A DNA stretch of 64,000 bases. Source: Liolophura sinensis (Eukaryota; Mollusca; Polyplacophora; Chitonida; Chitonidae). Below the pieces are notes generated by a model. It worked only from the letters and a program-made list of their open reading frames with translations, searched no databases and had not been told where the DNA came from. Shown here piece after piece: positions 1 through 64,000 of the stretch (position 1 is the first letter of the stretch; the number at the start of each line of letters is the position of its first letter). The stretch is taken from NCBI RefSeq assembly GCF_032854445.1, contig NC_088302.1, forward strand, positions 11,157,338 to 11,221,337. Reading direction: 5' to 3'. The translations under genes were made by a program, and so were the position numbers.

Positions 1-271
1 AAGAACAATACAGGCCTGGAAGGATTGAATGATTATGGCTTATTTGGCCGGCCTAGAAAGATATTTTGTCTTGGTTCATACTGTTCACTTTCTTCTGAAC
101 AATTCAAACTGCCTGCCAGGCCAAAAGCAAATACCCACGCCCACCCTTTACACTGATCCTGGATATCATTTCACAGAATTCCTATGACTGTGTTGGAAAT
201 GATGCAGTTCATGATCAAAGAGGGCCACCTAACAATCATTTCCCTTTGTTCATACATGTATATGATGAGAC
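1..271. other. Left-edge non-coding DNA
   Basis: I see no exon or recognisable repeat here. The stretch ends at the 91-bp minisatellite. Confidence 0.4.
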
Positions 272-728
272 AAGCCACGTGGGAGGTCAAAAATGATAAA
301 TCTAAAAGTTCCTTTAAATGTTAAAGCCTTATTCTACATGTATGCCTTAATTTACTAAAGGGAAGCCATGTGGGAGGTCAAAAATGATAAATCTAAAAGT
401 TCCTTTAAATGTTAAAGCCTTATTCTACATGTATGCCTTAATTTACTAAAGGGAAGCCATGTGGGAGGTCAAAAATGATAAATCTAAAAGTTCCTTTAAA
501 TGTTAAAGCCTTATTCTACATGTATGCCTTAATTTACTAAAGGGAAGCCATGTGGGAGGTCAAAAATGATAAATCTAAAAGTTCCTTTAAATTTTAAAGC
601 CTTATTCTACATGTATGCCTTAATTTACTAAAGGGAAGCCATGTGGGAGGTCAAAAATGATAAATCTAAAAGTTCCTTTAAATGTTAAAGCCTTATTCTA
701 CATGTATGCCTTAATTTACTAAAGGGAG
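272..728. repeat. 91-bp minisatellite, 5 copies
   Basis: Five head-to-tail copies of a 91-bp unit. The landmark GCCAYGTGGGAGG recurs at 274, 365, 456, 547 and 638, exactly 91 bases apart. The copies are almost identical; one has ATTTTAAAGCC where the others have ATGTTAAAGCC, and the first has GCCACG for GCCATG. The array ends at 728, where the unit runs into GAGACCACC. No open frame spans it. The near-identity implies recent expansion or homogenisation. Confidence 0.95.
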
Positions 729-1399
729 ACCACCAAGAGTAAACTACATGAAGCATTACCTCCCTTGGAGAAAGTACCGCAAAAGACCTAGAAATGTTAT
801 GTTATAGCACAGTAATGCCTCTGACACAAGAATTCAGTACTAAATTTTGAATGTAGCACCACTGCCTAGAGAATAGCTGGACTATTTGACATATCAGGTT
901 CTCTTGCTTGCTCACTGGTTTACAGCGCTGTCTTCTCCACAGACAACAGTGTCCTGATTTAGAAGACTTCAGGGTTAGTCCAGATCTTGTTGATTCCTCT
1001 ACATGTATGTATGTGTGTATAACTTTATTTTCAGAGGGTAATTATGATACAAATGTATGCATAGCTATGTCAGTTCTCAGAAACTGTTCTTAGAGACCCT
1101 CTATATAATACATTATCTTACAATATTTACAGGAGAAAAGAGACACATTGACTTACATGTAACATAATATCACAGGAGTCATCAAATAATTAGATACAAA
1201 TGAAGGCAAAACAAATAAATTGACAGTAGTTTGGTGATAGAACCACAGTTTAGCCCAAGTTTATAATAGAATAATACAGACAAAGATGACAATATTTACA
1301 CGAAAAGAGAAGACATCAATTTAGCATATGTTTGAAAGATGTATTATTAAATATAAACAAACCATACCAGATAAATTTACCGCATCAAAATTAGATTTA

Positions 1400-1845
1400 C
1401 AAAAATTTTAGTTTTGTGGAAGTAGTTGAGAGTTAAGCAACATTTTTTTGTGATTTGAACGGAAAGAGGGAGAGATGGTGAATTTCTTAGATCAGCTCCA
1501 AGAGCATTCCATACTTTGGGGCCCACATAGCTAAGGTTTTGGCTGAGATAGTTCGTTTTTTTTTAATAAGCATTTGTTGTTGAGCGTAGTTGTCTGGATG
1601 TTACATCAGTTAAGGGTTTGAAGAGAGACATAAGGTACTGTGGAGAGAGGGAGAGTGCATTATTCTATACATGAAAGTGGCTTTTTGTTGAGTGATATGG
1701 TGAGGAATAGACAGCCAATTTAGTTTATCAAGGAAAAAGGCAGTTGGGGTGAGGCAATGGCAGTAGGTTATCATATGTGCTGCTCGTTTCTGTAGCTTTG
1801 TTATTCTTGCAATTTGGGTATTGCTGGCAATGGATGCCAAGTTAT
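1400..1845 (-). mobile_element. Non-LTR retrotransposon RT fragment (decayed)
   Basis: Read on the minus strand, this encodes the end of a LINE-type reverse transcriptase. It has an ITKLQKRAAHMIT segment followed by LDKLNWLSIPHH and KATFMYRIMHS, the typical thumb-region pattern (LQKRAAR-I, L-WL, hydrophobic MYKI). After a stop near 1610 another frame continues with VGPKVWNALGADLRNSPSL, the usual GP-WN-LP--LR-S-S motif near the end of these polymerases. The split between frames and the lack of the catalytic core mark it as a dead 5'-truncated copy. It lies in what appears to be an intron of a minus-strand gene. The exact LINE clade cannot be told. Confidence 0.8.
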
Positions 1846-1863
1846 CTGTATACTTGTACCTAC

Positions 1864-1993
1864 CTGCAATAACATTGGTTTGAGCAGCTTCCTGTAGCTG
1901 TGAGGCAATGTTAGGATCCTCTGCTTGGAGAACCTCAGGATGTTCATCTGCCTCCTCCATCATTGTGATGAAAACTCTCCCAGCAGAGGCACT
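1864..1993 (-). CDS. Exon of an unrecognised minus-strand gene
   Basis: A 130-nt open segment on the minus strand bounded by good splice signals: acceptor ATTTCAG at 2000-1994 after a T-rich stretch, and donor GTAGGTAC starting at 1863. It encodes 43 codons plus one base, beginning SASAGRVFITMMEEADEHPE and ending AAQTNVIA. The peptide is acidic and probably helical, and unlike the retrotransposon frame beside it. I do not recognise the family. No other exon of this gene could be assigned with confidence; a probable first exon lies at 3908 and above. Seen: frame and splice sites. Inferred: that it is a host exon rather than part of a mobile element. Confidence 0.55.
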
Positions 1994-2544
1994 CTGAAAT
2001 GATAAAAGCTTTTATGTTATTTATTGTGCTGTTATTCTCTTAATTATTATTTTGTGAAATATAAAATTTCAAGAATTTCAGAGGAGTGTTTAAATGATCG
2101 TTGTTTAACACCATACTCAAGAAATTTTCACATACTACATCTGACCTAAAAATTTGACTAAAGACTGCATATTTAGAAGCTTTTAGTCATGGAACTTACA
2201 CTTTTCCATCAAGGTACCTTCCTTTCGATCAAACCTAAAAACATCTTTCTAACACCAAATAAACTCTTGGAATATGGCAAAAATGAGTAATTATGCCATG
2301 TAAAAAATTTTAGGCCACATAGAGTATATGATAAAAAAAGTTTTATGAGTAAAGGGAACCTGGATTCATTGGGGTAAATCTACAGGGATTCTAAAGTTAC
2401 ATCTTCAAATGATACTCAGTCTCTTCTGATAATAGTGTAATGGAAGCAGCTTTCCAGACCTTACACTAGCTGTAGCTGTTGGGAATTTCCCTTAGCTTAT
2501 TTCGGACATAGAGATCAGAGTTGAAATCCTGATATGACCAAGAG

Positions 2545-2595
2545 TGATTGAGTGAGTGCTTGGGGTTTAACGTCGTACTCAACAATTTTTCAGTC
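2545..2595 (-). mobile_element. SINE family B, 51-bp stub with TSD
   Basis: Only the 3' end of SINE family B remains, in minus orientation (GTGCTTGGGGTTTAACGTCG and the following ACTCAACAATTTTTCAGTC). It is flanked by perfect 14-bp direct repeats GATATGACCAAGAG at 2531-2544 and 2596-2609. Target-primed insertion with extreme 5' truncation explains this well. Confidence 0.85.
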
Positions 2596-3907
2596 GATAT
2601 GACCAAGAGAGTAAATTCTTAAACTATTGTCATAACCATACAGGTTCCAAGGAGTATGGGGCTAAAGCCTGTGTGTGTGTATCTTTGAGGAGTGTAACAG
2701 GAGCAGCTTTCCAGTGCATATACCGGCATCAACTAGTGGAAATTTCCCTTGAACTCCAGTTGGTTCCGGATGTGGAACTCAGATGGAGTTCAGATCCCGT
2801 TGTCATCCACATGGAACACAACAAAATCATTACACTAAAAGGGCTACAGGGTCATTTACAAAGATGCTAACAACCTTACAGAATACACTTCTCACAGAGC
2901 ATCTGTCGCTCTCAAAACTCACTTTACATCACTGCCACCTGTGATATAATATCATATCAAACTGTATCCCACCTGGCAATGACAAATGTGTGCAGAAATT
3001 TGATGATGAGGTAGAAAGTGATGTTGAGTAAAAACACAAACTCCTAACCTTCACTTCTGTTGATACTTGACACATATATACAGTATGCATTGTATTAAAC
3101 GCATTTCTACGAACGCAGATTATAGTCCGATTAGCACGCTTATATTAGTCATGAGGCTAATTCTAACTAAGCACAGATGTCAAACTAGTCTATTTGTGGC
3201 ACTGATATTTTTGTAAATTATCATATTAATTTGGCAAGCAGAAAGAATATGTTTGTACACACCTAACTTGAATAACAGATATGGTGAATGAATGGCCTCA
3301 GAATCATGTACCCAGTTACGCGCAATGCAAGTCCACCGTCTCGGCCATTCTTTAACCCATCTCCCACTAAAATAGGAGGTATGTATAGCATATTGGTAAA
3401 TTTATGTACATTGACCATGCATGCTTTCCACCGTAATAATCAAAAGCGAAATTGCTCACACAGCTGAACATTTTCAGCACTAGGATCAGTGCTCAGCCCT
3501 GCAAAATAGTGCTATGTCAATAAGGATATTATTGTTACTGCACTAAACAAAATAATCGGTCGGTCCGTACAAATACAAAAGAGCGTGGCATAGTCAACCA
3601 GGGCTATTATTATTGGAGGTCTAATGATGAAAGATTAATATGAGGATTAAATGTGTAATTTCTAGTTTTCCTTCTTGAGTATCTTGAGTTGAGTATCTCA
3701 AAATGCAACAGGCTTCTTTAAATTTTTTTATCAAAAAGAGAAGAAGGGATGAAACTTCAAAGGAGAAGACGAGCCACGTTCAGTCACTGTCACTATCAGT
3801 GTCACGGCTGCAGTGATGATTTGGGAACCGGTGTCTGATGGAGTGTTTCTCGATCAGGATTTCCAACTAAGACTGCAGCCATATCTGCATTTACAGACTT
3901 AACTTAC

Positions 3908-4060
3908 GTGCAGAGTAATTTGCAGCTTCTTAAACTGTATCCGGAATCACTTGCTACGTGCCCCGAAACACGGTTAAAGCTATTTTTAGTTCCGTTTTGT
4001 TGAATTGAATGTCTGTGTTCTGAAAGTTCACGCCAAAATGGCCAAATATGACGTCACATA
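3908..4060 (-). other. Probable first (non-coding) exon, minus strand
   Basis: On the minus strand, DNA running down from the CRE at 4049-4056 ends at a strong donor GTAAGTTAAG (3907 downwards; last exon base 3908). I see no plausible start codon with a long frame, so this would be 5' UTR. It could belong to the gene whose exon lies at 1864-1993. The upper boundary (transcription start) is a guess. Confidence 0.35.
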
Positions 4061-4108
4061 GCCACGTCCACACGCTTCGCTGCTAGGTGTTTCCTCGTCT
4101 AAAAATAG
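3980..4108. promoter_or_regulatory. CRE plus paired MEF2-like sites
   Basis: A perfect palindromic cAMP-response element TGACGTCA lies at 4049-4056. It is flanked by two perfect MEF2-type sites (YTAWWWWTAR): CTATTTTTAG at 3980-3989 and CTAAAAATAG at 4099-4108, about 60 and 43 bases away. The surroundings have more CpG than neighbouring DNA. The arrangement resembles a stimulus-responsive promoter; it sits just before a minus-strand splice donor at 3907. It may be bidirectional. Function is inferred from motifs only. Confidence 0.45.
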
Positions 4109-5186
4109 CTGGAGACGTGCGCGCGATGAATAGGGCGAGGCTAAGTACTGTGGGAATCTCCTTGTCTCCATTCAGAGTATGGAGGGAGTAATATGTACAT
4201 TACTATGTAAAAAGAATAAAAGGAATCTGTAGACAGCACCGGGAAGTCGGATGGAATTGTGTACACCAATCAGTCGGAACATGTAAAATTTCATGTAAAA
4301 TTGTGTAAAAACGTCAATTTCAACTTTAGATCATCCTCGTCTTGAGTATATTAGCATCATATCAACAATTCAATTCGTTCTTCTTATTTCTCTCTGTCTC
4401 CAAGACCATTAATAATAATACTTATTTTTATTTCCCCACAAAGTACGAATGTTAAGTGATAAAGTACATGTCACCTAAAATTCCCGCACATAGTAAATTA
4501 ATGAACGTTGAATGTTTACATTGCATACATTTATGCTTATAATAGGCTGCCGTTATTATAGTGGGTGACGTAGAATGGGAAAATCATGTATACTGCTTTA
4601 ATTGTTAATTGTTATATTTCAAATTATGTTGCCTTAATTGAGCAGAATTTAAACAGATTAAAAATACTCCAGTAAGATGTTTTCTTTCATTGGACGTTGT
4701 ACGTGTGGTTTGCGTCAGTGTGACTTCAAATCTATTCGGCAAAAAACAAACACACGTCTTGTTTAGTAGTTACTTTGTTTGCCATATGTGGTCAAATTCT
4801 CTGAAAGCTGTTTGCCCAAAGACTTTTAGGGTAATAGTGCACATGATATGGCAAGTTCCATGTGCTGACGCCATGCTTTCATCTTTTAGGTCACGGATCG
4901 ATATAAACACACCGATGACGCTAGTGCAACGGAAGGTCGCGTGGAGAGGCTCTAAACGAGTGGGACCGTATAAAGTTGTCACCGCATGGTTTTCCAGACT
5001 CGTTAAATGAAAAAGCATGTCCGCATTGCAACACGTGTTGCGCAATATGACGTATTTCGTTTATGAGAAAGTAAAATATGAAAGACCACAAGTACCGGGC
5101 TAGAAACAGGAGTAACGTAGTTAAGTACATGCACAAAAACTTTTTTCTTTCTGAAATATAAAAATTTCAATTAAACATATTCTATT

Positions 5187-5322
5187 GATTTATTTATTTT
5201 TCACTGGTGCTTTAGGCTGTACCGGTACCCGAGAACATTTCACTTATGGCGGCGGCCAGCATTACTGTGGGAGAAAACTGGACATAGCCCAGCGGAAACC
5301 ACGAGCACCCGCGGGTTGTAAA
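5187..5322 (-). mobile_element. SINE family A, diverged 3' part
   Basis: Minus-oriented copy of the A-family tail and body: ATTTATTTATT tail complement, then GGCGGCGGCCAGCATTA-like and GGGAGAAAACTGG segments. It is diverged and lacks the tRNA-like head. Confidence 0.7.
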
Positions 5323-6924
5323 CATATTTTGATATTGTAAAGAGTCTAAGTATGAATGTAAATTCATAGTTTTATTACACACCTGCCCTATATCCAACAA
5401 GGTACAAGTAATACACTATGATTTAAAATGCGATTGCTTATCATTATAATATTAAAATTCCATTATCACAGAAAATGCATATGTCAGTTATACTGAGGTC
5501 ACGCCTGACCTGACAATCACAATCGATACTACTAGTAAATAGGCTACGATGTCGCCATAATTCCTAGAATATAGATATTGAAATCAATAATTCGCAATCT
5601 CGTCAGGGGCACATTCAACCTTTTTCTTAGAATATATTCAGGAGAGGACATTATAACCATAGAAATATAATAAAAGACTTACAGGATTGAGATTTAAACC
5701 AGAGCAGCGAGGACAGTGTGGTAGCTGGCAGATGGTCACACCTTATCGGTGAAATCCGGCCTCTTGTCAGTTTTATTCCAACTCTACCTGTGTAAGTGCT
5801 TAAATTGTAACAAATTACACGCCACCTAGTACCATGGCTTAAGCAAAATTAGGTTTAAAGCAAACAATGATGTTAACTTAAGTTTATTTCCACTGGTCTA
5901 GAATTACTTAAAATGCTGTATTGTCATCACATTAACATATTTACAATAACATACACAATTTATAACGGCACTTCTAAAGCGCAAATCTCCGCCGCGGCTG
6001 TACAAGTAATTCCCACACCACAAGTCACAAAGGGACAAAACCCTTCATTTCTGTCCTATCTCTTTCAACGGAGAAGAGTCATTTCTGGATTTGAATACCC
6101 AACAGGATTACCACCAAAATATTATGGATTAGTTCTGTGCTCAGGTCAACATGTGCACAAAATTTTGTTGAAATGCATGCGTAAGATTCAGTGTGTAGTT
6201 GTATGTAAATTTGTATATATAGACAGACAGACAGACAAATAAACACCGACAAAAAAATGGACCTTTTGGCGAAGTTGTAATGAGAAAGTTTTCAGTATGG
6301 CTAAAAACATGATGATGCGTGCAGCTGCTGACCGAGTCGCCGGGAAAATAGAATCATTTCTGCTTGGCGACACGGATGTGGTTCTGGTGTGGTGGCCATG
6401 TAGGTCGGAAGTGTGAGTGGAGAATAAAGACTCTTTTCCTCAAGATTATACACTTCTGGTGGCAGTTGTTGTGCATAGTGTGGATGCGCGGGCACGTGAG
6501 CAGTGGTGGCTAATAGATCTCTCTCCACACATATAGGTCTTCCACTAAAAAAAATTCTGTTATTTTAATACAATATTCTGTCATATTCAACATAACACCC
6601 TTTGAGTCTAATAGAATCTTTATGCTGAATCAACAGAACATCAACAGAATGATCTGCTGCAGTAACAGAATACATTCTAGTATCGATCAGAAAACAGACC
6701 TGCTTTGCACGAAGAACGTTACCCTATCCAGACCACAGCTAGTATACCTTATATACACGTGACTATCCCACATGTATAGAAACCATATATAAACCATATA
6801 TAGACGCCATGTTGGATATCTATAATACAAGAATGTTATGGTCTCTCCTAGAGACGCTCCAACATGACTTTTTGTTATCTCCGACTAGGAGGTTATCTCA
6901 TCTGGGTGTTTATTTGTTTGTTTA

Positions 6925-7260
6925 TATCTTTCTATAAGTCGGGCGACTTGGGATCAAACACGGATCAGGTCGTACCAAAGACTTTAAAAATGGCACTTGT
7001 CCATGTCTCGCTCGGCACTCGGCACTCAGGGATAAGAGCAAGGAAAGTGTCAGAATAATATGATTGGGTGGAGTGTCATGTCTGGTGTGTACTGCATAAT
7101 ACTTTAGTGCCGACAGCACTTTGGCAGCATGGACTCGTCCTGTCACAAGAAGACACAGTATATATGTACACACTTCTAATGACTCCTCGTGGTCATATGA
7201 CTGAAAAATTGTTAAGTATGACGTTTGACCGAAGCAGTCATTCATTCTATCTTTCTATCT
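6925..7260 (+). mobile_element. SINE family C copy
   Basis: Shares with the copy at 16480-16801 the order GGGATCAAACNC, a CTCGGCACTCGG-like segment, AGAGCAAGGAAA, GGGTGGAGTGTCATGTCTGG, AGCACTTTGGCAG and a 3' end GAAAATTGTTAAGTAYGA. The tRNA-like 5' head is less clear here. Confidence 0.75.
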
Positions 7261-9376
7261 GTCTGTCGACAACTTTGCGTGAAAAGCTATATGTGGATGA
7301 ATTTGGGTGAAATTTTGCCTCCAGCAGCATTAAATGATTAAATGTGGTGAAGGGTTGCAGTCTCGAAGAACCTAGTAGTTAACAGCCACTTTAAGTAATG
7401 TTCCACGTTGTGAATGCGTACGTATATATACTGAGACATGGGCATATATCGATAGCCATTAAATTGATACGTGGATGTACATGGCGTGAAAGAGGTACCT
7501 ATAATTACTGTTATTTCAATCTTTTGTCCAAAATATTTCGCAGATAAATCATTATGTACATTTAAACTGGTTTGTCTGGAAGTGAATTTCTGTACATCAG
7601 TGAATCTCCATCCTGCCTGAACTGGAATGTACTGTAGGTCTATATACATGTACATTTCGTTATGATACAGGCTTCGCTAGGACATACATGTATGCATAGA
7701 TATGATGTATAGTTCGTTGTCCATATCTGCAATGAATGAATAAATGAATGAGTGGGGTTTGCAGCCGCACTTGTAGTACTGTATCTACATCGTAGCAAGA
7801 ACAAGGAATCAGTGATACCTGCAATAATGACATGCAGGCCACTTGAACTGCCCTTTTCAAGAATCGATATCCCTCGGTTGGGAGCCTCTTGAACGATGTA
7901 GGCGACGGAGAAAAACGCATGCGTGACATTATCTTCCGCTATCCTAAGACGTTGAAAGTCTGGCGAATGAGGGATACCGTCAGTTTGGGTGAAATTTCCC
8001 CTTCTTTATCTCTCCAATTGTTCAAGGAGGGACGTTACCTCTGGACTGGTGTCACCGTTACCAATGTCTGCACAGGTATGTATCTGACGGCATGTTCATC
8101 TTTGATTTGGGGCCCGGTATGATAAGGAATGCTGACAGTGCGCCACGGTATTTCCTCCCTTCAATCAACTCTGTCGTTCTCTCAGCGAGCTCGGTGAACT
8201 AACAGACTGTTATGACAGACACGCGTCCGGCGCGCTCTTACTCTTAGACATACAGCAGCTGTGTTGACATATTACTCTGCTGCCCGGGAAAAAAATGAAA
8301 TTATCATTTACACTCAAACCTTTTATTTCTTATATTTGATAATCAGGTAATTTTTTGACCGGAATTGCGAAATTGAAAGTTTCCATAGGGCGATTTTGTC
8401 GTCACATTAGTCATTACATACATGGATTGAAGAGAGTTATAATACACTGCTACTTTATGTATCAATGAATTGTGACTTTTTTCCACAAATACCACAGGAT
8501 CCCAACGGCCTGAAGTCCTGTCTGACACACATATCCATGTTCAGTCTGCACTAAAAGTCACTTTTATAGCAAATTGATAGTTAATGTTCAGATTTGGCAA
8601 AGAAGGTTTTAATTTCGCTGCTGTTATATCCATTAATCAAACTTCAGACTCCTATAAGCGAAACCTAAGGCAAACTGCCTGCTTGCCTTGAAAGGAGCCA
8701 AAGATATTACCGCCACCTGACCTCATGGGGAGCAGATGGTTAACCAGTCAGACTGTGTTAATGTCAAAAAACTGAACGATTGGAAGCCGAAATATGTGAA
8801 ATTATTGGCAACGACCGATTTGGGCAAAGACCAAAAAAGTTTACTATGTGTCATGTTTGATTTCATACTCCCTTCTGCTTCATAAATTGCCTTCTTAAAT
8901 CTCCTCAGTGCAGACGGTCGTAAAGATTTCTGTAAAAGGGAAATAACTCGTAATACGAACAGGTTGCTTCGCGGAACATTGGATATGTTGAAATTGAGTA
9001 TTTTTTAATGCAAAATTTTGAATATTTCTTTCAAAAAACAACCTCAAATTGAATAGGTATATCCAATAATTGAAGTTTTTGTTCAGTTGATGGACTTCTG
9101 TGAACCCTTGAAAAAGTTGTTATGAAGTAGATTATATGTTGTAGACATGTCTTTTTGTTTCCTTGTCCTTTAAAAAAAACATCTTTATTTAACAAAGTAT
9201 GCTTGTTCAATTTATCAAGAAATTGCATGTTCTTCCCCAAGGCTTTCTAAAGGGCTTTAAATATGTCTGAAATTGGTGATTAATCAACATATGCTTGTAT
9301 AGATATATACAAACGATTCAGTATTTTATGAACTGCTTGGTTTGACTGGGTCATTTTGTTTTAGTACAGTGTTGAA

Positions 9377-9784
9377 TAGTCCGAGATTTTAGGTTTGGCT
9401 AAAATTTGGTTTGGTCAAGGATAGACCCAAACCAACATCAGAACGCCCTCCATTTGAAAACCTGATGCAGTTGCGTGCCCATGTCAAATATGTTGAGACT
9501 GTCTGTACAGCCTTTCGAATTGAGCATCATCAAGGAATCTTGGGCCCATGCAGTGTAGGAAATTACCGATTGACATTGTGTTGTGCCTCGTGAAAAATAG
9601 GAAGGCGAAAAGATGAGCATAAGTGTGTGCTGACTTAATGCCGCTGAGACATATTTAATGAGTAATGTTTGTCTCATACACCGTGACATTGAGGTTTTCA
9701 AATGGAGCCGCTCTGATATTGGTTTGGGGCCAATGTGGCTGAACAAAACTTGGTCAAACCTAAAATCTGATCAATCTCAAACAA
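9377..9784. mobile_element. MITE with long inverted ends and 9-bp TSD
   Basis: The two ends are inverted relatives of about 80-90 bases. The left end (from 9383) reads GATTTTAGGTTTGG, then CCCAAACCAACATCAGAACG and CCATTTGAAAACCT. The right end, complemented, carries the same blocks in the same order. The 9-mer AGTGTTGAA flanks the element at 9368-9376 and 9785-9793. The interior has no transposase frame. An 8-9 bp duplication fits a hAT-like or Mutator-like mobiliser; the superfamily is not certain. A related end fragment lies near 34770-34870. Confidence 0.8.
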
Positions 9785-10096
9785 AGTGTTGAACACCAAA
9801 GAAACAAATAAATAAATAAATTTGACAGTGTTTTACCACTTGCATGAATTGGTCAGAACAGAAATTCTGAACACACTATTTTGTCATCACTTCCTAGTTA
9901 AAACACAACAAGTCCTGTTACATGTATACCAAAAATATAACAGGAAGACTTCTGGTTCATTCGTTTGACTTTGCAATGCATCAGTCACACAGGCAAGGTG
10001 GATCTGCTTGCACAGGGGGATGGAGTTAATACACTATCAGCTGAATTACATGTAGAGATGGATACGTTGTTTTGGTAGCATCATAAATGGCAGTGA

Positions 10097-10240
10097 TGGG
10101 GGGGCCTCCGAGGCCAAGGGGGTTAGCACACTAGCACAGCACAATGATCCAGAAGCCTTCCAATGCGATCGCTGTGAGTTCAAGCCCAGCTCATGTTGAC
10201 TTCCTCTCTGGCCGTACGTGGGAAGGTAGAGGTATCTACC
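10097..10240 (+). mobile_element. SINE family A, 5' part
   Basis: Begins GGGGGGCCTCCGAGGCCAAG and runs through the A-box-like head, GTGAGTTCAAGCCCAGCTC (B box) and CGTACGTGGGAAGG, then leaves the family consensus. The 3' half is missing. Confidence 0.8.
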
Positions 10241-10567
10241 TAAATGATACTGCGAGTACCACATAGTTAGACACAGGGGTCAATAAATATATATTTATAT
10301 TATGTTAAGCTTTGATAGTCAAGGGCAATAACTCTTCCACCAAAAACTTTCATAGATGTCGAAGAGTGAATGTTTACAGTAATGAAGGCATACGTATTGT
10401 GATAGTTGAACTACATTGACAGTATCACTACAACTTAAACTTTGTTGTTAAGTCTTCCACTCCAGTAGTTTAATTCGAAAAGACTTCACAGTTCAGGAAA
10501 TTGAACGTGAACAATAATGTGGTATGTAGATCTGTCAGTGTATGTGATTTAATGGCTTTTGTTACAG

Positions 10568-10751
10568 AATCCCTGTGTTCAGGTGAAAATTGAACTAGGG
10601 CACCGTGCTACCCTGCGGAAGAAGAAGACACAAGAGGGGTTTACACATGACTGGGTGGTGTTCGTTCGTGGACCAGAAGGCAGTAACATCCAGCACTTTG
10701 TGGACCGGGTAGTGTTTCACCTGCATGACAGCTTCCCTAAACCGAAGCGAA
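10568..10751 (+). CDS. MLLT3: ENL/AF9-like gene: YEATS exon 1 of 2
   Basis: Acceptor TTGTTACAG, donor GTAAGCAC. It starts in phase 0 with [13 protein letters not shown] and ends one base into a codon. It carries the first YEATS strands: [14 protein letters not shown], with the Phe equivalent to AF9 F28, and [13 protein letters not shown], with the His-x-Ser-Phe that lines the acyl-lysine pocket (AF9 H56, S58, F59). All of these pocket residues are kept. Confidence 0.95.
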
Positions 10752-13700
10752 GTAAGCACTGCATGACTGATTATTTATAGAACTAGCAAAAACAGGTGCG
10801 CAAGTACACCTGGATTTGCACTAGTACACCTGGATTTCCTTTTTTCTTTTCCCTGCATACCTGAGATAGTACATGTGGAAAAGTATAAAATGGAGATGAA
10901 GTAGACATGATTAGAACAAAATACTGTGTACAGATGAAAATCTGTTCATCATATGGGAGAAAGCTTGTCAGTTATTTGCCACAGGCTGGTGGTTTACTCT
11001 GATGGATTTGTTTTCCTCAACATAATAAGCCACTGATCTTATAAGTGAAAAGCAGGCGAGGTGGTTAATGCACGAGTGCGGCACAATGACGCAGGAGCCT
11101 CTCACCAGTACGGTAGCTGTGAGTTCAAGCCCAGCTCATGCTGACTTCCGCTCCGGCTGTACGTGGGAAGATCTGAAAGCAACCTATAGATGGTCCTGGG
11201 TTTCCCACATGCTGTGCCCATTTTCCTCCCACCATAATGGCAGTCGCCATTGTAGAAGTGACATACATGTGTCCTTGAGTATGGGGTAAAACACCAATCA
11301 AATAGATAAATAAGTGAAAGTCTCAAATATGGTCTAAATAACCAGGAAATCAGTAAGTGGTTCAGTCATCACAAGAATTTGGGAGAATGTTTTCGTCACA
11401 TAAATAACTTTTAGAGAGAGATAGACCTCAGTACAATGGGCAGATGGTTGGCTTCTTACATTGTAAGCAGGAGATCTGAGTAAAAATCCTTATTGGGTTA
11501 TATCTGACATGTCAAATTTGGTTCTGATTTCTGCATATTAAAGGGTAAAGATGAAGTACTGGTTGGTGATAGTATATTTTCATTAGATGGGATGTTGTCG
11601 ATAGGTGTCCTGTTTTCGACTTGGTACCATTGTTAAGCATGAAGTGTGATACCATTAGGATTGGCCCTCTATGGATCCAAGCATACACCTACCAGGATAG
11701 TATCCTCTCAAATTAGTGTTGTAAGAAATTAACATGGGCCATATCTTATAATCTTGAAGAAATTGAAGGGTCTAGCCCCAAACTTTAAAGTTGACCAAGC
11801 ATAAAGAAATTTGATAAAATGCAGCTAAAAATGTTTTAAAATCTGTGTATGAAAACTTCACTTTTTTATTGGTAAACCATCATTTTTTTGTTTAATTTAT
11901 TTTGTTAATTTTAATACAGCTTGATTAGCGTGGGCACCTAAACAGTTTTGGAGCCCAAATGATTTCTTGAACTAAAATGACTCTTAGGCACTGCTTACAG
12001 GTAAAACACAAAGCAAGGAAACAAAAAATCTGTTAATCTACTAGTTAGTGAAGTTAATCTGTTAGTGAAGTTAAACCTACCAGTAATTTTTCATTGGCCT
12101 TGGCCACTCTTACTGCTTGTGGGTCTTGGTGATAAATGGTCTGATGGACATGGGCATGAGAAAGCTCATCAGTGGCCGTGACTTGCCAAAGGTTAGTGGT
12201 TTTTACCAGCCACTCTTGAGTATAGTGTTAAACAACAAATACCCATCAAATAAAAAAAATCATTGACCCTGATCTTTTCATTTCATCTGAGAAAATCATT
12301 TTCTTTAATTGGTAACAGTGGAGTGAAGTTTTGAAATTTTACAGATGTCTGCAATGCTTTTAGTATACTTTCGACAATGTCACAATATATTGTCTAATGG
12401 TATAGACAGGTGTGGAAGTATAAAGCTGAAAGCTGTGTATATGTGTGCTTACAGAAAAATGGGCTGTTCAAACAGAGCTTGTTACACATATGTTAGGAAA
12501 GTGTAGTCTTAGTAATGACTCAGTGATATGCTCAGTTTCTGGGTTTTATGTTTGTACTGATCTGTGTACTGTGGCTGGAATGTGTCTTGTGAACAAACCC
12601 TTTTTTTTTATTGCTTAAGCATGTGAGTCATCATTGTATGATTTTATGTGTGACAGGTGGATGTGAGGTGAGCATGGTCATTGCTTATTGGTCAAACATT
12701 TCCACATCACAGATTATCATTACCATGATTCATGAAATGTTATGTTAAATGGCACCAATGTGGATGGTCATGCCAGACTTGGGTTTCACCCCGGGCTCTG
12801 TCTGGTTTCCTCCCACCACAATGCTGGCCGCCTTTGTACTAAAGTGAAATGCTCTGGAGTACTGTGTAAAACACTAATGAAAAAATAAGTAGAATAAATT
12901 GAGCTCTTCACAGTTACAGATCTTTCCATTTTCAGTAGGAAAATGTACACGTTTGCGAATGCCCCTGGGTTCCTGCTGGTAGAAAGGTGTAGTTGATCTG
13001 TTGCCCATGCCTCATTATATATTGATAGTGGCTACCAATAAGATCACAGGGCTATGGTTTCTGGGTATTGCACTGCAAAGTAGCTGGTTTTTTTTTTAGT
13101 GTTACATTGTGTACTGATAATCAGGGAGTGACTGAAGTCGGAGTACAGAGGGCTTTGAGTGGTTGTGTCACTGTAAACTGCAGACATTTGAAGTAATGGG
13201 TGCCATACCCAGTTCTAATGTCAGTCCGTGTAATAGTAGCCAGATTGCTAAGCAGGCATGATGGAGTGCTTTGCTGGTGCTATCTGATCCACTAATGGAT
13301 GTCCTAAGGAGCAGGTCATTCGATACCACAGCCTGAAGACAGGTTACCTCTTCTCACCAATTGATGAGAAATCGACTTGGTTGACAGCAAAAAACCAGCA
13401 CTAAATTACATACATGTGTACATTTGCACCGATGAGTCGAGGTCAGAATCCCAGGAAATCTGGGTCACGCTGACTTTCTTTCTTGCCTGGGAACCCATCA
13501 AGCAGTGATTATAGTATTTATACATATTTCATGATGTCGCTATGCAACACATTTCATGATTGTTTTACAGGGAAGTCTGGAACATCTGGAATATCATTGG
13601 TATTATCCAGTGATATGTAATCGCCTAAGTTAGAGCATGTGCACACCATTCTGATCTGTGCACTATATTTAAGTAAAGGCTTTTGAATCCCCTGCTTTCA

Positions 13701-16700
13701 GCTTTGGCTACTTTTGAAAAGATTTAAAACTGTTCCACTGGGGATATAGATGTACATGTGAGTATATGTAAATGCAGTATATCTCATGGAGGGGGTCTGT
13801 ATGGCCAAGGCGATTTGGACGCCAGCGCAGCAATGTGCTTGTTGTGAGTCCAGCTCTTGCTGGCTATACATCGAAAGGTCCGTCAGGAACCTGCAGATGG
13901 CCATGGGACTTTCCCCGGACTCTACCCAGTTTCCTCCCACTACAATGCTGGCCGCTATCATATAAGCAAGTTATTCTTGAATACAGTTTAAAACACCAGT
14001 CAGATAAATAAATATGCCCCATGGACTTTGCGAAGAGCCAATACTACTCATTGAAAAGCTTCTGGGCAAGAAATTTTTTTAGTGATCATCAGTGCTATAT
14101 TAAAATCATATACTTGTAGTTATGATAAAAATGTCCGTAGCAGCTAGAAGGACAAATTGGCATGCAGATGTTTTTCTGTAGGTATCGTTACATCCTGCAG
14201 AATTCGGCTCACCGTACCATATTAGTACCCGGTGGATAGTTGAGGAGTTTTCTTATGGGAAGGTCCTAATACATTGTAATACTGAATGTACCGTAAGCTC
14301 TGGTGCAATAGATGCCTGTCCTCAATGACAGTGTACATGGCTGCCTTTGTACCTTTGAAGAAGAGCATCCAGTATGATCACGATCATTGACCTGGACAAG
14401 CATGGCTTTCAGGATACTGGTACATGACATGTGACATTAGCTAGGAAAATTCTTGTGAGACGTCAGTGATTTGTTGCCGAGTCTTCAACCATAACCTCTT
14501 GTCAGGCTCATATTCCTCTACGAGAGTCTTTAACCGAGAGCATTGGCTGCCCTTGAGATGAGACGTGCCATCATTTCCTTGCCATATTGATCCTTTTCAG
14601 GAAGTCTATTTTCTCTGGATTCCTGGAAGTGTCGTATTCTATGGCTTTTCAAGTACACATATCTTTCTCCAAAGTCTGGCGGGCTTTCTCAGTGAATAAG
14701 AGGATTTATTTGTCTGTTGCTCTACCCGGTATTGAGAGTCTAATTCATCAGACTAGTTTCACTTTCTGTTATCTGTGTATGGGCAGATGTATAGACAGGA
14801 AGGTAACTGACCTGTAATGGCTCTGTCAGTTTCGTCCCAGATAAATATTCATGGAGGTACAGAACATTTTTATACCCTTTATGAGAGGTGCTCAAATTAC
14901 AGCTTACCCTTTAAGAAAAAAGATACATATATATATTTGCAGAAAACAAGCGAAAATTTACAATATCAATGACACCATCATGTGTAGGATTTGTGTCATC
15001 TTGTGTTCAATCAGGCCCATGGAAAGTGAATGGCCTATGTTAAAAGACTGGAGGTCCCTTTAATAAGATAGGATATCCCAAAAATTGCCTTATCAACAGA
15101 CAGACAGGAGGACTAGCTGAAAAAGTCCAAGCTGATTGATGAAAACAAACACTCTTGTGTTGAATGTTGATAATAAGTGACATCAGTAAGTAAATTGTAA
15201 TGTTGTACAGTGTACTGTGTTGATATGTACATCTATGCAGATAAATACTAAGGGTACCCTAATTCCTCAACCTTTTCGCATATCTGGCTTGTACATGCGT
15301 TAAATTTTGGCTAATTTCTGGCCGCCATCGTATAAGTAAAGTATTCTTGAGTACGGTGTAAAACACCAATCAAATAAATAAATAATTAGTCTAACAACCT
15401 TTTGAATTTGGAATATAAAATACTAATTTTAGTAGATTTTTACTAAATCTTACAACAAATTTTCTAATGTTTGTGTTTACATGTACAACAAAGTTTATAC
15501 TTTACATCTTATTGTCTATTTTGATACAAGGATGTGGATCTAAATCTCACCGTAGAGATGCAGATGATCCGTCACAACATCCTGTTTTGGAACTTTGCTC
15601 TTAAGTCGTTAATTTAACAGAGATTTTTTTAGACATGAAACTTTGCATGATAAAGTGCATTTTTGGAAAGAATTAAAGGTCATTTAATATTACTTTTAGT
15701 TTTATAGAAGTTTTATTTTTTCAAAAGGATATCATACTACCTTCCAAACAAGTCTCGAAAGATTTTTTTTACAGTTTATTCATGGGTGAAATTTTAAACT
15801 CTTAAGAATATTCAAAATGCTACTTCAGTCCTAAAGAGGTCAGGTTGAAATATTAAACTAATAGTAAGGATACTCTATGGAATATAGCTAGCACCACGGT
15901 TCAAAAATATTTATACTGAATAACGTTATTTAGCCCCAATAGGTGAGAGTCCTGAAAAACAAAATCCTCGGTAATTTCTGTAAAATGTTCCTGATGTGAA
16001 GTGATAATATTCTTTACATGACAATGAATCAGGCTGATATGAAGTCGCCTAAGGCAGTTACGCTCGAATGACGTCATGCGCCTTGGAAGTATGACAACAT
16101 TTGTTGCTATACATCATTGATGGGTGACGTCAAGTGTTCTTGCATGGCAAAATTGGAAACGGCAGAAAACTTTTGTTTCTGTATTATAATCCCGAATTAA
16201 CAACAGTGGCTTTAATTCAATGGATTTTTGCTACAGTTTAAGACAGCAGTTCTGACTATCTCAATCCTGAACATTTACCTTTGCCTTTTGGACATGCATG
16301 TCTTAACCCTAAAGTACCTCATTAATAAAAATGTATTTCCTGGTAATGTGACGTCATAGATATAATCTGTTTATTAGTTTTCATTACTTGTACTTTAGGT
16401 GATGCATATTTTATCAAGATTAATTACATTACAGGTACATTTGTACAACTATGCCAGAGCTACATTTACATGCACTGTTCACCATTTCATTGCGCTGATG
16501 GTTAGAGCGTCTACGTCAATGTCGGTAGACCCTGGGATCAAACCCAGATTTGGTCATAGTTACTTGGTGTTCGGCACCGAGAGGTTAAAGCGAGGAAACA
16601 TGACTGGTTGACCGGGTGTTAGCGTATTGTGAATGGGCGGGGTGTCATGTCTGGTGTCTTCAACATGATACTTCGGTAGCAGAAGCACTTTGGCAGAATG

Positions 16701-19700
16701 CCCTGCCAAAAAAAGGACACATTACATGTACACACACCTCATGACTCCTCATCTTCATTGCTGAGAAATTGTAAAGTACGAGGTTAAACCTTAAGCATAC
16801 ATACATGCACTGTTAATGTTTAGTAAGCTATAATTATGTGTAACTCTTTCTTTAAACCTTACTGTTTCTTTGGTTGATTGTAAATGTAAATCAGAATTTG
16901 TATAAAAAATATTAATATACTAGTACACGTACACTTGCATTTATGGTTATGGTAAAAAAAAAAAAAGTTCTGTTCATACAAATTTTGTTTGACATATCCC
17001 TATGGTCAACATTGCCATTATCATCCCACAGGAATGCCGTCACATTCTTCCTGGAGACAAACCATGCAATGCATGCTACATTTCCCTGGTACACTGTACA
17101 TACTTAAATTCCTTAGCGTTCTTCACTTGTGCTTATGACTGGGACAGCTGGAATAATGATGTTCGTAGATCAGTTATCACACTATAGACAATACTCTTGA
17201 GTATGGCGCAAAACTCCAGTCAGGTAAATAAATAAATCAATCTAAGGATAGATATGTACATTATTGCATTTTTGAACATTATTTCAGGCATGTATATGTA
17301 TGCATTTGTTCATTGATATAGTGATGGAGCAATATGATTAAAGATGTGGAGATTGGCTTCAGCCTTGATCAGTTTGTACTGGGTAGGGTTGTTAGTATTA
17401 CAGCATGGCTTTGTTAAGGAAGCTGTTAAAATGTCTTGATTGATGCCCTGGCTGGTCTCGGCCTGCACGTCCCACCCTGGCTGGCTGGCTGCTATTACAG
17501 CTTTATGGAGCCTCCGTGTGCCACAGAAGCCTGACATTCCAAGAAAATCAATAGCGAGAGCATCGGGCGGATTGCCAAGAGGCGAGGTGTCCTTAAAAAT
17601 GTCTAGGCTATAATGCCTCATCTCAGATTCAGGTCCCCCTCTTGCCCACGAACCTCTTTGCTTTTTGCTGGGCGATTTACCATAGATTTGTCACACTGAG
17701 GCCAAGGCTTTGATAAAGGCCAATAGCTAATGCCACACTTGTGAAAGGTGTCCAGTTTCTACAGGGGTCAGCTGTGCTGTATGTATAGTGGAATGATGGG
17801 GCAGACAGATATACATGTATGTCTGATTCATACACTTCACGTCTACAAAACTACAAAAGAACCTAGGATTCTAGCACCATTGAAATTTCCTAATGCAAAA
17901 TAATATCTTTGAATTAAAATTATAGATGATTTACAGAACACATTCAATCAGCAGTTGTTGCCCTGATACACCCAAGGTATCCTGTTTTTTTTTTTTTGTT
18001 TTTTTTTTTTGTTTTTTTTGGGAATCCTAAATGAATAATATATCTGTACACAGTTCTAAACTCTAAACTGAACATTGGTTGTTCAGTTGTTTGGTAGTTA
18101 CATTACCTGGCTGCTGGTCAGGATGTTACAACTTTTTTATTTGTTTGTCACAACTGTTAGAGCCAGGCTAAATTCTCTGCCCAATCTGCACCCCAAATCT
18201 AAAAATGGGCAGTGACAGTACATATACTTCATACACACAGTGGGGCCTCCGTGGCCTAGTTGTTAAGTGTGCTAGTGCAGCACAGTGACCAAGGATGCTC
18301 TCACCTATGTACTCATCTAGTATAATGTCATGACTGTGACCCAATCTGATGTCTTCACTTTGGCATGGCCATTCAGTGAGGCAGCACTATGAAAAAGAAT
18401 ACCCTAAATGACCTAAATTTTCACCCACAAAAGTACATTTTTAGAGGCAATTAAACGTCACATCATATTATTTTTGGTCATAAAACTTACAATTTCCAGT
18501 AGAATATCATCCCATGTTCCAAGCAACCCTCAAAACACATTTCTAATAATCAGTAGAACTCTCGGGATCAGGAAAAATGGGCAAGTTAGTGATGGACGAA
18601 ATCTGTCGTCATTAGATAGGGTATATCCGCATTGGGATCAACCTGCTACAAAGAGGCTATACCCAAAATAATGTAGAAGAGATGCTAAACAAATCAGTGG
18701 TTAATATAAATGCATTGGGGTCTTAGTTATGTTTTATTTTGTGCCTACTTGCTGAAGCCTGACATACAAGAAGAATAGAACCCAACAGTATTTTTCTCAT
18801 TTGCTTCTCCTGAAACATTTGTGTAAGGTGTTAATATTTCTGCTTTCACTTTCAGCTTTGAAGGAGCCGCCATATGAAGTGTCAGAATCAGGTTGGGCTG
18901 GCTTCATACTGCCTCTAGAGATCCACTTCAGGAACAAAGAGGAACCAAAGAAAATCCACTTCAACTACGACCTCTTCTTACACCTGGAGGATCCACCTGT
19001 GAATCACATCCGTTGTGAAAAGCTCACCTTTCAAAACCCTACGGAAGACTTTCGCAGAAAATTGCTCAAGGCTGGAGGGGTAAGTCTATGGCTTTTTATC
19101 TTGCAGTTTGCTGTTTTGTGATTTGTGATTAAGAACAAAAGTTGAAAAAAGGTGAAAAAAACAGGGCAGGTTGGCAGGTAAAAAAAATTTTTTTTTATTC
19201 CGTCCAAGTCAAAAATCCTCATTCTGCCCACTGATCTGAAGCTAACTACCTGTCTCAGTATGGGTGGGAGCCTCCCCTGACCCACTCAGGTGTTAACATT
19301 TCTCTGATTTTCACTGTGTGTCTGCAACACTCCGTATTTTTTTCTTTCAATTTTCCGCACACATATGGTTTATGGTTTTACAGTTACTGGGACTGGAATT
19401 CTGCAGGTAGTCATATGACTGCCATTTGCCTGACCATGGTTACATCCATAACAAGACTGATTATCAAATAGGGTGGGTTAAGCCGGTCATGATAGCCTCA
19501 CTGGACATCTGGCTTGATATATGAGACAGAGTATCACATTGTCAGCTGTCACCACTGATCCTGTTGACTGCAGGTTATACCTGATCAAAAATACAGTCAC
19601 CTAAAGATGAACAAGAGTTTGACCACCTGGATCCAGGTACATGTTTGTCATGGTAATTTGTCACGACACACTTTGTCCTGTTAGCCATGATGGTGTCTGG

Positions 19701-22700
19701 TTTCTCTGATACACAATGTGATTATCTACAGACTGTAAATCTTCAACCTTTTCAAATACTAAAGCACTTTTTTCAATGGAATTTATATGTAAAATTATTA
19801 GGAAAATGGGGCTAAAAATGATTTGTTTGTGTCACTGAAGAGGCAAGCTTCGTAAAACTGCTCAGATTATTTCTCTGCACCCCATAGTTCTCTCAGAATA
19901 TTTCAAAATATTGGTTGCAGTGGCAGTTGAAAAGGTTTTAACTGGAAACCTGTACCATAGAACATTGTCCTAAGGCCAGTGCCACTTTTGGAAGAGCTTG
20001 TAATAGGAGACTTTTAGAGCTCAACCTCTTTTGTCATTAAAGCTAAAATCACTCCTGCTGCTGTATCATGTGTTCTTCTGTTGACATTAATTTGCGGGTC
20101 ACCTGCTATGGTCTGGAGGCACAGATGAACTTCTCAAGTTCAAAAAAGATAAACTAAATTTTCTTCATCTTTCATCTACTCTAAATTACTATTTATGAAA
20201 GTATTTTAAGACACCTACATTTTAATAACTGTGGTCAGAAATACTCACGTGGCTGTTTTGACAGGTCACATGATACAGAAGGACATTTTTACTTATAATG
20301 AACAGAGTTCTAACTCAACAATATTGTCAGGACCCACAACTCCCAACATGTGCATTCCAGATTCTTATCCCCCATTCTGTTTGTATTAAGGGGGTTGGGG
20401 TCATGTGGCAGCACTGTTAAAATGTTGGTCTGTCTGTCTTTGAAACATGCAAGGTGTTGATCCAATAGTATAGAGTTGGCAGGAACGTAAATGCATTTAG
20501 ATGACACAAGTTTTTCTGATGAGAAATCCATCAGTCATCTCAAAGCACTCTGAAGTGGTGCTATAATAAAAGTGAATGAATCAGTCAGAGTTAAGCAATA
20601 TGTGTAGCTTGAAAAATGCTAAACTTCAGGTGAAATACATCACCTTGCAAAGATACATGTAGGTGTCTTTCAGGGGAAATACATCACCTTCTAAAGATAT
20701 ATGTAGGTGTCCTTCAGGTGAAACACATCACCTTCCACAGATACACGTAGGTGTCTTTCAGGTGACACACATCACCTTCCACAGAAACATGTAGGTGTCT
20801 TTTAGGTGACACACATCACCTTCCACAGAAACATGTAGGTGTCTTTCAGGTGACATACGTCACCTTCCACAGATACATGTAGGTGTCTTTCAGGTGACAC
20901 ACATCACCTTCCACAGAAACATGTAGGTGTCTTTCAGGTGACACACATCACCTTCCACAGATACATGTAGGTGTCTTACTCCAGTGCTTCCATTGATGGA
21001 ACTGAAAGCTGTTTGCGTGAGTGAAATACAGCATGCATAGTGCTGAAAGCCAATGTGAATCTATCAATTTTGAGACACGACTATCTCTGTGGTACATTGC
21101 TGTCTGTCTGACGCAATCCCACAGATCTGTTATTAGAAGAAGTACATGCTTCACTCAGGCTCACCATTTTGTATAGACCCTTAAACTTTTCCTCTGTCGT
21201 CATTCTTCCAACCGTTCACTGATCATTTGCAAGCCATATTCACATCCTCAGGGCCCAGCTGTTGCAGTGGAGATTTAAGCCTGGCTTAACATTTACATTT
21301 AACACAGTTTTGAACGCCCCCGATCCCAGGGGACCATCTGCTCCTCCTGGTGTATGTCAACCCTCAGCAGAGAATCTTAACGTGGGCAGTGGTTGTGAAG
21401 TAACTGTACTGTACAGGTACACATGTTCTGTAATCAGTGTTAAGGCTAGCCCTCCAGCTTTACTGTCACAGACAGGTGCTTTTCACATCAAGCCAGCTTA
21501 CAGGTATGGAAAGGTTAGACTAGACTTTATGTGTCATCTGCAGAGGTTGATGAAAATCAGATGGTGAACTCAGCGAGGGGATAAAGAACTAGTAGGCCCG
21601 TGTTGAGAGATGGGATGACAAACATTTGACTGAACAACTGACGCACCTGCAGAGCGACGGACATAGAAATCTGCTACAACATATGTCACAGCTGCATCAT
21701 AAAATAAAAAGCAAAATTCACAAGAACTGAGACATAAAGCAAAACATAAGTGTATTATTCTCGGGTCCAGTGCATAGTGAAAGGACCGCAGAAATTGACA
21801 GTGTCAAACTTTGGCTGACAGACCATGTGGCTTGCCTATCAGCTTGTCTCGTGGCACAATTCAAGTGAAATACAATACTTACATATGTGTATACTGTAAT
21901 TCTTCAACCTTTTTGTGTGTTCCTATGTTTATTCAGGCATATTCTCATGGTAATTTGGGATGTAGACATAGTTACACTTTTTTAGAAGTCCTGAAATTGG
22001 CTAATCCAACCAGTGCACTTTTGTCTCTAAAATCAAGTAAGTTGCTCTTTCATGTGAGGAAAAGAGTGAGAAATTAGGGTATGCTGTATATAATCAGTGT
22101 CTGAATGTCATTGCCCTGTCTCTTTCTCGCCAGTGATGTTTTGGTGACATTTTGGGCTCCTGCATAAGTACAAGTACATAAGGCGACCCATGTATGCAAT
22201 GGAAAGCTTGCTGCTGTCATGACTCTTGAGGTCTAACAGGTAGCATTTTAAGCAGAAAAAATGATCGGTAAGATTAATTACTGGTGTATTATAAACCTGC
22301 CTGCCATGATATAGCTGAGACAGGGGCCAATCGGGCATCAAAACGCTAATCAGACTGTTTTAAGCGGTATGAAATGTTGATAGCCATGCTGACACCTGGG
22401 TCTGAGTGAGCAGACAGATTAACCCGTTCATGTCACCTATTTGGGTGGTACAGCTGGGCTGGCTGTCATGTAATTGAGTTCCCCAGCTGGTCTTCGGAAT
22501 CAGATGCCATGTGACTGGGGAAAAACATTGTGTGGTCCGGACAGACTCAGGAGGTTAGGTTTCTGTCCTTACCCATGTGCTTTGGGGACACGGCAAATGT
22601 CATTGTGCCAAGAGTCTCTCCTGCCCTATAATCCTTCTTACTGGCCAGCATTAGCTGACATCACTTTTCTTCAGTTTTCCGTGGGCGAGCTGACACAAAT

Positions 22701-25700
22701 CCGAAATGAAATAAAAATAAAATAGAAAGTCCACTTTTTTATTTTGTCCGATCTTAATGTTTTTAGATGATTTTCGTGTTTTTCAAGGCTTTCCATTCAA
22801 GTAAATATGTGTTTAATAGGACCAATTGCTGAGGCAGTCCTCACTTTTTCAGTTTGATTTTTATAACTTCTCTGATAAAAAGATCCATTCTTTCGTAAAA
22901 CAAAAATGTTAATAGGTGTGGCCTTGGAGAAGAACATCTATAATTCATGGAACAGTGTCAGCTCTACATTGAAATTTGAAGCCGCGATGCTGGTCATAAC
23001 TATTCTATATCAACCTGTCTTACCTGCCTTTGTGAGTTAAAGTCCAGCTCATGCTGGCTTAGGGAATCGGGAGACCTCAGGATCAAACAGGGGTCAGGTC
23101 ATACCAAAGACTTGCTGCTGCCTCACTTGGCACTTATCACTGAGAGGTTAGAGCAAGGAAGCAGGACTGGTTGGCCCGATGTCAGTATAATGTCACTCTT
23201 AAATATGAACATACTTTGGTGTCCCTGCACACTTAATGTGAAGTTCCCCTGTCTATTGTCAAGAGTGAGTGAGTGAGTGAGTGCTTGGGGTTTAACGTCG
23301 TACTCAACAATTTTTCAGTCATATGACGACGAAGGAATCATTAGGGTGCATGCACATGTAATGTGCCTCCTTGTTGCAGGATGGATTTCCACCGCTCTTT
23401 TATTTAGTGCTGCATCACTGAGACGACTTACCGAAGGCGAGTAAGCCGCCCCGCCCAAGCCATTATACTGATACCGGTCAACCAGTCGTTGCACTATCCC
23501 CTTCATGCTGAACGCCAAGCGAGGAAGTTACAACTTCCTCTTTTAAAGCCTTAGGTGTGACTCGACCAAGGATTGATCCTGGATCTACCGGTCCCGAAGC
23601 GGACGCTCTACCAACTCTATTGTCAAGAGATTAGTTTTAAAATTTTTATAGAGAACATAGGAATGGGTGAAAGATGGTTGTACATTGCAAGTGAAAACCA
23701 TGATCAAAGGGAGATAACCTAGTAGGTTATGCAGCGTGCATGTACATGTATGCCTGTGGCTTAATTTGGCCCTAGAGGTCATGACATAAGAAAATTATAC
23801 AGTGGATTGGTCAAACCAAATGTCACAGTACAAAGGATTATGTACCTGTATATGTAATTGAGAATTGGAAAATCAAATATTATCATCAGTATATGACATT
23901 CACAACCAAGTCATCTTGCTGACATCTTGCAACAAACAAATTCAAACTGTACTTTTATGATACAGCACCTAATTGTCGGTTGTGCGTATATAGTGCTGAT
24001 GTCATAGTCCCAAACTGTTAGTTCTTTAATGAATTACAGCCTTGCCCTCCACCCCACTGCATCTCCCCACTTATTTCTCTCCATAAGGCTAGCACCACCC
24101 CCCCTTCAAAACACACAAACAACCCCCAAACACACACAGCCCCCTAACTGCCTACTGTCTCTGTCTCAATTGATCCACAGGTCATGAGAGACTTCCATGC
24201 TGACCTTAAAATTAGTTTCATAACAAAGAATACTGTACTTTTGATGCAAGGTGATTTAGTTGTTTATTCTGTGTTCTTCCACTGAGGAAAGAGTTGGTAC
24301 CTTTGATGTTACATTATTTCATCAGGTTAGCAGTGGTTAATGAGAAAATGGTCCCTCAAGACAACATTCCTGTGTATTTGTGTTCTTTAACCAAATTCTG
24401 GTCTCCTGTATTTGCTGATCAGAGAAGCTGTTTTACTGAGTCAGGGGAAAACATGCATTGAACTATACACAGAAGGCAGGCATGTACATGTACAGAGACA
24501 ACTGTTCTGCTCGCAGTAATGCTGGCTGCCTTTGTGAAAGTGATTCTTCAGTACAGCATGAAACACCAATCTAATAAATAAATACAAAGGCAAGTGGTTC
24601 CACAGGATGTACATCTGCTGTAAGGGATTTTTACCTGTAAGGAGTTCTTATCCAATAGGTTGAACAACATTTTACATTTGTAAAACTGGAAGAACATGAT
24701 ACATGTGGAGTAGGTAAAGATTAAATTGGATTAACGGCATAATGACCCATGTAGTTAAATTATACAGTTTTGTTGTAAGATGAACAGATATCTGTACACC
24801 TGATGTTTATCCCTGTTAGGTACATGTTCTACACGGTGGACTTGGAGCGATTTCCCTCCAAGTTGCCATGTAGGCTGTAGTAACTAGAGTGAATCCAAGT
24901 GTGTTACCTTGATACTCTGGCAGAGCACTCTGCTATAAAACTTACAGAGGGCTACACTGAAACAAGAAAAACATAAGCCAAGATTTCTCCATAAAGTAGA
25001 TTAGACCCCTAACTGTTACATAACTTGGCAATCCCCACCCCCTCCCTCAACACACCCACCCCTCCATGCTGTTCTTTTATTTCCACCCCCTCACCTTTTA
25101 TACCAAACATTTCTTGTGCTACCTAAATCTGCACACCCCTTTTCCTTTGTTTTTCCAATCCTCTACCCCACCAACTCACCCTCCCTCCCTTACCCAGATC
25201 CTTTGTCCTAACATCTATTCTGCGTTTGCTACCTGCATTATTCAGCCCTAAACCTGTACCTTTCTTAAGTCCTGTTCAAAATGCTCTGCTGGATACTTGG
25301 AGCCTCAGATCATGGTAAGGTACAGTGGTGACTGCATGTTCACAGACACATTGGTGATTTCCCAGCTGTAGTAGGGCTGTAGTTCAGGGGTTGTACATAC
25401 TGGCATACGTGCAAGAGTTGAACTTAAGAATGCACCGTCAGTGTTACTGAATTTCCAGGTCATACATGTCTGTCCTTACAGTTTTTCACAAGTCTATTTT
25501 TTTTTCAAATTAAAAGGTATGTTGCAATTTGCTTGTCTCAGTGAACTTTTCAAAACAGACAAGCAACATATATGTATTTGTATTTTAGATTCCACAAAGT
25601 TTCTTAACAGCTTAACTTTTGATCCTAGGCAAACTCTTTAAAATGTGGTTGGTAAGACAAATGTATCCTTTGATAATTTTGACTGATTCCGAATTCAGCA

Positions 25701-28700
25701 TGATAATGCAGTTTTTGACAGACTTGACTGACTACAAAACTGGCTTTGGTGAATTTGGCACCAAATTTGTGGAAAACTTTTTTTGTTTTTGATGGAAAAG
25801 TTGATGTTGTGTTTGTTGTAGCTGCCTGTAAATGGACCAGGAGAACATGCGGCTGCTGGGTCTTCTTCCACAAACCTGAAGATAGGAACCACAACAAACT
25901 TCACGGAGCGTTTTGGCCCACCAGCTAGCGTACCTCCTCCACTCAAACCAGAGGCAGCCAAAAAACACAAGCATGTTTCCTCCAAGGTAAGAGACCACCT
26001 TGTTTTGTCAGAATAAAGCTTTGTTATATCATAAAATTCATGTAGGTCTATAGAAGGTTGTCGAATTTGGCAGATTAAATTGAGAAGAAACTAAACTTGC
26101 GCAAATTCTTGGTCAAAATTTTAGGATGACGTAACAATATTTGTATAAACAGAAAAATAATAAGACAAGGTGATTAAGTACATGTTTTATTTTTTTTGTT
26201 TTTTTTTTAACAAGTACAAACATTCAAAAACCTGTTTACAGGACAGTTGAATGCAAGAATTTCTTATTCATATTGCTTAGATGAGGTTTATTGGAGCTAG
26301 TGTATTCAGGGACATTTGATATACATGCTATTGGACATGCTTCAGTACTGAATAAATTACTGCACCGAGAAAAGATGTCATGTGACCTGAAAAATTGCTC
26401 TCAGAAGGTCCAATTATTAGTTACAAGAGAGATGGTTTTCCAGTATTAGAGTTTGACAATTAAAATAACAATTCGCCCATGCCAGTGCCCTAAGGACATG
26501 CTTGATGCCTTTGTATCACATATATAGAGAGAGAAGTGTTATGGCACTCCAAACTGTCAACTTGATGCATGTAATTATACAGTCCACTATCACATGGTGC
26601 TAGACATGTTAATTGGCATGAGTTGTATCAGAAGTTAAACTGACACCTCATATATGTACTTGTACTCACTCAGATGTGATAATTACTTTGACAGTTTTTT
26701 TGTTTTTTTTGGCCGGGGAATGGCTGCATATTGCTATGATAGTTCTGGCTGCGGGATCATGAAGCGATGTTAGACTTAAGTAAAAAATTTCAATCATTAA
26801 ATATGGTATCTTCTTTTCTATTATTTGTTTTACAATATCTTACCCAGAATTTATGTTGTCAAGCAATATTTTTGACAATGTCACGTAAGAAATAACAATT
26901 TTAAGCTGACTTGAAATTTTAACTAAAGTCAAACATTGCTTGGTGATCCTGGAGACACCTTTGTCTGAGATATCTGTGATTCACACAAAAACGGTGATAG
27001 GTATTAATAGTTACATAATTTGTTTGGATAAGGATAGACTGTCTTGTGGATTTTGGGAGATAGATGTACATGGGGTACTGAAGCAAATCTTTTGATTTTC
27101 TCTGTTCAGTTATGGACTAGATAGTCTATTTCACTAGGTTTACGTATTCGTTAATCATGTCCTACGAAGATGTTTAGTGGTGATCACATGAAATTAAGAG
27201 TGAAAAAAGTGTTTAACTGCTCAATTGTGGCTAATCAGATAGAAGTAAAAACCTCAGCACATGACTGACATTTTTTTTGTAATGTTACAACGTCTGTATC
27301 AACATGGACATTTTGCCTGACAGTCTGGTCACTTTTTACCCTTATACCTACTTTTCCACATAGCCCTTTCTCATGAAAATTTCTTGAGCCAGTTTATGTA
27401 ATTTCACTCGAGTAAAAGTTGGTAAACTTGTTTATCACACTTGCAAAGCATATCCCCACAAAATATCATTTGTCACTAATTCATTAACTTTCAGTCCACT
27501 TTTCTGATCAAAATATTTGACTTCATGACATAATTACAAATTTACTGAAACAAATATATATCATAAGTTGTCAGTAAGTTGGTTTTAGTGCCTAATGATT
27601 AGCATAAAATGCAACATCAGATAAAAGTGTCAGATTTTCTAGATGTCAATAATCTTCTGTATTATTTATTGTATGAGGACCTGGCTATAAACAAGCAATA
27701 GTTTTATCTGTCATCAAGCCCCACAGGCATTGAAAGTGAAGGATTTAACAAATTCCCTGTCCAAGGCCAAGGTTTAGAGCTGTACATCTGTGACCTAGCA
27801 ATTAAAATGTGAGAGCATTTTTAAAACTTTTGAACTTTTTCCAAATGTACAGTATAATCATGACTTTGGGTTATGTTTTCAGGAGAAAAGCTCCAAGTCC
27901 CGGGTCAGCTCTGGAAGCTCTTCAGGCTCGACAGGAACCTATTCCTCCTCCACACCTTCTTCATCCTCAAAAGAGCACAAATCCTCCTCCTCCTCTTCTT
28001 CAGCTGCTCTATCCTCTACACCGTCATCCTCGCTTAAAGAGAAGTCTTCCCCATCATCCAAGTCTGCAGCATCAACACCATCATCCTCCTCCAAGGAAAA
28101 GTCTCAGTTGAAACGGCCACCAGAAACTTCACCATCATCAACAGATGTTCCCAGCAAGAAGATGAAGCGGACATCCTCCAGTTTAGAGAGCAAGTCTAAA
28201 GAGGGTAAGGACTACAAGGAGAAGTACTCGTCAAAGGAATCCCTGAAGGACAGCCCAAAAGAGAAAAGTTCTAAAGAGAGTTCCAAGTCCAAGAAACGAC
28301 CCCACTCAGATCAGGATGGCAAGGACAGAAAAGAGAGTTTGAGTCAAGATAGCTCCAAGGCAAAGAAACACAAAGACAGCAAACCAAGCTCTGGTAGTGT
28401 GAAACCTGAGAAAAGGGAAAAGACTGAAAGTAAACCAAAAAGTAAGCCATCGAAAGAGCCTGTGGTGGCTGAAGTCAAAGTGAAGCGTGAAACTCCACTT
28501 GTTGCCCCAACAAAAGTGGTAGCTCCAGTGATCAGTGATGAGGACAGTTGTAGTAGTGTGAGCAGTGTCTCTAGTAGCTCCAGCGTTAGCAGCTCCAGCT
28601 CCAATGCCTCATCCGCCCCCAAATCGTTCTCTAAGTCCGGGCTGGATTCAGTCCTGGCAGAGCTGAGCGATGACGATGAAGTGGATCACTTTGTGTTGCC

Positions 28701-29616
28701 TCCCGCAATCTCCCCACCATCAAAACCATCCCCCAATCCGTCTCAGAATAAGTCCTCTAATAGTATTTCTATCAACAAGTCACCAACGCCCAAATCATCC
28801 AACAGTGCTTCTTCAAACAAGTCACCTTCCTCAAAACTTTCCACATCCTCGCACAAATCCCCTTCTTCCAAAACCTCAGCCAATTCATCAGTCTCAAGCT
28901 CATCCAGTTCATCCAAATCCAAAAAACCCGGGAACAAAGACAAGCATGCCTCCCCACTTCCTGACAGTAAGTCCTCAGTCAGACCAGACAAGAAATCAAA
29001 AGACGGCAAAGACAACAGAGATACCATGGTGAAGGAGAAGGAGAGCAAAGAAAAACACCGCAGTGAGCAGCGAGAGAAGAAAGATAGCAACGACCATGAA
29101 GCCAGAGAGAAAGATGCCAAAGAAAGGTGCATGAAGGACAAGAACAGCAAAGAGCGTTCGTCCAAGGAAAAGGATGCCAAAGGCAAGGAGAAAGAGGCAA
29201 AATTGAAGGATTCAAAAGATCGTCATGATGCCAAGGATAAAGACAAGACCAGCAAGGAGAATAAGGTGAGAGGAAGCAGTAAGGAAAGTGAGTCTAGGAT
29301 TGGAAAGAGTCAAAAAGAGAATAAGGAACAGAAAGAAAGTAAGGAACGAAAAGAAGGAAAAGTATTAGAGAATGGAGACCTTTCCCACCCGTTCACCAAT
29401 GGCTATGGAGGAGAATATTTAATAGATCTGGTCGACTTACAGAAGAAGCTTATGACCACCAAGGACAGAAGACTTCTCCAGCAAGTTGTAAATGTTATTG
29501 AAGAAACTGGTCTGTATAAGCTGAGTGATGCCTCATTTGACTTTGACTTGTGCTGTTTAGATCCGCCAACTGTAAAGAAACTGCAGAAATGCATAGATAC
29601 TGCTGTCGTGTCATAA
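10568..29616 (+). CDS. MLLT3: ENL/AF9-like YEATS protein (super elongation complex), 5' end missing
   Basis: Four in-phase exons join cleanly: 10568-10751, 18856-19079, 25822-25986 and 27883-29616, with all introns GT-AG. They give 768 residues after a missing first exon. Order: YEATS domain (about residues 1-135), short linker, Ser-rich then Lys/Ser/Glu-rich disordered region, and a C-terminal ANC1-homology domain (last 67 or so residues). Known of the family: YEATS reads acylated or crotonylated histone lysines, and the C-terminal domain docks AF4, DOT1L, BCOR or CBX8 to control transcription elongation in the nucleus. Vertebrates have two paralogues (MLLT1 and MLLT3), so this could be orthologous to both. 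The first exon should add only about three residues (M-x-x), since local residues align to AF9 with an offset of three. Confidence 0.93.
11051..11309 (+). mobile_element. SINE family A, full length with TSD
   Basis: A complete copy: tRNA-like head (GGCGAGGTGGTTAATGC), B box within GTGAGTTCAAGCCC, body TACGTGGGAAGATCTG, CACCATAATGGCAG, and tail GGGGTAAAACACCAATCAAA followed by TAGATAAAT. It is flanked by the 10-mer ATAAGTGAAA at 11041-11050 and 11310-11319. Confidence 0.9.
12767..12888 (+). mobile_element. SINE family A, 3' half
   Basis: Matches the family from the CCCGGGCTCTG segment through TTTCCTCCCACCACAATGCT to GTGTAAAACACTAATGAAAA. The head is absent. Confidence 0.8.
13785..14012 (+). 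mobile_element. SINE family A, diverged near-complete copy
   Basis: Head TGGCCAAGGCGATTTGGACG, AGCGCAGCAATG, weak B box, CCATGGGACTTTCCCCGGAC, CCTCCCACTACAATGCTGGC, and tail AAAACACCAGTCAGATAAAT. Divergence suggests an old insertion. Confidence 0.8.
15318..15390 (+). mobile_element. SINE family A, 3' end
   Basis: Short copy: CTGGCCGCCATCGTATAAGT, TATTCTTGAGTACGGTG, AAAACACCAATCAAATAAAT. Confidence 0.85.
16480..16801 (+). mobile_element. SINE family C, full length with 13-bp TSD
   Basis: The tRNA-like head contains TGCGCTGATGGTTAGAGCG (A box) and GGGATCAAACCC (B box). It is followed by a non-tRNA body with GGGCGGGGTGTCATGTCTGG and a 3' end GAGGTTAAACCTTAAGCATA. The perfect 13-mer TACATGCACTGTT flanks it at 16467-16479 and 16802-16814. 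This is the best reference copy of the family in the window. Confidence 0.88.
17183..17240 (+). mobile_element. SINE family A, 3' end
   Basis: Only the tail remains: ACTCTTGAGTATGGCGCAAA followed by CTCCAGTCAGGTAAATAAAT. Confidence 0.75.
17983..18020. repeat. Poly-T tract broken by single G
   Basis: Three runs of 8-14 T separated by single G within 38 bases. Simple low-complexity DNA. Confidence 0.9.
18241..18310 (+). mobile_element. SINE family A, 5' head only
   Basis: GGGGCCTCCGTGGCCTAGTT, then GTTAAGTGTGCTAGTGCAGC and a short GATGCTCTCACC piece match the tRNA-like head. The rest is absent, which is unusual for an element that normally loses its 5' end. Confidence 0.75.
18856..19079 (+). 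CDS. MLLT3: ENL/AF9-like gene: YEATS exon 2 of 2
   Basis: Acceptor CACTTTCAG, donor GTAAGTCT. It completes the YEATS domain: [36 protein letters not shown] and [15 protein letters not shown], all close to AF9. At the aromatic sandwich position AF9 has Gly-Tyr-Ala (residues 77-79); here codon 18894-18896 is TGG, giving Gly-Trp-Ala. Asp103 of AF9 is kept, while Asp101 is Asn. The loop after LHLE is one residue shorter than in AF9. Confidence 0.96.
20631..20980. repeat. 44-bp minisatellite, 8 copies, hairpin-bearing
   Basis: The landmark GTAGGTGTC recurs at 20659, 20703, 20747 (as CGTAGGTGTC), 20791, 20835, 20879, 20923 and 20967, always 44 bases apart. Most units contain AGGTGACACACATCACCT, a 6-bp inverted repeat around a 6-base loop. 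The left units are more diverged (AGGGGAAATACATCACCT), so the array looks homogenised toward its right side. Confidence 0.95.
23060..23215 (+). mobile_element. SINE family C, partial
   Basis: Shares CAGGATCAAACAGGGGTCAG, CATACCAAAGACTT, CACTGAGAGGTTAGAGCAAG and ACTGGTTGGCCCGATGT with the other C copies. It is truncated at the 3' side, just before a family B insertion. Confidence 0.7.
23266..23615 (-). mobile_element. SINE family B, full length with 14-bp TSD
   Basis: Minus-oriented. Read on its own strand it begins with a tRNA-like head (TTGGTAGAGCGTCCGCTTCG, B box GGATCAATCC) and ends with GTTAAACCCCAAGCACTCAC plus an ACTC repeat tail. The perfect 14-mer TCTATTGTCAAGAG flanks it at 23252-23265 and 23616-23629. 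At about 350 bp it is longer than the copy at 39004, which has an internal deletion. Confidence 0.92.
24513..24590 (+). mobile_element. SINE family A, 3' end
   Basis: AATGCTGGCTGCCTTTGTGA, then ACAGCATGAAACACCAATCT and AATAAATAAAT: a short, diverged tail copy. Confidence 0.75.
25025..25260. repeat. C/T-rich tract on the plus strand
   Basis: A strand-asymmetric pyrimidine-rich stretch with runs of CCCC, CCTCC and TTTCC and almost no G. It is not coding. It could form triplex-prone DNA, but nothing shows a role. Confidence 0.7.
25822..25986 (+). CDS. MLLT3: ENL/AF9-like gene: linker exon
   Basis: Phase 0 at both ends, 55 codons, acceptor TTTGTTGTAG, donor GTAAGAGA. It encodes a low-complexity linker: [18 protein letters not shown], then [20 protein letters not shown] and a basic [10 protein letters not shown] end. 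There is no domain. Three other frames here are also open, but only this one joins both neighbours in phase. Confidence 0.88.
25987..27882 (+). other. Intron of 1.9 kb in the ENL/AF9-like gene
   Basis: A+T-rich, with poly-T runs near 26190 and 26695. No repeat copy or extra exon stands out. Confidence 0.8.
27883..29616 (+). CDS. MLLT3: ENL/AF9-like gene: terminal exon with AHD
   Basis: Acceptor TATGTTTTCAG; 577 codons and TAA. It begins [16 protein letters not shown], continues as long Ser, Ser-Pro and Lys-Ser-Glu-Asp rich disordered sequence with many KESKEK/KDSK-type blocks, and has an acidic patch [12 protein letters not shown] about 190 codons after the TTG at 28108. The ANC1-homology domain lies at about 29413-29613: [47 protein letters not shown]. 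In AF9 this part is disordered until it binds AF4, DOT1L or similar partners. Low-complexity composition makes antisense frames open (28344-28622, 28743-29186); these are shadows. Confidence 0.96.
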   Translation, partial: EKSSKSRVSSGSSSGSTGTYSSSTPSSSSKEHKSSSSSSSAALSSTPSSSLKEKSSPSSKSAASTPSSSSKEKSQLKRPPETSPSSTDVPSKKMKRTSSSLESKSKEGKDYKEKYSSKESLKDSPKEKSSKESSKSKKRPHSDQDGKDRKESLSQDSSKAKKHKDSKPSSGSVKPEKREKTESKPKSKPSKEPVVAEVKVKRETPLVAPTKVVAPVISDEDSCSSVSSVSSSSSVSSSSSNASSAPKSFSKSGLDSVLAELSDDDEVDHFVLPPAISPPSKPSPNPSQNKSSNSISINKSPTPKSSNSASSNKSPSSKLSTSSHKSPSSKTSANSSVSSSSSSSKSKKPGNKDKHASPLPDSKSSVRPDKKSKDGKDNRDTMVKEKESKEKHRSEQREKKDSNDHEAREKDAKERCMKDKNSKERSSKEKDAKGKEKEAKLKDSKDRHDAKDKDKTSKENKVRGSSKESESRIGKSQKENKEQKESKERKEGKVLENGDLSHPFTNGYGGEYLIDLVDLQKKLMTTKDRRLLQQVVNVIEETGLYKLSDASFDFDLCCLDPPTVKKLQKCIDTAVVS

Positions 29617-32600
29617 AAATCCTTACGGCCACATATAACTATTTATTTCACTTTTTATATTATCTTGTCATTTTCCAAGCTACCTTTTCCTATAATGGAG
29701 TGTCTTGTAGTACACATCCAAAAATCATTTTTACAATGAATTTCTTATGTCTTTTAAAGCAGCTGACTTCTTGGACTTGAATTCATTGCAGTCAGATCAG
29801 TAGAATTTATGACATACTTGTATTTGTTTTCAGCAAAGTTCTGAATTTTTTTTCCTGAGATCTCAGCTGTAAATAATTTGTCACTGATAAGTGTTCTATG
29901 TGAATGGAAATGAGGACATTACGATTATGGTGCCAACTTTTACACACAGAAAGTCTGTGAAGTATTTTTACATCATGTTGCATCATGTCAAAAGTCGGTA
30001 TATAATGCATTAAATGAATAACTGTTCTTTTCTTTACTTTTGTGGATGCCCAAAAACAGTGCTCATTAGAGTTTGAACTGGAATTGCTTGCATTCTTGCA
30101 TATTTTTGTTGCCATAGGGACTGCCAAACATTGCTGCTTTATTGGCACCAATTTTTCTATGCATTTCACTGGGCTGTTCTCTTTTACTCTCATTGGTAAG
30201 GTCTTCTTCACATCAATCACAAATGAATTAATAGTAAAATTCTTTATCATTAACCAAGAGTAATATTAGGAATTAATTATTCATTATATGAAGGTGAATA
30301 TTTTGTACTTTACACCTAAAGGAAGATGCCAAATCGCTGCTAGTTCTATTGGCGCAAATGTGATGACAATCTAGGGAATTTTTCCTTGTGTGCTAATGCA
30401 AATGGCAGACTTAGTCAACCTGGATATAAAACTAAGACCTGCAATTTTTAACACAAGTATTAGGAGCTTGAGTAGAAAAGCATGGTATATTTGGCATGTG
30501 ATTGCTGGACTATTCAAAATAATGGCTGGTGTTCAGAACGTTCCAGCTGGAAGCTAGGAAATAGATGACATTGAGTCCTAGTTTGAAGGGTTTAGTGGTT
30601 AAAAACTTTTACATAAGTGATAAGGTGCACCCTTAATCAACCTAAATCTATATCGCAATCAGTGCTGGAAGCCAAAGCTGTCTTACTGTTCTTTAGACCC
30701 TTTCACTAACATTATGTGTCTGTTTGTTGTAATTTTTTTAAAATATGCTTGCAGTTTTTTCTTGAATTGCTTAAAATAAGAACAATTCGAACAGAAACCA
30801 AGTATTTGGGTGTAGACCGAAATTGTCCACAATTAATTTCACACAGTATACTTCCAGGTTTGATTGAAGTGTCTTAAGATCCATTGTTTTGTGAAATTAT
30901 GCATGAAATTTAGATATTAATGTTGGCGTTGAATGAGTCGGAATGTCATGCTAAATTACCGGGTTTTAGTTTCAGAAGCCTCTTTCACAAAGTTCTATTG
31001 TAATGGTGCTACTGTGGCTAAGTAGAAATCCACTGTAAATCTTGCTGAGATACTGATCATAGTGACTAGTGTACAGTGGCCGACAATTACGGTTTGCTGC
31101 AAAACCCATAGCTCAGTAAATACATTTCGTGATGGCCTAAAACGTGCGTTGGTGTGCTCCCAAGAGATTGTGGACAACGGGACTCTATCAAGGTTAATTC
31201 TGAAGTTGGTGCAAAATGGTATCTCTTTGACATAACGAGGACATTGTCTTGAGGACAGCCCATCCACGAATCCAGTCTATTGTCGCTTAGATTCTACATC
31301 TAGTCGTTGCAAAACTACACGAAGCGAAGTGTCACAACAGTTGTTTTGGATGAGTTAGTCGACTGAATGTAAAACATTGTGCTATATTTTGTACTATTTC
31401 AAGCTTGTTGCTTAAATTGCACTCATTTTACGAAGAAATACCTGTATAAAGTTGTACACGTTCAAGTTGTTCATGCTCATGCTTGATCACGCCTGTTTGC
31501 GTGCGTGTTCTTTTGTGTGTGTGTGTGTTTAAATTAAAATAGTTCCTATTGGCTTGATCTGTATTATACAAGAGCCAGAATGACTACCCCTCCCCCCACC
31601 CCCGACTTTAACCTCCCATGCCTGTACCGAATTCCCATTAGCTGCACTTGGCGTAGCGGACACATGGTTGAATTAGTAGTGCTCTAGTTAATATATGGTG
31701 GCAAATGCTTGTACCAGTACGCAAATTTTGCCTCCTCTTTTATTTTTTTAACTGCTATTTTAATCATACACTATATATGTCGGTCAATTCAAAAGCTTAA
31801 TTTCGTATTTGCTACCAAAATGAGAAAATATCATTCTGTTATTTATGACTAAGCAGCTAGAATGCAATGAATATCCAAATAGTTAATCTTAGCTGTCAGG
31901 TTAGTCAAAACCTTTGATAAATTTTGTAATTGTTTTGCTCAGTTCGGTATATAAGAAGGCTTGTTGTAACAGCACGAGGAAGAGCTTTTGATGTGAGCCA
32001 AGAAATGGTTAACGTACTATTACTTTTGTACAATACATGGGCACCTTAATTGTCATTGCGGCGGCATATACAATGTATTTACAAGCCAAGTCAGATACAT
32101 TATAAATTGTCCACACTTCGTTCTTCGGCTGCATTCACATTGGCAGATGGGAACATTTATTGATCCAGTTTTCATCTCAAATAAAATTTGAGAAGTTTTC
32201 GTGAGGTAATATGGTGTGATCAGAAGGGTGGCAGGCATGTGAAGGTGGTGTTTTTTGGTGGGATTTTTTTTAGCCTACATTTGCATGTTTAATGCTTATA
32301 CTAAAGTCAATAACTGGAAAACGACTTTTACTTCGATATGTTTTATTGGAATCTATCACCAATTGTTGTCTAATTATTATCAGTACATGCATTGTTTTGT
32401 GCCCAAGGCATTATGTTGTGTTGTGAATGGTGGAGTAAGCGGCGTCTTCGCCAGGTCACGTGACCTAATCCGCCTTGTTCTCGCTGGATGGCGTCCGTGT
32501 GGAGGTTGTGTCTGGTGACAATATTGTTGTCTTCCCAACGTCACATTTGTGTTTAACTTACCGTACTGTGCGAGCCAAGCTCGTTTGTGAGGTGCAGTAA

Positions 32601-32836
32601 AGTATTTATGGAAAGAAAACAACATTGTTCGTTTCTTTTACTTAGAATATGTAAGATTTTATCTGCTCGAAAATCTGTCACAAATATTTTAATGTATTTT
32701 CTGAGTGGTGTGCCATGTATACTTTTAAAATGTGTAGGTTGTTATGACTGTCACAAGAAGATACTTTGGTGATACGACAGAAGTAGTATATAAGGGGCGT
32801 GTATTTACAAGATATTTCACTAAGTATATTAACCAT

Positions 32837-32960
32837 TCGTTGGCTCAGTGTTTAGAGCGTTCGCCTTGAAAACGGGAGATCTGGTATCAAAGGCGGGTCG
32901 GTTCATACCAAAGACTTCAGAAATGGTACTTGTTGCTGAATGGCTTGATGCTCAGAGGTT
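32837..32960 (+). mobile_element. SINE family C, head and proximal body
   Basis: TTGGCTCAGTGTTTAGAGCG (A box), GGTATCAAAGGCGGGTCGGT, CATACCAAAGACTTCAGAAA and CTCAGAGGTTATA match the family. The distal body is absent or too diverged. Confidence 0.75.
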
Positions 32961-33364
32961 ATATAATCTAGTACGTGAACCCATGTTACCACCCCAGCTA
33001 TAACAACAGAGGCGCATCGACTAAGAGGCTAGACCAAGGACTTATCGGTCAAAAACTGGTCGGAATCATGGGCCATTGTAAACAAACCGTCCAAGTTATG
33101 AATGATGGTCATACTTGCATCGATTCCTCGCAACCGCAATTGGCTAAAAGATCAACTTCAGAAGCTTTCCATGGGCGTATTCCCGTCTGTATTGGCCGAT
33201 TCCTTAAAGCCAGATTTCAATGTCAGAAATTTGATTTAAACCCCTTTGTACCCTTTACACGTGTTATGTTAAGAGAAATATTTCACAATTTGAGCTTCTT
33301 TAATTGGCCTGTAATCTACACGTATTCCATATCGTCTGGTGTCTTCATAATGATTTAGCGAGGT

Positions 33365-33510
33365 GGTCTGCCAGCAACCTGCGGATGGTCGTGGGTTTCC
33401 CCCGGGCTGTGCCCGGTTTCCACCCACCATAATGCTGGCCGCCGTCGTATAAGTGAAATATTCTTGAGTACGGCGTAAAACACCAATCAAAAAAAAAAAA
33501 AAAAAAAAAA
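33365..33510 (+). mobile_element. SINE family A, young 5'-truncated copy with 12-bp TSD
   Basis: Starts at TCTGCCAGCAACCTGCGGAT inside the family and ends AAAACACCAATC followed by a long uninterrupted A tail (to 33510). ATTTAGCGAGGT flanks it at 33353-33364 and 33511-33522. Over about 120 bases it differs from the copy at 35278-35403 at only about two positions by eye. The pure A tail and near-identity indicate recent mobility. Confidence 0.95.
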
Positions 33511-33787
33511 ATTTAGCGAGGTAACACTGACGATGAAACCCTGAGCGTGGGTTGCTTCTAGGAGAGACGATCACAAAATTACCGAAATTTTATTAAAAAC
33601 GGAATTTAGCACCAATACAGAAATATCTTTATTAGTTTTATACAACTGGATTGTTTAACGTTGTCACCAGACCTCACACCACGAATGCAGGAAATGTGTT
33701 CAAAGATATCCGTTTTCTGCACAAAAGATATATTGAAAAATATGTATATCACAGTGCCAATTTACTAAACGTTTACCTTTTAAATTT

Positions 33788-33935
33788 ATTTATTTGATTG
33801 GTGTTTTACGCTGCACTCAAGAATATTTCACTTATGTGACGGCGCCCAGCATTATGGTGGGAGGAAACCGGACAGTGCCGGAGAGACACCCACGACCAGG
33901 TTGCTGTCAGACCTTCCCACGTACGACCGGAGATA
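33788..33935 (-). mobile_element. SINE family A, 3' half
   Basis: Minus-oriented: TTATTTGATTGGTGTTTTAC, CACTCAAGAATATTTCACTT, GCATTATGGTGGGAGGAAAC, then ACCTTCCCACGTACGACCGG. The head is absent. Confidence 0.9.
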
Positions 33936-34064
33936 TCCTTAAAATAGGAACATATTTGTTCCCGCTTGTGCATACATAAAGTTCACCTTAACACTTGTTT
34001 ATAATATTACTCCCGTTTATAGACATAAACACACTATATACAACCAGATCGAGATAAATTGATT

Positions 34065-34160
34065 TTTTGACTTGATTGGTGTTTAGCACATGCTCAAGAA
34101 TGTTTCGTGCACATACATAACGTCGGTCGGATTTGTTCATCATTAGAGGAAACCGGAGTG
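34065..34160 (-). mobile_element. SINE family A, degraded 3' end
   Basis: TTGATTGGTGTTTAGCACAT, GCTCAAGAATGTTTCGTG and GAGGAAACCGGAGTGCC are diverged minus-oriented family A blocks. Confidence 0.65.
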
Positions 34161-34769
34161 CCTGCATAAACCGCCACCCTTCGCAAAGAATATAATAAAA
34201 TCTCCTGCACCATAGAAACCACAGTTGGACAAGCCAGAAGTGGATTCGATCTCACCAATGGCGTCATTCTTAATGGGCTGATCGACGAGAACAATTATAC
34301 TCTTAGTCGAATGGGCCAGCGAGAGATCGCCGATCCTTGCCAATTCTCCATTACAGTGTATACCATTAATATATCTATACATATCTTTAATATTCACATA
34401 ATCAAAAGTATTCGTCTTTTATATATGTATATTTACGCTTTAACTTGACTGAAAGAATATTGGATTGCGCAACTCATTGTGGCAAACGTAGTACATTTAA
34501 AAATGCGGATTCAATACATCTATAATGTTCACAGTCTTAAAACTGAAATCTTATGTATAATTTTAAGAATTTTAAATCCAACATATTTGGGGCGATTTAG
34601 GATTGAAAGCGTTTGCTTTGTTAGGTTAATACGTTATAAAGTGTTTAACACAAATCGAACAGTCTACAAAATACTTAGAAAATGTTGTAATCCATATAGA
34701 AATTTCAAACAAAGATTACGCCCCGCCACATTTTACAACATTTTATGTCATTTTTAACACTTTGAAAAT

Positions 34770-34870
34770 CAGATTTTAAATGGAGCGTGCTCTGACATTA
34801 GTTTGGGACCATTCTTGACCGAACAAAAGTTTTTCCAACCTAACGTTTGGGCAATCTCGAAGTACGCGTA
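34770..34870. mobile_element. MITE end related to the 9.4-kb element
   Basis: TGGAGCGTGCTCTGACATTA, TTGGGACCATTCTTGACCGA and CCAACCTAACGTTTGGGCAA parallel the right end of the element at 9690-9784, block for block. The other end was not found nearby. Confidence 0.6.
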
Positions 34871-35155
34871 CGTCCAGCCCTGAGGGACAGTATTTAGCAG
34901 TTATCGCCCTTAAACAAATACACTCTTTTGTGAGGGGAGGGGACATTCGTCTTACAGCTTCCTTAGGAACAAGACAGACATGTGTTTTAACTTTCGAGGG
35001 TGAAAGTCGAACAAAAGGGGTTAAGTATGATCTACACGTGTTTGAGTTAACGGACAATCTATATTTTACAGCATTCTGGAAATATTTATTGGTTATGGTC
35101 AGTCGACGTTGGCATACACTACCGCTGTTTGTGTTTCATCTGTCATTCACATATG

Positions 35156-35421
35156 GGGGCCTCCGTGGTTCAGTTGGTTAGCGCGCTAGCGCAGCGTAGT
35201 GACCCAGAAGCCTCTCACCAATGCGGTCGCTGTGAGTTCAAGACCAGCTCATGGTGGCTTCCTCTCCGGCCCTACGTGGGAAGGTCTGCCAGCAACCTGC
35301 GGATGGTCGTGGGTTTCCCCCGGGCTGTGCCCGGTTTCCACCCACCATAATGCTGGCGGCCGTCGTGTAAGTGAAATATTCTTGAGTACGGCGTAAAACA
35401 CCAATCAAATAAATAAATAAA
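35156..35421 (+). mobile_element. SINE family A, full length with 13-bp TSD
   Basis: Reference-quality copy: GGCCTCCGTGGTTCAGTTGG (A box in the tRNA-like head), GTGAGTTCAAGACCAGCTC (B box), a GC-rich body and AAATAAATAAATAA tail. The perfect 13-mer TCATTCACATATG flanks it at 35143-35155 and 35422-35434. Confidence 0.95.
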
Positions 35422-35607
35422 TCATTCACATATGCAGAGAAGCTACCTGCAGTCCGAATAATCTGGCTCAAACTTATACTTTCAGCAGATATTGTGATAA
35501 GCCTAACGGCTTCCTGCAGTTCTAGACAGAAGCCGCTAAAATATTACGTAGATTGGGTAGCAATAGCACCGGCACATCAAAATAACCAACTTGACTACTC
35601 TGAATGA

Positions 35608-35952
35608 AATTACTGTCCAATTCTTTGAAGATATTTACACAAATCCTCGAGTTTAATTTTATTCTTTTGTAACTTGTGTGTGTGTGTGAGTTTTGTTTTT
35701 GACTTAGAGAAAACACCCGTCAGTCCAAAATCAAAACAAGTTAGATTGATAACTTAGCCAGTGATGTATGACAAAATTACCATCCAGTTCTTTGAAGATA
35801 TTTACACAAACCTTTAAGTTCAATTTGGGATTTTATTCTTTTGTAACATTTTATGTTTGTTTTGTTGTCTTTTTTTGTCTTAAAGAAAACACCTGTCACT
35901 TCAAAATCAAGACAAATTAGATTGATAATTTAGCCAGTGATGTATGACAAAC
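35608..35952. repeat. Direct duplication, about 170 bp x 2
   Basis: Two adjacent copies. Each starts AAATTAC, has TTCTTTGAAGATATTTACAC, TTTATTCTTTTGTAAC, AAGAAAACACC-GTCA and TTAGATTGATAA-TTAGCCAG, and ends GTGATGTATGACAAA (35761-35775 and 35938-35952). The first carries a GT run that the second lacks. No coding content. Confidence 0.88.
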
Positions 35953-36639
35953 TTTTTAAAAAGAAATAATAAGTCTAACTAACTTCAATACTAAATCACC
36001 AAGTCAAATGATCGATTGCTATTCATCAGCCTTAGGCCAGCAGTGTAACATTTCACTACTTAACCGCATAAACCACGTTGTAGGTTCAAACCACAAATAA
36101 AAAGAAAATACTTATCTGCCTCTGTGGCTAAAAGAACATTGCCTGGCTTCAGTTTGAAACATAAAACATATTGTATTCATTTACCTCATAAATCAAACCA
36201 TTTTTTCATCGGCTGTCAAGACTTGAATCTTCTGGTCATTTTAAACTTGAAACCATACAAAATCCATGACGCAAACTGCATGTTAAAGTGGAAGAATGGA
36301 AGGGACGTGACTGAACTGTAATATGTGTTTTATTGTTTTAGAGGGATATAAACAGACACACAGTAAGATACTGGTACAGAATATAGCTTAGCATTTTAAT
36401 ATGCGTCTGAAAACTTCCGCAGCATCAGCAGTATTCAAAATTATAGTTACTCCATGTTGTTTTTGTAATATCCCTAGATTCAAGTCCGGTATTTCGATTA
36501 AACTTACTTGAAATAGCCGGACTCAGTCTGTGTTGATTCTGCTGAGTTGAATGGCAACTCAGAGCTGTCACTAACTTCAGTACTAGCACTCATGGGTTTC
36601 AGAATTGCAATTTAATTGTCTTTCTTTCTGTTCATATAG

Positions 36640-37431
36640 GATACGCATGGGTTAGTGGTTAGTATTGGTCCAGAAGCATGAATCATCTGATGACCAAACA
36701 TGGACATGCTGGAGCCTGCAGCACGAGTGAAGAAAGCTGCTGACAAGCAACATTTGATCGTCAATCTGAGTCACTGTGATATGACTATCTTGCCGCATGA
36801 GCTCCAGCAACTGTCACAAATAAAGAAATTACATCTGAACAACAATAAACTGGTGATGCCTCCATCTGAGGTGTTAAATCTCAGGTGTTTGGAAGAGCTG
36901 ACGTTGGACAACAACAACCTTACTATGCTTCCTGGAGGTTTGGGAAGACTCAAGTGTTTGCGCCACCTCAGTCTGTCTTCAAACCCGCTTAGTTTTCTCA
37001 ACGGAGAGGTTGGTGATCTGATCTCACTGCGTCAGCTTTGGGTCAACAATTGTCAACTTACAGCTCTACCTGATGAAATAGGATGCCTTGAGAATCTGGT
37101 CAGATTAAGTGCAAACTCCAACAGCCTAAGAGCTGCTCCAGATACTTTGAAAAACTTGTCTAATTTAAGATGGCTGAACCTTTCTCATAATAAACTGGAC
37201 AAACTTCCCATGGAGCTCGGCAGTTTAACTTGCCTGGGTTATTTGAATGTTAACCATAATAACCTGAGGGAAGTCCCCCAGTGTCTGACAGAGTTATCTT
37301 CACTTGCTTCTCTACTGATGAAGGATAATTTAGTGTCCTCAGTTGAGGATGATGTAGTTCTAGGGCTGTCACAGCTAACCAGATTTGATCTCAGAGACAA
37401 TCACATCACAGATAGGCCTATTCACTGGAAG
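36640..37431 (+). CDS. Leucine-rich-repeat protein, N-terminal exon
   Basis: The exon starts after acceptor TTCATATAG (36639). The coding part is 36700-37431, 244 codons, ending at donor GTAAGTGG after Trp-Lys, phase 0. ATG at 36700 is preceded by an in-frame TGA at 36691, so it is the first possible start in this exon. About ten consecutive 23-residue repeats fit L-x-x-L-x-L-x-x-N-x-L-x-x-L-P, for example LHLNNNKLVMPPSEV, LTLDNNNLTMLPGGL and LNLSHNKLDKLPMEL. This is the SHOC2/LRRC-type plant-like LRR class, a cytosolic protein-binding solenoid. There is no signal peptide, so an extracellular receptor is unlikely. The later exons are uncertain: a 42-nt in-phase candidate (37954-37995, between CCTTTAG and GTGAGT) encodes NLQLSFLTFVHSDL but does not fit the LRR pattern well. 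The exact orthologue is not recognised. Confidence 0.9.
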
Positions 37432-38039
37432 GTAAGTGGAATCTAGGTTTTTGCAAAATATCATTCATACCGATCCGCTCGTTTGTAAGAAAACTTCAAC
37501 ATCAGGCTTGGTAAAACAGTATGAAAGAGCACATTCTTAACTTTAGTTCCTGGAATTGCAAGTGTGTGCATTTTGTATCAGTCATATTTCCATAAGTGTG
37601 GAAACAAAAGTGCATTTTCTTCCTAACCAAATTGTAAATGAATTCACATTTTGATCTGTATGAGCTGGCATGTATAAGCAGTTGGTGATTCCTTTGTGGT
37701 CATTTGTGCAGTGTAACTTTCATTGAAGACCTCTTGTTTTGCACCAGTACAATGGGTATACCTGTACATCATATGTGAGAAAGTTTGTCCGTAACCAACC
37801 AAAGATTGGTGGTTTACCAAGGACACACCAGTTATCTCCATTAAACCCATAAAACTAACTTGATTATATCTGTCAGTCTTTTGCCGATATATTTGCATGT
37901 ACGTGTATATTGGTTCCTCTCATTTATTTGGGTTGACCTAGTATCCCTTTTAGAACTTGCAGCTGAGTTTCTTGACGTTTGTGCACTCTGATCTGGTGAG
38001 TAATATATAAATCTCTGATTGTTTGACAGGGCTTAGAGT

Positions 38040-38265
38040 ACATCCAGATAGGAAGGACAGGATTGGCTGCTAGTGGTGTAAGCTGATGGAAATGTTCATG
38101 ACAATCCAGAGTGTATGCTGATAGAAAGGACAGCTGGGACGGTTGGTTGGGAGCTTAAGTTGATGGCATGATTGATGATAGTCCAGTGCCCAAAATATAT
38201 GCTGATAGGAAGGACGGAGCTGTGCTCGGAAATTAAGCTGATGCATGACAATCCAGGGAGTAACG
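38040..38265. repeat. Degenerate tandem repeat, about 75 bp x 3
   Basis: Three loose copies containing GATAGGAAGGACAG or GATAGAAAGGACAG, AGCTGATGG-type and CAATCCAG/TAGTCCAG blocks. Diverged, non-coding. Confidence 0.6.
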
Positions 38266-38691
38266 TAGTCATGGATGAAATTGTAGGTTTTCATTATGAA
38301 TGGAGGTTGAGTGCTCCAGTCCAGATCCCATATTGGTTTTGCTGTTGGGAGGTTTGTCAGTTGCCTCCCAAAGTGCAGTGGTTTTCTCCAGGCTCTGAAC
38401 AATTTCCTCCACCCATCATCCTGACTACCATTACTACCGTACATCTATAAGGGAAAATATTCATAAATAAGTAATATTTTAATCCATTGAGCATGTGCAA
38501 TGAAAAGCCTGGTGTGTGAAAGCTCGAAACGTGATCATTTCTATGTGTATAGTTGGTGTAAATGCTTACTTGGCAGTATTATGATATATACACATGGATA
38601 CACCATTTTGATTATATTTTTGATGGCACCTGTTGAACTTTCACATGGATTAGACATAAATGTGATCAGTTAGGCAGGCTTTAACCTTACG

Positions 38692-38961
38692 AGGGACCTC
38701 CATGGCTTAGTTGGTTAGCACCCCAGCGCAGTGTGATGACCCAGCAGTCTCTCACCAATGCGGTGGCTGTGAGTTCAAATCCAGCTCATGCTGGCTTCCT
38801 CACCGGCCGTACAGGGTAAAGTCTGCCAGCAACCTACAGATGGTCTGGGATTCCCCCGGGCTCTGGCCAGTTTCCACCCACCATAATGCTGGCCACCGTC
38901 GTATAAGTGAAGTATTCTTGAGTACGGCGTAAAACACCAATCAAATAAATAAATAAATAAA
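38692..38961 (+). mobile_element. SINE family A, full length with 12-bp TSD
   Basis: Begins AGGGACCTCCATGGCTTAGT and ends AAATAAATAAATAAATAAA. It is flanked by TTTAACCTTACG at 38680-38691 and 38962-38973, a perfect duplication. A and B boxes are readable. Confidence 0.95.
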
Positions 38962-39003
38962 TTTAACCTTACGTTTGGTGCATATTGATCTTGTTCTTCA
39001 AAC

Positions 39004-39262
39004 ATGATTTCTGGCCCCGCTGGCAAAGTTGGTGGAGCGTCCACTACAGGAGCGGTAGATCCAGGATCAATCCTGGGTCGAGTCACACCTAAGACCTTAA
39101 AAGAGGAAGTTGTAGCTTCCTCGCTTGGCATTCAGCATGAAGGGGATAATGCAACGAGTGGTTGACTCGCATAAGTATAATGGCATTCTAAGCATTCCTT
39201 CGTCACCATATGACTGAAAAATTGTTAAGTAAGACATGTTAAACCCCAAGCACTCACTCACT
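39004..39262 (+). mobile_element. SINE family B, near-complete copy
   Basis: Head GCTGGCAAAGTTGGTGGAGC (A box), GGTAGATCCAGGATCAATCC (B box), GTCGAGTCACACCTAAGACC, GAAAAATTGTTAAGTAAGAC and end TTAAACCCCAAGCACTCACT. It lacks about 90 bases present in the copy at 23266-23615. Confidence 0.88.
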
Positions 39263-39279
39263 CAATCAAATATGATGAA

Positions 39280-39385
39280 CCTGCAGATGGTTGTGGATTT
39301 TCCCGTGGCTCTGGATGGTTCCTTCAGCTGGCCACTGTCGTATAAGTGAAATATTCTTGGGCACTACATAAGACACAGATTAAAT
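39280..39385 (+). mobile_element. SINE family A, 3' half, diverged
   Basis: CCTGCAGATGGTTGTGGATT, TCGTATAAGTGAAATATTCT and a weak tail GATTAAATAAAT. Confidence 0.75.
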
Positions 39386-40392
39386 AAATCAAATATCATG
39401 TGTGAAATAATATACCAATTTGAAACATACTGTACATATCAGATGGGCCACAGGAAACCATAACTCTTTTAAATGGAGAGTGTTTCAAATTTTTTTTAAA
39501 AATATGACTTTGATATTTCATGCACATTTTTAATGTATATCAGACACCTTCAGCATCATGAGTGAAAAAAATTTAAAACAGCAACAAATTTAGGAGTGCA
39601 GCCTCGAAAAATATGACATTGTCCGACACAAAGTATCTGGGTTGCTGCTTGCAGTGTTCATCTGTCTGGCTGGTCTGATCAAGGGAAAAATAATTCATAC
39701 TATTTCACTTGAGATTCTGGATTTTTTCATGAAAGGTGTACTAGATTTTCTATCTGAAGCTGAAAGTTGTTGTTGTGAATTCATTCCTGTATCCAACATG
39801 CTTAATGCTTGAACTGGAAGGTTATATGCATATATATACAGATGAAAACATGATTTTGTGAGCTTCAAAGACTGAACCAAAGACAAATAATATATGAAAT
39901 TGTATTGTTTACATTGTATCTATTATACTCATGTTTTTTATACCTTATCTTAGGCATGATTTTAAATAATTATGTATTTTTAAAATAGTACATGTAATTA
40001 CAAGCAACTCTGAAAGTTGTAGGTATTCCATTAAATCAGTGAGTAATTCAGTATTACGTATTTAAAATATTATTAATTACGTGTAGGTAACACATATGTC
40101 ACATGGTAAATAAGATTGATTTCTGGAATGATGGGTTGATCTGATAAGTAATAAACATAGTTTATAATGTCAGCTGTTGGGTTTTTTCGTTCACTATCAG
40201 AGTGCTCGATATATGGCTATCCGTCGGTTATTAATAGTATTTGGCTTGACATGCACTGTACAGCATAAAATGAGCGAGTAGGACATGGCCGACTTTTAGT
40301 GATAATATGCGCTGTTTTGTGACTATGGGCATAGGACATTGATATAAATAAATAAATGAATGAACATGGAAAACACCGCAGTAGAGAACAGG

Positions 40393-40523
40393 ACCCAGTT
40401 TCACAAGGCGGCATATGACATTTTTAGCGTACATTTTAGTGGTAATTTGTACGTCACTATCACCGTACCATTATCCTACATTTGCAATTATTGCACATGT
40501 ACGACATCTTTGTGAAACTGGGC
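40393..40523. mobile_element. Small MITE with CCCAGTTTCACAA ends
   Basis: Left end CCCAGTTTCACAAGGCGGCA; right end TCTTTGTGAAACTGGG, its inverted match over at least 13 bases. The element is about 131 bp with no coding capacity. No target duplication is clear. Confidence 0.75.
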
Positions 40524-41171
40524 CTAGTGGTACGTTTAGTTGATGATAGATGGGACAGAACTCTTCCACACATTCATGACTGTAATGATCATTCTGTATA
40601 ATAACTCCATCTTTTTTTTTTCTTTTTTTTTTTGATACAGTAGTTAGCATAGGTACTTCAGACTTGTTATGTCCAGAGACATCGTCATGATTTCTGAAAA
40701 CTTGTATTTCCTATGCTAACACTTTTAGCAATCATAGTATATGCTTTTATTTTGGTCGGCCTCCATCACATCACTTCCTGTCTCCACGGAAACTGTTGTT
40801 GGTCTCCTCCAGAACTGCATTAGCCTTCAGCAGCAGTTTAGAACGGGCCTCCCTCTAATCACGATTGCTAACCTAACACATCGGCATTGGTCTTTATACC
40901 GCTGTCGGTTTTCTCCAAGTCACAGTCTTGTCATTTCTATGCCACTATCGCTTTTCTCCAAATCACAATACTTATCTCTTGGTTATAGAAAGTTGCCTGC
41001 CCTTAGGTAAAAAAAATACTCACGTTTCTTATTAGGCATTGGTTTTATATTTAGTGCTGGTTTTAACATTTAAAATAAGCAATTAAAACTGTATCTGGAG
41101 AAAGTCGGCAAATCTGAGTGAATGCACGGAAAGTGTTACATTCAGGAAATGCACCAAACCCGAAGTGTAGA

Positions 41172-41335
41172 ATAATTTATTTGGTGTTTTACGCCGTACT
41201 CAAGAATATTCCACTTATACGACGGCTGCCAGCATTGTGGAGGGAGGAAACCGGGCAGAGCCCGGGGGAAACCCACGATTATCCGCACGTTGTTGCCAGA
41301 CCTTCCCTCGGACGGCTGGAGAGAAGTTCAAGATT
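41172..41335 (-). mobile_element. SINE family A, 3' two-thirds
   Basis: Minus-oriented: TTTATTTGGTGTTTTACGCC, GAGGGAGGAAACCGGGCAGA and GCCAGACCTTCCCTCGGACG. It lies just left of the first tandem unit. Confidence 0.9.
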
Positions 41336-42404
41336 AAATGATAACTGCTGGATGTAACAGGATCTAACAAATAACAAATGCAGCAACCGTTTTTGGCCTT
41401 TGCACAAATATAGATGCAATAAGATGTACCATCTGGAGAATCTGCGATTTCCTTTGAAGGTGGACCTTTCATAGCCTTTGCTATACATGGATGGTTTAAA
41501 GATAGCAGATCATCAATATACCGCTTAGTGAATTGGAAAAATCGGGCCTAATGAGGATTACTCCTTAATAGTTTCTGCATATACATGCATATGTCTTTAG
41601 TGTGTCTAGGCTATATCGAATACGACAATCTGAGCTGTTTGCCTTCAATAATGTAAATCTATGAGAAATGATACTATTAATGTTGTTTCAACGTATACGT
41701 ACCGTTTTATTATACCAATAACTGTTGTGATGTTTTAAACAGTGACTGTTAGATGGTGTGTTTATTTGAAAATGATGTGATTTTTGGTTCGAAGTTGCAA
41801 AAGTTCTGTGAGCGAGTTGAAGTATACTATGTTTATATATATGATGTGCAAATACATGTGGTAAGTTTTACTGACTTCATCGATGTTCTTGTAGAAACAC
41901 ATACAGTGATATTGTATTACTTCTTCCAATAGGCCAAGTTGGAAGACACAGTAAAGTTTAAATTTGTGCTATTACTGTCTGTTGTATTCCTTCATGGCAT
42001 GGCGTTTGTATAAATGGGGTAATTTTTAACAGTAGGATACGAAAGTAATACTCCTGACCCCTGCAAAATGCATCCATTTTATGTAAGTTTAAAGTCGCTT
42101 TCAAAATCAGTTTACAGTGGTATCTCCTTGTAACAGCCCGGTTATATATTTTCAGTGATTCATGGAGTCACAGTATACTGACAGTGGGTCAACTAGGAAG
42201 TAAGAATATTGTAGATTTTAAAGTGTTAGTGCTTAAAATCCCATTCATGACTTCCGAATCGAAGTTCAAACCTCGAAATATGTGCAATTCTAGAAAGCTT
42301 GTTACATTGACACTGATGGCCCATCCACAACACCAGTTCTGACGTAAGCGAACATTTGAAATGCGACATTGCAGCATATTTCAAATGTATAACAAGGACC
42401 ATCT

Positions 42405-42565
42405 CACTATGGTTTCCTCTCCGGTCAAACGTGGGAAGGTTTGTCAACATCCTGTGTGGATAGTGGTACGTTTCCCCGTGGCTCTATCCGGTTTCCTCAC
42501 AAGATAATGATGGTCGTGTGAAGTGAAATATTCTTGAGTACAGCGTAAATCACCAATCACATACA
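42405..42565 (+). mobile_element. SINE family A remnant at unit start
   Basis: CCTCTCCGGTCAAACGTGGG, then CCCCGTGGCTCTATCCGGTT, GAAATATTCTTGAGTACAGC and a degraded tail. Its counterparts lie at about 53325-53445 and 63530-63685, so it was part of the ancestral unit. Confidence 0.8.
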
Positions 42566-43229
42566 CAAATTTTTTACATCCAGTAACAACTGAACATTGT
42601 CAAGAGGCTTCAATTTTGAAAGAAATCTATATAGTAATCTCAGATTTCTCGTATTAATTATTAATTTTTCTTTTCTTTTTCTTTTGATTGTACCTTTTCA
42701 CATGTTTTCCAAAGTGGTAAGTTCTTTACCTTGACCTATCCATCACAAATTATTTGTTACCCTTTATGTTTTTATTCTTGCTGGATAAAACAGGAGTTTA
42801 GTCATTGTAATTTATTTAACTCTGTATACATTTATTTCACATTCATGCGTTAGCGTATAACCTTTACTTGCTTGATGTTTTGGTTCAAACATGTTTGTCT
42901 CCTGCTCTCCCTGAACCTTCCATGTAGGCCTGTATATTTGTCCATATATTAAGCAAAGTCCTAAGTAACGTTTGTAATTCTTAAGTTGGTCCCTATATCA
43001 AATAACCACACAGCATGTGGGCCTAATTCTACCTGTTATATACATTCATGAGAGCATTTCCTCACCAGCTATATAAAGTGCAAACAAATATTCTATTGAC
43101 TGTACTTCTTAACATATTTTTCATCCTGCTCATTCACAATGCCGTCAATCAATCAGCTGAACTCCTAAGCCAGTAAATCTCTCATCTTTTTTGCTATTTA
43201 ACCCTATTTTCGTGGTCTTGGAGTTAAAT

Positions 43230-43387
43230 TTCACCTTTCGGCTCGTCTCGGTAATATCCGTGACTAAAACGTCACAATGGTCTTCCTGTGTGACGTCAGA
43301 CCATTGTGTTCTGTTTATGACAACATCATGTCGTATGTTGACGTTCTTTACAGAGGACTAACTACACACGCGTGCTGATATAAAGTG
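43230..43387 (+). promoter_or_regulatory. Promoter/first-exon module 1, unit 1
   Basis: Contains ACGTCAC half-sites and a perfect CRE TGACGTCA at 43291-43298, then TGACGTTCTTTACAG and a donor (AAAGTG/GTAAGA, exon end 43387). It is similar in order and sequence to module 2 at 43700-43855. Likely an alternative promoter with a non-coding first exon. Confidence 0.55.
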
Positions 43388-43699
43388 GTAAGATTTTTAA
43401 CCCTGATCTGCGTTTCACAAGTTACTCAATATACATTTAGTCCACTTGCATAGCAAAAAGAATTCAGTTATTCCATTTCATTCAGTCCTGCTTCGGGTCA
43501 AACGTACTTTTCTTCTATTTCCATTGAACCTTTCCAATTTTTCACAAATAAAAGACAAGCCAGAGTTACTTTTGTAATTCGCCGGTTTCTCACTATGTCT
43601 AATAACCATTCATCCCTCTATCCTTGGCTGCATCATCCGCTCTTTAAGATTACTTCACACTCTCCCTGCTATCACTGAACCGCCATCAGTTCTTGTGTA

Positions 43700-43855
43700 C
43701 TCATACGTAAGTCTCTTCGGGCCTTGTCGTTAAACTCCGTGACTGTAGCGTCACGACCATTTCCGTGTGTGACGTCATTTCATTATTCGTTGTTTATGGC
43801 AACGTCACTTCGCATCCTGACGTCCTTCAAGTGACGAATTCGCTGTATCAAAGTG
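43700..43855 (+). promoter_or_regulatory. Promoter/first-exon module 2, unit 1
   Basis: Has CCGTGACTGTAGCGTCACGA, a perfect CRE TGACGTCA at 43770-43777, AACGTCAC and TGACGTCC, ending at donor AAAGTG/GTAAGT (exon end 43855), 150 bases before the coding exon. This is the more conserved of the two modules between units, so probably the main start. Confidence 0.6.
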
Positions 43856-44005
43856 GTAAGTATTATGACTGTGTATACAGTACTTCTCATCCTTAACATA
43901 CATGTTATTAATTTCCAAGTCCCAGTTCTAGTAATTGCACGATGTTATTTTTGCCGCGGATAAGGTTTAATCTTATAACACGATATGTGATGTTTTTATT
44001 TCCAG

Positions 44006-47000
44006 CTTTACCAAATGGCGGAATTAGAAGAGGGCGCAAAACCCAATGATGTAGGCGATCACGCCCAGTACAGCATATCTGAGGATGGTAAGTAAACGTT
44101 TTCGTTGCGAGGACCCTTTCATAACGGCCGTGCATTAATTGCGTCGCATTAAAGGTGTTTTCCTTTATTTGCTTGCACATAGTATCCTTATGAAACCCAT
44201 TTGTTAAATTATAAAGTTGCGTTTTTGAGGTACTTTACGGTTCTTTTTTTAAACTATTTCTCCTCCCATCACCACAGGGTCCAACATATGTATTGTTTTT
44301 GCCTTCACCCGCGTCCATTTGTTTAATCGCCCGTCATCTCGGCATATACAATTATCTACCATATCTTCATTCCTGTGTGCATGTATACTGTTTTGTCTTC
44401 CCCCATCCATTTGTTATATGGCTCCTCATCTGAAGATGTCCATTTATCTGCCATATCTTCATCCCTGCATGCATGAATATTGTTTTGCCTTCACCCGCCA
44501 ATCTATTTAATGGCTGTCCATCCCGACATGCCCAATTGTCTATCATGTCTACATCCGGTATATTCAGATTTGCTGGCAGAATATGAAGCTGAACCTTTGG
44601 AATACACTCCAATCTTCTCCATTGTTTGGTCTGGCCCTTACCTGGCAGCTCTGGGAGCATTCCCTGATATCTCAGACCGGTGCCTGGAGGCAAAGATCTG
44701 GAACCCCAAAGGGCTTCTGCCAACTTCCATCCTACGGCCAGAAGAGGCCAAACTGATGGAGGTAATGTTGATAAGACGATCTTCATTCGTATGCTGATCT
44801 TTCCTATTTTTTCTTGGCCTATAGATGTTTTCCGACAGAATTTCTATTGTTTTCTTCAAAATGATGAGCATGTAACCAGTTAGATTAAAGTAAAGCTGGG
44901 AGTTTTCATTCCACCCATACAGTAGACTATATGTTTGACTGGTTAACGGCTTTAGCTAAACACTGTAAATGACATGTTATAAATTATCCTTTCATAAAAT
45001 CTGCATATAGTCGTCTTGGGTAAACTCTCCAGTGCATATGTACTAGTGGCATTGTTTGGTATTTGTTTGCTCTTTTAGATGGAACCTTGGCTAAGGGAAC
45101 TTGTCTGCAGAATTCACCTGGTCGATCGTAAACCAGACGGCGGAACAAACAGTAAGTGGCTGACTTTATTATGTACAGAGAGATGTTAAGTCTCCAATAC
45201 TGATAATACCTATATACTTAGCTCATCTGTCCATCAATAGTTTATTAAATGGTTTTCCCTGTTAAGAAAGGTGCATTCCACGCCCTAAAGCTGCGTGTTG
45301 TTTACTTCAGCCTACTTCACCACGGTGTTTGCAAAGTTGCCAGAAACGGGTGACAAAATTGTGGAGCCCACAAGAGACGGACCCCGTGTAAGTACTACAC
45401 AGACAACTCACCATCTGGTTTACGATGTCTAGCACATTTGAAAAGAGACAACGATTTGATTACTCGAATGAAGATAACGACGAAACAGATCATAAATGTA
45501 ATTATGGCATAATTGAATATTTTGTGAAAAGAGTTCATTTCATAAATATTTTCCTGCAGACCTATATGCTGTTGTTCATGGATACATGGATATAACAGAA
45601 TTTGTCCGGTTTCCTCCCACCACAATGTTGGCCGCCGTTGTTTAAGTGAAATAGTACTGAGTAGGGCGGTAAAACACTGATGAAATTAATGAATAAATAA
45701 TAGACAGTTTTCATATTTACAGCCACTGATTGAAGCCAACAATATCCGAGTGGACTTTGACAAATGCCCCGTTGTTGACAGTAAGTTGTTTATTCGCAAA
45801 CCGTACAAGTTGAATCTGTTGCTGATTATTAGAGGTAACGTTTGTGCGTGTTGAAATTATGAGGATAATAATACGAATGTTATTTTGATGATGATGATAG
45901 TAATAATGAAAATATAACCTGACCACATCAGTTAATGACACCTTATGATGATAATGGCATGTAAATATTGGGGAAAACAACATTACAAATCAAGATGATA
46001 ATTTATAGTATCAAGAAATTATACGTTACGTTACAGTTTTCAGATTTTTAACTCTAAACCATTCAAGCATATCCATGGCTTCATTTTGCCTTCAAATTGT
46101 TAACGATGATTCCAGATCAAGTTGAGGTATTCTTTTGTAATTTAGCCACTGGTGTCCGGGGTCATGCAAGAGGACTTGTTTCAAAGGCCCTTCTGGAGAG
46201 GTTGGATGGGACGGAGCACTTTGGGGAACATAAGGTAGGTGCGCAAAACTGAAGTGACGTCGCTGAATATCTCCTCTTGTGTGTGACTGATATTATCAAC
46301 TTTCCTTGTCCTTATCTTCCGATTATGGCCATTTTCGTGTTGGGAAACTGCAATGATTCTTAGCTCTACTGGTATCCTAAATGTCCTGTCTAAAGATAGG
46401 CTGGAAGTTATATTGGATAAAAGATAACATATCTGACGTTTTTGGGTGTGCTGTACCTTTGCTGTACTTGACGTACAGATTTGACATAAAGCCTTTCCCT
46501 TGATTTCTGTTGAAGGTGGGTTCCTACAGAAGACCCCAGATCGAGTTCCACGTGTTCCCATCTACCCCGGGGTTTAAGGTCCCCGCTGATTTTCGGCCTC
46601 CACAACTCGATGGTATCAATGGTAAGTCTGAGCTTTACTGTATGTCTTTTTATCCACGTGAATGTTTTTTAATCTTCATCAGTTCTCCATATTTCGCACA
46701 AATACAATTGTCACTTTTATATTGTTATTTTATACTGCTGTGGAGATATGTCATCTATTATAAAGCCTGCTAAATAATACAAGATGTATTTATTGATTTA
46801 TTTTGTTTGATTTGTGTTTTACGTTGTGCTCAAGAATATTTCACTTATACGACGGCGGTCAGCGTTATGGTGGAAAGAAACCGAGCAGAGCCCGTGCCAA
46901 ACCCACCACCATCCGCAGGATGTTGGCAGACCTTCCCACGAATTGATAAGCCATTCTCATGTCTACAAATATCTACGGTCAAACGGTCAGGGTAGATAAA

Positions 47001-48174
47001 GCGTACAGAAACTAGTTATAAATGCCGTTTAATTAAGTGTGATAGTGTTTGCTGAACGTAAGTGTAAAGGTTTATCTGCGATCTTAATAGTTCTACCTGT
47101 ATCAGTAACAATGAACAAGTCAGTATTTCAGTCATTTCGTGCATTTTGTATCACTCATATAACCGAAATATGTTTTTGTCAGCTGCCTGTGTGGATGCCC
47201 TTAAGGACATCATATTCGATACTGCTAAGGCCCTGGAACGAAAACTCCGAAGCGCCAATGATTCATCAAGGCCTTCCAGGTCTTTACAACGCCGGGGCAA
47301 ACCGAAAAGACTTGCTGAGAAAGAAGGGCGTCCAGACAAACGGCCCGATGAACGGCCTGCTCGTGACAGACTGGTGTTTAGCAGCCAAATCAATGTAATA
47401 CCCAGTGATGACGAAGATACCATAAATTCTCGTCCAGATGGTGATTTATTTACCAAGGTGGGTATAAAATGGAGAACAAAAACAAATTAATAATAATAAT
47501 CATACTAATAATAGTAAAATACATATGGGAAACGACGTTAAAAAAGAAGTGCGCATCAGTATAAAAACATTAAAAACTGTATCTTCAAATGAATGCTTCT
47601 TTTTATGTTTTGAAAAATTGGAATTGAAAGCCGGTAAATGCTTGGGTCGTGCGGTTAACCATATTGGCAATATACGTCACTAACGTCAGACCATTGAGGT
47701 CATATCTACATGTTTATGCTGTTACCGTTTTGTTTTCCCTTTAGATTGCTCCAGTAGATGACTGCGAGCCTGTCAGCAGTGCTGCCCAACTGTATGACAT
47801 TGCCGTAAAACTTTCTGACACCGAATCCGCTGACAATGGACTTGAGAGCAACAAAGCCCTTACACCAGACGTTTCCTTCACTGATGCCGACAAAGCCAGT
47901 AAGTAGAGTAGCCCTGAAGCAAGCTAAGGCTGATTTCTCCAAGCCAGTTTTGGGTTAAGATAAAACTTGAAATTATATCAGAAGATTAAATTGTTGTCTC
48001 TGAGTCACTGGTTGGACAGGATTCACCGAGGAAAAAAAAGCACGAATCGTTCATTTCGTTTATTTATTGTTTTTGACAGAACCAGCCAAGAAGTCCTTCG
48101 GAAAAAGAATTCACTCCTTCCTGGGCAGATTGTTCTGCTGCGTCCCAAAGCACGGGCGCAAGTACTTGGATTAA
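44006..48174 (+). CDS. Tandem-array gene, copy 1: unknown 397-aa protein
   Basis: Coding exons: 44015-44087, 44568-44761, 45079-45151, 45311-45387, 45723-45780, 46146-46234, 46516-46621, 47183-47457, 47745-47898 and 48080-48174 (TAA 48172-48174). All introns are GT-AG and all phases agree, giving 398 codons with no internal stop. Protein: acidic N-terminus MAELEEGAKPND; a globular-looking part with VWSGPYLAALGAFPDIS, EPWLRELVCRIHLVD, TGVRGHARGLVSKALLERL and RPQIEFHVFPSTPGFKVP; a basic stretch RRGKPKRLAEKEGRPDKRPD that could be a nuclear signal; an acidic SDDED; and a tail SFGKRIHSFLGRLFCCVPKH with a Cys pair that could be palmitoylated. No signal peptide or membrane helix. I recognise no family. 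Confidence 0.88.
44293..44567. repeat. Intron-1 tandem repeat, about 92-96 bp x 3, unit 1
   Basis: Copies start at TGTTTT near 44293, 44389 and 44481. Each has TTCRCCC or TTCCCCC, a CATTTGTT-like block, a CATCT/CATCC segment and CATATCTTCAT. The third copy runs straight into the exon-2 splice acceptor, so its sequence provides the branch point and pyrimidine tract. The counterpart in unit 2 is at about 54930-55208. Confidence 0.8.
45603..45702 (+). mobile_element. SINE family A, 3' end in intron 4, unit 1
   Basis: TCCGGTTTCCTCCCACCACA, ATGTTGGCCGCCGTTGTTTA and tail AAAACACTGATGAAATTAAT. Present at the same place in unit 2 (56156-56252), so inserted before duplication. Confidence 0.88.
46790..46945 (-). 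mobile_element. SINE family A, 3' part in intron 7, unit 1
   Basis: Minus-oriented TTGATTTGTGTTTTACGTTG, CTCAAGAATATTTCACTTAT, ATCCGCAGGATGTTGGCAGA. Shared with unit 2 (57350-57505). Confidence 0.9.
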
Positions 48175-48659
48175 TAAGTTAAGGAACTGAGGGGGTTGGG
48201 GGTAGGGTGTGGGGCGGGTTGGGTCTGTAGATGGGAGTTAGCTTGGATTGTAAAACTATCGGGATCTGATTGGGGATTTTAGTTTTTATCACTGATTTTA
48301 AAGTTTTTTAATATCTGAAATGAAATAAGTCATTCAGTCGAATGCAAATATGTATATACCTGAATGTGTAAATAGTCCATAGATTCTCGCGTGATTCATC
48401 GCAGCTCTTTTCTTAAAATTCTAAAATGTTTTAATTTTTATGTATATTTTTATATATACATATACATATAACTACCGATATCTTGTTGTGACTATACATA
48501 TATACCACGTCAACATGTGCTACCCTTGGTTTGTTGTCAGCTTTCAATCCAAGACCTGAGATTTCTTTTTTCCATTAATTGTTGTGTCATTTAAGAATAC
48601 CCTTAGCATTACTGTCACTTTACAAATGTCAAGTCACATAATTTTTATAAGTGCAGTAA

Positions 48660-48665
48660 AATAAA
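48660..48665 (+). terminator. Poly(A) signal AATAAA, copy 1
   Basis: Canonical hexamer 486 bases after the stop codon, inside GTAAAATAAATATT, followed by a TGTGCTTT stretch. Identical context in copy 2. Confidence 0.5.
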
Positions 48666-48783
48666 TATTTGTACCAAGGAATGAAAACTGTGCTTTAACA
48701 CATCAGTAATGACACCAATGGCAAGTGAAGTAACTATGTGACCGTTATAAGTAATCCCAGCAGAACTCAAGAAGGTTAGTATC

Positions 48784-49146
48784 TATGTGAATGTTGACGA
48801 AAATAGTTCCAACTACAGTTAAGGGAAATATCTTTGTTAATATTAAGTTGGAAAAGTTGCGAATTCAGTAAGAAAAGTGACAGTGTAAATGCTGAGGAAA
48901 ACAGTCCCGGTTGAAGAAAGAAATGCTGCTCTGTGAATGTTAAGGGAAAAAAATTTGCAAATACAGGAAGGCAAATGGCTGTGTGAATATTGAGCAAAGC
49001 CGTCCCAGTTGTTGAAAGAAATGTCGGTTTGTGAATGTTAAGGGAAAATAGTGACAAATCCAGAAAGGAAAGTGGCTGTGAGAATCTTGAAGAAAACAGT
49101 TGCAGCTGTAGAACAGAAAGTAGCTTGGTGAACGCTACAGGAAACA
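48784..49146. repeat. 49-bp minisatellite, about 8 copies, unit 1
   Basis: A TGTGAATGTT-like start recurs at 48786, 48835, 48884, 48932, 48982, 49030, 49079 and about 49128, spacing 48-50. Copies alternate between two sub-types (a CAGTCCC/GTTGAAGAAAG form and an AATTTGCAAATACAGGAAGG form), hinting at a 98-bp higher-order unit. The open minus-strand frame across it is a by-product. Confidence 0.88.
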
Positions 49147-49429
49147 TTTACAACGGCACTAAGGAATGTATATATCCTATTAGAGCCGTCAAGATATAGT
49201 TCATGGTGTCTAATATTTACATATATATGTTTCTTTATGGCTTCTTGTGTGGATCAGTGTCACGAGGAGAGTAAATTCGTGTATGAGCACGTATCTGGTA
49301 ACTGCGCATGCTCCTAGTAGTCTCTCAAATGATTTCTTGGTTGTTCATGTCTGTGTCTGTATATCTCACAATCTGAACACGCCGGTTTTTGTGTTATGCT
49401 GATGTGGTGGTTTATCTCTTCACGCAGGA

Positions 49430-50010
49430 AGTGGTCTATGTCTGGTGATCTCGTATAACGTGATTTATGTCGGTGATCCGGTATAAAGTCTCAAGTGATA
49501 TTCTGATATGAGAGGTGGTTTGTTTCTGGTAATGGACTCATCGGGTAGTTTATTTCTGGTGATCTCATATAAAGTGGTTTATGTCTGGTGATCTCGTATG
49601 AAGTGGCGTATGTCTGGTTATTTTCTCATGTAAAGTGGCTTACACGTATGTCCAGTGACCTCATTTAAAGTGTTTTATGTCTGGTGATCTCATATAAAGT
49701 GGTTTATGTCTGGTGATCTCATATAAAGTGGTTTATGTCTGGTGATCTCATTAAAGTGGCTTATGTCTGATTATTTTCTCATGTAAAGATGCTTACACGT
49801 ATGTCCAGTGACCTCATTTAAAGTGTTTTATGTCTGGTGATCTCATATAAAGTGGTTTATGTCTGGTGATCTCATATAAAGTGGTTTATGTCTGGTGATC
49901 TTCTCATGTAAAGTGGTTTACACGTATATCCGGTGATCTCGTATGAAGTGGTTTATGTCTGGTGATCTCGTATGAAGTGGTGTATGTCTTGAGATCTCGT
50001 ATGAAGTGCT
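49430..50010. repeat. 29-bp minisatellite, unit 1
   Basis: Repeats of AGTGGTTTATGTCTGGTGAT plus CTCATATAA, mixed with variants CTCGTATGA and TTCTCATGTAA and a longer TTACACGTATGTCC insert that itself recurs. The unit 2 array is shorter by roughly 150 bases. Confidence 0.9.
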
Positions 50011-51424
50011 CTTTGTGTTTTAGGCATATGATGCAGCCTTTTGTGGTATATTAAGTCTACATTGTATGTTATCAGATCTGTATAAGAGCAAAAGTCATGG
50101 CCTAACGATGATTAGGCCTACACTTCGTCAATGTTGGAATTGTACCACGGTGACAGAGTAGTACTTTTATCGTCGTATTAACACGTGTGTGTCATATACA
50201 AATACATGTTGTTGTTTTTTTTTAATATTAGTTTTTATTTGTTACTTAAGTTTGCACATGTTGGCGCTGTAGGGTTAGGTAAAGTGATTATCTATCTGAA
50301 CACGCGTATGTCAGGATTTCAGTGTCTTCTATCTAGTATAGCGCTTTGCTGGTAATGTGCTTTCATGTGTACTGGGATTTGTACACTTTATCAAAGGATT
50401 TTATATTTTGTTTTTGTGTATCATTGGAGGCGGAAGTGATGGGTCTGGGACATAGTATTGATGGGCTTATTCATGAGTCAATGTACACTAGAGTGTGTGT
50501 GACAAAGCAGCTGCAGGTGTCTTTCTTTGCATGGATAACAGGAGGCTGAGGTATGGCGGTACATTCACATAGTTACTTCCCTTGCCACATGTCCAGAAAC
50601 CGAGTATTCTACAAACCAAACGTACGGTATATGATATAGCAGATGCATACAAATCCGGAATTATCCAAACCAACTGTAACAATGTATATGGCACATTATA
50701 TTACTTGTGTACAAGCCAGCTAATATCCAGATCAAAACTGTTGTATGTTATGCATAATAGTACATACATACAAGCCAAGTTATATTGAAACCAGAGGTAA
50801 TGTATTTGTCACACAATACTACACCTTTGCAAACCAAATATTATCCGATCCAAAAGTAAAGGTTCTGATACAGAAATGCACAACCATCAGTATTGTATAT
50901 GCTAAGTAATACCGCATATATACATGCGCTTTTAAAAACATCATTAAAATCTCTTGACTACTTTCCTTGGTCATAATATTTTGTTTTAATGTGTGTTAAG
51001 ATTTCTTAGTAGAAACTTTCTTGCCTTGTCATCTTTCTTTTTTTCTTGTTTTTGCCATGCCCATGGAAATTGTTTTCGGTTAAACAAAATCTGTATATTT
51101 CTGGTAACTTTGTCATTATTTTTTTTACAATCTGCAATGTCTGACAAGCCAGGGGTTAGAACCGACATTATTTTACCACTCTCTGTTATAGGGTTTACAA
51201 ATAAAGTAACCGCATGAAATAGCAGGATTTAAACCCAATATATGTTACACTATTTAACAACAAGCCAAATTATTATATCTGTATACAAACTGTATTTGAC
51301 GTGTATGTAATGGACGACAATAAAATTACAATAAATGAAAACCGTTTCGTAGTTTTCTTTCTGTAGAAAGTTTGTATGGTTACTTTACCGCGTTAATATA
51401 AGTTCTTTTAAACCTTCTAAAACC

Positions 51425-51550
51425 GGGCTGGGACAGGTGGAAGATCTGTAAGGTTTCCTCTTATTCCACAAGGTGCAAATGGAGTCCTAATCAGGATTGG
51501 ACCAACGACCATCCGCAGATTGCTGACAGACCTTACGGGAAGGTAGTTCA
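51425..51550 (-). mobile_element. SINE family A, degraded, unit 1
   Basis: ACGACCATCCGCAGATTGCT and GACAGACCTTACGGGAAGG match the family body on the minus strand. Duplicate at 61787-61912. Confidence 0.6.
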
Positions 51551-53324
51551 AAGATGCGCTGCTTTCGGATGGGTATATTGACTATGATAGTGTCCCGTTA
51601 TCATGTGTGTCCTGGAAACACTTGATCTCCATGACGCCATTGATAATACTTCTGCAACTGTACTGTTTTGTATTGCTTAAGTGTATTATTGCTTAAACTG
51701 CACCAATATACACTGAGCAAGATAAACGGCTCGCGGCATTCATAAACGGATGCATCAGTGTTAAAAGACAATATGAGGAATACATATTAATTTTGATTGT
51801 GATCTTCACGGAGCTGTAGACGTCAGTTGATCAATACGTATACCTACATGTATACCTGGGACTGATTCAACAAAGCCAATTTTGACTGCTTATACATAAA
51901 ACTTGCGCTGCTCCCTCTGCAAAGATTCTAACTCGAACGTCTTTGATTTGTTCAACATTTGAAGTAATTTCTGTGTATATTCTTTATAAATTGTCAGATT
52001 AATCTTGAAATTTTCGATTTGAATTTGGTGGATACTGATTTTTCATTTGTTCATGAGTAGTGTATTTCATTGTCCAATATAATTACATGTAAGTACGTAA
52101 GTATAGTATGGTACGTACCTAACACGTGTTTTGGTTGGATGATTTCTACATGTTAAATAAGCATAGTAGAATATCTAATATGTTTTTGGCGCGTTTGTTG
52201 GATGTCTAACACATTCCGTTTATTAAGATGATAGCTCTAGCGATTTAATGGATGCTATTGCAAAAAAAAGATTAAGTTATCTGCATGATATATTCATAAG
52301 CACACATGTAGGAGTTTTGACAACCTGAGGCTAGTATCGCTAGATGGTATGTATTCATGTATGTGTCTGTACTGCTTCTAGGCTATATGGAATACGACAA
52401 TCTCAACTGTCTGCCTTCAATACATTTAAATCTGTGAGAAATGATACTCTTAACGTGGTATCACCGTATACGTAACGTTTTATTATACCAGTAACTCTTA
52501 TGATGTTTGAGACAATGACTGTTAGATGGTGTGTTTAGTTGGAAATGATATGGTCTTTTGTCTCAAGTTGCAAAGGTTCTGTAAGCGAGTTGAAACATGC
52601 GATGTTTATGTATATGATGTGCAAATACATGTGGTAAGTTTTATTGATTTCATCTATGTTCTTGTAGAAACACATACAGTGATATTGTGTTACTTGTTCG
52701 TATAAGCAATGTTGGAAGACTTTGGCACAAAAAAGTTTACATTTGTGCTGTTACTATCCGTTCTTTTCATTTATGGCATGGCGTTTGTATAAATGGGATA
52801 ATTTTGCTGGAAGGATACGAAACTAATACGCCTGTCCTTTGCAAAATGCATCCTTTTAATGTAATTTTAAAGTCGCTTTCAGAATCAATTCACGGTGGTA
52901 TCTCCTTGTAACAGCCCGGTCATGTATTTTCAGTGCTGCATGGAGTCACAGTATACCGACAGTGGGTCAACTAGGACCTTGTCTCTCCTCCAGTATATGC
53001 AGAGCATCTATCCAAGGAAGTACGAATGTTGTGGACTTTACAGTGTTAGTGCTTAAAATCCCATTCATGACTTCCGGTATTGGAATGGAAGTTTAACCTC
53101 GAAATACGTGCAATTATAGAAAGCTTGCTACATTGACACTTGATGGTCCATTTCACAAGGCCAGTTCTGACGTAAGCGAACATTTGAAATGCGACATTGC
53201 AAAATATTTGAAGGATTTAAAATCAATAGTTTGACAACCTCATGAATGTTATCTTAAGAGAAATGTGCCAAAATTTCCACTGCATCATTGCGATCTCAGT
53301 AAGTTGGTTCATCTCACCTTGGTT

Positions 53325-53445
53325 TCCTCTCTGGTCAAACGTGGGAAGGTTTGTCAACATCCTCTGTGGATCGTAGTACGTTTCCCCACGGCTCTGTCCG
53401 GTTTCCTCCCAACTTAACGTAAAGTTAATGTATCACATACATAAA
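53325..53445 (+). mobile_element. SINE family A remnant, unit 2 start
   Basis: CCTCTCTGGTCAAACGTGGG, CCCCACGGCTCTGTCCGGTT, then a tail shorter than in unit 1 and unit 3. Confidence 0.75.
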
Positions 53446-53844
53446 TTTTTTCACATCCAGTAACAACTGAGCATTGTCAAGAGGCTTCAATTTTGAAAGT
53501 AATCTATATACTGATCTCAGAAATCAGATTTCTCATATTAATTGTTTCGGGGTATCGCTTTTCTTTTTCTTTTTCTTTTTTTTTTTTTTGGCAGGGGGAG
53601 GACGGAGGAATGGGTAGATTAATTGCTTTGACGAAGGGTCGGATCCGAAGCCCCTGTACGTGATATAGATGAAGTTTGGGGGAGAAGTGAGAAACAACCA
53701 ATCAAATGAATAAAACACCAATCAAAGTCCATTTATATTGCTAATCTGAACAACTTTGGTAACGTACATGTAATTCTGCCTGTTATGTACATTCATGAGA
53801 GCTACTCAAATTACAAACAAGTCTTTTATTGACTGTACTTTTCA

Positions 53845-53958
53845 GGTCGCCTGGTTAATTTCCGTGTTTCAAACGTCATATCGGTCTCTGTGTTCGTCAT
53901 GTCTTATGTTGACGTTCTTTACAGACGGCTCGCTACACATGCGTGCCAATAAAAAGTG
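53845..53958 (+). promoter_or_regulatory. Promoter/first-exon module 1, unit 2 (CRE lost)
   Basis: Counterpart of 43230-43387. An internal deletion and substitutions (TCTCTGTGTTCGTCATGTC) remove the palindromic CRE. The donor reads AAAGTG/GTAGGA (exon end 53958), weaker than the GTAAGA of unit 1. This module may be inactive. Confidence 0.5.
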
Positions 53959-54339
53959 GTAGGATTTTTAACCCTGACCTGCGCTTCACAAGTTACTCAA
54001 TATATATTTATTCCACTTGCATAGCAAAAAGAGTTCAGTCATTCCGTTTCATTCAGTCCTGGTATATATTCATGTGACACTGATGCCTTAGTATATGCCT
54101 GTAAGCTTTACTTACATGATGTTTCGGGTCAAACGTACTTTTCTTCTATTTCCATTGAACCTTTCCAATTTTTCACAAATAAAAGACAAGCCAGAGTATT
54201 TTTTGTAATTCTCCAGTTTGCCAATATGTCTATGTAACCATTCACCCATCTATCCTTGGCTGCATCGTACGCTCTTCAAGATTAACTTCACACTCTCCCT
54301 GCTATCACTGAACCGCCATCAGTTCTTGTGTACTCATAC

Positions 54340-54488
54340 GTAAGTCTCTTCGGGCCTTGTCGTTAAACTCCGTGACTGTAACGTCACGACCATTTCCGTG
54401 TGTGACGTCATTTCATTATTCGTTGTTTATGGCAACGTCACTTCGAATATTGACGTCCTTCAAGTGACGAATTCGTTGCATCAAAGTG
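54340..54488 (+). promoter_or_regulatory. Promoter/first-exon module 2, unit 2
   Basis: Near-identical to module 2 of unit 1: CCGTGACTGTAACGTCACGA, CRE TGACGTCA at 54403-54410, AACGTCAC, TGACGTCC, and donor AAAGTG/GTAAGT (exon end 54488). Confidence 0.6.
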
Positions 54489-54639
54489 GTAAGTGTAATA
54501 ACTGTGTGTAGAGTACTTCTCATCCTAAACATAAATGTTATTAATTTCCAAGTCCCAGTTCTAGTAATTGCACGATGTTATTTTTGCCGGCGTTAAGTTT
54601 TAATCCTATTACACGATATGTGATGTTTTTTATTTCCAG

Positions 54640-57600
54640 GTTTATCAAATGGCGGAATTAGACAAGGGCACAAAGCCCGATGATGTAGGCGATCACGCCC
54701 AGTACAGCAAATCTGAGGATGGTAAGTAACCGTTTTCGTTGCGAGAACCCTTTCATAAAATAGCCATGTATTAATTGCGTCGCATTTAAGGTGTTTTCCT
54801 TCATTTGCTTGCATATTCTTGTGTATTCTTGTGAAACCCATTTGTTAAATTATAAAGTTGCGTTTTTGATGTACTTTACGGTCCATTTTTTTAACTGCTT
54901 CTCATCCCATCACCACAGGGTCCAACACATGTATGTTTTTTTGTTTTCACCCGCGTCCATTTGATTAATGGCCCCTCATCTCGGCATATCCAATTATCTA
55001 CCATGTCTTCATTCCTGTGTGCACGTATACTGTTTTGTCTTCCCCCATCCATTTGTTATATGGCTCCTCATCTGAAGATGTCCATTTATCTGCCATATCT
55101 TCATCTCTGCATGCATGTATATTGTTTTGCCTTCACCCGTCCATCTATTTATTTTTGCCCATCCCGACATGCCCAATTCACTGTCATGTCTAAATCCGCT
55201 ATATTCAGATTTGCTAGCGGAATACGAAGCTGAACCTTTGGGATACACTCCAATCTTCACCACTGTTTGGTCTGGCCCTTACCTGGCAGCTCTGGGAGCA
55301 TTCCCTGATATCTCAGACCTTTCCCTGGAGGCCAAGATCTGGAACCCCAAAGGGCTTCTGCCAACTTCCGTCCTACGGCCGGAAGAGGCCAAACTGATGG
55401 AGGTAATTTTGATAAGGCGATCTTTATTGGTATACTGCGCTTTCCCATTTTTTTTGTTGGCCTATAAATGTTTTCCGATAGAATTTCTATTGTTTCTACG
55501 GCTTTAGCCAAACAGTGTAAATGACATGTTATAAGTTATCCTTTCATAAAATCTGTATATAGTCCTCTTGGGTAAACTCTCCAGCGCATATGTACTAGTG
55601 GCATTGTTTGGTATTTGTTTGCTCTTTTAGGTGGAACCTTGGCTAAGGGAACTTGTCTGCAGAATTCACTTAGTCGATCGAAAACCAGACGGCGGAACAT
55701 ACAGTAAGTGGCTGACTTTATTATGTTCAGAGAGATGTTAAGTCTCCAATACTCATAATACCTATATACTTAGCTCATCTGTCCATCAATAGTTTAGTAC
55801 ATGATTTTCCCTGTTAAGAAAGGTGCATTCCACGCCCTAAAGCTGCGTGTTGTTTACTTCAGCCTACTTCACCACGGTGTTTGCGAAGTTGCCAGAAACG
55901 GGTGACAAAATTGTGGAGCCCACAAGAGACGGACCCCGTGTAAGTACTACACAGACAACTCACCATCTGGTTTACGATGTCTAACACATTTGAAAAGAGA
56001 CAATGATTTGATTACTCGAATGAAGATAACGACGAAACAGAGCATGAATGTAATTATTGCACAATTGAGTATTTTGTGAAATGAGTTCATTTCATAAATA
56101 TTTTTCTGCAGACCTATATGCTGTTGTTTATGGATGCATTGATATAACAGAGTTTGCCCGGTTTCCTCCCACCACAATGTTGGCCGCCATTGTTTAAGTG
56201 AAATAGTACTGAGTAGGGCGTTAAACACTGATGAAATTAATGAATAAATAATAGACAGTTTTCATATTTACAGCCACTGATTGAAGCCAACAATATCCGA
56301 GTGGACTTTGAGAAATGCCCCATTGTTGACAGTAAGTTGTTTATTCGCAAACCGTACAAGTTGAATCTGTTGCTGATTATTAGAGGTAACGTTCGTGCGT
56401 GTTGAAATTATTAGGATAATAATACGAAAGTTATTTTGATGATGATGATGGTAATAATGAAAATATAAGCTGACCACATCAGTTAATGACACCTAATGAT
56501 GATAATGGCATGTAAATATTGGGGAAAACAACATTACAAATCAAGATGATAATTTATAGTATCAAGAAATTATACGTTACGTTACAGATTTTTAACTCTA
56601 AACCATTCAAGCATGTCCATGGCTTCATTTTGCCTTCAAATTGTTAACGATGATTCCAGATCAAGTTGAGGTATTCTTTTGTAATTTAGCCACTGGTGTC
56701 CGGGGTCATGCCAGAGGACTTGTTTCAAAGGCCCTTCTGGAGAGGTTGGATGGGACGGAGCACTTTGGGGAACATAAGGTAGGTGCGCAAAACTGAAGTG
56801 ACGTCGCTGAATATCTCCTCTTGTGTGTGACTGATATTATCAACTTTCCTTGTCCTTATCTTCCGATTATGGCCATTTTCGTGTTGGGAAACTGCAATGA
56901 TTCTTAGCTCTACTGGTATACTAAATGTCCTGTCTAAAGATAGGCTGGAAGTTATATTGGATAAAAGATAACATATCTGACGTTTTTGGATGTGCTGTGC
57001 CTTTGCTGTAGCTTTGCTGTACTTGACGTACAGATTTGACATAAAGCCTTTCCCTTGATTTCTGTTGAAGGTGGGTTCCTACAGAAGACCCCAGATCGAG
57101 TTCCACGTGTTCCCATCTACCCTGGGGTTTAAAGTCCCCGCTGATTTTCTGCCTCCACAACTCGATGGTATCAATGGTAAGTCTGAGCTTTACTGTATGT
57201 CTTTTTATCCATGTGAATGTTTTTTAATCTTCATCAGTTCTCCATATTTCGCACAAATACAATTGTCACTTTTATATTGTTATTTTATACTGCTGTGCAG
57301 ATATGTCATCTATTATAAAGCCTGCTAAATAATACAAGATGTATTTTTTTATTTATTTTGTTTGATTTGTGTTTTACGTTGTGCTCAAGAATATTTCACT
57401 TATACGACGGCGGTCAGCGTTATGGCGGAAAGAAACCGAGCAGAGCCCGTGCCAAACCCACCACCATCCGCAGGATGTTGGCAGACCTTCCCACCAATTG
57501 ATAAGCCATTCTCATGTCTACAAATATCTACGGTCAAACGGTCAGGGTACATAAAGCGTACAGAAACTAGTTGTAAATGCCGTTCAATTAAGTATGATAG

Positions 57601-58740
57601 TGTTTGCTGAACGTAAGTGTAAAGGTTTATCTGCGATCTTAATAGTTCTACCTGTATCAGTAACAATGAACAAGTCAGTATTTCAGTCATTTCGTGCATT
57701 TTGTATCACTCATATAACCGAAATATGTTTTTGTCAGCTGCCTGTGTGGATGCCCTTAAGGACATCATATTCGATACTGCTAAGGCCCTGGAACGAAAAC
57801 TCCGAAGCGCCAATGATTCATCAAGGCCTTCCAGGTCTTTACAACGCCGGGGCAAACCGAAAAGACTTGCTGAGAAAGAAGGGCGTCCAGACAAACGGCC
57901 CGATGAACGGCCTGCTCGTGACAGACTGGTGTTTAGCAGCCAAATCAATGTAATACCCAGTGATGACGAAGATACCATAAATTCTCGTCCAGATGGTGAT
58001 TTATTTACCAAGGTGGGTATAAAATGGAGAACAAAAACAAATTAATAATAATAATCATACTAATAATAGTAAAATACATATGGGAAACGACGTTAAATAT
58101 GAAGTACGCATCAGTGTAAAAAACATTAAAAACTGTATCTTTAAATGAATGCTTCTTTTTATGTTTTGAAAAATTGGAATTGAAAGCTGGTAAATGCTTG
58201 GGTCGTGCGGTTAACCATATTGGTAATATACGTCACTAACGTCAGATCATTGAGGTCATATCTACATGTTAATGCTGTTACCGTTTTGTTTTCCCTCTGT
58301 TTTAATATAGATTGCTCCAGTAGATGACTGCGAGCCTGTCAGCAGTGCTGCCCAACTGCATGACATTGTCGCAAAACTTTCTGACACCGAATCCGCTGAC
58401 ACTGGACTTGAGAGCAACAAAGCCGTTACACCAGACGTTTCCTTCACTGATGCCGACAAAGCCAGTAAGTAGAGTAGCCCTGAAGCAAGCTAAGGCTGAT
58501 TTCTCCAAGCCAGTTTTGGGTTAAAATAAAACTTGAAATTATATCAGAAGATTAAATTGTTGTCTCTGAGTCACTGGTTGGACAGGATTCACCGAGGAAA
58601 AAAAAGCACGAATCGTTCATTTCGTTTATTTATTGTTTTTGACAGAACCAGCCAAGAAGTCCTTCGGCAAAAGAATTCACTCCTTCCTGGGCAGATTGTT
58701 CTGCTGCGTCCCAAAGCACGGGCGCAAGTACTTGGATTAA
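54640..58740 (+). CDS. Tandem-array gene, copy 2: unknown 397-aa protein
   Basis: Coding exons: 54649-54721, 55209-55402, 55631-55703, 55863-55939, 56274-56331, 56690-56778, 57071-57176, 57738-58012, 58311-58464 and 58646-58740 (TAA 58738-58740). Every exon has the same length and phase as in copy 1, with no stop or frameshift, so both look functional. By eye the proteins differ at about 22 residues: five in exon 1 (such as Glu/Lys, Ile/Lys), six in exon 2, two each in exons 3, 5 and 7, five in exon 9, none in exon 8 or 10. Intron 8 ends with a short extra CTGTTTTAATATAG-like acceptor region. Family unknown; see copy 1 for the protein layout. Confidence 0.88.
54930..55208. repeat. Intron-1 tandem repeat x 3, unit 2
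   Basis: Same three-copy block as in unit 1, again running up to the exon-2 acceptor. Confidence 0.8.
56156..56252 (+). mobile_element. SINE family A, 3' end in intron 4, unit 2
   Basis: Same insertion as 45603-45702. Confidence 0.88.
57350..57505 (-). mobile_element. SINE family A, 3' part in intron 7, unit 2
   Basis: Same insertion as 46790-46945. Confidence 0.9.
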
Positions 58741-59224
58741 TAAGTTAAGGAACTGAGGGGGTTGGGGGTAGGGTGTGGGGCGGGTTGGGTCTGTAGATGG
58801 GAGTTAGCTGGGATTGTAAACTATCGGGATCTGATTGGGGATTTTAGTTTTTATCACTGATTTTAAAGTTTTTTGATATCTGAAATGAAATAAGTCATTC
58901 AGTCGAATGCAAATATGTATATACCTGAATGTGTAAATAGTCCATAGATTCTCGCGTGATTCATCGCAGCTCTTTTCTTAAAATTCTAAAATGTTTTAAT
59001 TTTTATGTATATTTTTATATATACATATACATATAACTACCGATATCTTGTTGTGACTATACATATATACCACGTCAACATGTGCTACCCTTGGTTTGTT
59101 GTCAGCTTTCAATCCAAGACCTGAGATTTCTTTTTTCCATTAATTGTTGTGTCATTTAAGAATACCCTTAGCATTACTGTCACTTTACAAATGTCAAGTC
59201 ACATAATTTTTATAAGTGCAGTAA

Positions 59225-59230
59225 AATAAA
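59225..59230 (+). terminator. Poly(A) signal AATAAA, copy 2
   Basis: Same position relative to the stop codon as in copy 1 (485 versus 486 bases). Confidence 0.5.
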
Positions 59231-59344
59231 TATTTGTACCAAGGAATGAAAACTATGCTTTAACACATCAGTAATGACACCAATGGCAAGTGAAGTAACT
59301 ATGTGACCGTTAGAAATAATCCCTTCAGAACTCAAGAAGGTTAG

Positions 59345-59705
59345 TATCTATGTGAATGTTGACGAAAATAGTTCCAACTACAGTTAAGGGAAATATCTTT
59401 GTTAATATTAAGGGGGGAAAGTTGCGAATTCAGTAAGAAAAGTGACAGTGTAAATGCTGAGGAAAACAGTCCTGCTTGAAGAAAGAAATGTTGCTCTGTG
59501 AATGTTAGGGGGAAAAATTTGTAAATACAGGAAGGCAAATGGCTGTGTGAATATTGAGCAAAGCCGTCCCAGTTGTTGAAAGAAATGTCGGTTTGTGAAT
59601 GTTAAGGGAAAATAGTGACAAATCCAGAAAGGAAAGTGGCTGTGAGAATCTTGAAGAAAACAGTTGCAGCTGTAGAACAGAAAGTAGCTTGGTGAACGCT
59701 ACAGG
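59345..59705. repeat. 49-bp minisatellite, unit 2
   Basis: Counterpart of 48784-49146 with the same copy order and a few substitutions. Confidence 0.85.
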
Positions 59706-59992
59706 AAACATTTACAACGGCACTAAGGAATGTATATATCCTATTAGAGCCGTCAAGATATAGTTCATGGTGTCTAATATTTACATATATATGTTTCTTT
59801 ATGGCTTCTTGTGTGGATCAGTGTCATGGGGAGAGTAAATTCGTGTATGAGCACGTATCTGGTAACTGCGCATGCTCCTAGTGGTCTCTCTAATGGTTTC
59901 TTGGTTGTTCATGTCTGTGTCTGTATATCTCACAATCTGAACACGCCGGTTTTTGTGTTATGCTGATGTGGTGGTTTATCTCTTCACGCAGG

Positions 59993-60425
59993 AAGTGGTC
60001 TATGTCTGGTGATCTCGTATAACGTGAATTATGTCGGTGATCCGGTATAAAGTCTCAAGTGATATTCTAGTATGAGAGGTGGTTTGTTTCTGGTAATGGA
60101 CTCATCGGGTAGTTTATTTCTGGTGATCTCACATAAAGTGGTTTATGTCTGGTGATCTCGTATGAAGTGGCTTATGTCTGATTATTTTCTCATGTAAAGT
60201 GGCTTACACGTATGTTCGGTGACCTCATTTAAAGTGTTTTATGTCTGGTGATCTCACATAAAGTGGTTTATGTCTGGTGATCTCATATACAGTGGTTTAT
60301 GTCTGGTGATCTCATATAAAGTGGTTTATGTCTGGTGATCTTCTCATGTAAAGTGGTTTACACGTATGTCCGGTGATCTTGTTTGAAGTGGTGAATGTCT
60401 TGTGATCTCGTATGAAGTGCTCTTT
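59993..60425. repeat. 29-bp minisatellite, unit 2
   Basis: Same motifs as 49430-50010 but with fewer copies; one of the two long ACACGTATGTCC-containing blocks is missing. Confidence 0.88.
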
Positions 60426-61786
60426 GTGTTTTAGGCATATGATGCAGTCTTTTGTGGTATATTAAGTCTACATTGTATGTTATCAGATCTGTTGGAATGT
60501 TGGAATTTTACCACGGTGACAGAGTATTACTTTTATCGTCGTATTAACACGTGTGTGTCATATACAAATACATGTTGTTTTTTTTTTTAAATATTAGTTT
60601 TTATTTGTTACTTAAGTTTGCATATGTTGGCGCTGTAGGGTTAGGTAAAGTGATTATCTATCTGAACAAGCGTATGTCAGGATTTCAGTGTCTTCTATCT
60701 AGTATAGCGTTTTGCTGGTGATGTGTCTTCATGTGTACTGGGATTTGTACACTTTATCAAAGGATTTTAGATTTTGTTTTTGTGTATCATTGGAGGCGGA
60801 AGTGATGAGGATGGGACGTAGTATTGATGGGCTTATTCATGAGTCAGTGTACACTGGAGTGTGTGTGACAAAGCAGTTGCAGGTGCCTTTCTTTGCATGG
60901 ATAACAGGAGGCTGAGGTATGGCGGTACATTCACATAGTTACTTCCCTTGCCACATGTCCAGAAACCGAGTATTCTACAAACCAAACGTACAGTATATGA
61001 TATAGCAGATGCATACAAATCCGAAATTATCCAAACCAACTGTAACAATGTATATGGCACATTATATTACTTGTGTACAAGCCAGCTAATATCCAGATCA
61101 AAACTGTTGTATGTTATGCATAATAGTACATACATACAAGCCAAGTAATATCGAAACCAGAGGTAATGTATTTGTCACACAATACTACACCTTTGCAAAC
61201 CAAATGTTATCCGATCCAAAAGTAAAGGTTCTGATACAGAAATGCACAACCATCAGTGTTGTATATGCTAAGTAATACCACATATATACATGCTCTTTTA
61301 AAAACATCATTAAAATCTCTTGACTACTTTCCTTGGTCATAATATTTTGTTTTAAGGTGTGTTAAGATTTCTTAGTAGAAACTTTCTTGCCTTGTCATCT
61401 TTCTTTTTTTCTTGTTTTTGCCATGCCCATGAAAATTGTTTTCGGTTAAACAAAATCTGTATATTTCTGGTAACTTTATCATTTTTTTTTTACAATCTGC
61501 AATGTCTGACAAGCCAGGGGCTAGAACCGACATTATTTTACCACTCTCTGTTATAGGGTCTACAAATAAAGTAACCGTATGAAATAGCAGGATTTAAACC
61601 CAATATATGTTACACTTTTTAACAAGCCAAATTATTATATCTGTATACAAACTGTATTTGACGTGTATGTAATGGACGACAATAAAATTACAATAAATCA
61701 AAACCGTTTCGTAGTTTTCTTTCTGTAGGAAGTTTGTATGGTTACTTAATAGCGTTGATGTAAGCTCTTCCAAACCTTCTAAAACC

Positions 61787-61912
61787 GGGCTGGGACAGGT
61801 GGAAGATCTGTAAGGTTTCCTCTTATTCCACAAGATGCAAATGGAGTCCGAATCAGGATTGGACCAACGACCATCCGCAGATTGCTGACAGACCTTACGG
61901 GAAGGTAGTTCA
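61787..61912 (-). mobile_element. SINE family A, degraded, unit 2
   Basis: Counterpart of 51425-51550. Confidence 0.6.
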
Positions 61913-62740
61913 AGGATGCGCTGCTTTTGGATGGGTATATTGACTATGATAGTGTCCCGTTATCATGTGTGTCCTGGAAACACTTGATCTCCATGACGAC
62001 ATTGATAATACTTCTGCAACTGTACTGTTTTGTATTGCTTAAGTGTATTATTGCTTAAACTGCACCAATATACACTGAGCAAGATAAACGGCTCGCGGCA
62101 TTCATAAACGGATGCATCAGTGTTAAAAGACAATATCAGGAGTCCATATTTATTTTGATTGTGATCTTCACGGAGCTGTAGACGTCAATTGATCAATACG
62201 TATACCTACATGTATACCTGGGACTGATTCAACAAAGCCAATTTTGACTGCTTATACATAAAACTTGCGCTGCTCCCTCTGCAAAGATTCTAACTCGAAC
62301 GTCTTTGATTTGTTCAACATTTGAAGTAATTTCTGTGTATATTCTTTATAAATTGTCAGATTAATCTTGAAATTTTCGATTTGAATTTGGTGGATACTGA
62401 TTTTTCATTTGTTCATGAGTAGTGTATTTCATTGTCCAATATAATTACATGTAAGTACGTAAGTATAGTATGGTACGTACCTAACACGTGTTTTGGTTGG
62501 ATGATTTCTACATGTTAAATAAGCATAGTAGAATATCTAATATGTTTTTGGCGCGTTTGTTGGATGTCTAACACATTCCGTTTATTAAGATGATAGTTCT
62601 AGCGATTTAATGGATGCTATTGAAAACAAAAGATTAAGTTATCTGCATGATATATGCATAAGCACACATGTATATTTATATGCATGTTTCTATAGGAGTT
62701 TTGACAACCTGAGGCTAGTATCGCTAGATGGTATGTATTC

Positions 62741-64000
62741 ATGTATGTGTCTGTACTGCTTCTAGGCTATATGGAATACGACAATCTCAACTGTCTGCCT
62801 TCAATACATTTAAATCTGTGAGAAATGATACTCTTAACGTGGTATCACCGTATACGTAACGTTTTATTATACCAGTAACTCTTATGATGTTTGAGACAGT
62901 AACTGTTAGATGGTGTGTTAAGTTGGAAATGATGTGGCCTTTTGTCTAAAGCTGCAAAGGTTCTGTAAGCGAGTTGAAACATGCGATGTTTATGTATATG
63001 ATGTGCAAATACATGTGGTAATTTTGATTGATTTCATCTATGTTCTTGTAGAAACACATACAGTGATATTGTGTTACTTGTTCGTATAAGCAATGTTGGA
63101 AGACTTTGGCACAAAAAAGTTTACATTTGTGCTGTTACTGTCCGTTGTTTTCATTTATGGCATGGCGTTTGTATAAATGGGGTAATTTTACTGGAAGGAT
63201 ACGAAACTAATATGCCTGTCTTTTGCAAAATGCATCCTTTTTATGTAAGTTTTAAGTCGCTTTCAAAGTCAATTCACAGTGGTATCTCCTTGTAACAGCC
63301 CGGTCATGTATTTTCAGGGCTGCATGGAGTCACAGTATACTGACAGTGGGTTAACTAGAACCTTGTCTGTCCTCCAATATATACAGAGCATCTATCCAAG
63401 GAAGTACGAATATTGTGGATTTTAAAGTGTTAGTGCTTAAAATAGTTTGACTACCTCATGAATGTTATCTTAAGAGAAATGTGCCAAAAATTCCACTCTA
63501 TCATTGCGATATCGGAAAGTTGGTCAATCTCACCTTGGTTTCCTCTCCGGTCAAACGTGGGAAGGTTTGTCAACATTCTGTGTGGATCGTAGTACTTTTC
63601 TCCGTGCCTCTGTCAGGTTTCCTCCCAACTTAACGTAAAGTTAAATATTATTGAGTGGGAGGCAAAACACCAATCACATACAAAATTTGTTTTCATATCC
63701 AGTAGCAACTGAGCATTGTCCAGAGGCTTAAATTTTGAAAGTAATCTATATACTGATCTCAAAAATCAGATTTCTCATATTAATTTCGTATTTCGTCGGT
63801 GTATCGGTTTTCATTGTTTTTTTTCTTGGCAGCCGGAGGAGGGAGGAAGGGGTAGATTAATTGCTTTGACGAAGGGTCGGATCAGAAGCCCCTGTACGTG
63901 ATATAGATGAAGTTTGGGGGAGAAGTGAGAAACAACCAATCAAATGAACAAAACACCAATCAAATATGCAAATAGGTTCATTTATAATGCCAATCTCAAC
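62741..64000 (+). repeat. Tandem array unit 3, cut by the window edge
   Basis: Follows unit 2 and repeats its first 1.3 kb: the GGCTATATGGAATACGACAA block, GCAATGTTGGAAGACTTTGG, CCTCTCCGGTCAAACGTGGG and GACGAAGGGTCGGATCAGAA. At the edge it corresponds to about 53,740 in unit 2, so promoter module 2 and the first coding exon of a third gene would be expected 0.6-1 kb beyond. Confidence 0.9.
63530..63685 (+). mobile_element. SINE family A remnant, unit 3 start
   Basis: CCTCTCCGGTCAAACGTGGG, then AATATTATTGAGTGGGAGGC and AAAACACCAATCACATAC. It keeps more of the tail than the unit 2 copy. Confidence 0.75.

Follow-up and report, generated by a model that had tools for sequence, protein, structure and literature searches.

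The window, the whole stretch of 64,000 nucleotides from Liolophura sinensis analysed here, ends in a head-to-tail array of an intact gene. In a self-BLAST of the window, positions 41580-42198 match 52352-52976 and 62736-63358 head-to-tail, and 44946-49854 matches 55498-60419 at 96.8% identity. With units starting at 41580, 52352, and 62736, the period is first 10.77 and then 10.38 kb. The array described in a sequence-only reading of this DNA is therefore real, with a third unit begun in the window:

41580-52351, + strand: repeat unit 1, 10.77 kb (self-BLAST)
52352-62735, + strand: repeat unit 2, 10.38 kb (self-BLAST)
62736-64000, + strand: start of repeat unit 3 (self-BLAST); its coding start is at extended coordinate 65016, beyond the window

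The array consists of these three units, two and part of the third inside the window; genome searches list three copies at the array and no fourth. Overall divergence among the units is 3.3%, 8.7%, and 9.5%, and it is mosaic, ranging from 0 to 19% by 400-bp step. There are zero Ns in the window and the next 20 kb, and the array is gap-free.

The unit 1 gene has ten coding exons and encodes 397 aa, with the stop included in the last exon. Its intron phases are 1,0,1,0,1,0,1,0,1, and all introns of the array genes are GT-AG. The genes of units 2 and 3 are also open and encode 397 aa each, with exon lengths as in unit 1. This bears out, for all three units, the intact ten-coding-exon gene with matching exon lengths and phases that had been read from the sequence. 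The two peptide motifs singled out in that reading lie where it had placed them, with unit 2 having STLGF for STPGF. The gene models are as follows:

44015-44087, + strand: unit 1 coding exon 1 (gene model)
44568-44761, + strand: unit 1 coding exon 2, WSGPYLAALGAFPDIS (gene model)
45079-45151, + strand: unit 1 coding exon 3 (gene model)
45311-45387, + strand: unit 1 coding exon 4 (gene model)
45723-45780, + strand: unit 1 coding exon 5 (gene model)
46146-46234, + strand: unit 1 coding exon 6, GVRGHARGLVSKALLERLDGT, highly conserved (gene model, family comparison)
46516-46621, + strand: unit 1 coding exon 7, RPQIEFHVFPSTPGF (gene model)
47183-47457, + strand: unit 1 coding exon 8, a helix and then a tail modelled as coil (gene model, exon 8 fold)
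47745-47898, + strand: unit 1 coding exon 9 (gene model)
48080-48174, + strand: unit 1 coding exon 10, basic amphipathic tail ending RLFCCVPKHGRKYLD, stop (gene model)
54649-58740, + strand: unit 2 gene, ten coding exons, stop included (gene model)
54649-54721, 55209-55402, 55631-55703, 55863-55939, 56274-56331, + strand: unit 2 coding exons 1-5
56690-56778, 57071-57176, 57738-58012, 58311-58464, 58646-58740, + strand: unit 2 coding exons 6-10

Two exon searches of the L. sinensis genome located 11 family loci on four contigs. The earlier description of a locally amplified gene thus holds for the three-copy array, but the gene is not only local. The family genes L002 and L003 have ten exons with phases identical to those of the three array genes, and introns 1-7 agree in phase in all nine genes modelled. 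Among the dispersed members, synonymous sites are close to saturated; the most divergent member of the family, L009, has an uncertain gene model. The gene is under purifying selection. Comparisons among the array genes, L002, and L003 give a dN/dS of 0.23-0.62 over the whole gene; exons 1-7, the most constrained part, give 0.14-0.19 when the array genes are compared with L002/L003. The C-terminal half evolves faster. A partial genome duplication has been reported for L. sinensis in a chiton comparison (PMC12005716), and the gene family is not mentioned in the portions of that paper available to us. RNA-seq of L. sinensis has been published for digestive gland, foot, gill, gonad, and heart (PMC11068029). 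In a full-text search of articles, no paper contained any of four family peptide words.

The sequence-only reading could not place the protein in any known family. Profile searches of the kind it had suggested, run on Pfam, NCBIfam, PHROGs, and PDB sequences, likewise found no family and no credible match. Pfam was queried with the whole unit 1 protein, five window pieces (three containing exons 2, 6, and 7, and two that are out-of-frame reading frames), six members, and the family consensus and its pieces, while NCBIfam and PHROGs were queried with six members; family proteins reached neither a curated cut-off nor a significant E-value in these three collections. The best values were chance-like, both in Pfam (E 0.15 for an out-of-frame piece; E 0.21 for PF01530 in one of six members) and in the PDB (E 0.73 for the family profile, 0.82 for a single-member stretch, and 1.6 for the consensus). 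Exon 2 with its flanks had no relative among plasmid records, and none of the 32 pattern matches in viral contigs or the 26 in bacterial and archaeal genomes was confirmed as a relative. The window contains no tRNA genes and no Rfam families, iron-response elements included, at gathering scores.

One candidate, the N-terminal domain of SPATA6 (PF14909), was rejected. A few words in the family protein look similar to it, and two intron phases can be matched by eye between the family gene and the chiton SPATA6. However, the family proteins have no Pfam hit (whole protein, six members, consensus). The profile comparison was no better than the upper shuffles (hhalign E 0.11; 19 of 300 shuffles score as well), and this test is weak because the SPATA6 side was an alignment of only two sequences. 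When the genome was searched with PF14909, no family locus was listed; the chiton's own SPATA6 lies on C7.

Upstream of 10 of the 11 family genes, in one to eight copies each, is a cassette of ~90 bp. It combines a palindromic CRE (TGACGTCA) with SOX-like and FOX-like words, and most copies include a splice donor. The cassettes of units 1 and 2, with the acceptor region of unit 1, are:

43266-43348, + strand: CRE cassette, unit 1 outer; TGACGTCA at 43291, GTAAG donor at 43388
43742-43828, + strand: CRE cassette, unit 1 inner; TGACGTCA at 43770, GTAAG donor at 43856
44006-44014, + strand: 9 nt between the conserved acceptor (AG 44004-44005) and the unit 1 ATG
54375-54461, + strand: CRE cassette, unit 2; TGACGTCA at 54403, GTAAG donor at 54489

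The cassette is specific to the family. As a pattern (<=3 mismatches), it has 25 matches in the 609 Mb genome and none with the reversed control; 23 of the 25 lie upstream of family genes and the other two beside relics of them, degraded copies that had escaped the protein searches and were located via the cassette. A profile made from 11 cassette copies retrieved 28 distinct copies in 18 sources, none of them elsewhere in the window or in the control locus L016. Neither pattern nor profile found a cassette in the 10 kb read around L009. At least one perfect TGACGTCA CRE is present in the cassettes upstream of 10 of the 11 family genes; the word alone is not rare, as four of its seven occurrences in the window are far from family genes. 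Neither the number of tandem cassettes nor their spacing is constant: over 26 copies the spacing runs from 479 to 1571 bp (479-1571 bp) and the distance to the ATG from 223 to 5941 bp. Even paralogs whose synonymous sites are near or beyond saturation still share a recognisable CRE block, while the remaining sequence in the 1.3 kb before unit 1 has no match in L005, L007, or L008 at E 1e-4. The copies could be homogenised by conversion instead of held by selection. Our literature search found no paper on the cassette itself.

The CRE is the site of CREM/CREB (PMC10454534), and like CREB/CREM-bound promoters the cassette has the TGACGTCA palindrome with flanking half sites upstream of a gene. 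Unlike in those promoters, its CRE is one element of a longer, fixed arrangement that also includes SOX-like and FOX-like words and, in most copies, a splice donor; the whole is repeated one to eight times and, as a pattern, occurs only beside the gene family or its relics. The cassettes point to cAMP-type control of the family genes.

In 23 of 26 copies the CRE is followed 73-99 bp later by a GTAAG/GTGAG donor, compared with 4.9% of control positions; this distance range was chosen after the copies were seen. By alignment, 22 of 26 copies have the donor at a common site. A YAG acceptor is found 9-15 nt before the ATG in all 10 genes, compared with 16.9% of control positions. These words suggest that each cassette is a promoter plus first exon, whose transcript would be joined, through that cassette's donor, to an acceptor that all cassettes of the gene share immediately upstream of the ATG, so that the same protein would be made from all of them. 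Two other readings of the cassette were not adopted. Amino-acid similarity was first noticed in the upstream element, but no single frame stays open throughout the 26 copies (over 72 bp, the three frames are open in 0, 18, and 6 copies). A coding role is unlikely, although the frame open in 18 copies leaves it some room and to that extent counts against the promoter reading. As a structured RNA, the cassette lacks covariation, with two-sided change in one of 13 pairs.

The UGT1A and protocadherin clusters are familiar examples of genes in which several alternative first exons, arranged in tandem, are spliced to one common exon. The chiton genes would share with these clusters several upstream first exons (predicted here) and one downstream acceptor. 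The cassette first exons, in contrast, appear non-coding; therefore the protein would not change, while dose or responsiveness may vary.

The C-terminal half of the protein contains a candidate docking motif for protein phosphatase 1 (PP1):

47368-47400, + strand: RVxF-x5-PhiPhi motif RLVFSSQINVI, residues 286-296 (aligned family rows)

RVxF is defined as [K/R]-x(0-1)-[V/I/L]-x-[F/W], where x is not proline, and the PhiPhi pair is spaced 5-8 residues C-terminal to it; PNUTS and spinophilin are PP1-interacting proteins (RIPPOs) with this RVxF-PhiPhi motif (PMC10731240). In the chiton family, RVxF is present at one alignment position in 10 of 10 aligned rows (10 of 11 members), with the PhiPhi pair at x5 in all 10; the motif is absent from L009, in its uncertain gene model. 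When the 353 gap-free columns were shuffled, RVxF plus PhiPhi (spacing 5-8) appeared in all rows in 27 of 20,000 shuffles. RVxF alone did so in 340 of 20,000, and the rows are related and RVxF-like words common, which counts against a PP1 reading, as does the second motif residue, L and not V in 8 of 10 rows. In a fold prediction that covers contiguous exon 8 only and used no alignment, residues 2-26 form a helix (pLDDT 96-97 over the first 20 residues) and the sequence from residue 31 is coil (block means 51-65). A composition-based disorder score at the motif is moderate only (0.06-0.19).

The tail carries a cysteine in all 11 members, that of L009 resting on a tblastn match (E 0.002), and a Cys pair in 10, with L006 reading FSC. 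The hydrophobic moment of the tail 11-mer is 0.52-0.76 in the six members tested. There is no transmembrane-like stretch (the highest 19-aa hydropathy in ten members is 1.23) and no hydrophobic, signal-like N terminus in the family proteins. A basic amphipathic helix with adjacent cysteines is the sequence signature of an S-acylated membrane anchor, so the tail may be lipid-anchored.

GADD34/PPP1R15 is another RVxF-PhiPhi PP1-interacting protein. Like it, PNUTS, and spinophilin, the chiton family has [KR][VL]xF, a PhiPhi pair five residues later, and acidic residues after the motif, which may likewise lie in a flexible region (coil in the exon 8 model); unlike them, it has no sequence match to solved structures and mostly L for V, and its PP1 binding is only predicted. 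The PPP1R16 family (MYPT3, TIMAP) comprises membrane-targeting PP1 subunits with a lipidated C terminus. The chiton protein similarly combines a PP1 motif with a C-terminal membrane-anchor-like tail. It differs in having no ankyrin repeats (Pfam) or CaaX box, in the position of its motif, C-terminal to the conserved domain, and in a tail with an internal Cys-Cys.

The anatomy (genes, cassettes, motif, and tail) is firm, and from it we infer a role to which we give a probability of roughly 35%: a cAMP-driven, membrane-tethered PP1 adaptor, locally expanded to three copies within an old family of intracellular chiton proteins. In ten of the 11 genes, expression would start from tandem promoter-first-exon cassettes with a palindromic CRE, one to eight per gene. 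In the protein, a conserved N-terminal domain (exons 2-7 plus the helix of exon 8), assigned to no recognised family, is followed by a linker that carries RVxF-x5-PhiPhi and by a C-terminal amphipathic helix, basic and with cysteine. It would recruit PP1 to a membrane and so oppose PKA signalling there, in cells, perhaps germ cells, where cAMP/CREB-family activity is high. L009, without the motif (uncertain model) and without a cassette, counts against this explanation.

A wider reading, which we regard as speculative and rather doubtful, is that a private, copy-number-variable promoter cassette governs this molluscan family, whose fold is not a known one, as a genetically adjustable gain control on a cAMP-driven, membrane-bound PP1 adaptor, with non-coding first exons of CRE-SOX-FOX-like grammar multiplying separately per paralog (1-8). 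If true, this would be a feedback device evolving through promoter amplification, not coding change. Locally amplified uncharacterised families are common; a short cassette that identifies its own family across 609 Mb is less so, and it offers a testable handle on when and where the family genes are used. If cassette number sets expression, one genome would hold a natural dose-response series of one to eight promoters, in which the tuning of a signalling pathway by promoter amplification could be tested. Through the PP1 motif, the biochemical role can also be tested directly.

A serious, equally tentative alternative retains the cassettes as promoters and first exons and takes the protein as a cell-type-specific (e.g. 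germ-cell) structural or adaptor protein, in which RVxF is incidental or binds something else. The CRE, as a CREM/CREB site (PMC10454534), would suit this as well, RVxF words are frequent, and the most constrained part, exons 1-7, has no known partner. What speaks for PP1 instead is that RVxF-x5-PhiPhi is kept in every aligned row within the faster-evolving half of the protein. It is unlikely that the cassette is no promoter at all, but a conserved enhancer/silencer array or a passive satellite carried along by gene duplication. Its variable tandem number, spacing, and distance to the ATG would fit such an element, whereas the CRE block is kept among near-saturated paralogs in which other upstream sequence is unmatched (L005, L007, L008), donors follow most copies at a nearly fixed distance, and a passive satellite would not be expected solely beside one family (25 of 25 matches).

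A defence or environmental-response family, as floated in the sequence-only reading, is improbable. Local amplification and mosaic, conversion-like divergence would agree with such a role, but the whole-gene dN/dS values give no sign of diversifying selection, the sole dN/dS above 1 (units 1-2, exons 8-10) amounts to six changes, and the proteins have no signal-like N terminus and no recognised secreted or receptor domain. Reproduction or signalling would seem to fit better than defence, because the CRE cassettes point to cAMP-type control. Finally, wrongly joined alleles, a risk named at the outset, are very improbable: HiFi reads average 8.3 kb, less than one unit, and coverage is 14x, but the units differ mosaically by 3.3-9.5% against a published heterozygosity of 1.24% (PMC11068029), the array has no gap, and the same gene is present in dispersed paralogs.

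The sequence-only reading had described a head-to-tail array of an intact ten-exon gene, and both self-comparison of the window and spliced alignment of units 1-3 bear this out. Unit 1 encodes an open 397-residue protein from ten coding exons with GT-AG splicing, and units 2 and 3 have ten exons of identical lengths and phases; the unit 3 gene starts just past the window edge. Genome-wide searches (609,464,459 bases in 632 contigs, with the window at C8:11157338-11221337) list three copies at the array and no fourth unit. We regard this anatomy of the genes and array as near certain.

Features of the array and its flanks (window positions)
18756-19121 and 27799-29616: reading frames that we take to resemble a YEATS domain and the C-terminal part of an AF9/ENL (MLLT) gene
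36694-37446: 250-residue leucine-rich-repeat reading frame, recognised by eye
38775-39131 (-) and 41118-41357: pieces of one SINE-like dispersed repeat, by eye
41580: start of unit 1
45601-45700 and 46785-46943: further pieces of this SINE-like repeat
49548-50008 and 60112-60419: within the 3' portion of each unit, tandem copies of a 29-bp repeat (GTTTATGTCTGGTGATCTCATATAAAGTG) that show a higher-order period of ~125-154 bp
52352: start of unit 2, head-to-tail
62736: start of unit 3, head-to-tail

The same reading had warned that alleles might have been wrongly joined in assembly. The array is free of N; the sequencing reads, given in a portion of the genome paper as 8.3 kb on average at 14x (PMC11068029), are shorter than one unit, so unit number still merits checking. 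An alignment of ~8.3 kb puts identity at 96.7% for units 1 and 2, 90.6% for 1 and 3, and 91.4% for 2 and 3. Measured in steps of 400 bp, identity between units 1 and 2 ranges from 91 to 100%; that of unit 3 to either is 90-99% as far as ~47.46 kb (exon 8) and 81-92% beyond it. Set against a heterozygosity of 1.24%, as stated in the same portion of that paper, such uneven divergence speaks against joined alleles, for which smaller and more uniform differences would be expected; the mosaic is probably the mark of gene conversion or unequal exchange between paralogs. The species name was changed from Liolophura japonica to Liolophura sinensis in the published correction of the genome paper (PMC11068029). 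An intron 7 SINE-like piece is present in units 1 and 2, and ~100 bp of it are absent from unit 3, close to the point where unit 3 identity falls.

The gene had been called unrecognised, and so it stays: Pfam, NCBIfam, PHROGs and PDB sequences gave no credible family match, and plasmids, viral contigs and prokaryotic genomes no credible relative. Within the genome, searching with exon 2 gave 16 candidates, of which 11 had E <= 0.001, and a search with exon 6 recovered the identical 11 loci; two relics were missed by both.

Loci of the gene family, with upstream cassettes counted as pattern matches / profile copies
Unit 1: C8 array (3 family loci); 2 / 2
Unit 2: C8 array; 1 / 1
Unit 3: C8 array; 1 / 1
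L002: C8, one of three more loci within 0.43 Mb; 2 / 2
L003: C8, as L002; 2 / 2
L004: C8, as L002; missed by the strict pattern, one of its spacers being a base shorter / 1
L005: C8 at 22.4 Mb; 4 / 5
L006: C6; 2 / 2
L007: C8 at 17.3 Mb; 7 / 8 (one partial)
L008: C1; 2 / 2
L009: C9; divergent, with homologues of exons 2, 3, 6, 8 and the tail
L018 (relic): C1:19706500-19714499; cassette and the opening 15 codons of exon 1; identity to unit 1 is 86% over 573 bp
L019 (relic): C4:1177500-1185499; decayed copy with pieces of exons 4-7 and a stop, revealed by its cassette
Relics together: 2 profile copies

Identity to unit 1 drops from 94% to 30% across the family. The first seven intron phases are identical in nine of nine modelled genes, and all nine in the array genes, L002 and L003; automatic models of L006-L008 split the exon 9 region, and L005 differs in its last phase. 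Locus L004 carries single-base indels in exons 2 and 4 and lacks a codon in exon 5. It is therefore broken in the present assembly and is either a pseudogene or an assembly error; its stretch (C8:10945200-10955199) also contains 200 N. The array genes form one clade with L002, L003 and L004 (100/100), with weak inner forks. Comparison of array genes with L002/L003 gives a dN/dS of 0.14-0.19 for exons 1-7 and 0.38-0.66 for exons 8-10; within the array it is higher (0.26-0.55, exons 1-7), reaching 1.5 for exons 8-10 of units 1 and 2 on the basis of six changes. From unit 1, dS is 1.1-1.3, near saturation, to L005-L007 and beyond the formula to L008. By these values, the family is old and under constraint and the array a recent expansion. 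No exons beyond the exon 1 fragment were found at L018, which we read as a truncated duplicate.

When the 1.3 kb preceding unit 1 were compared with upstream DNA of L005, L007 and L008 (E 1e-4), alignment was confined to segments of ~50-270 bp surrounding two CRE sites; L006 had too little upstream sequence for this comparison. These cassettes share the core CGTCA - ~20 bp - TGACGTCA - nnnn - ATTGT - nnn - TTGTTTAT - gaCAACGTCA, often followed by an additional TGACGTC, with a perfect CRE at the centre and half sites on the flanks. We take ATTGT and TGTTTAT to resemble SOX and FOX sites. The CRE word is not specific (seven occur in the window, four far from family genes); what is special is the grammar of the cassette. 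A 34-place pattern with up to three mismatches matched 25 times genome-wide, and its reversed control 0 times. Upstream of family genes lie 23 of the 25, and the other two, on C1 and C4 and initially without a known gene, turned out to adjoin the relics. A profile built from 11 copies and run over 18 sources (204,602 bases) gave 29 rows for 28 distinct copies, one being cut by a locus boundary; three lie within the window, and none in L009, L012, L013 or the control locus L016. TGACGTCA is the consensus bound by CREM and CREB, according to PMC10454534. Before the L007 gene (C8:17316500-17330599), eight cassettes stand in tandem ~0.5-0.95 kb apart, the outermost partial, and the array may continue past this stretch. 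In unit 2 (53837-53897) the outer cassette is without its CRE core: the match of unit 2 to unit 1 stops at 43291 and resumes at 43326.

In 23 of 26 copies the CRE is followed at 73-99 bp by a GTAAG/GTGAG donor, compared with 4.9% of 20,000 control positions, the range having been chosen after seeing the copies, which are related to each other. In alignment, one of the 23 (L007 at 5440) is off the common donor site; the unit 3 donor is GCAAG. Ten of ten genes have a YAG 9-15 nt ahead of the ATG (16.9% of control positions), and an upstream exon is therefore expected; each cassette would provide one. None of the reading frames stays open across all 26 copies (one frame does in 18), and folding of the cassette as RNA gave no covariation support. 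We put at roughly 0.7 the probability that the cassettes are alternative CRE promoters, each with its own first exon, upstream of family genes; this and the gradings of mechanism below are judgements, not computed values. Germ-line use of the genes, suggested by the CRE alone, is a tentative proposal.

Neither a hydrophobic N terminus nor a transmembrane-like stretch was found in ten members. The proteins end in a basic, amphipathic tail, which holds a Cys pair in 10 of 11 members (FSC in L006), and the odds of the predicted membrane anchoring seem about even. Exon 8 folded alone, without an alignment, gives a helix at residues 2-26 and then coil (pLDDT 51-65 from residue 31). Within the coil, R/K-[LV]-x-F-x5-[VLI]-I occurs in all ten aligned rows, fitting the RVxF definition and usual PhiPhi spacing as far as given in PMC10731240; L009 lacks it in a model uncertain at that place. 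Column shuffles yielded the RVxF-plus-PhiPhi type in all rows 27 times in 20,000, and RVxF alone 340 times. The motif scores only moderately for disorder, and words of the RVxF type are frequent; the protein is therefore offered as a putative membrane-tethered PP1 adaptor, with PP1 docking possible but somewhat short of even odds. The whole chain from CRE cassettes to this adaptor, cell type left open, is somewhat less likely than not.

Elsewhere in the assembly, contig C99 carries seven COX1 copies ~15.5 kb apart. It consists of mitochondrial genomes joined head to tail, probably an assembly artefact. The mitochondrial contig has a chiton-like gene order, judged from gene names and comparison with Katharina.
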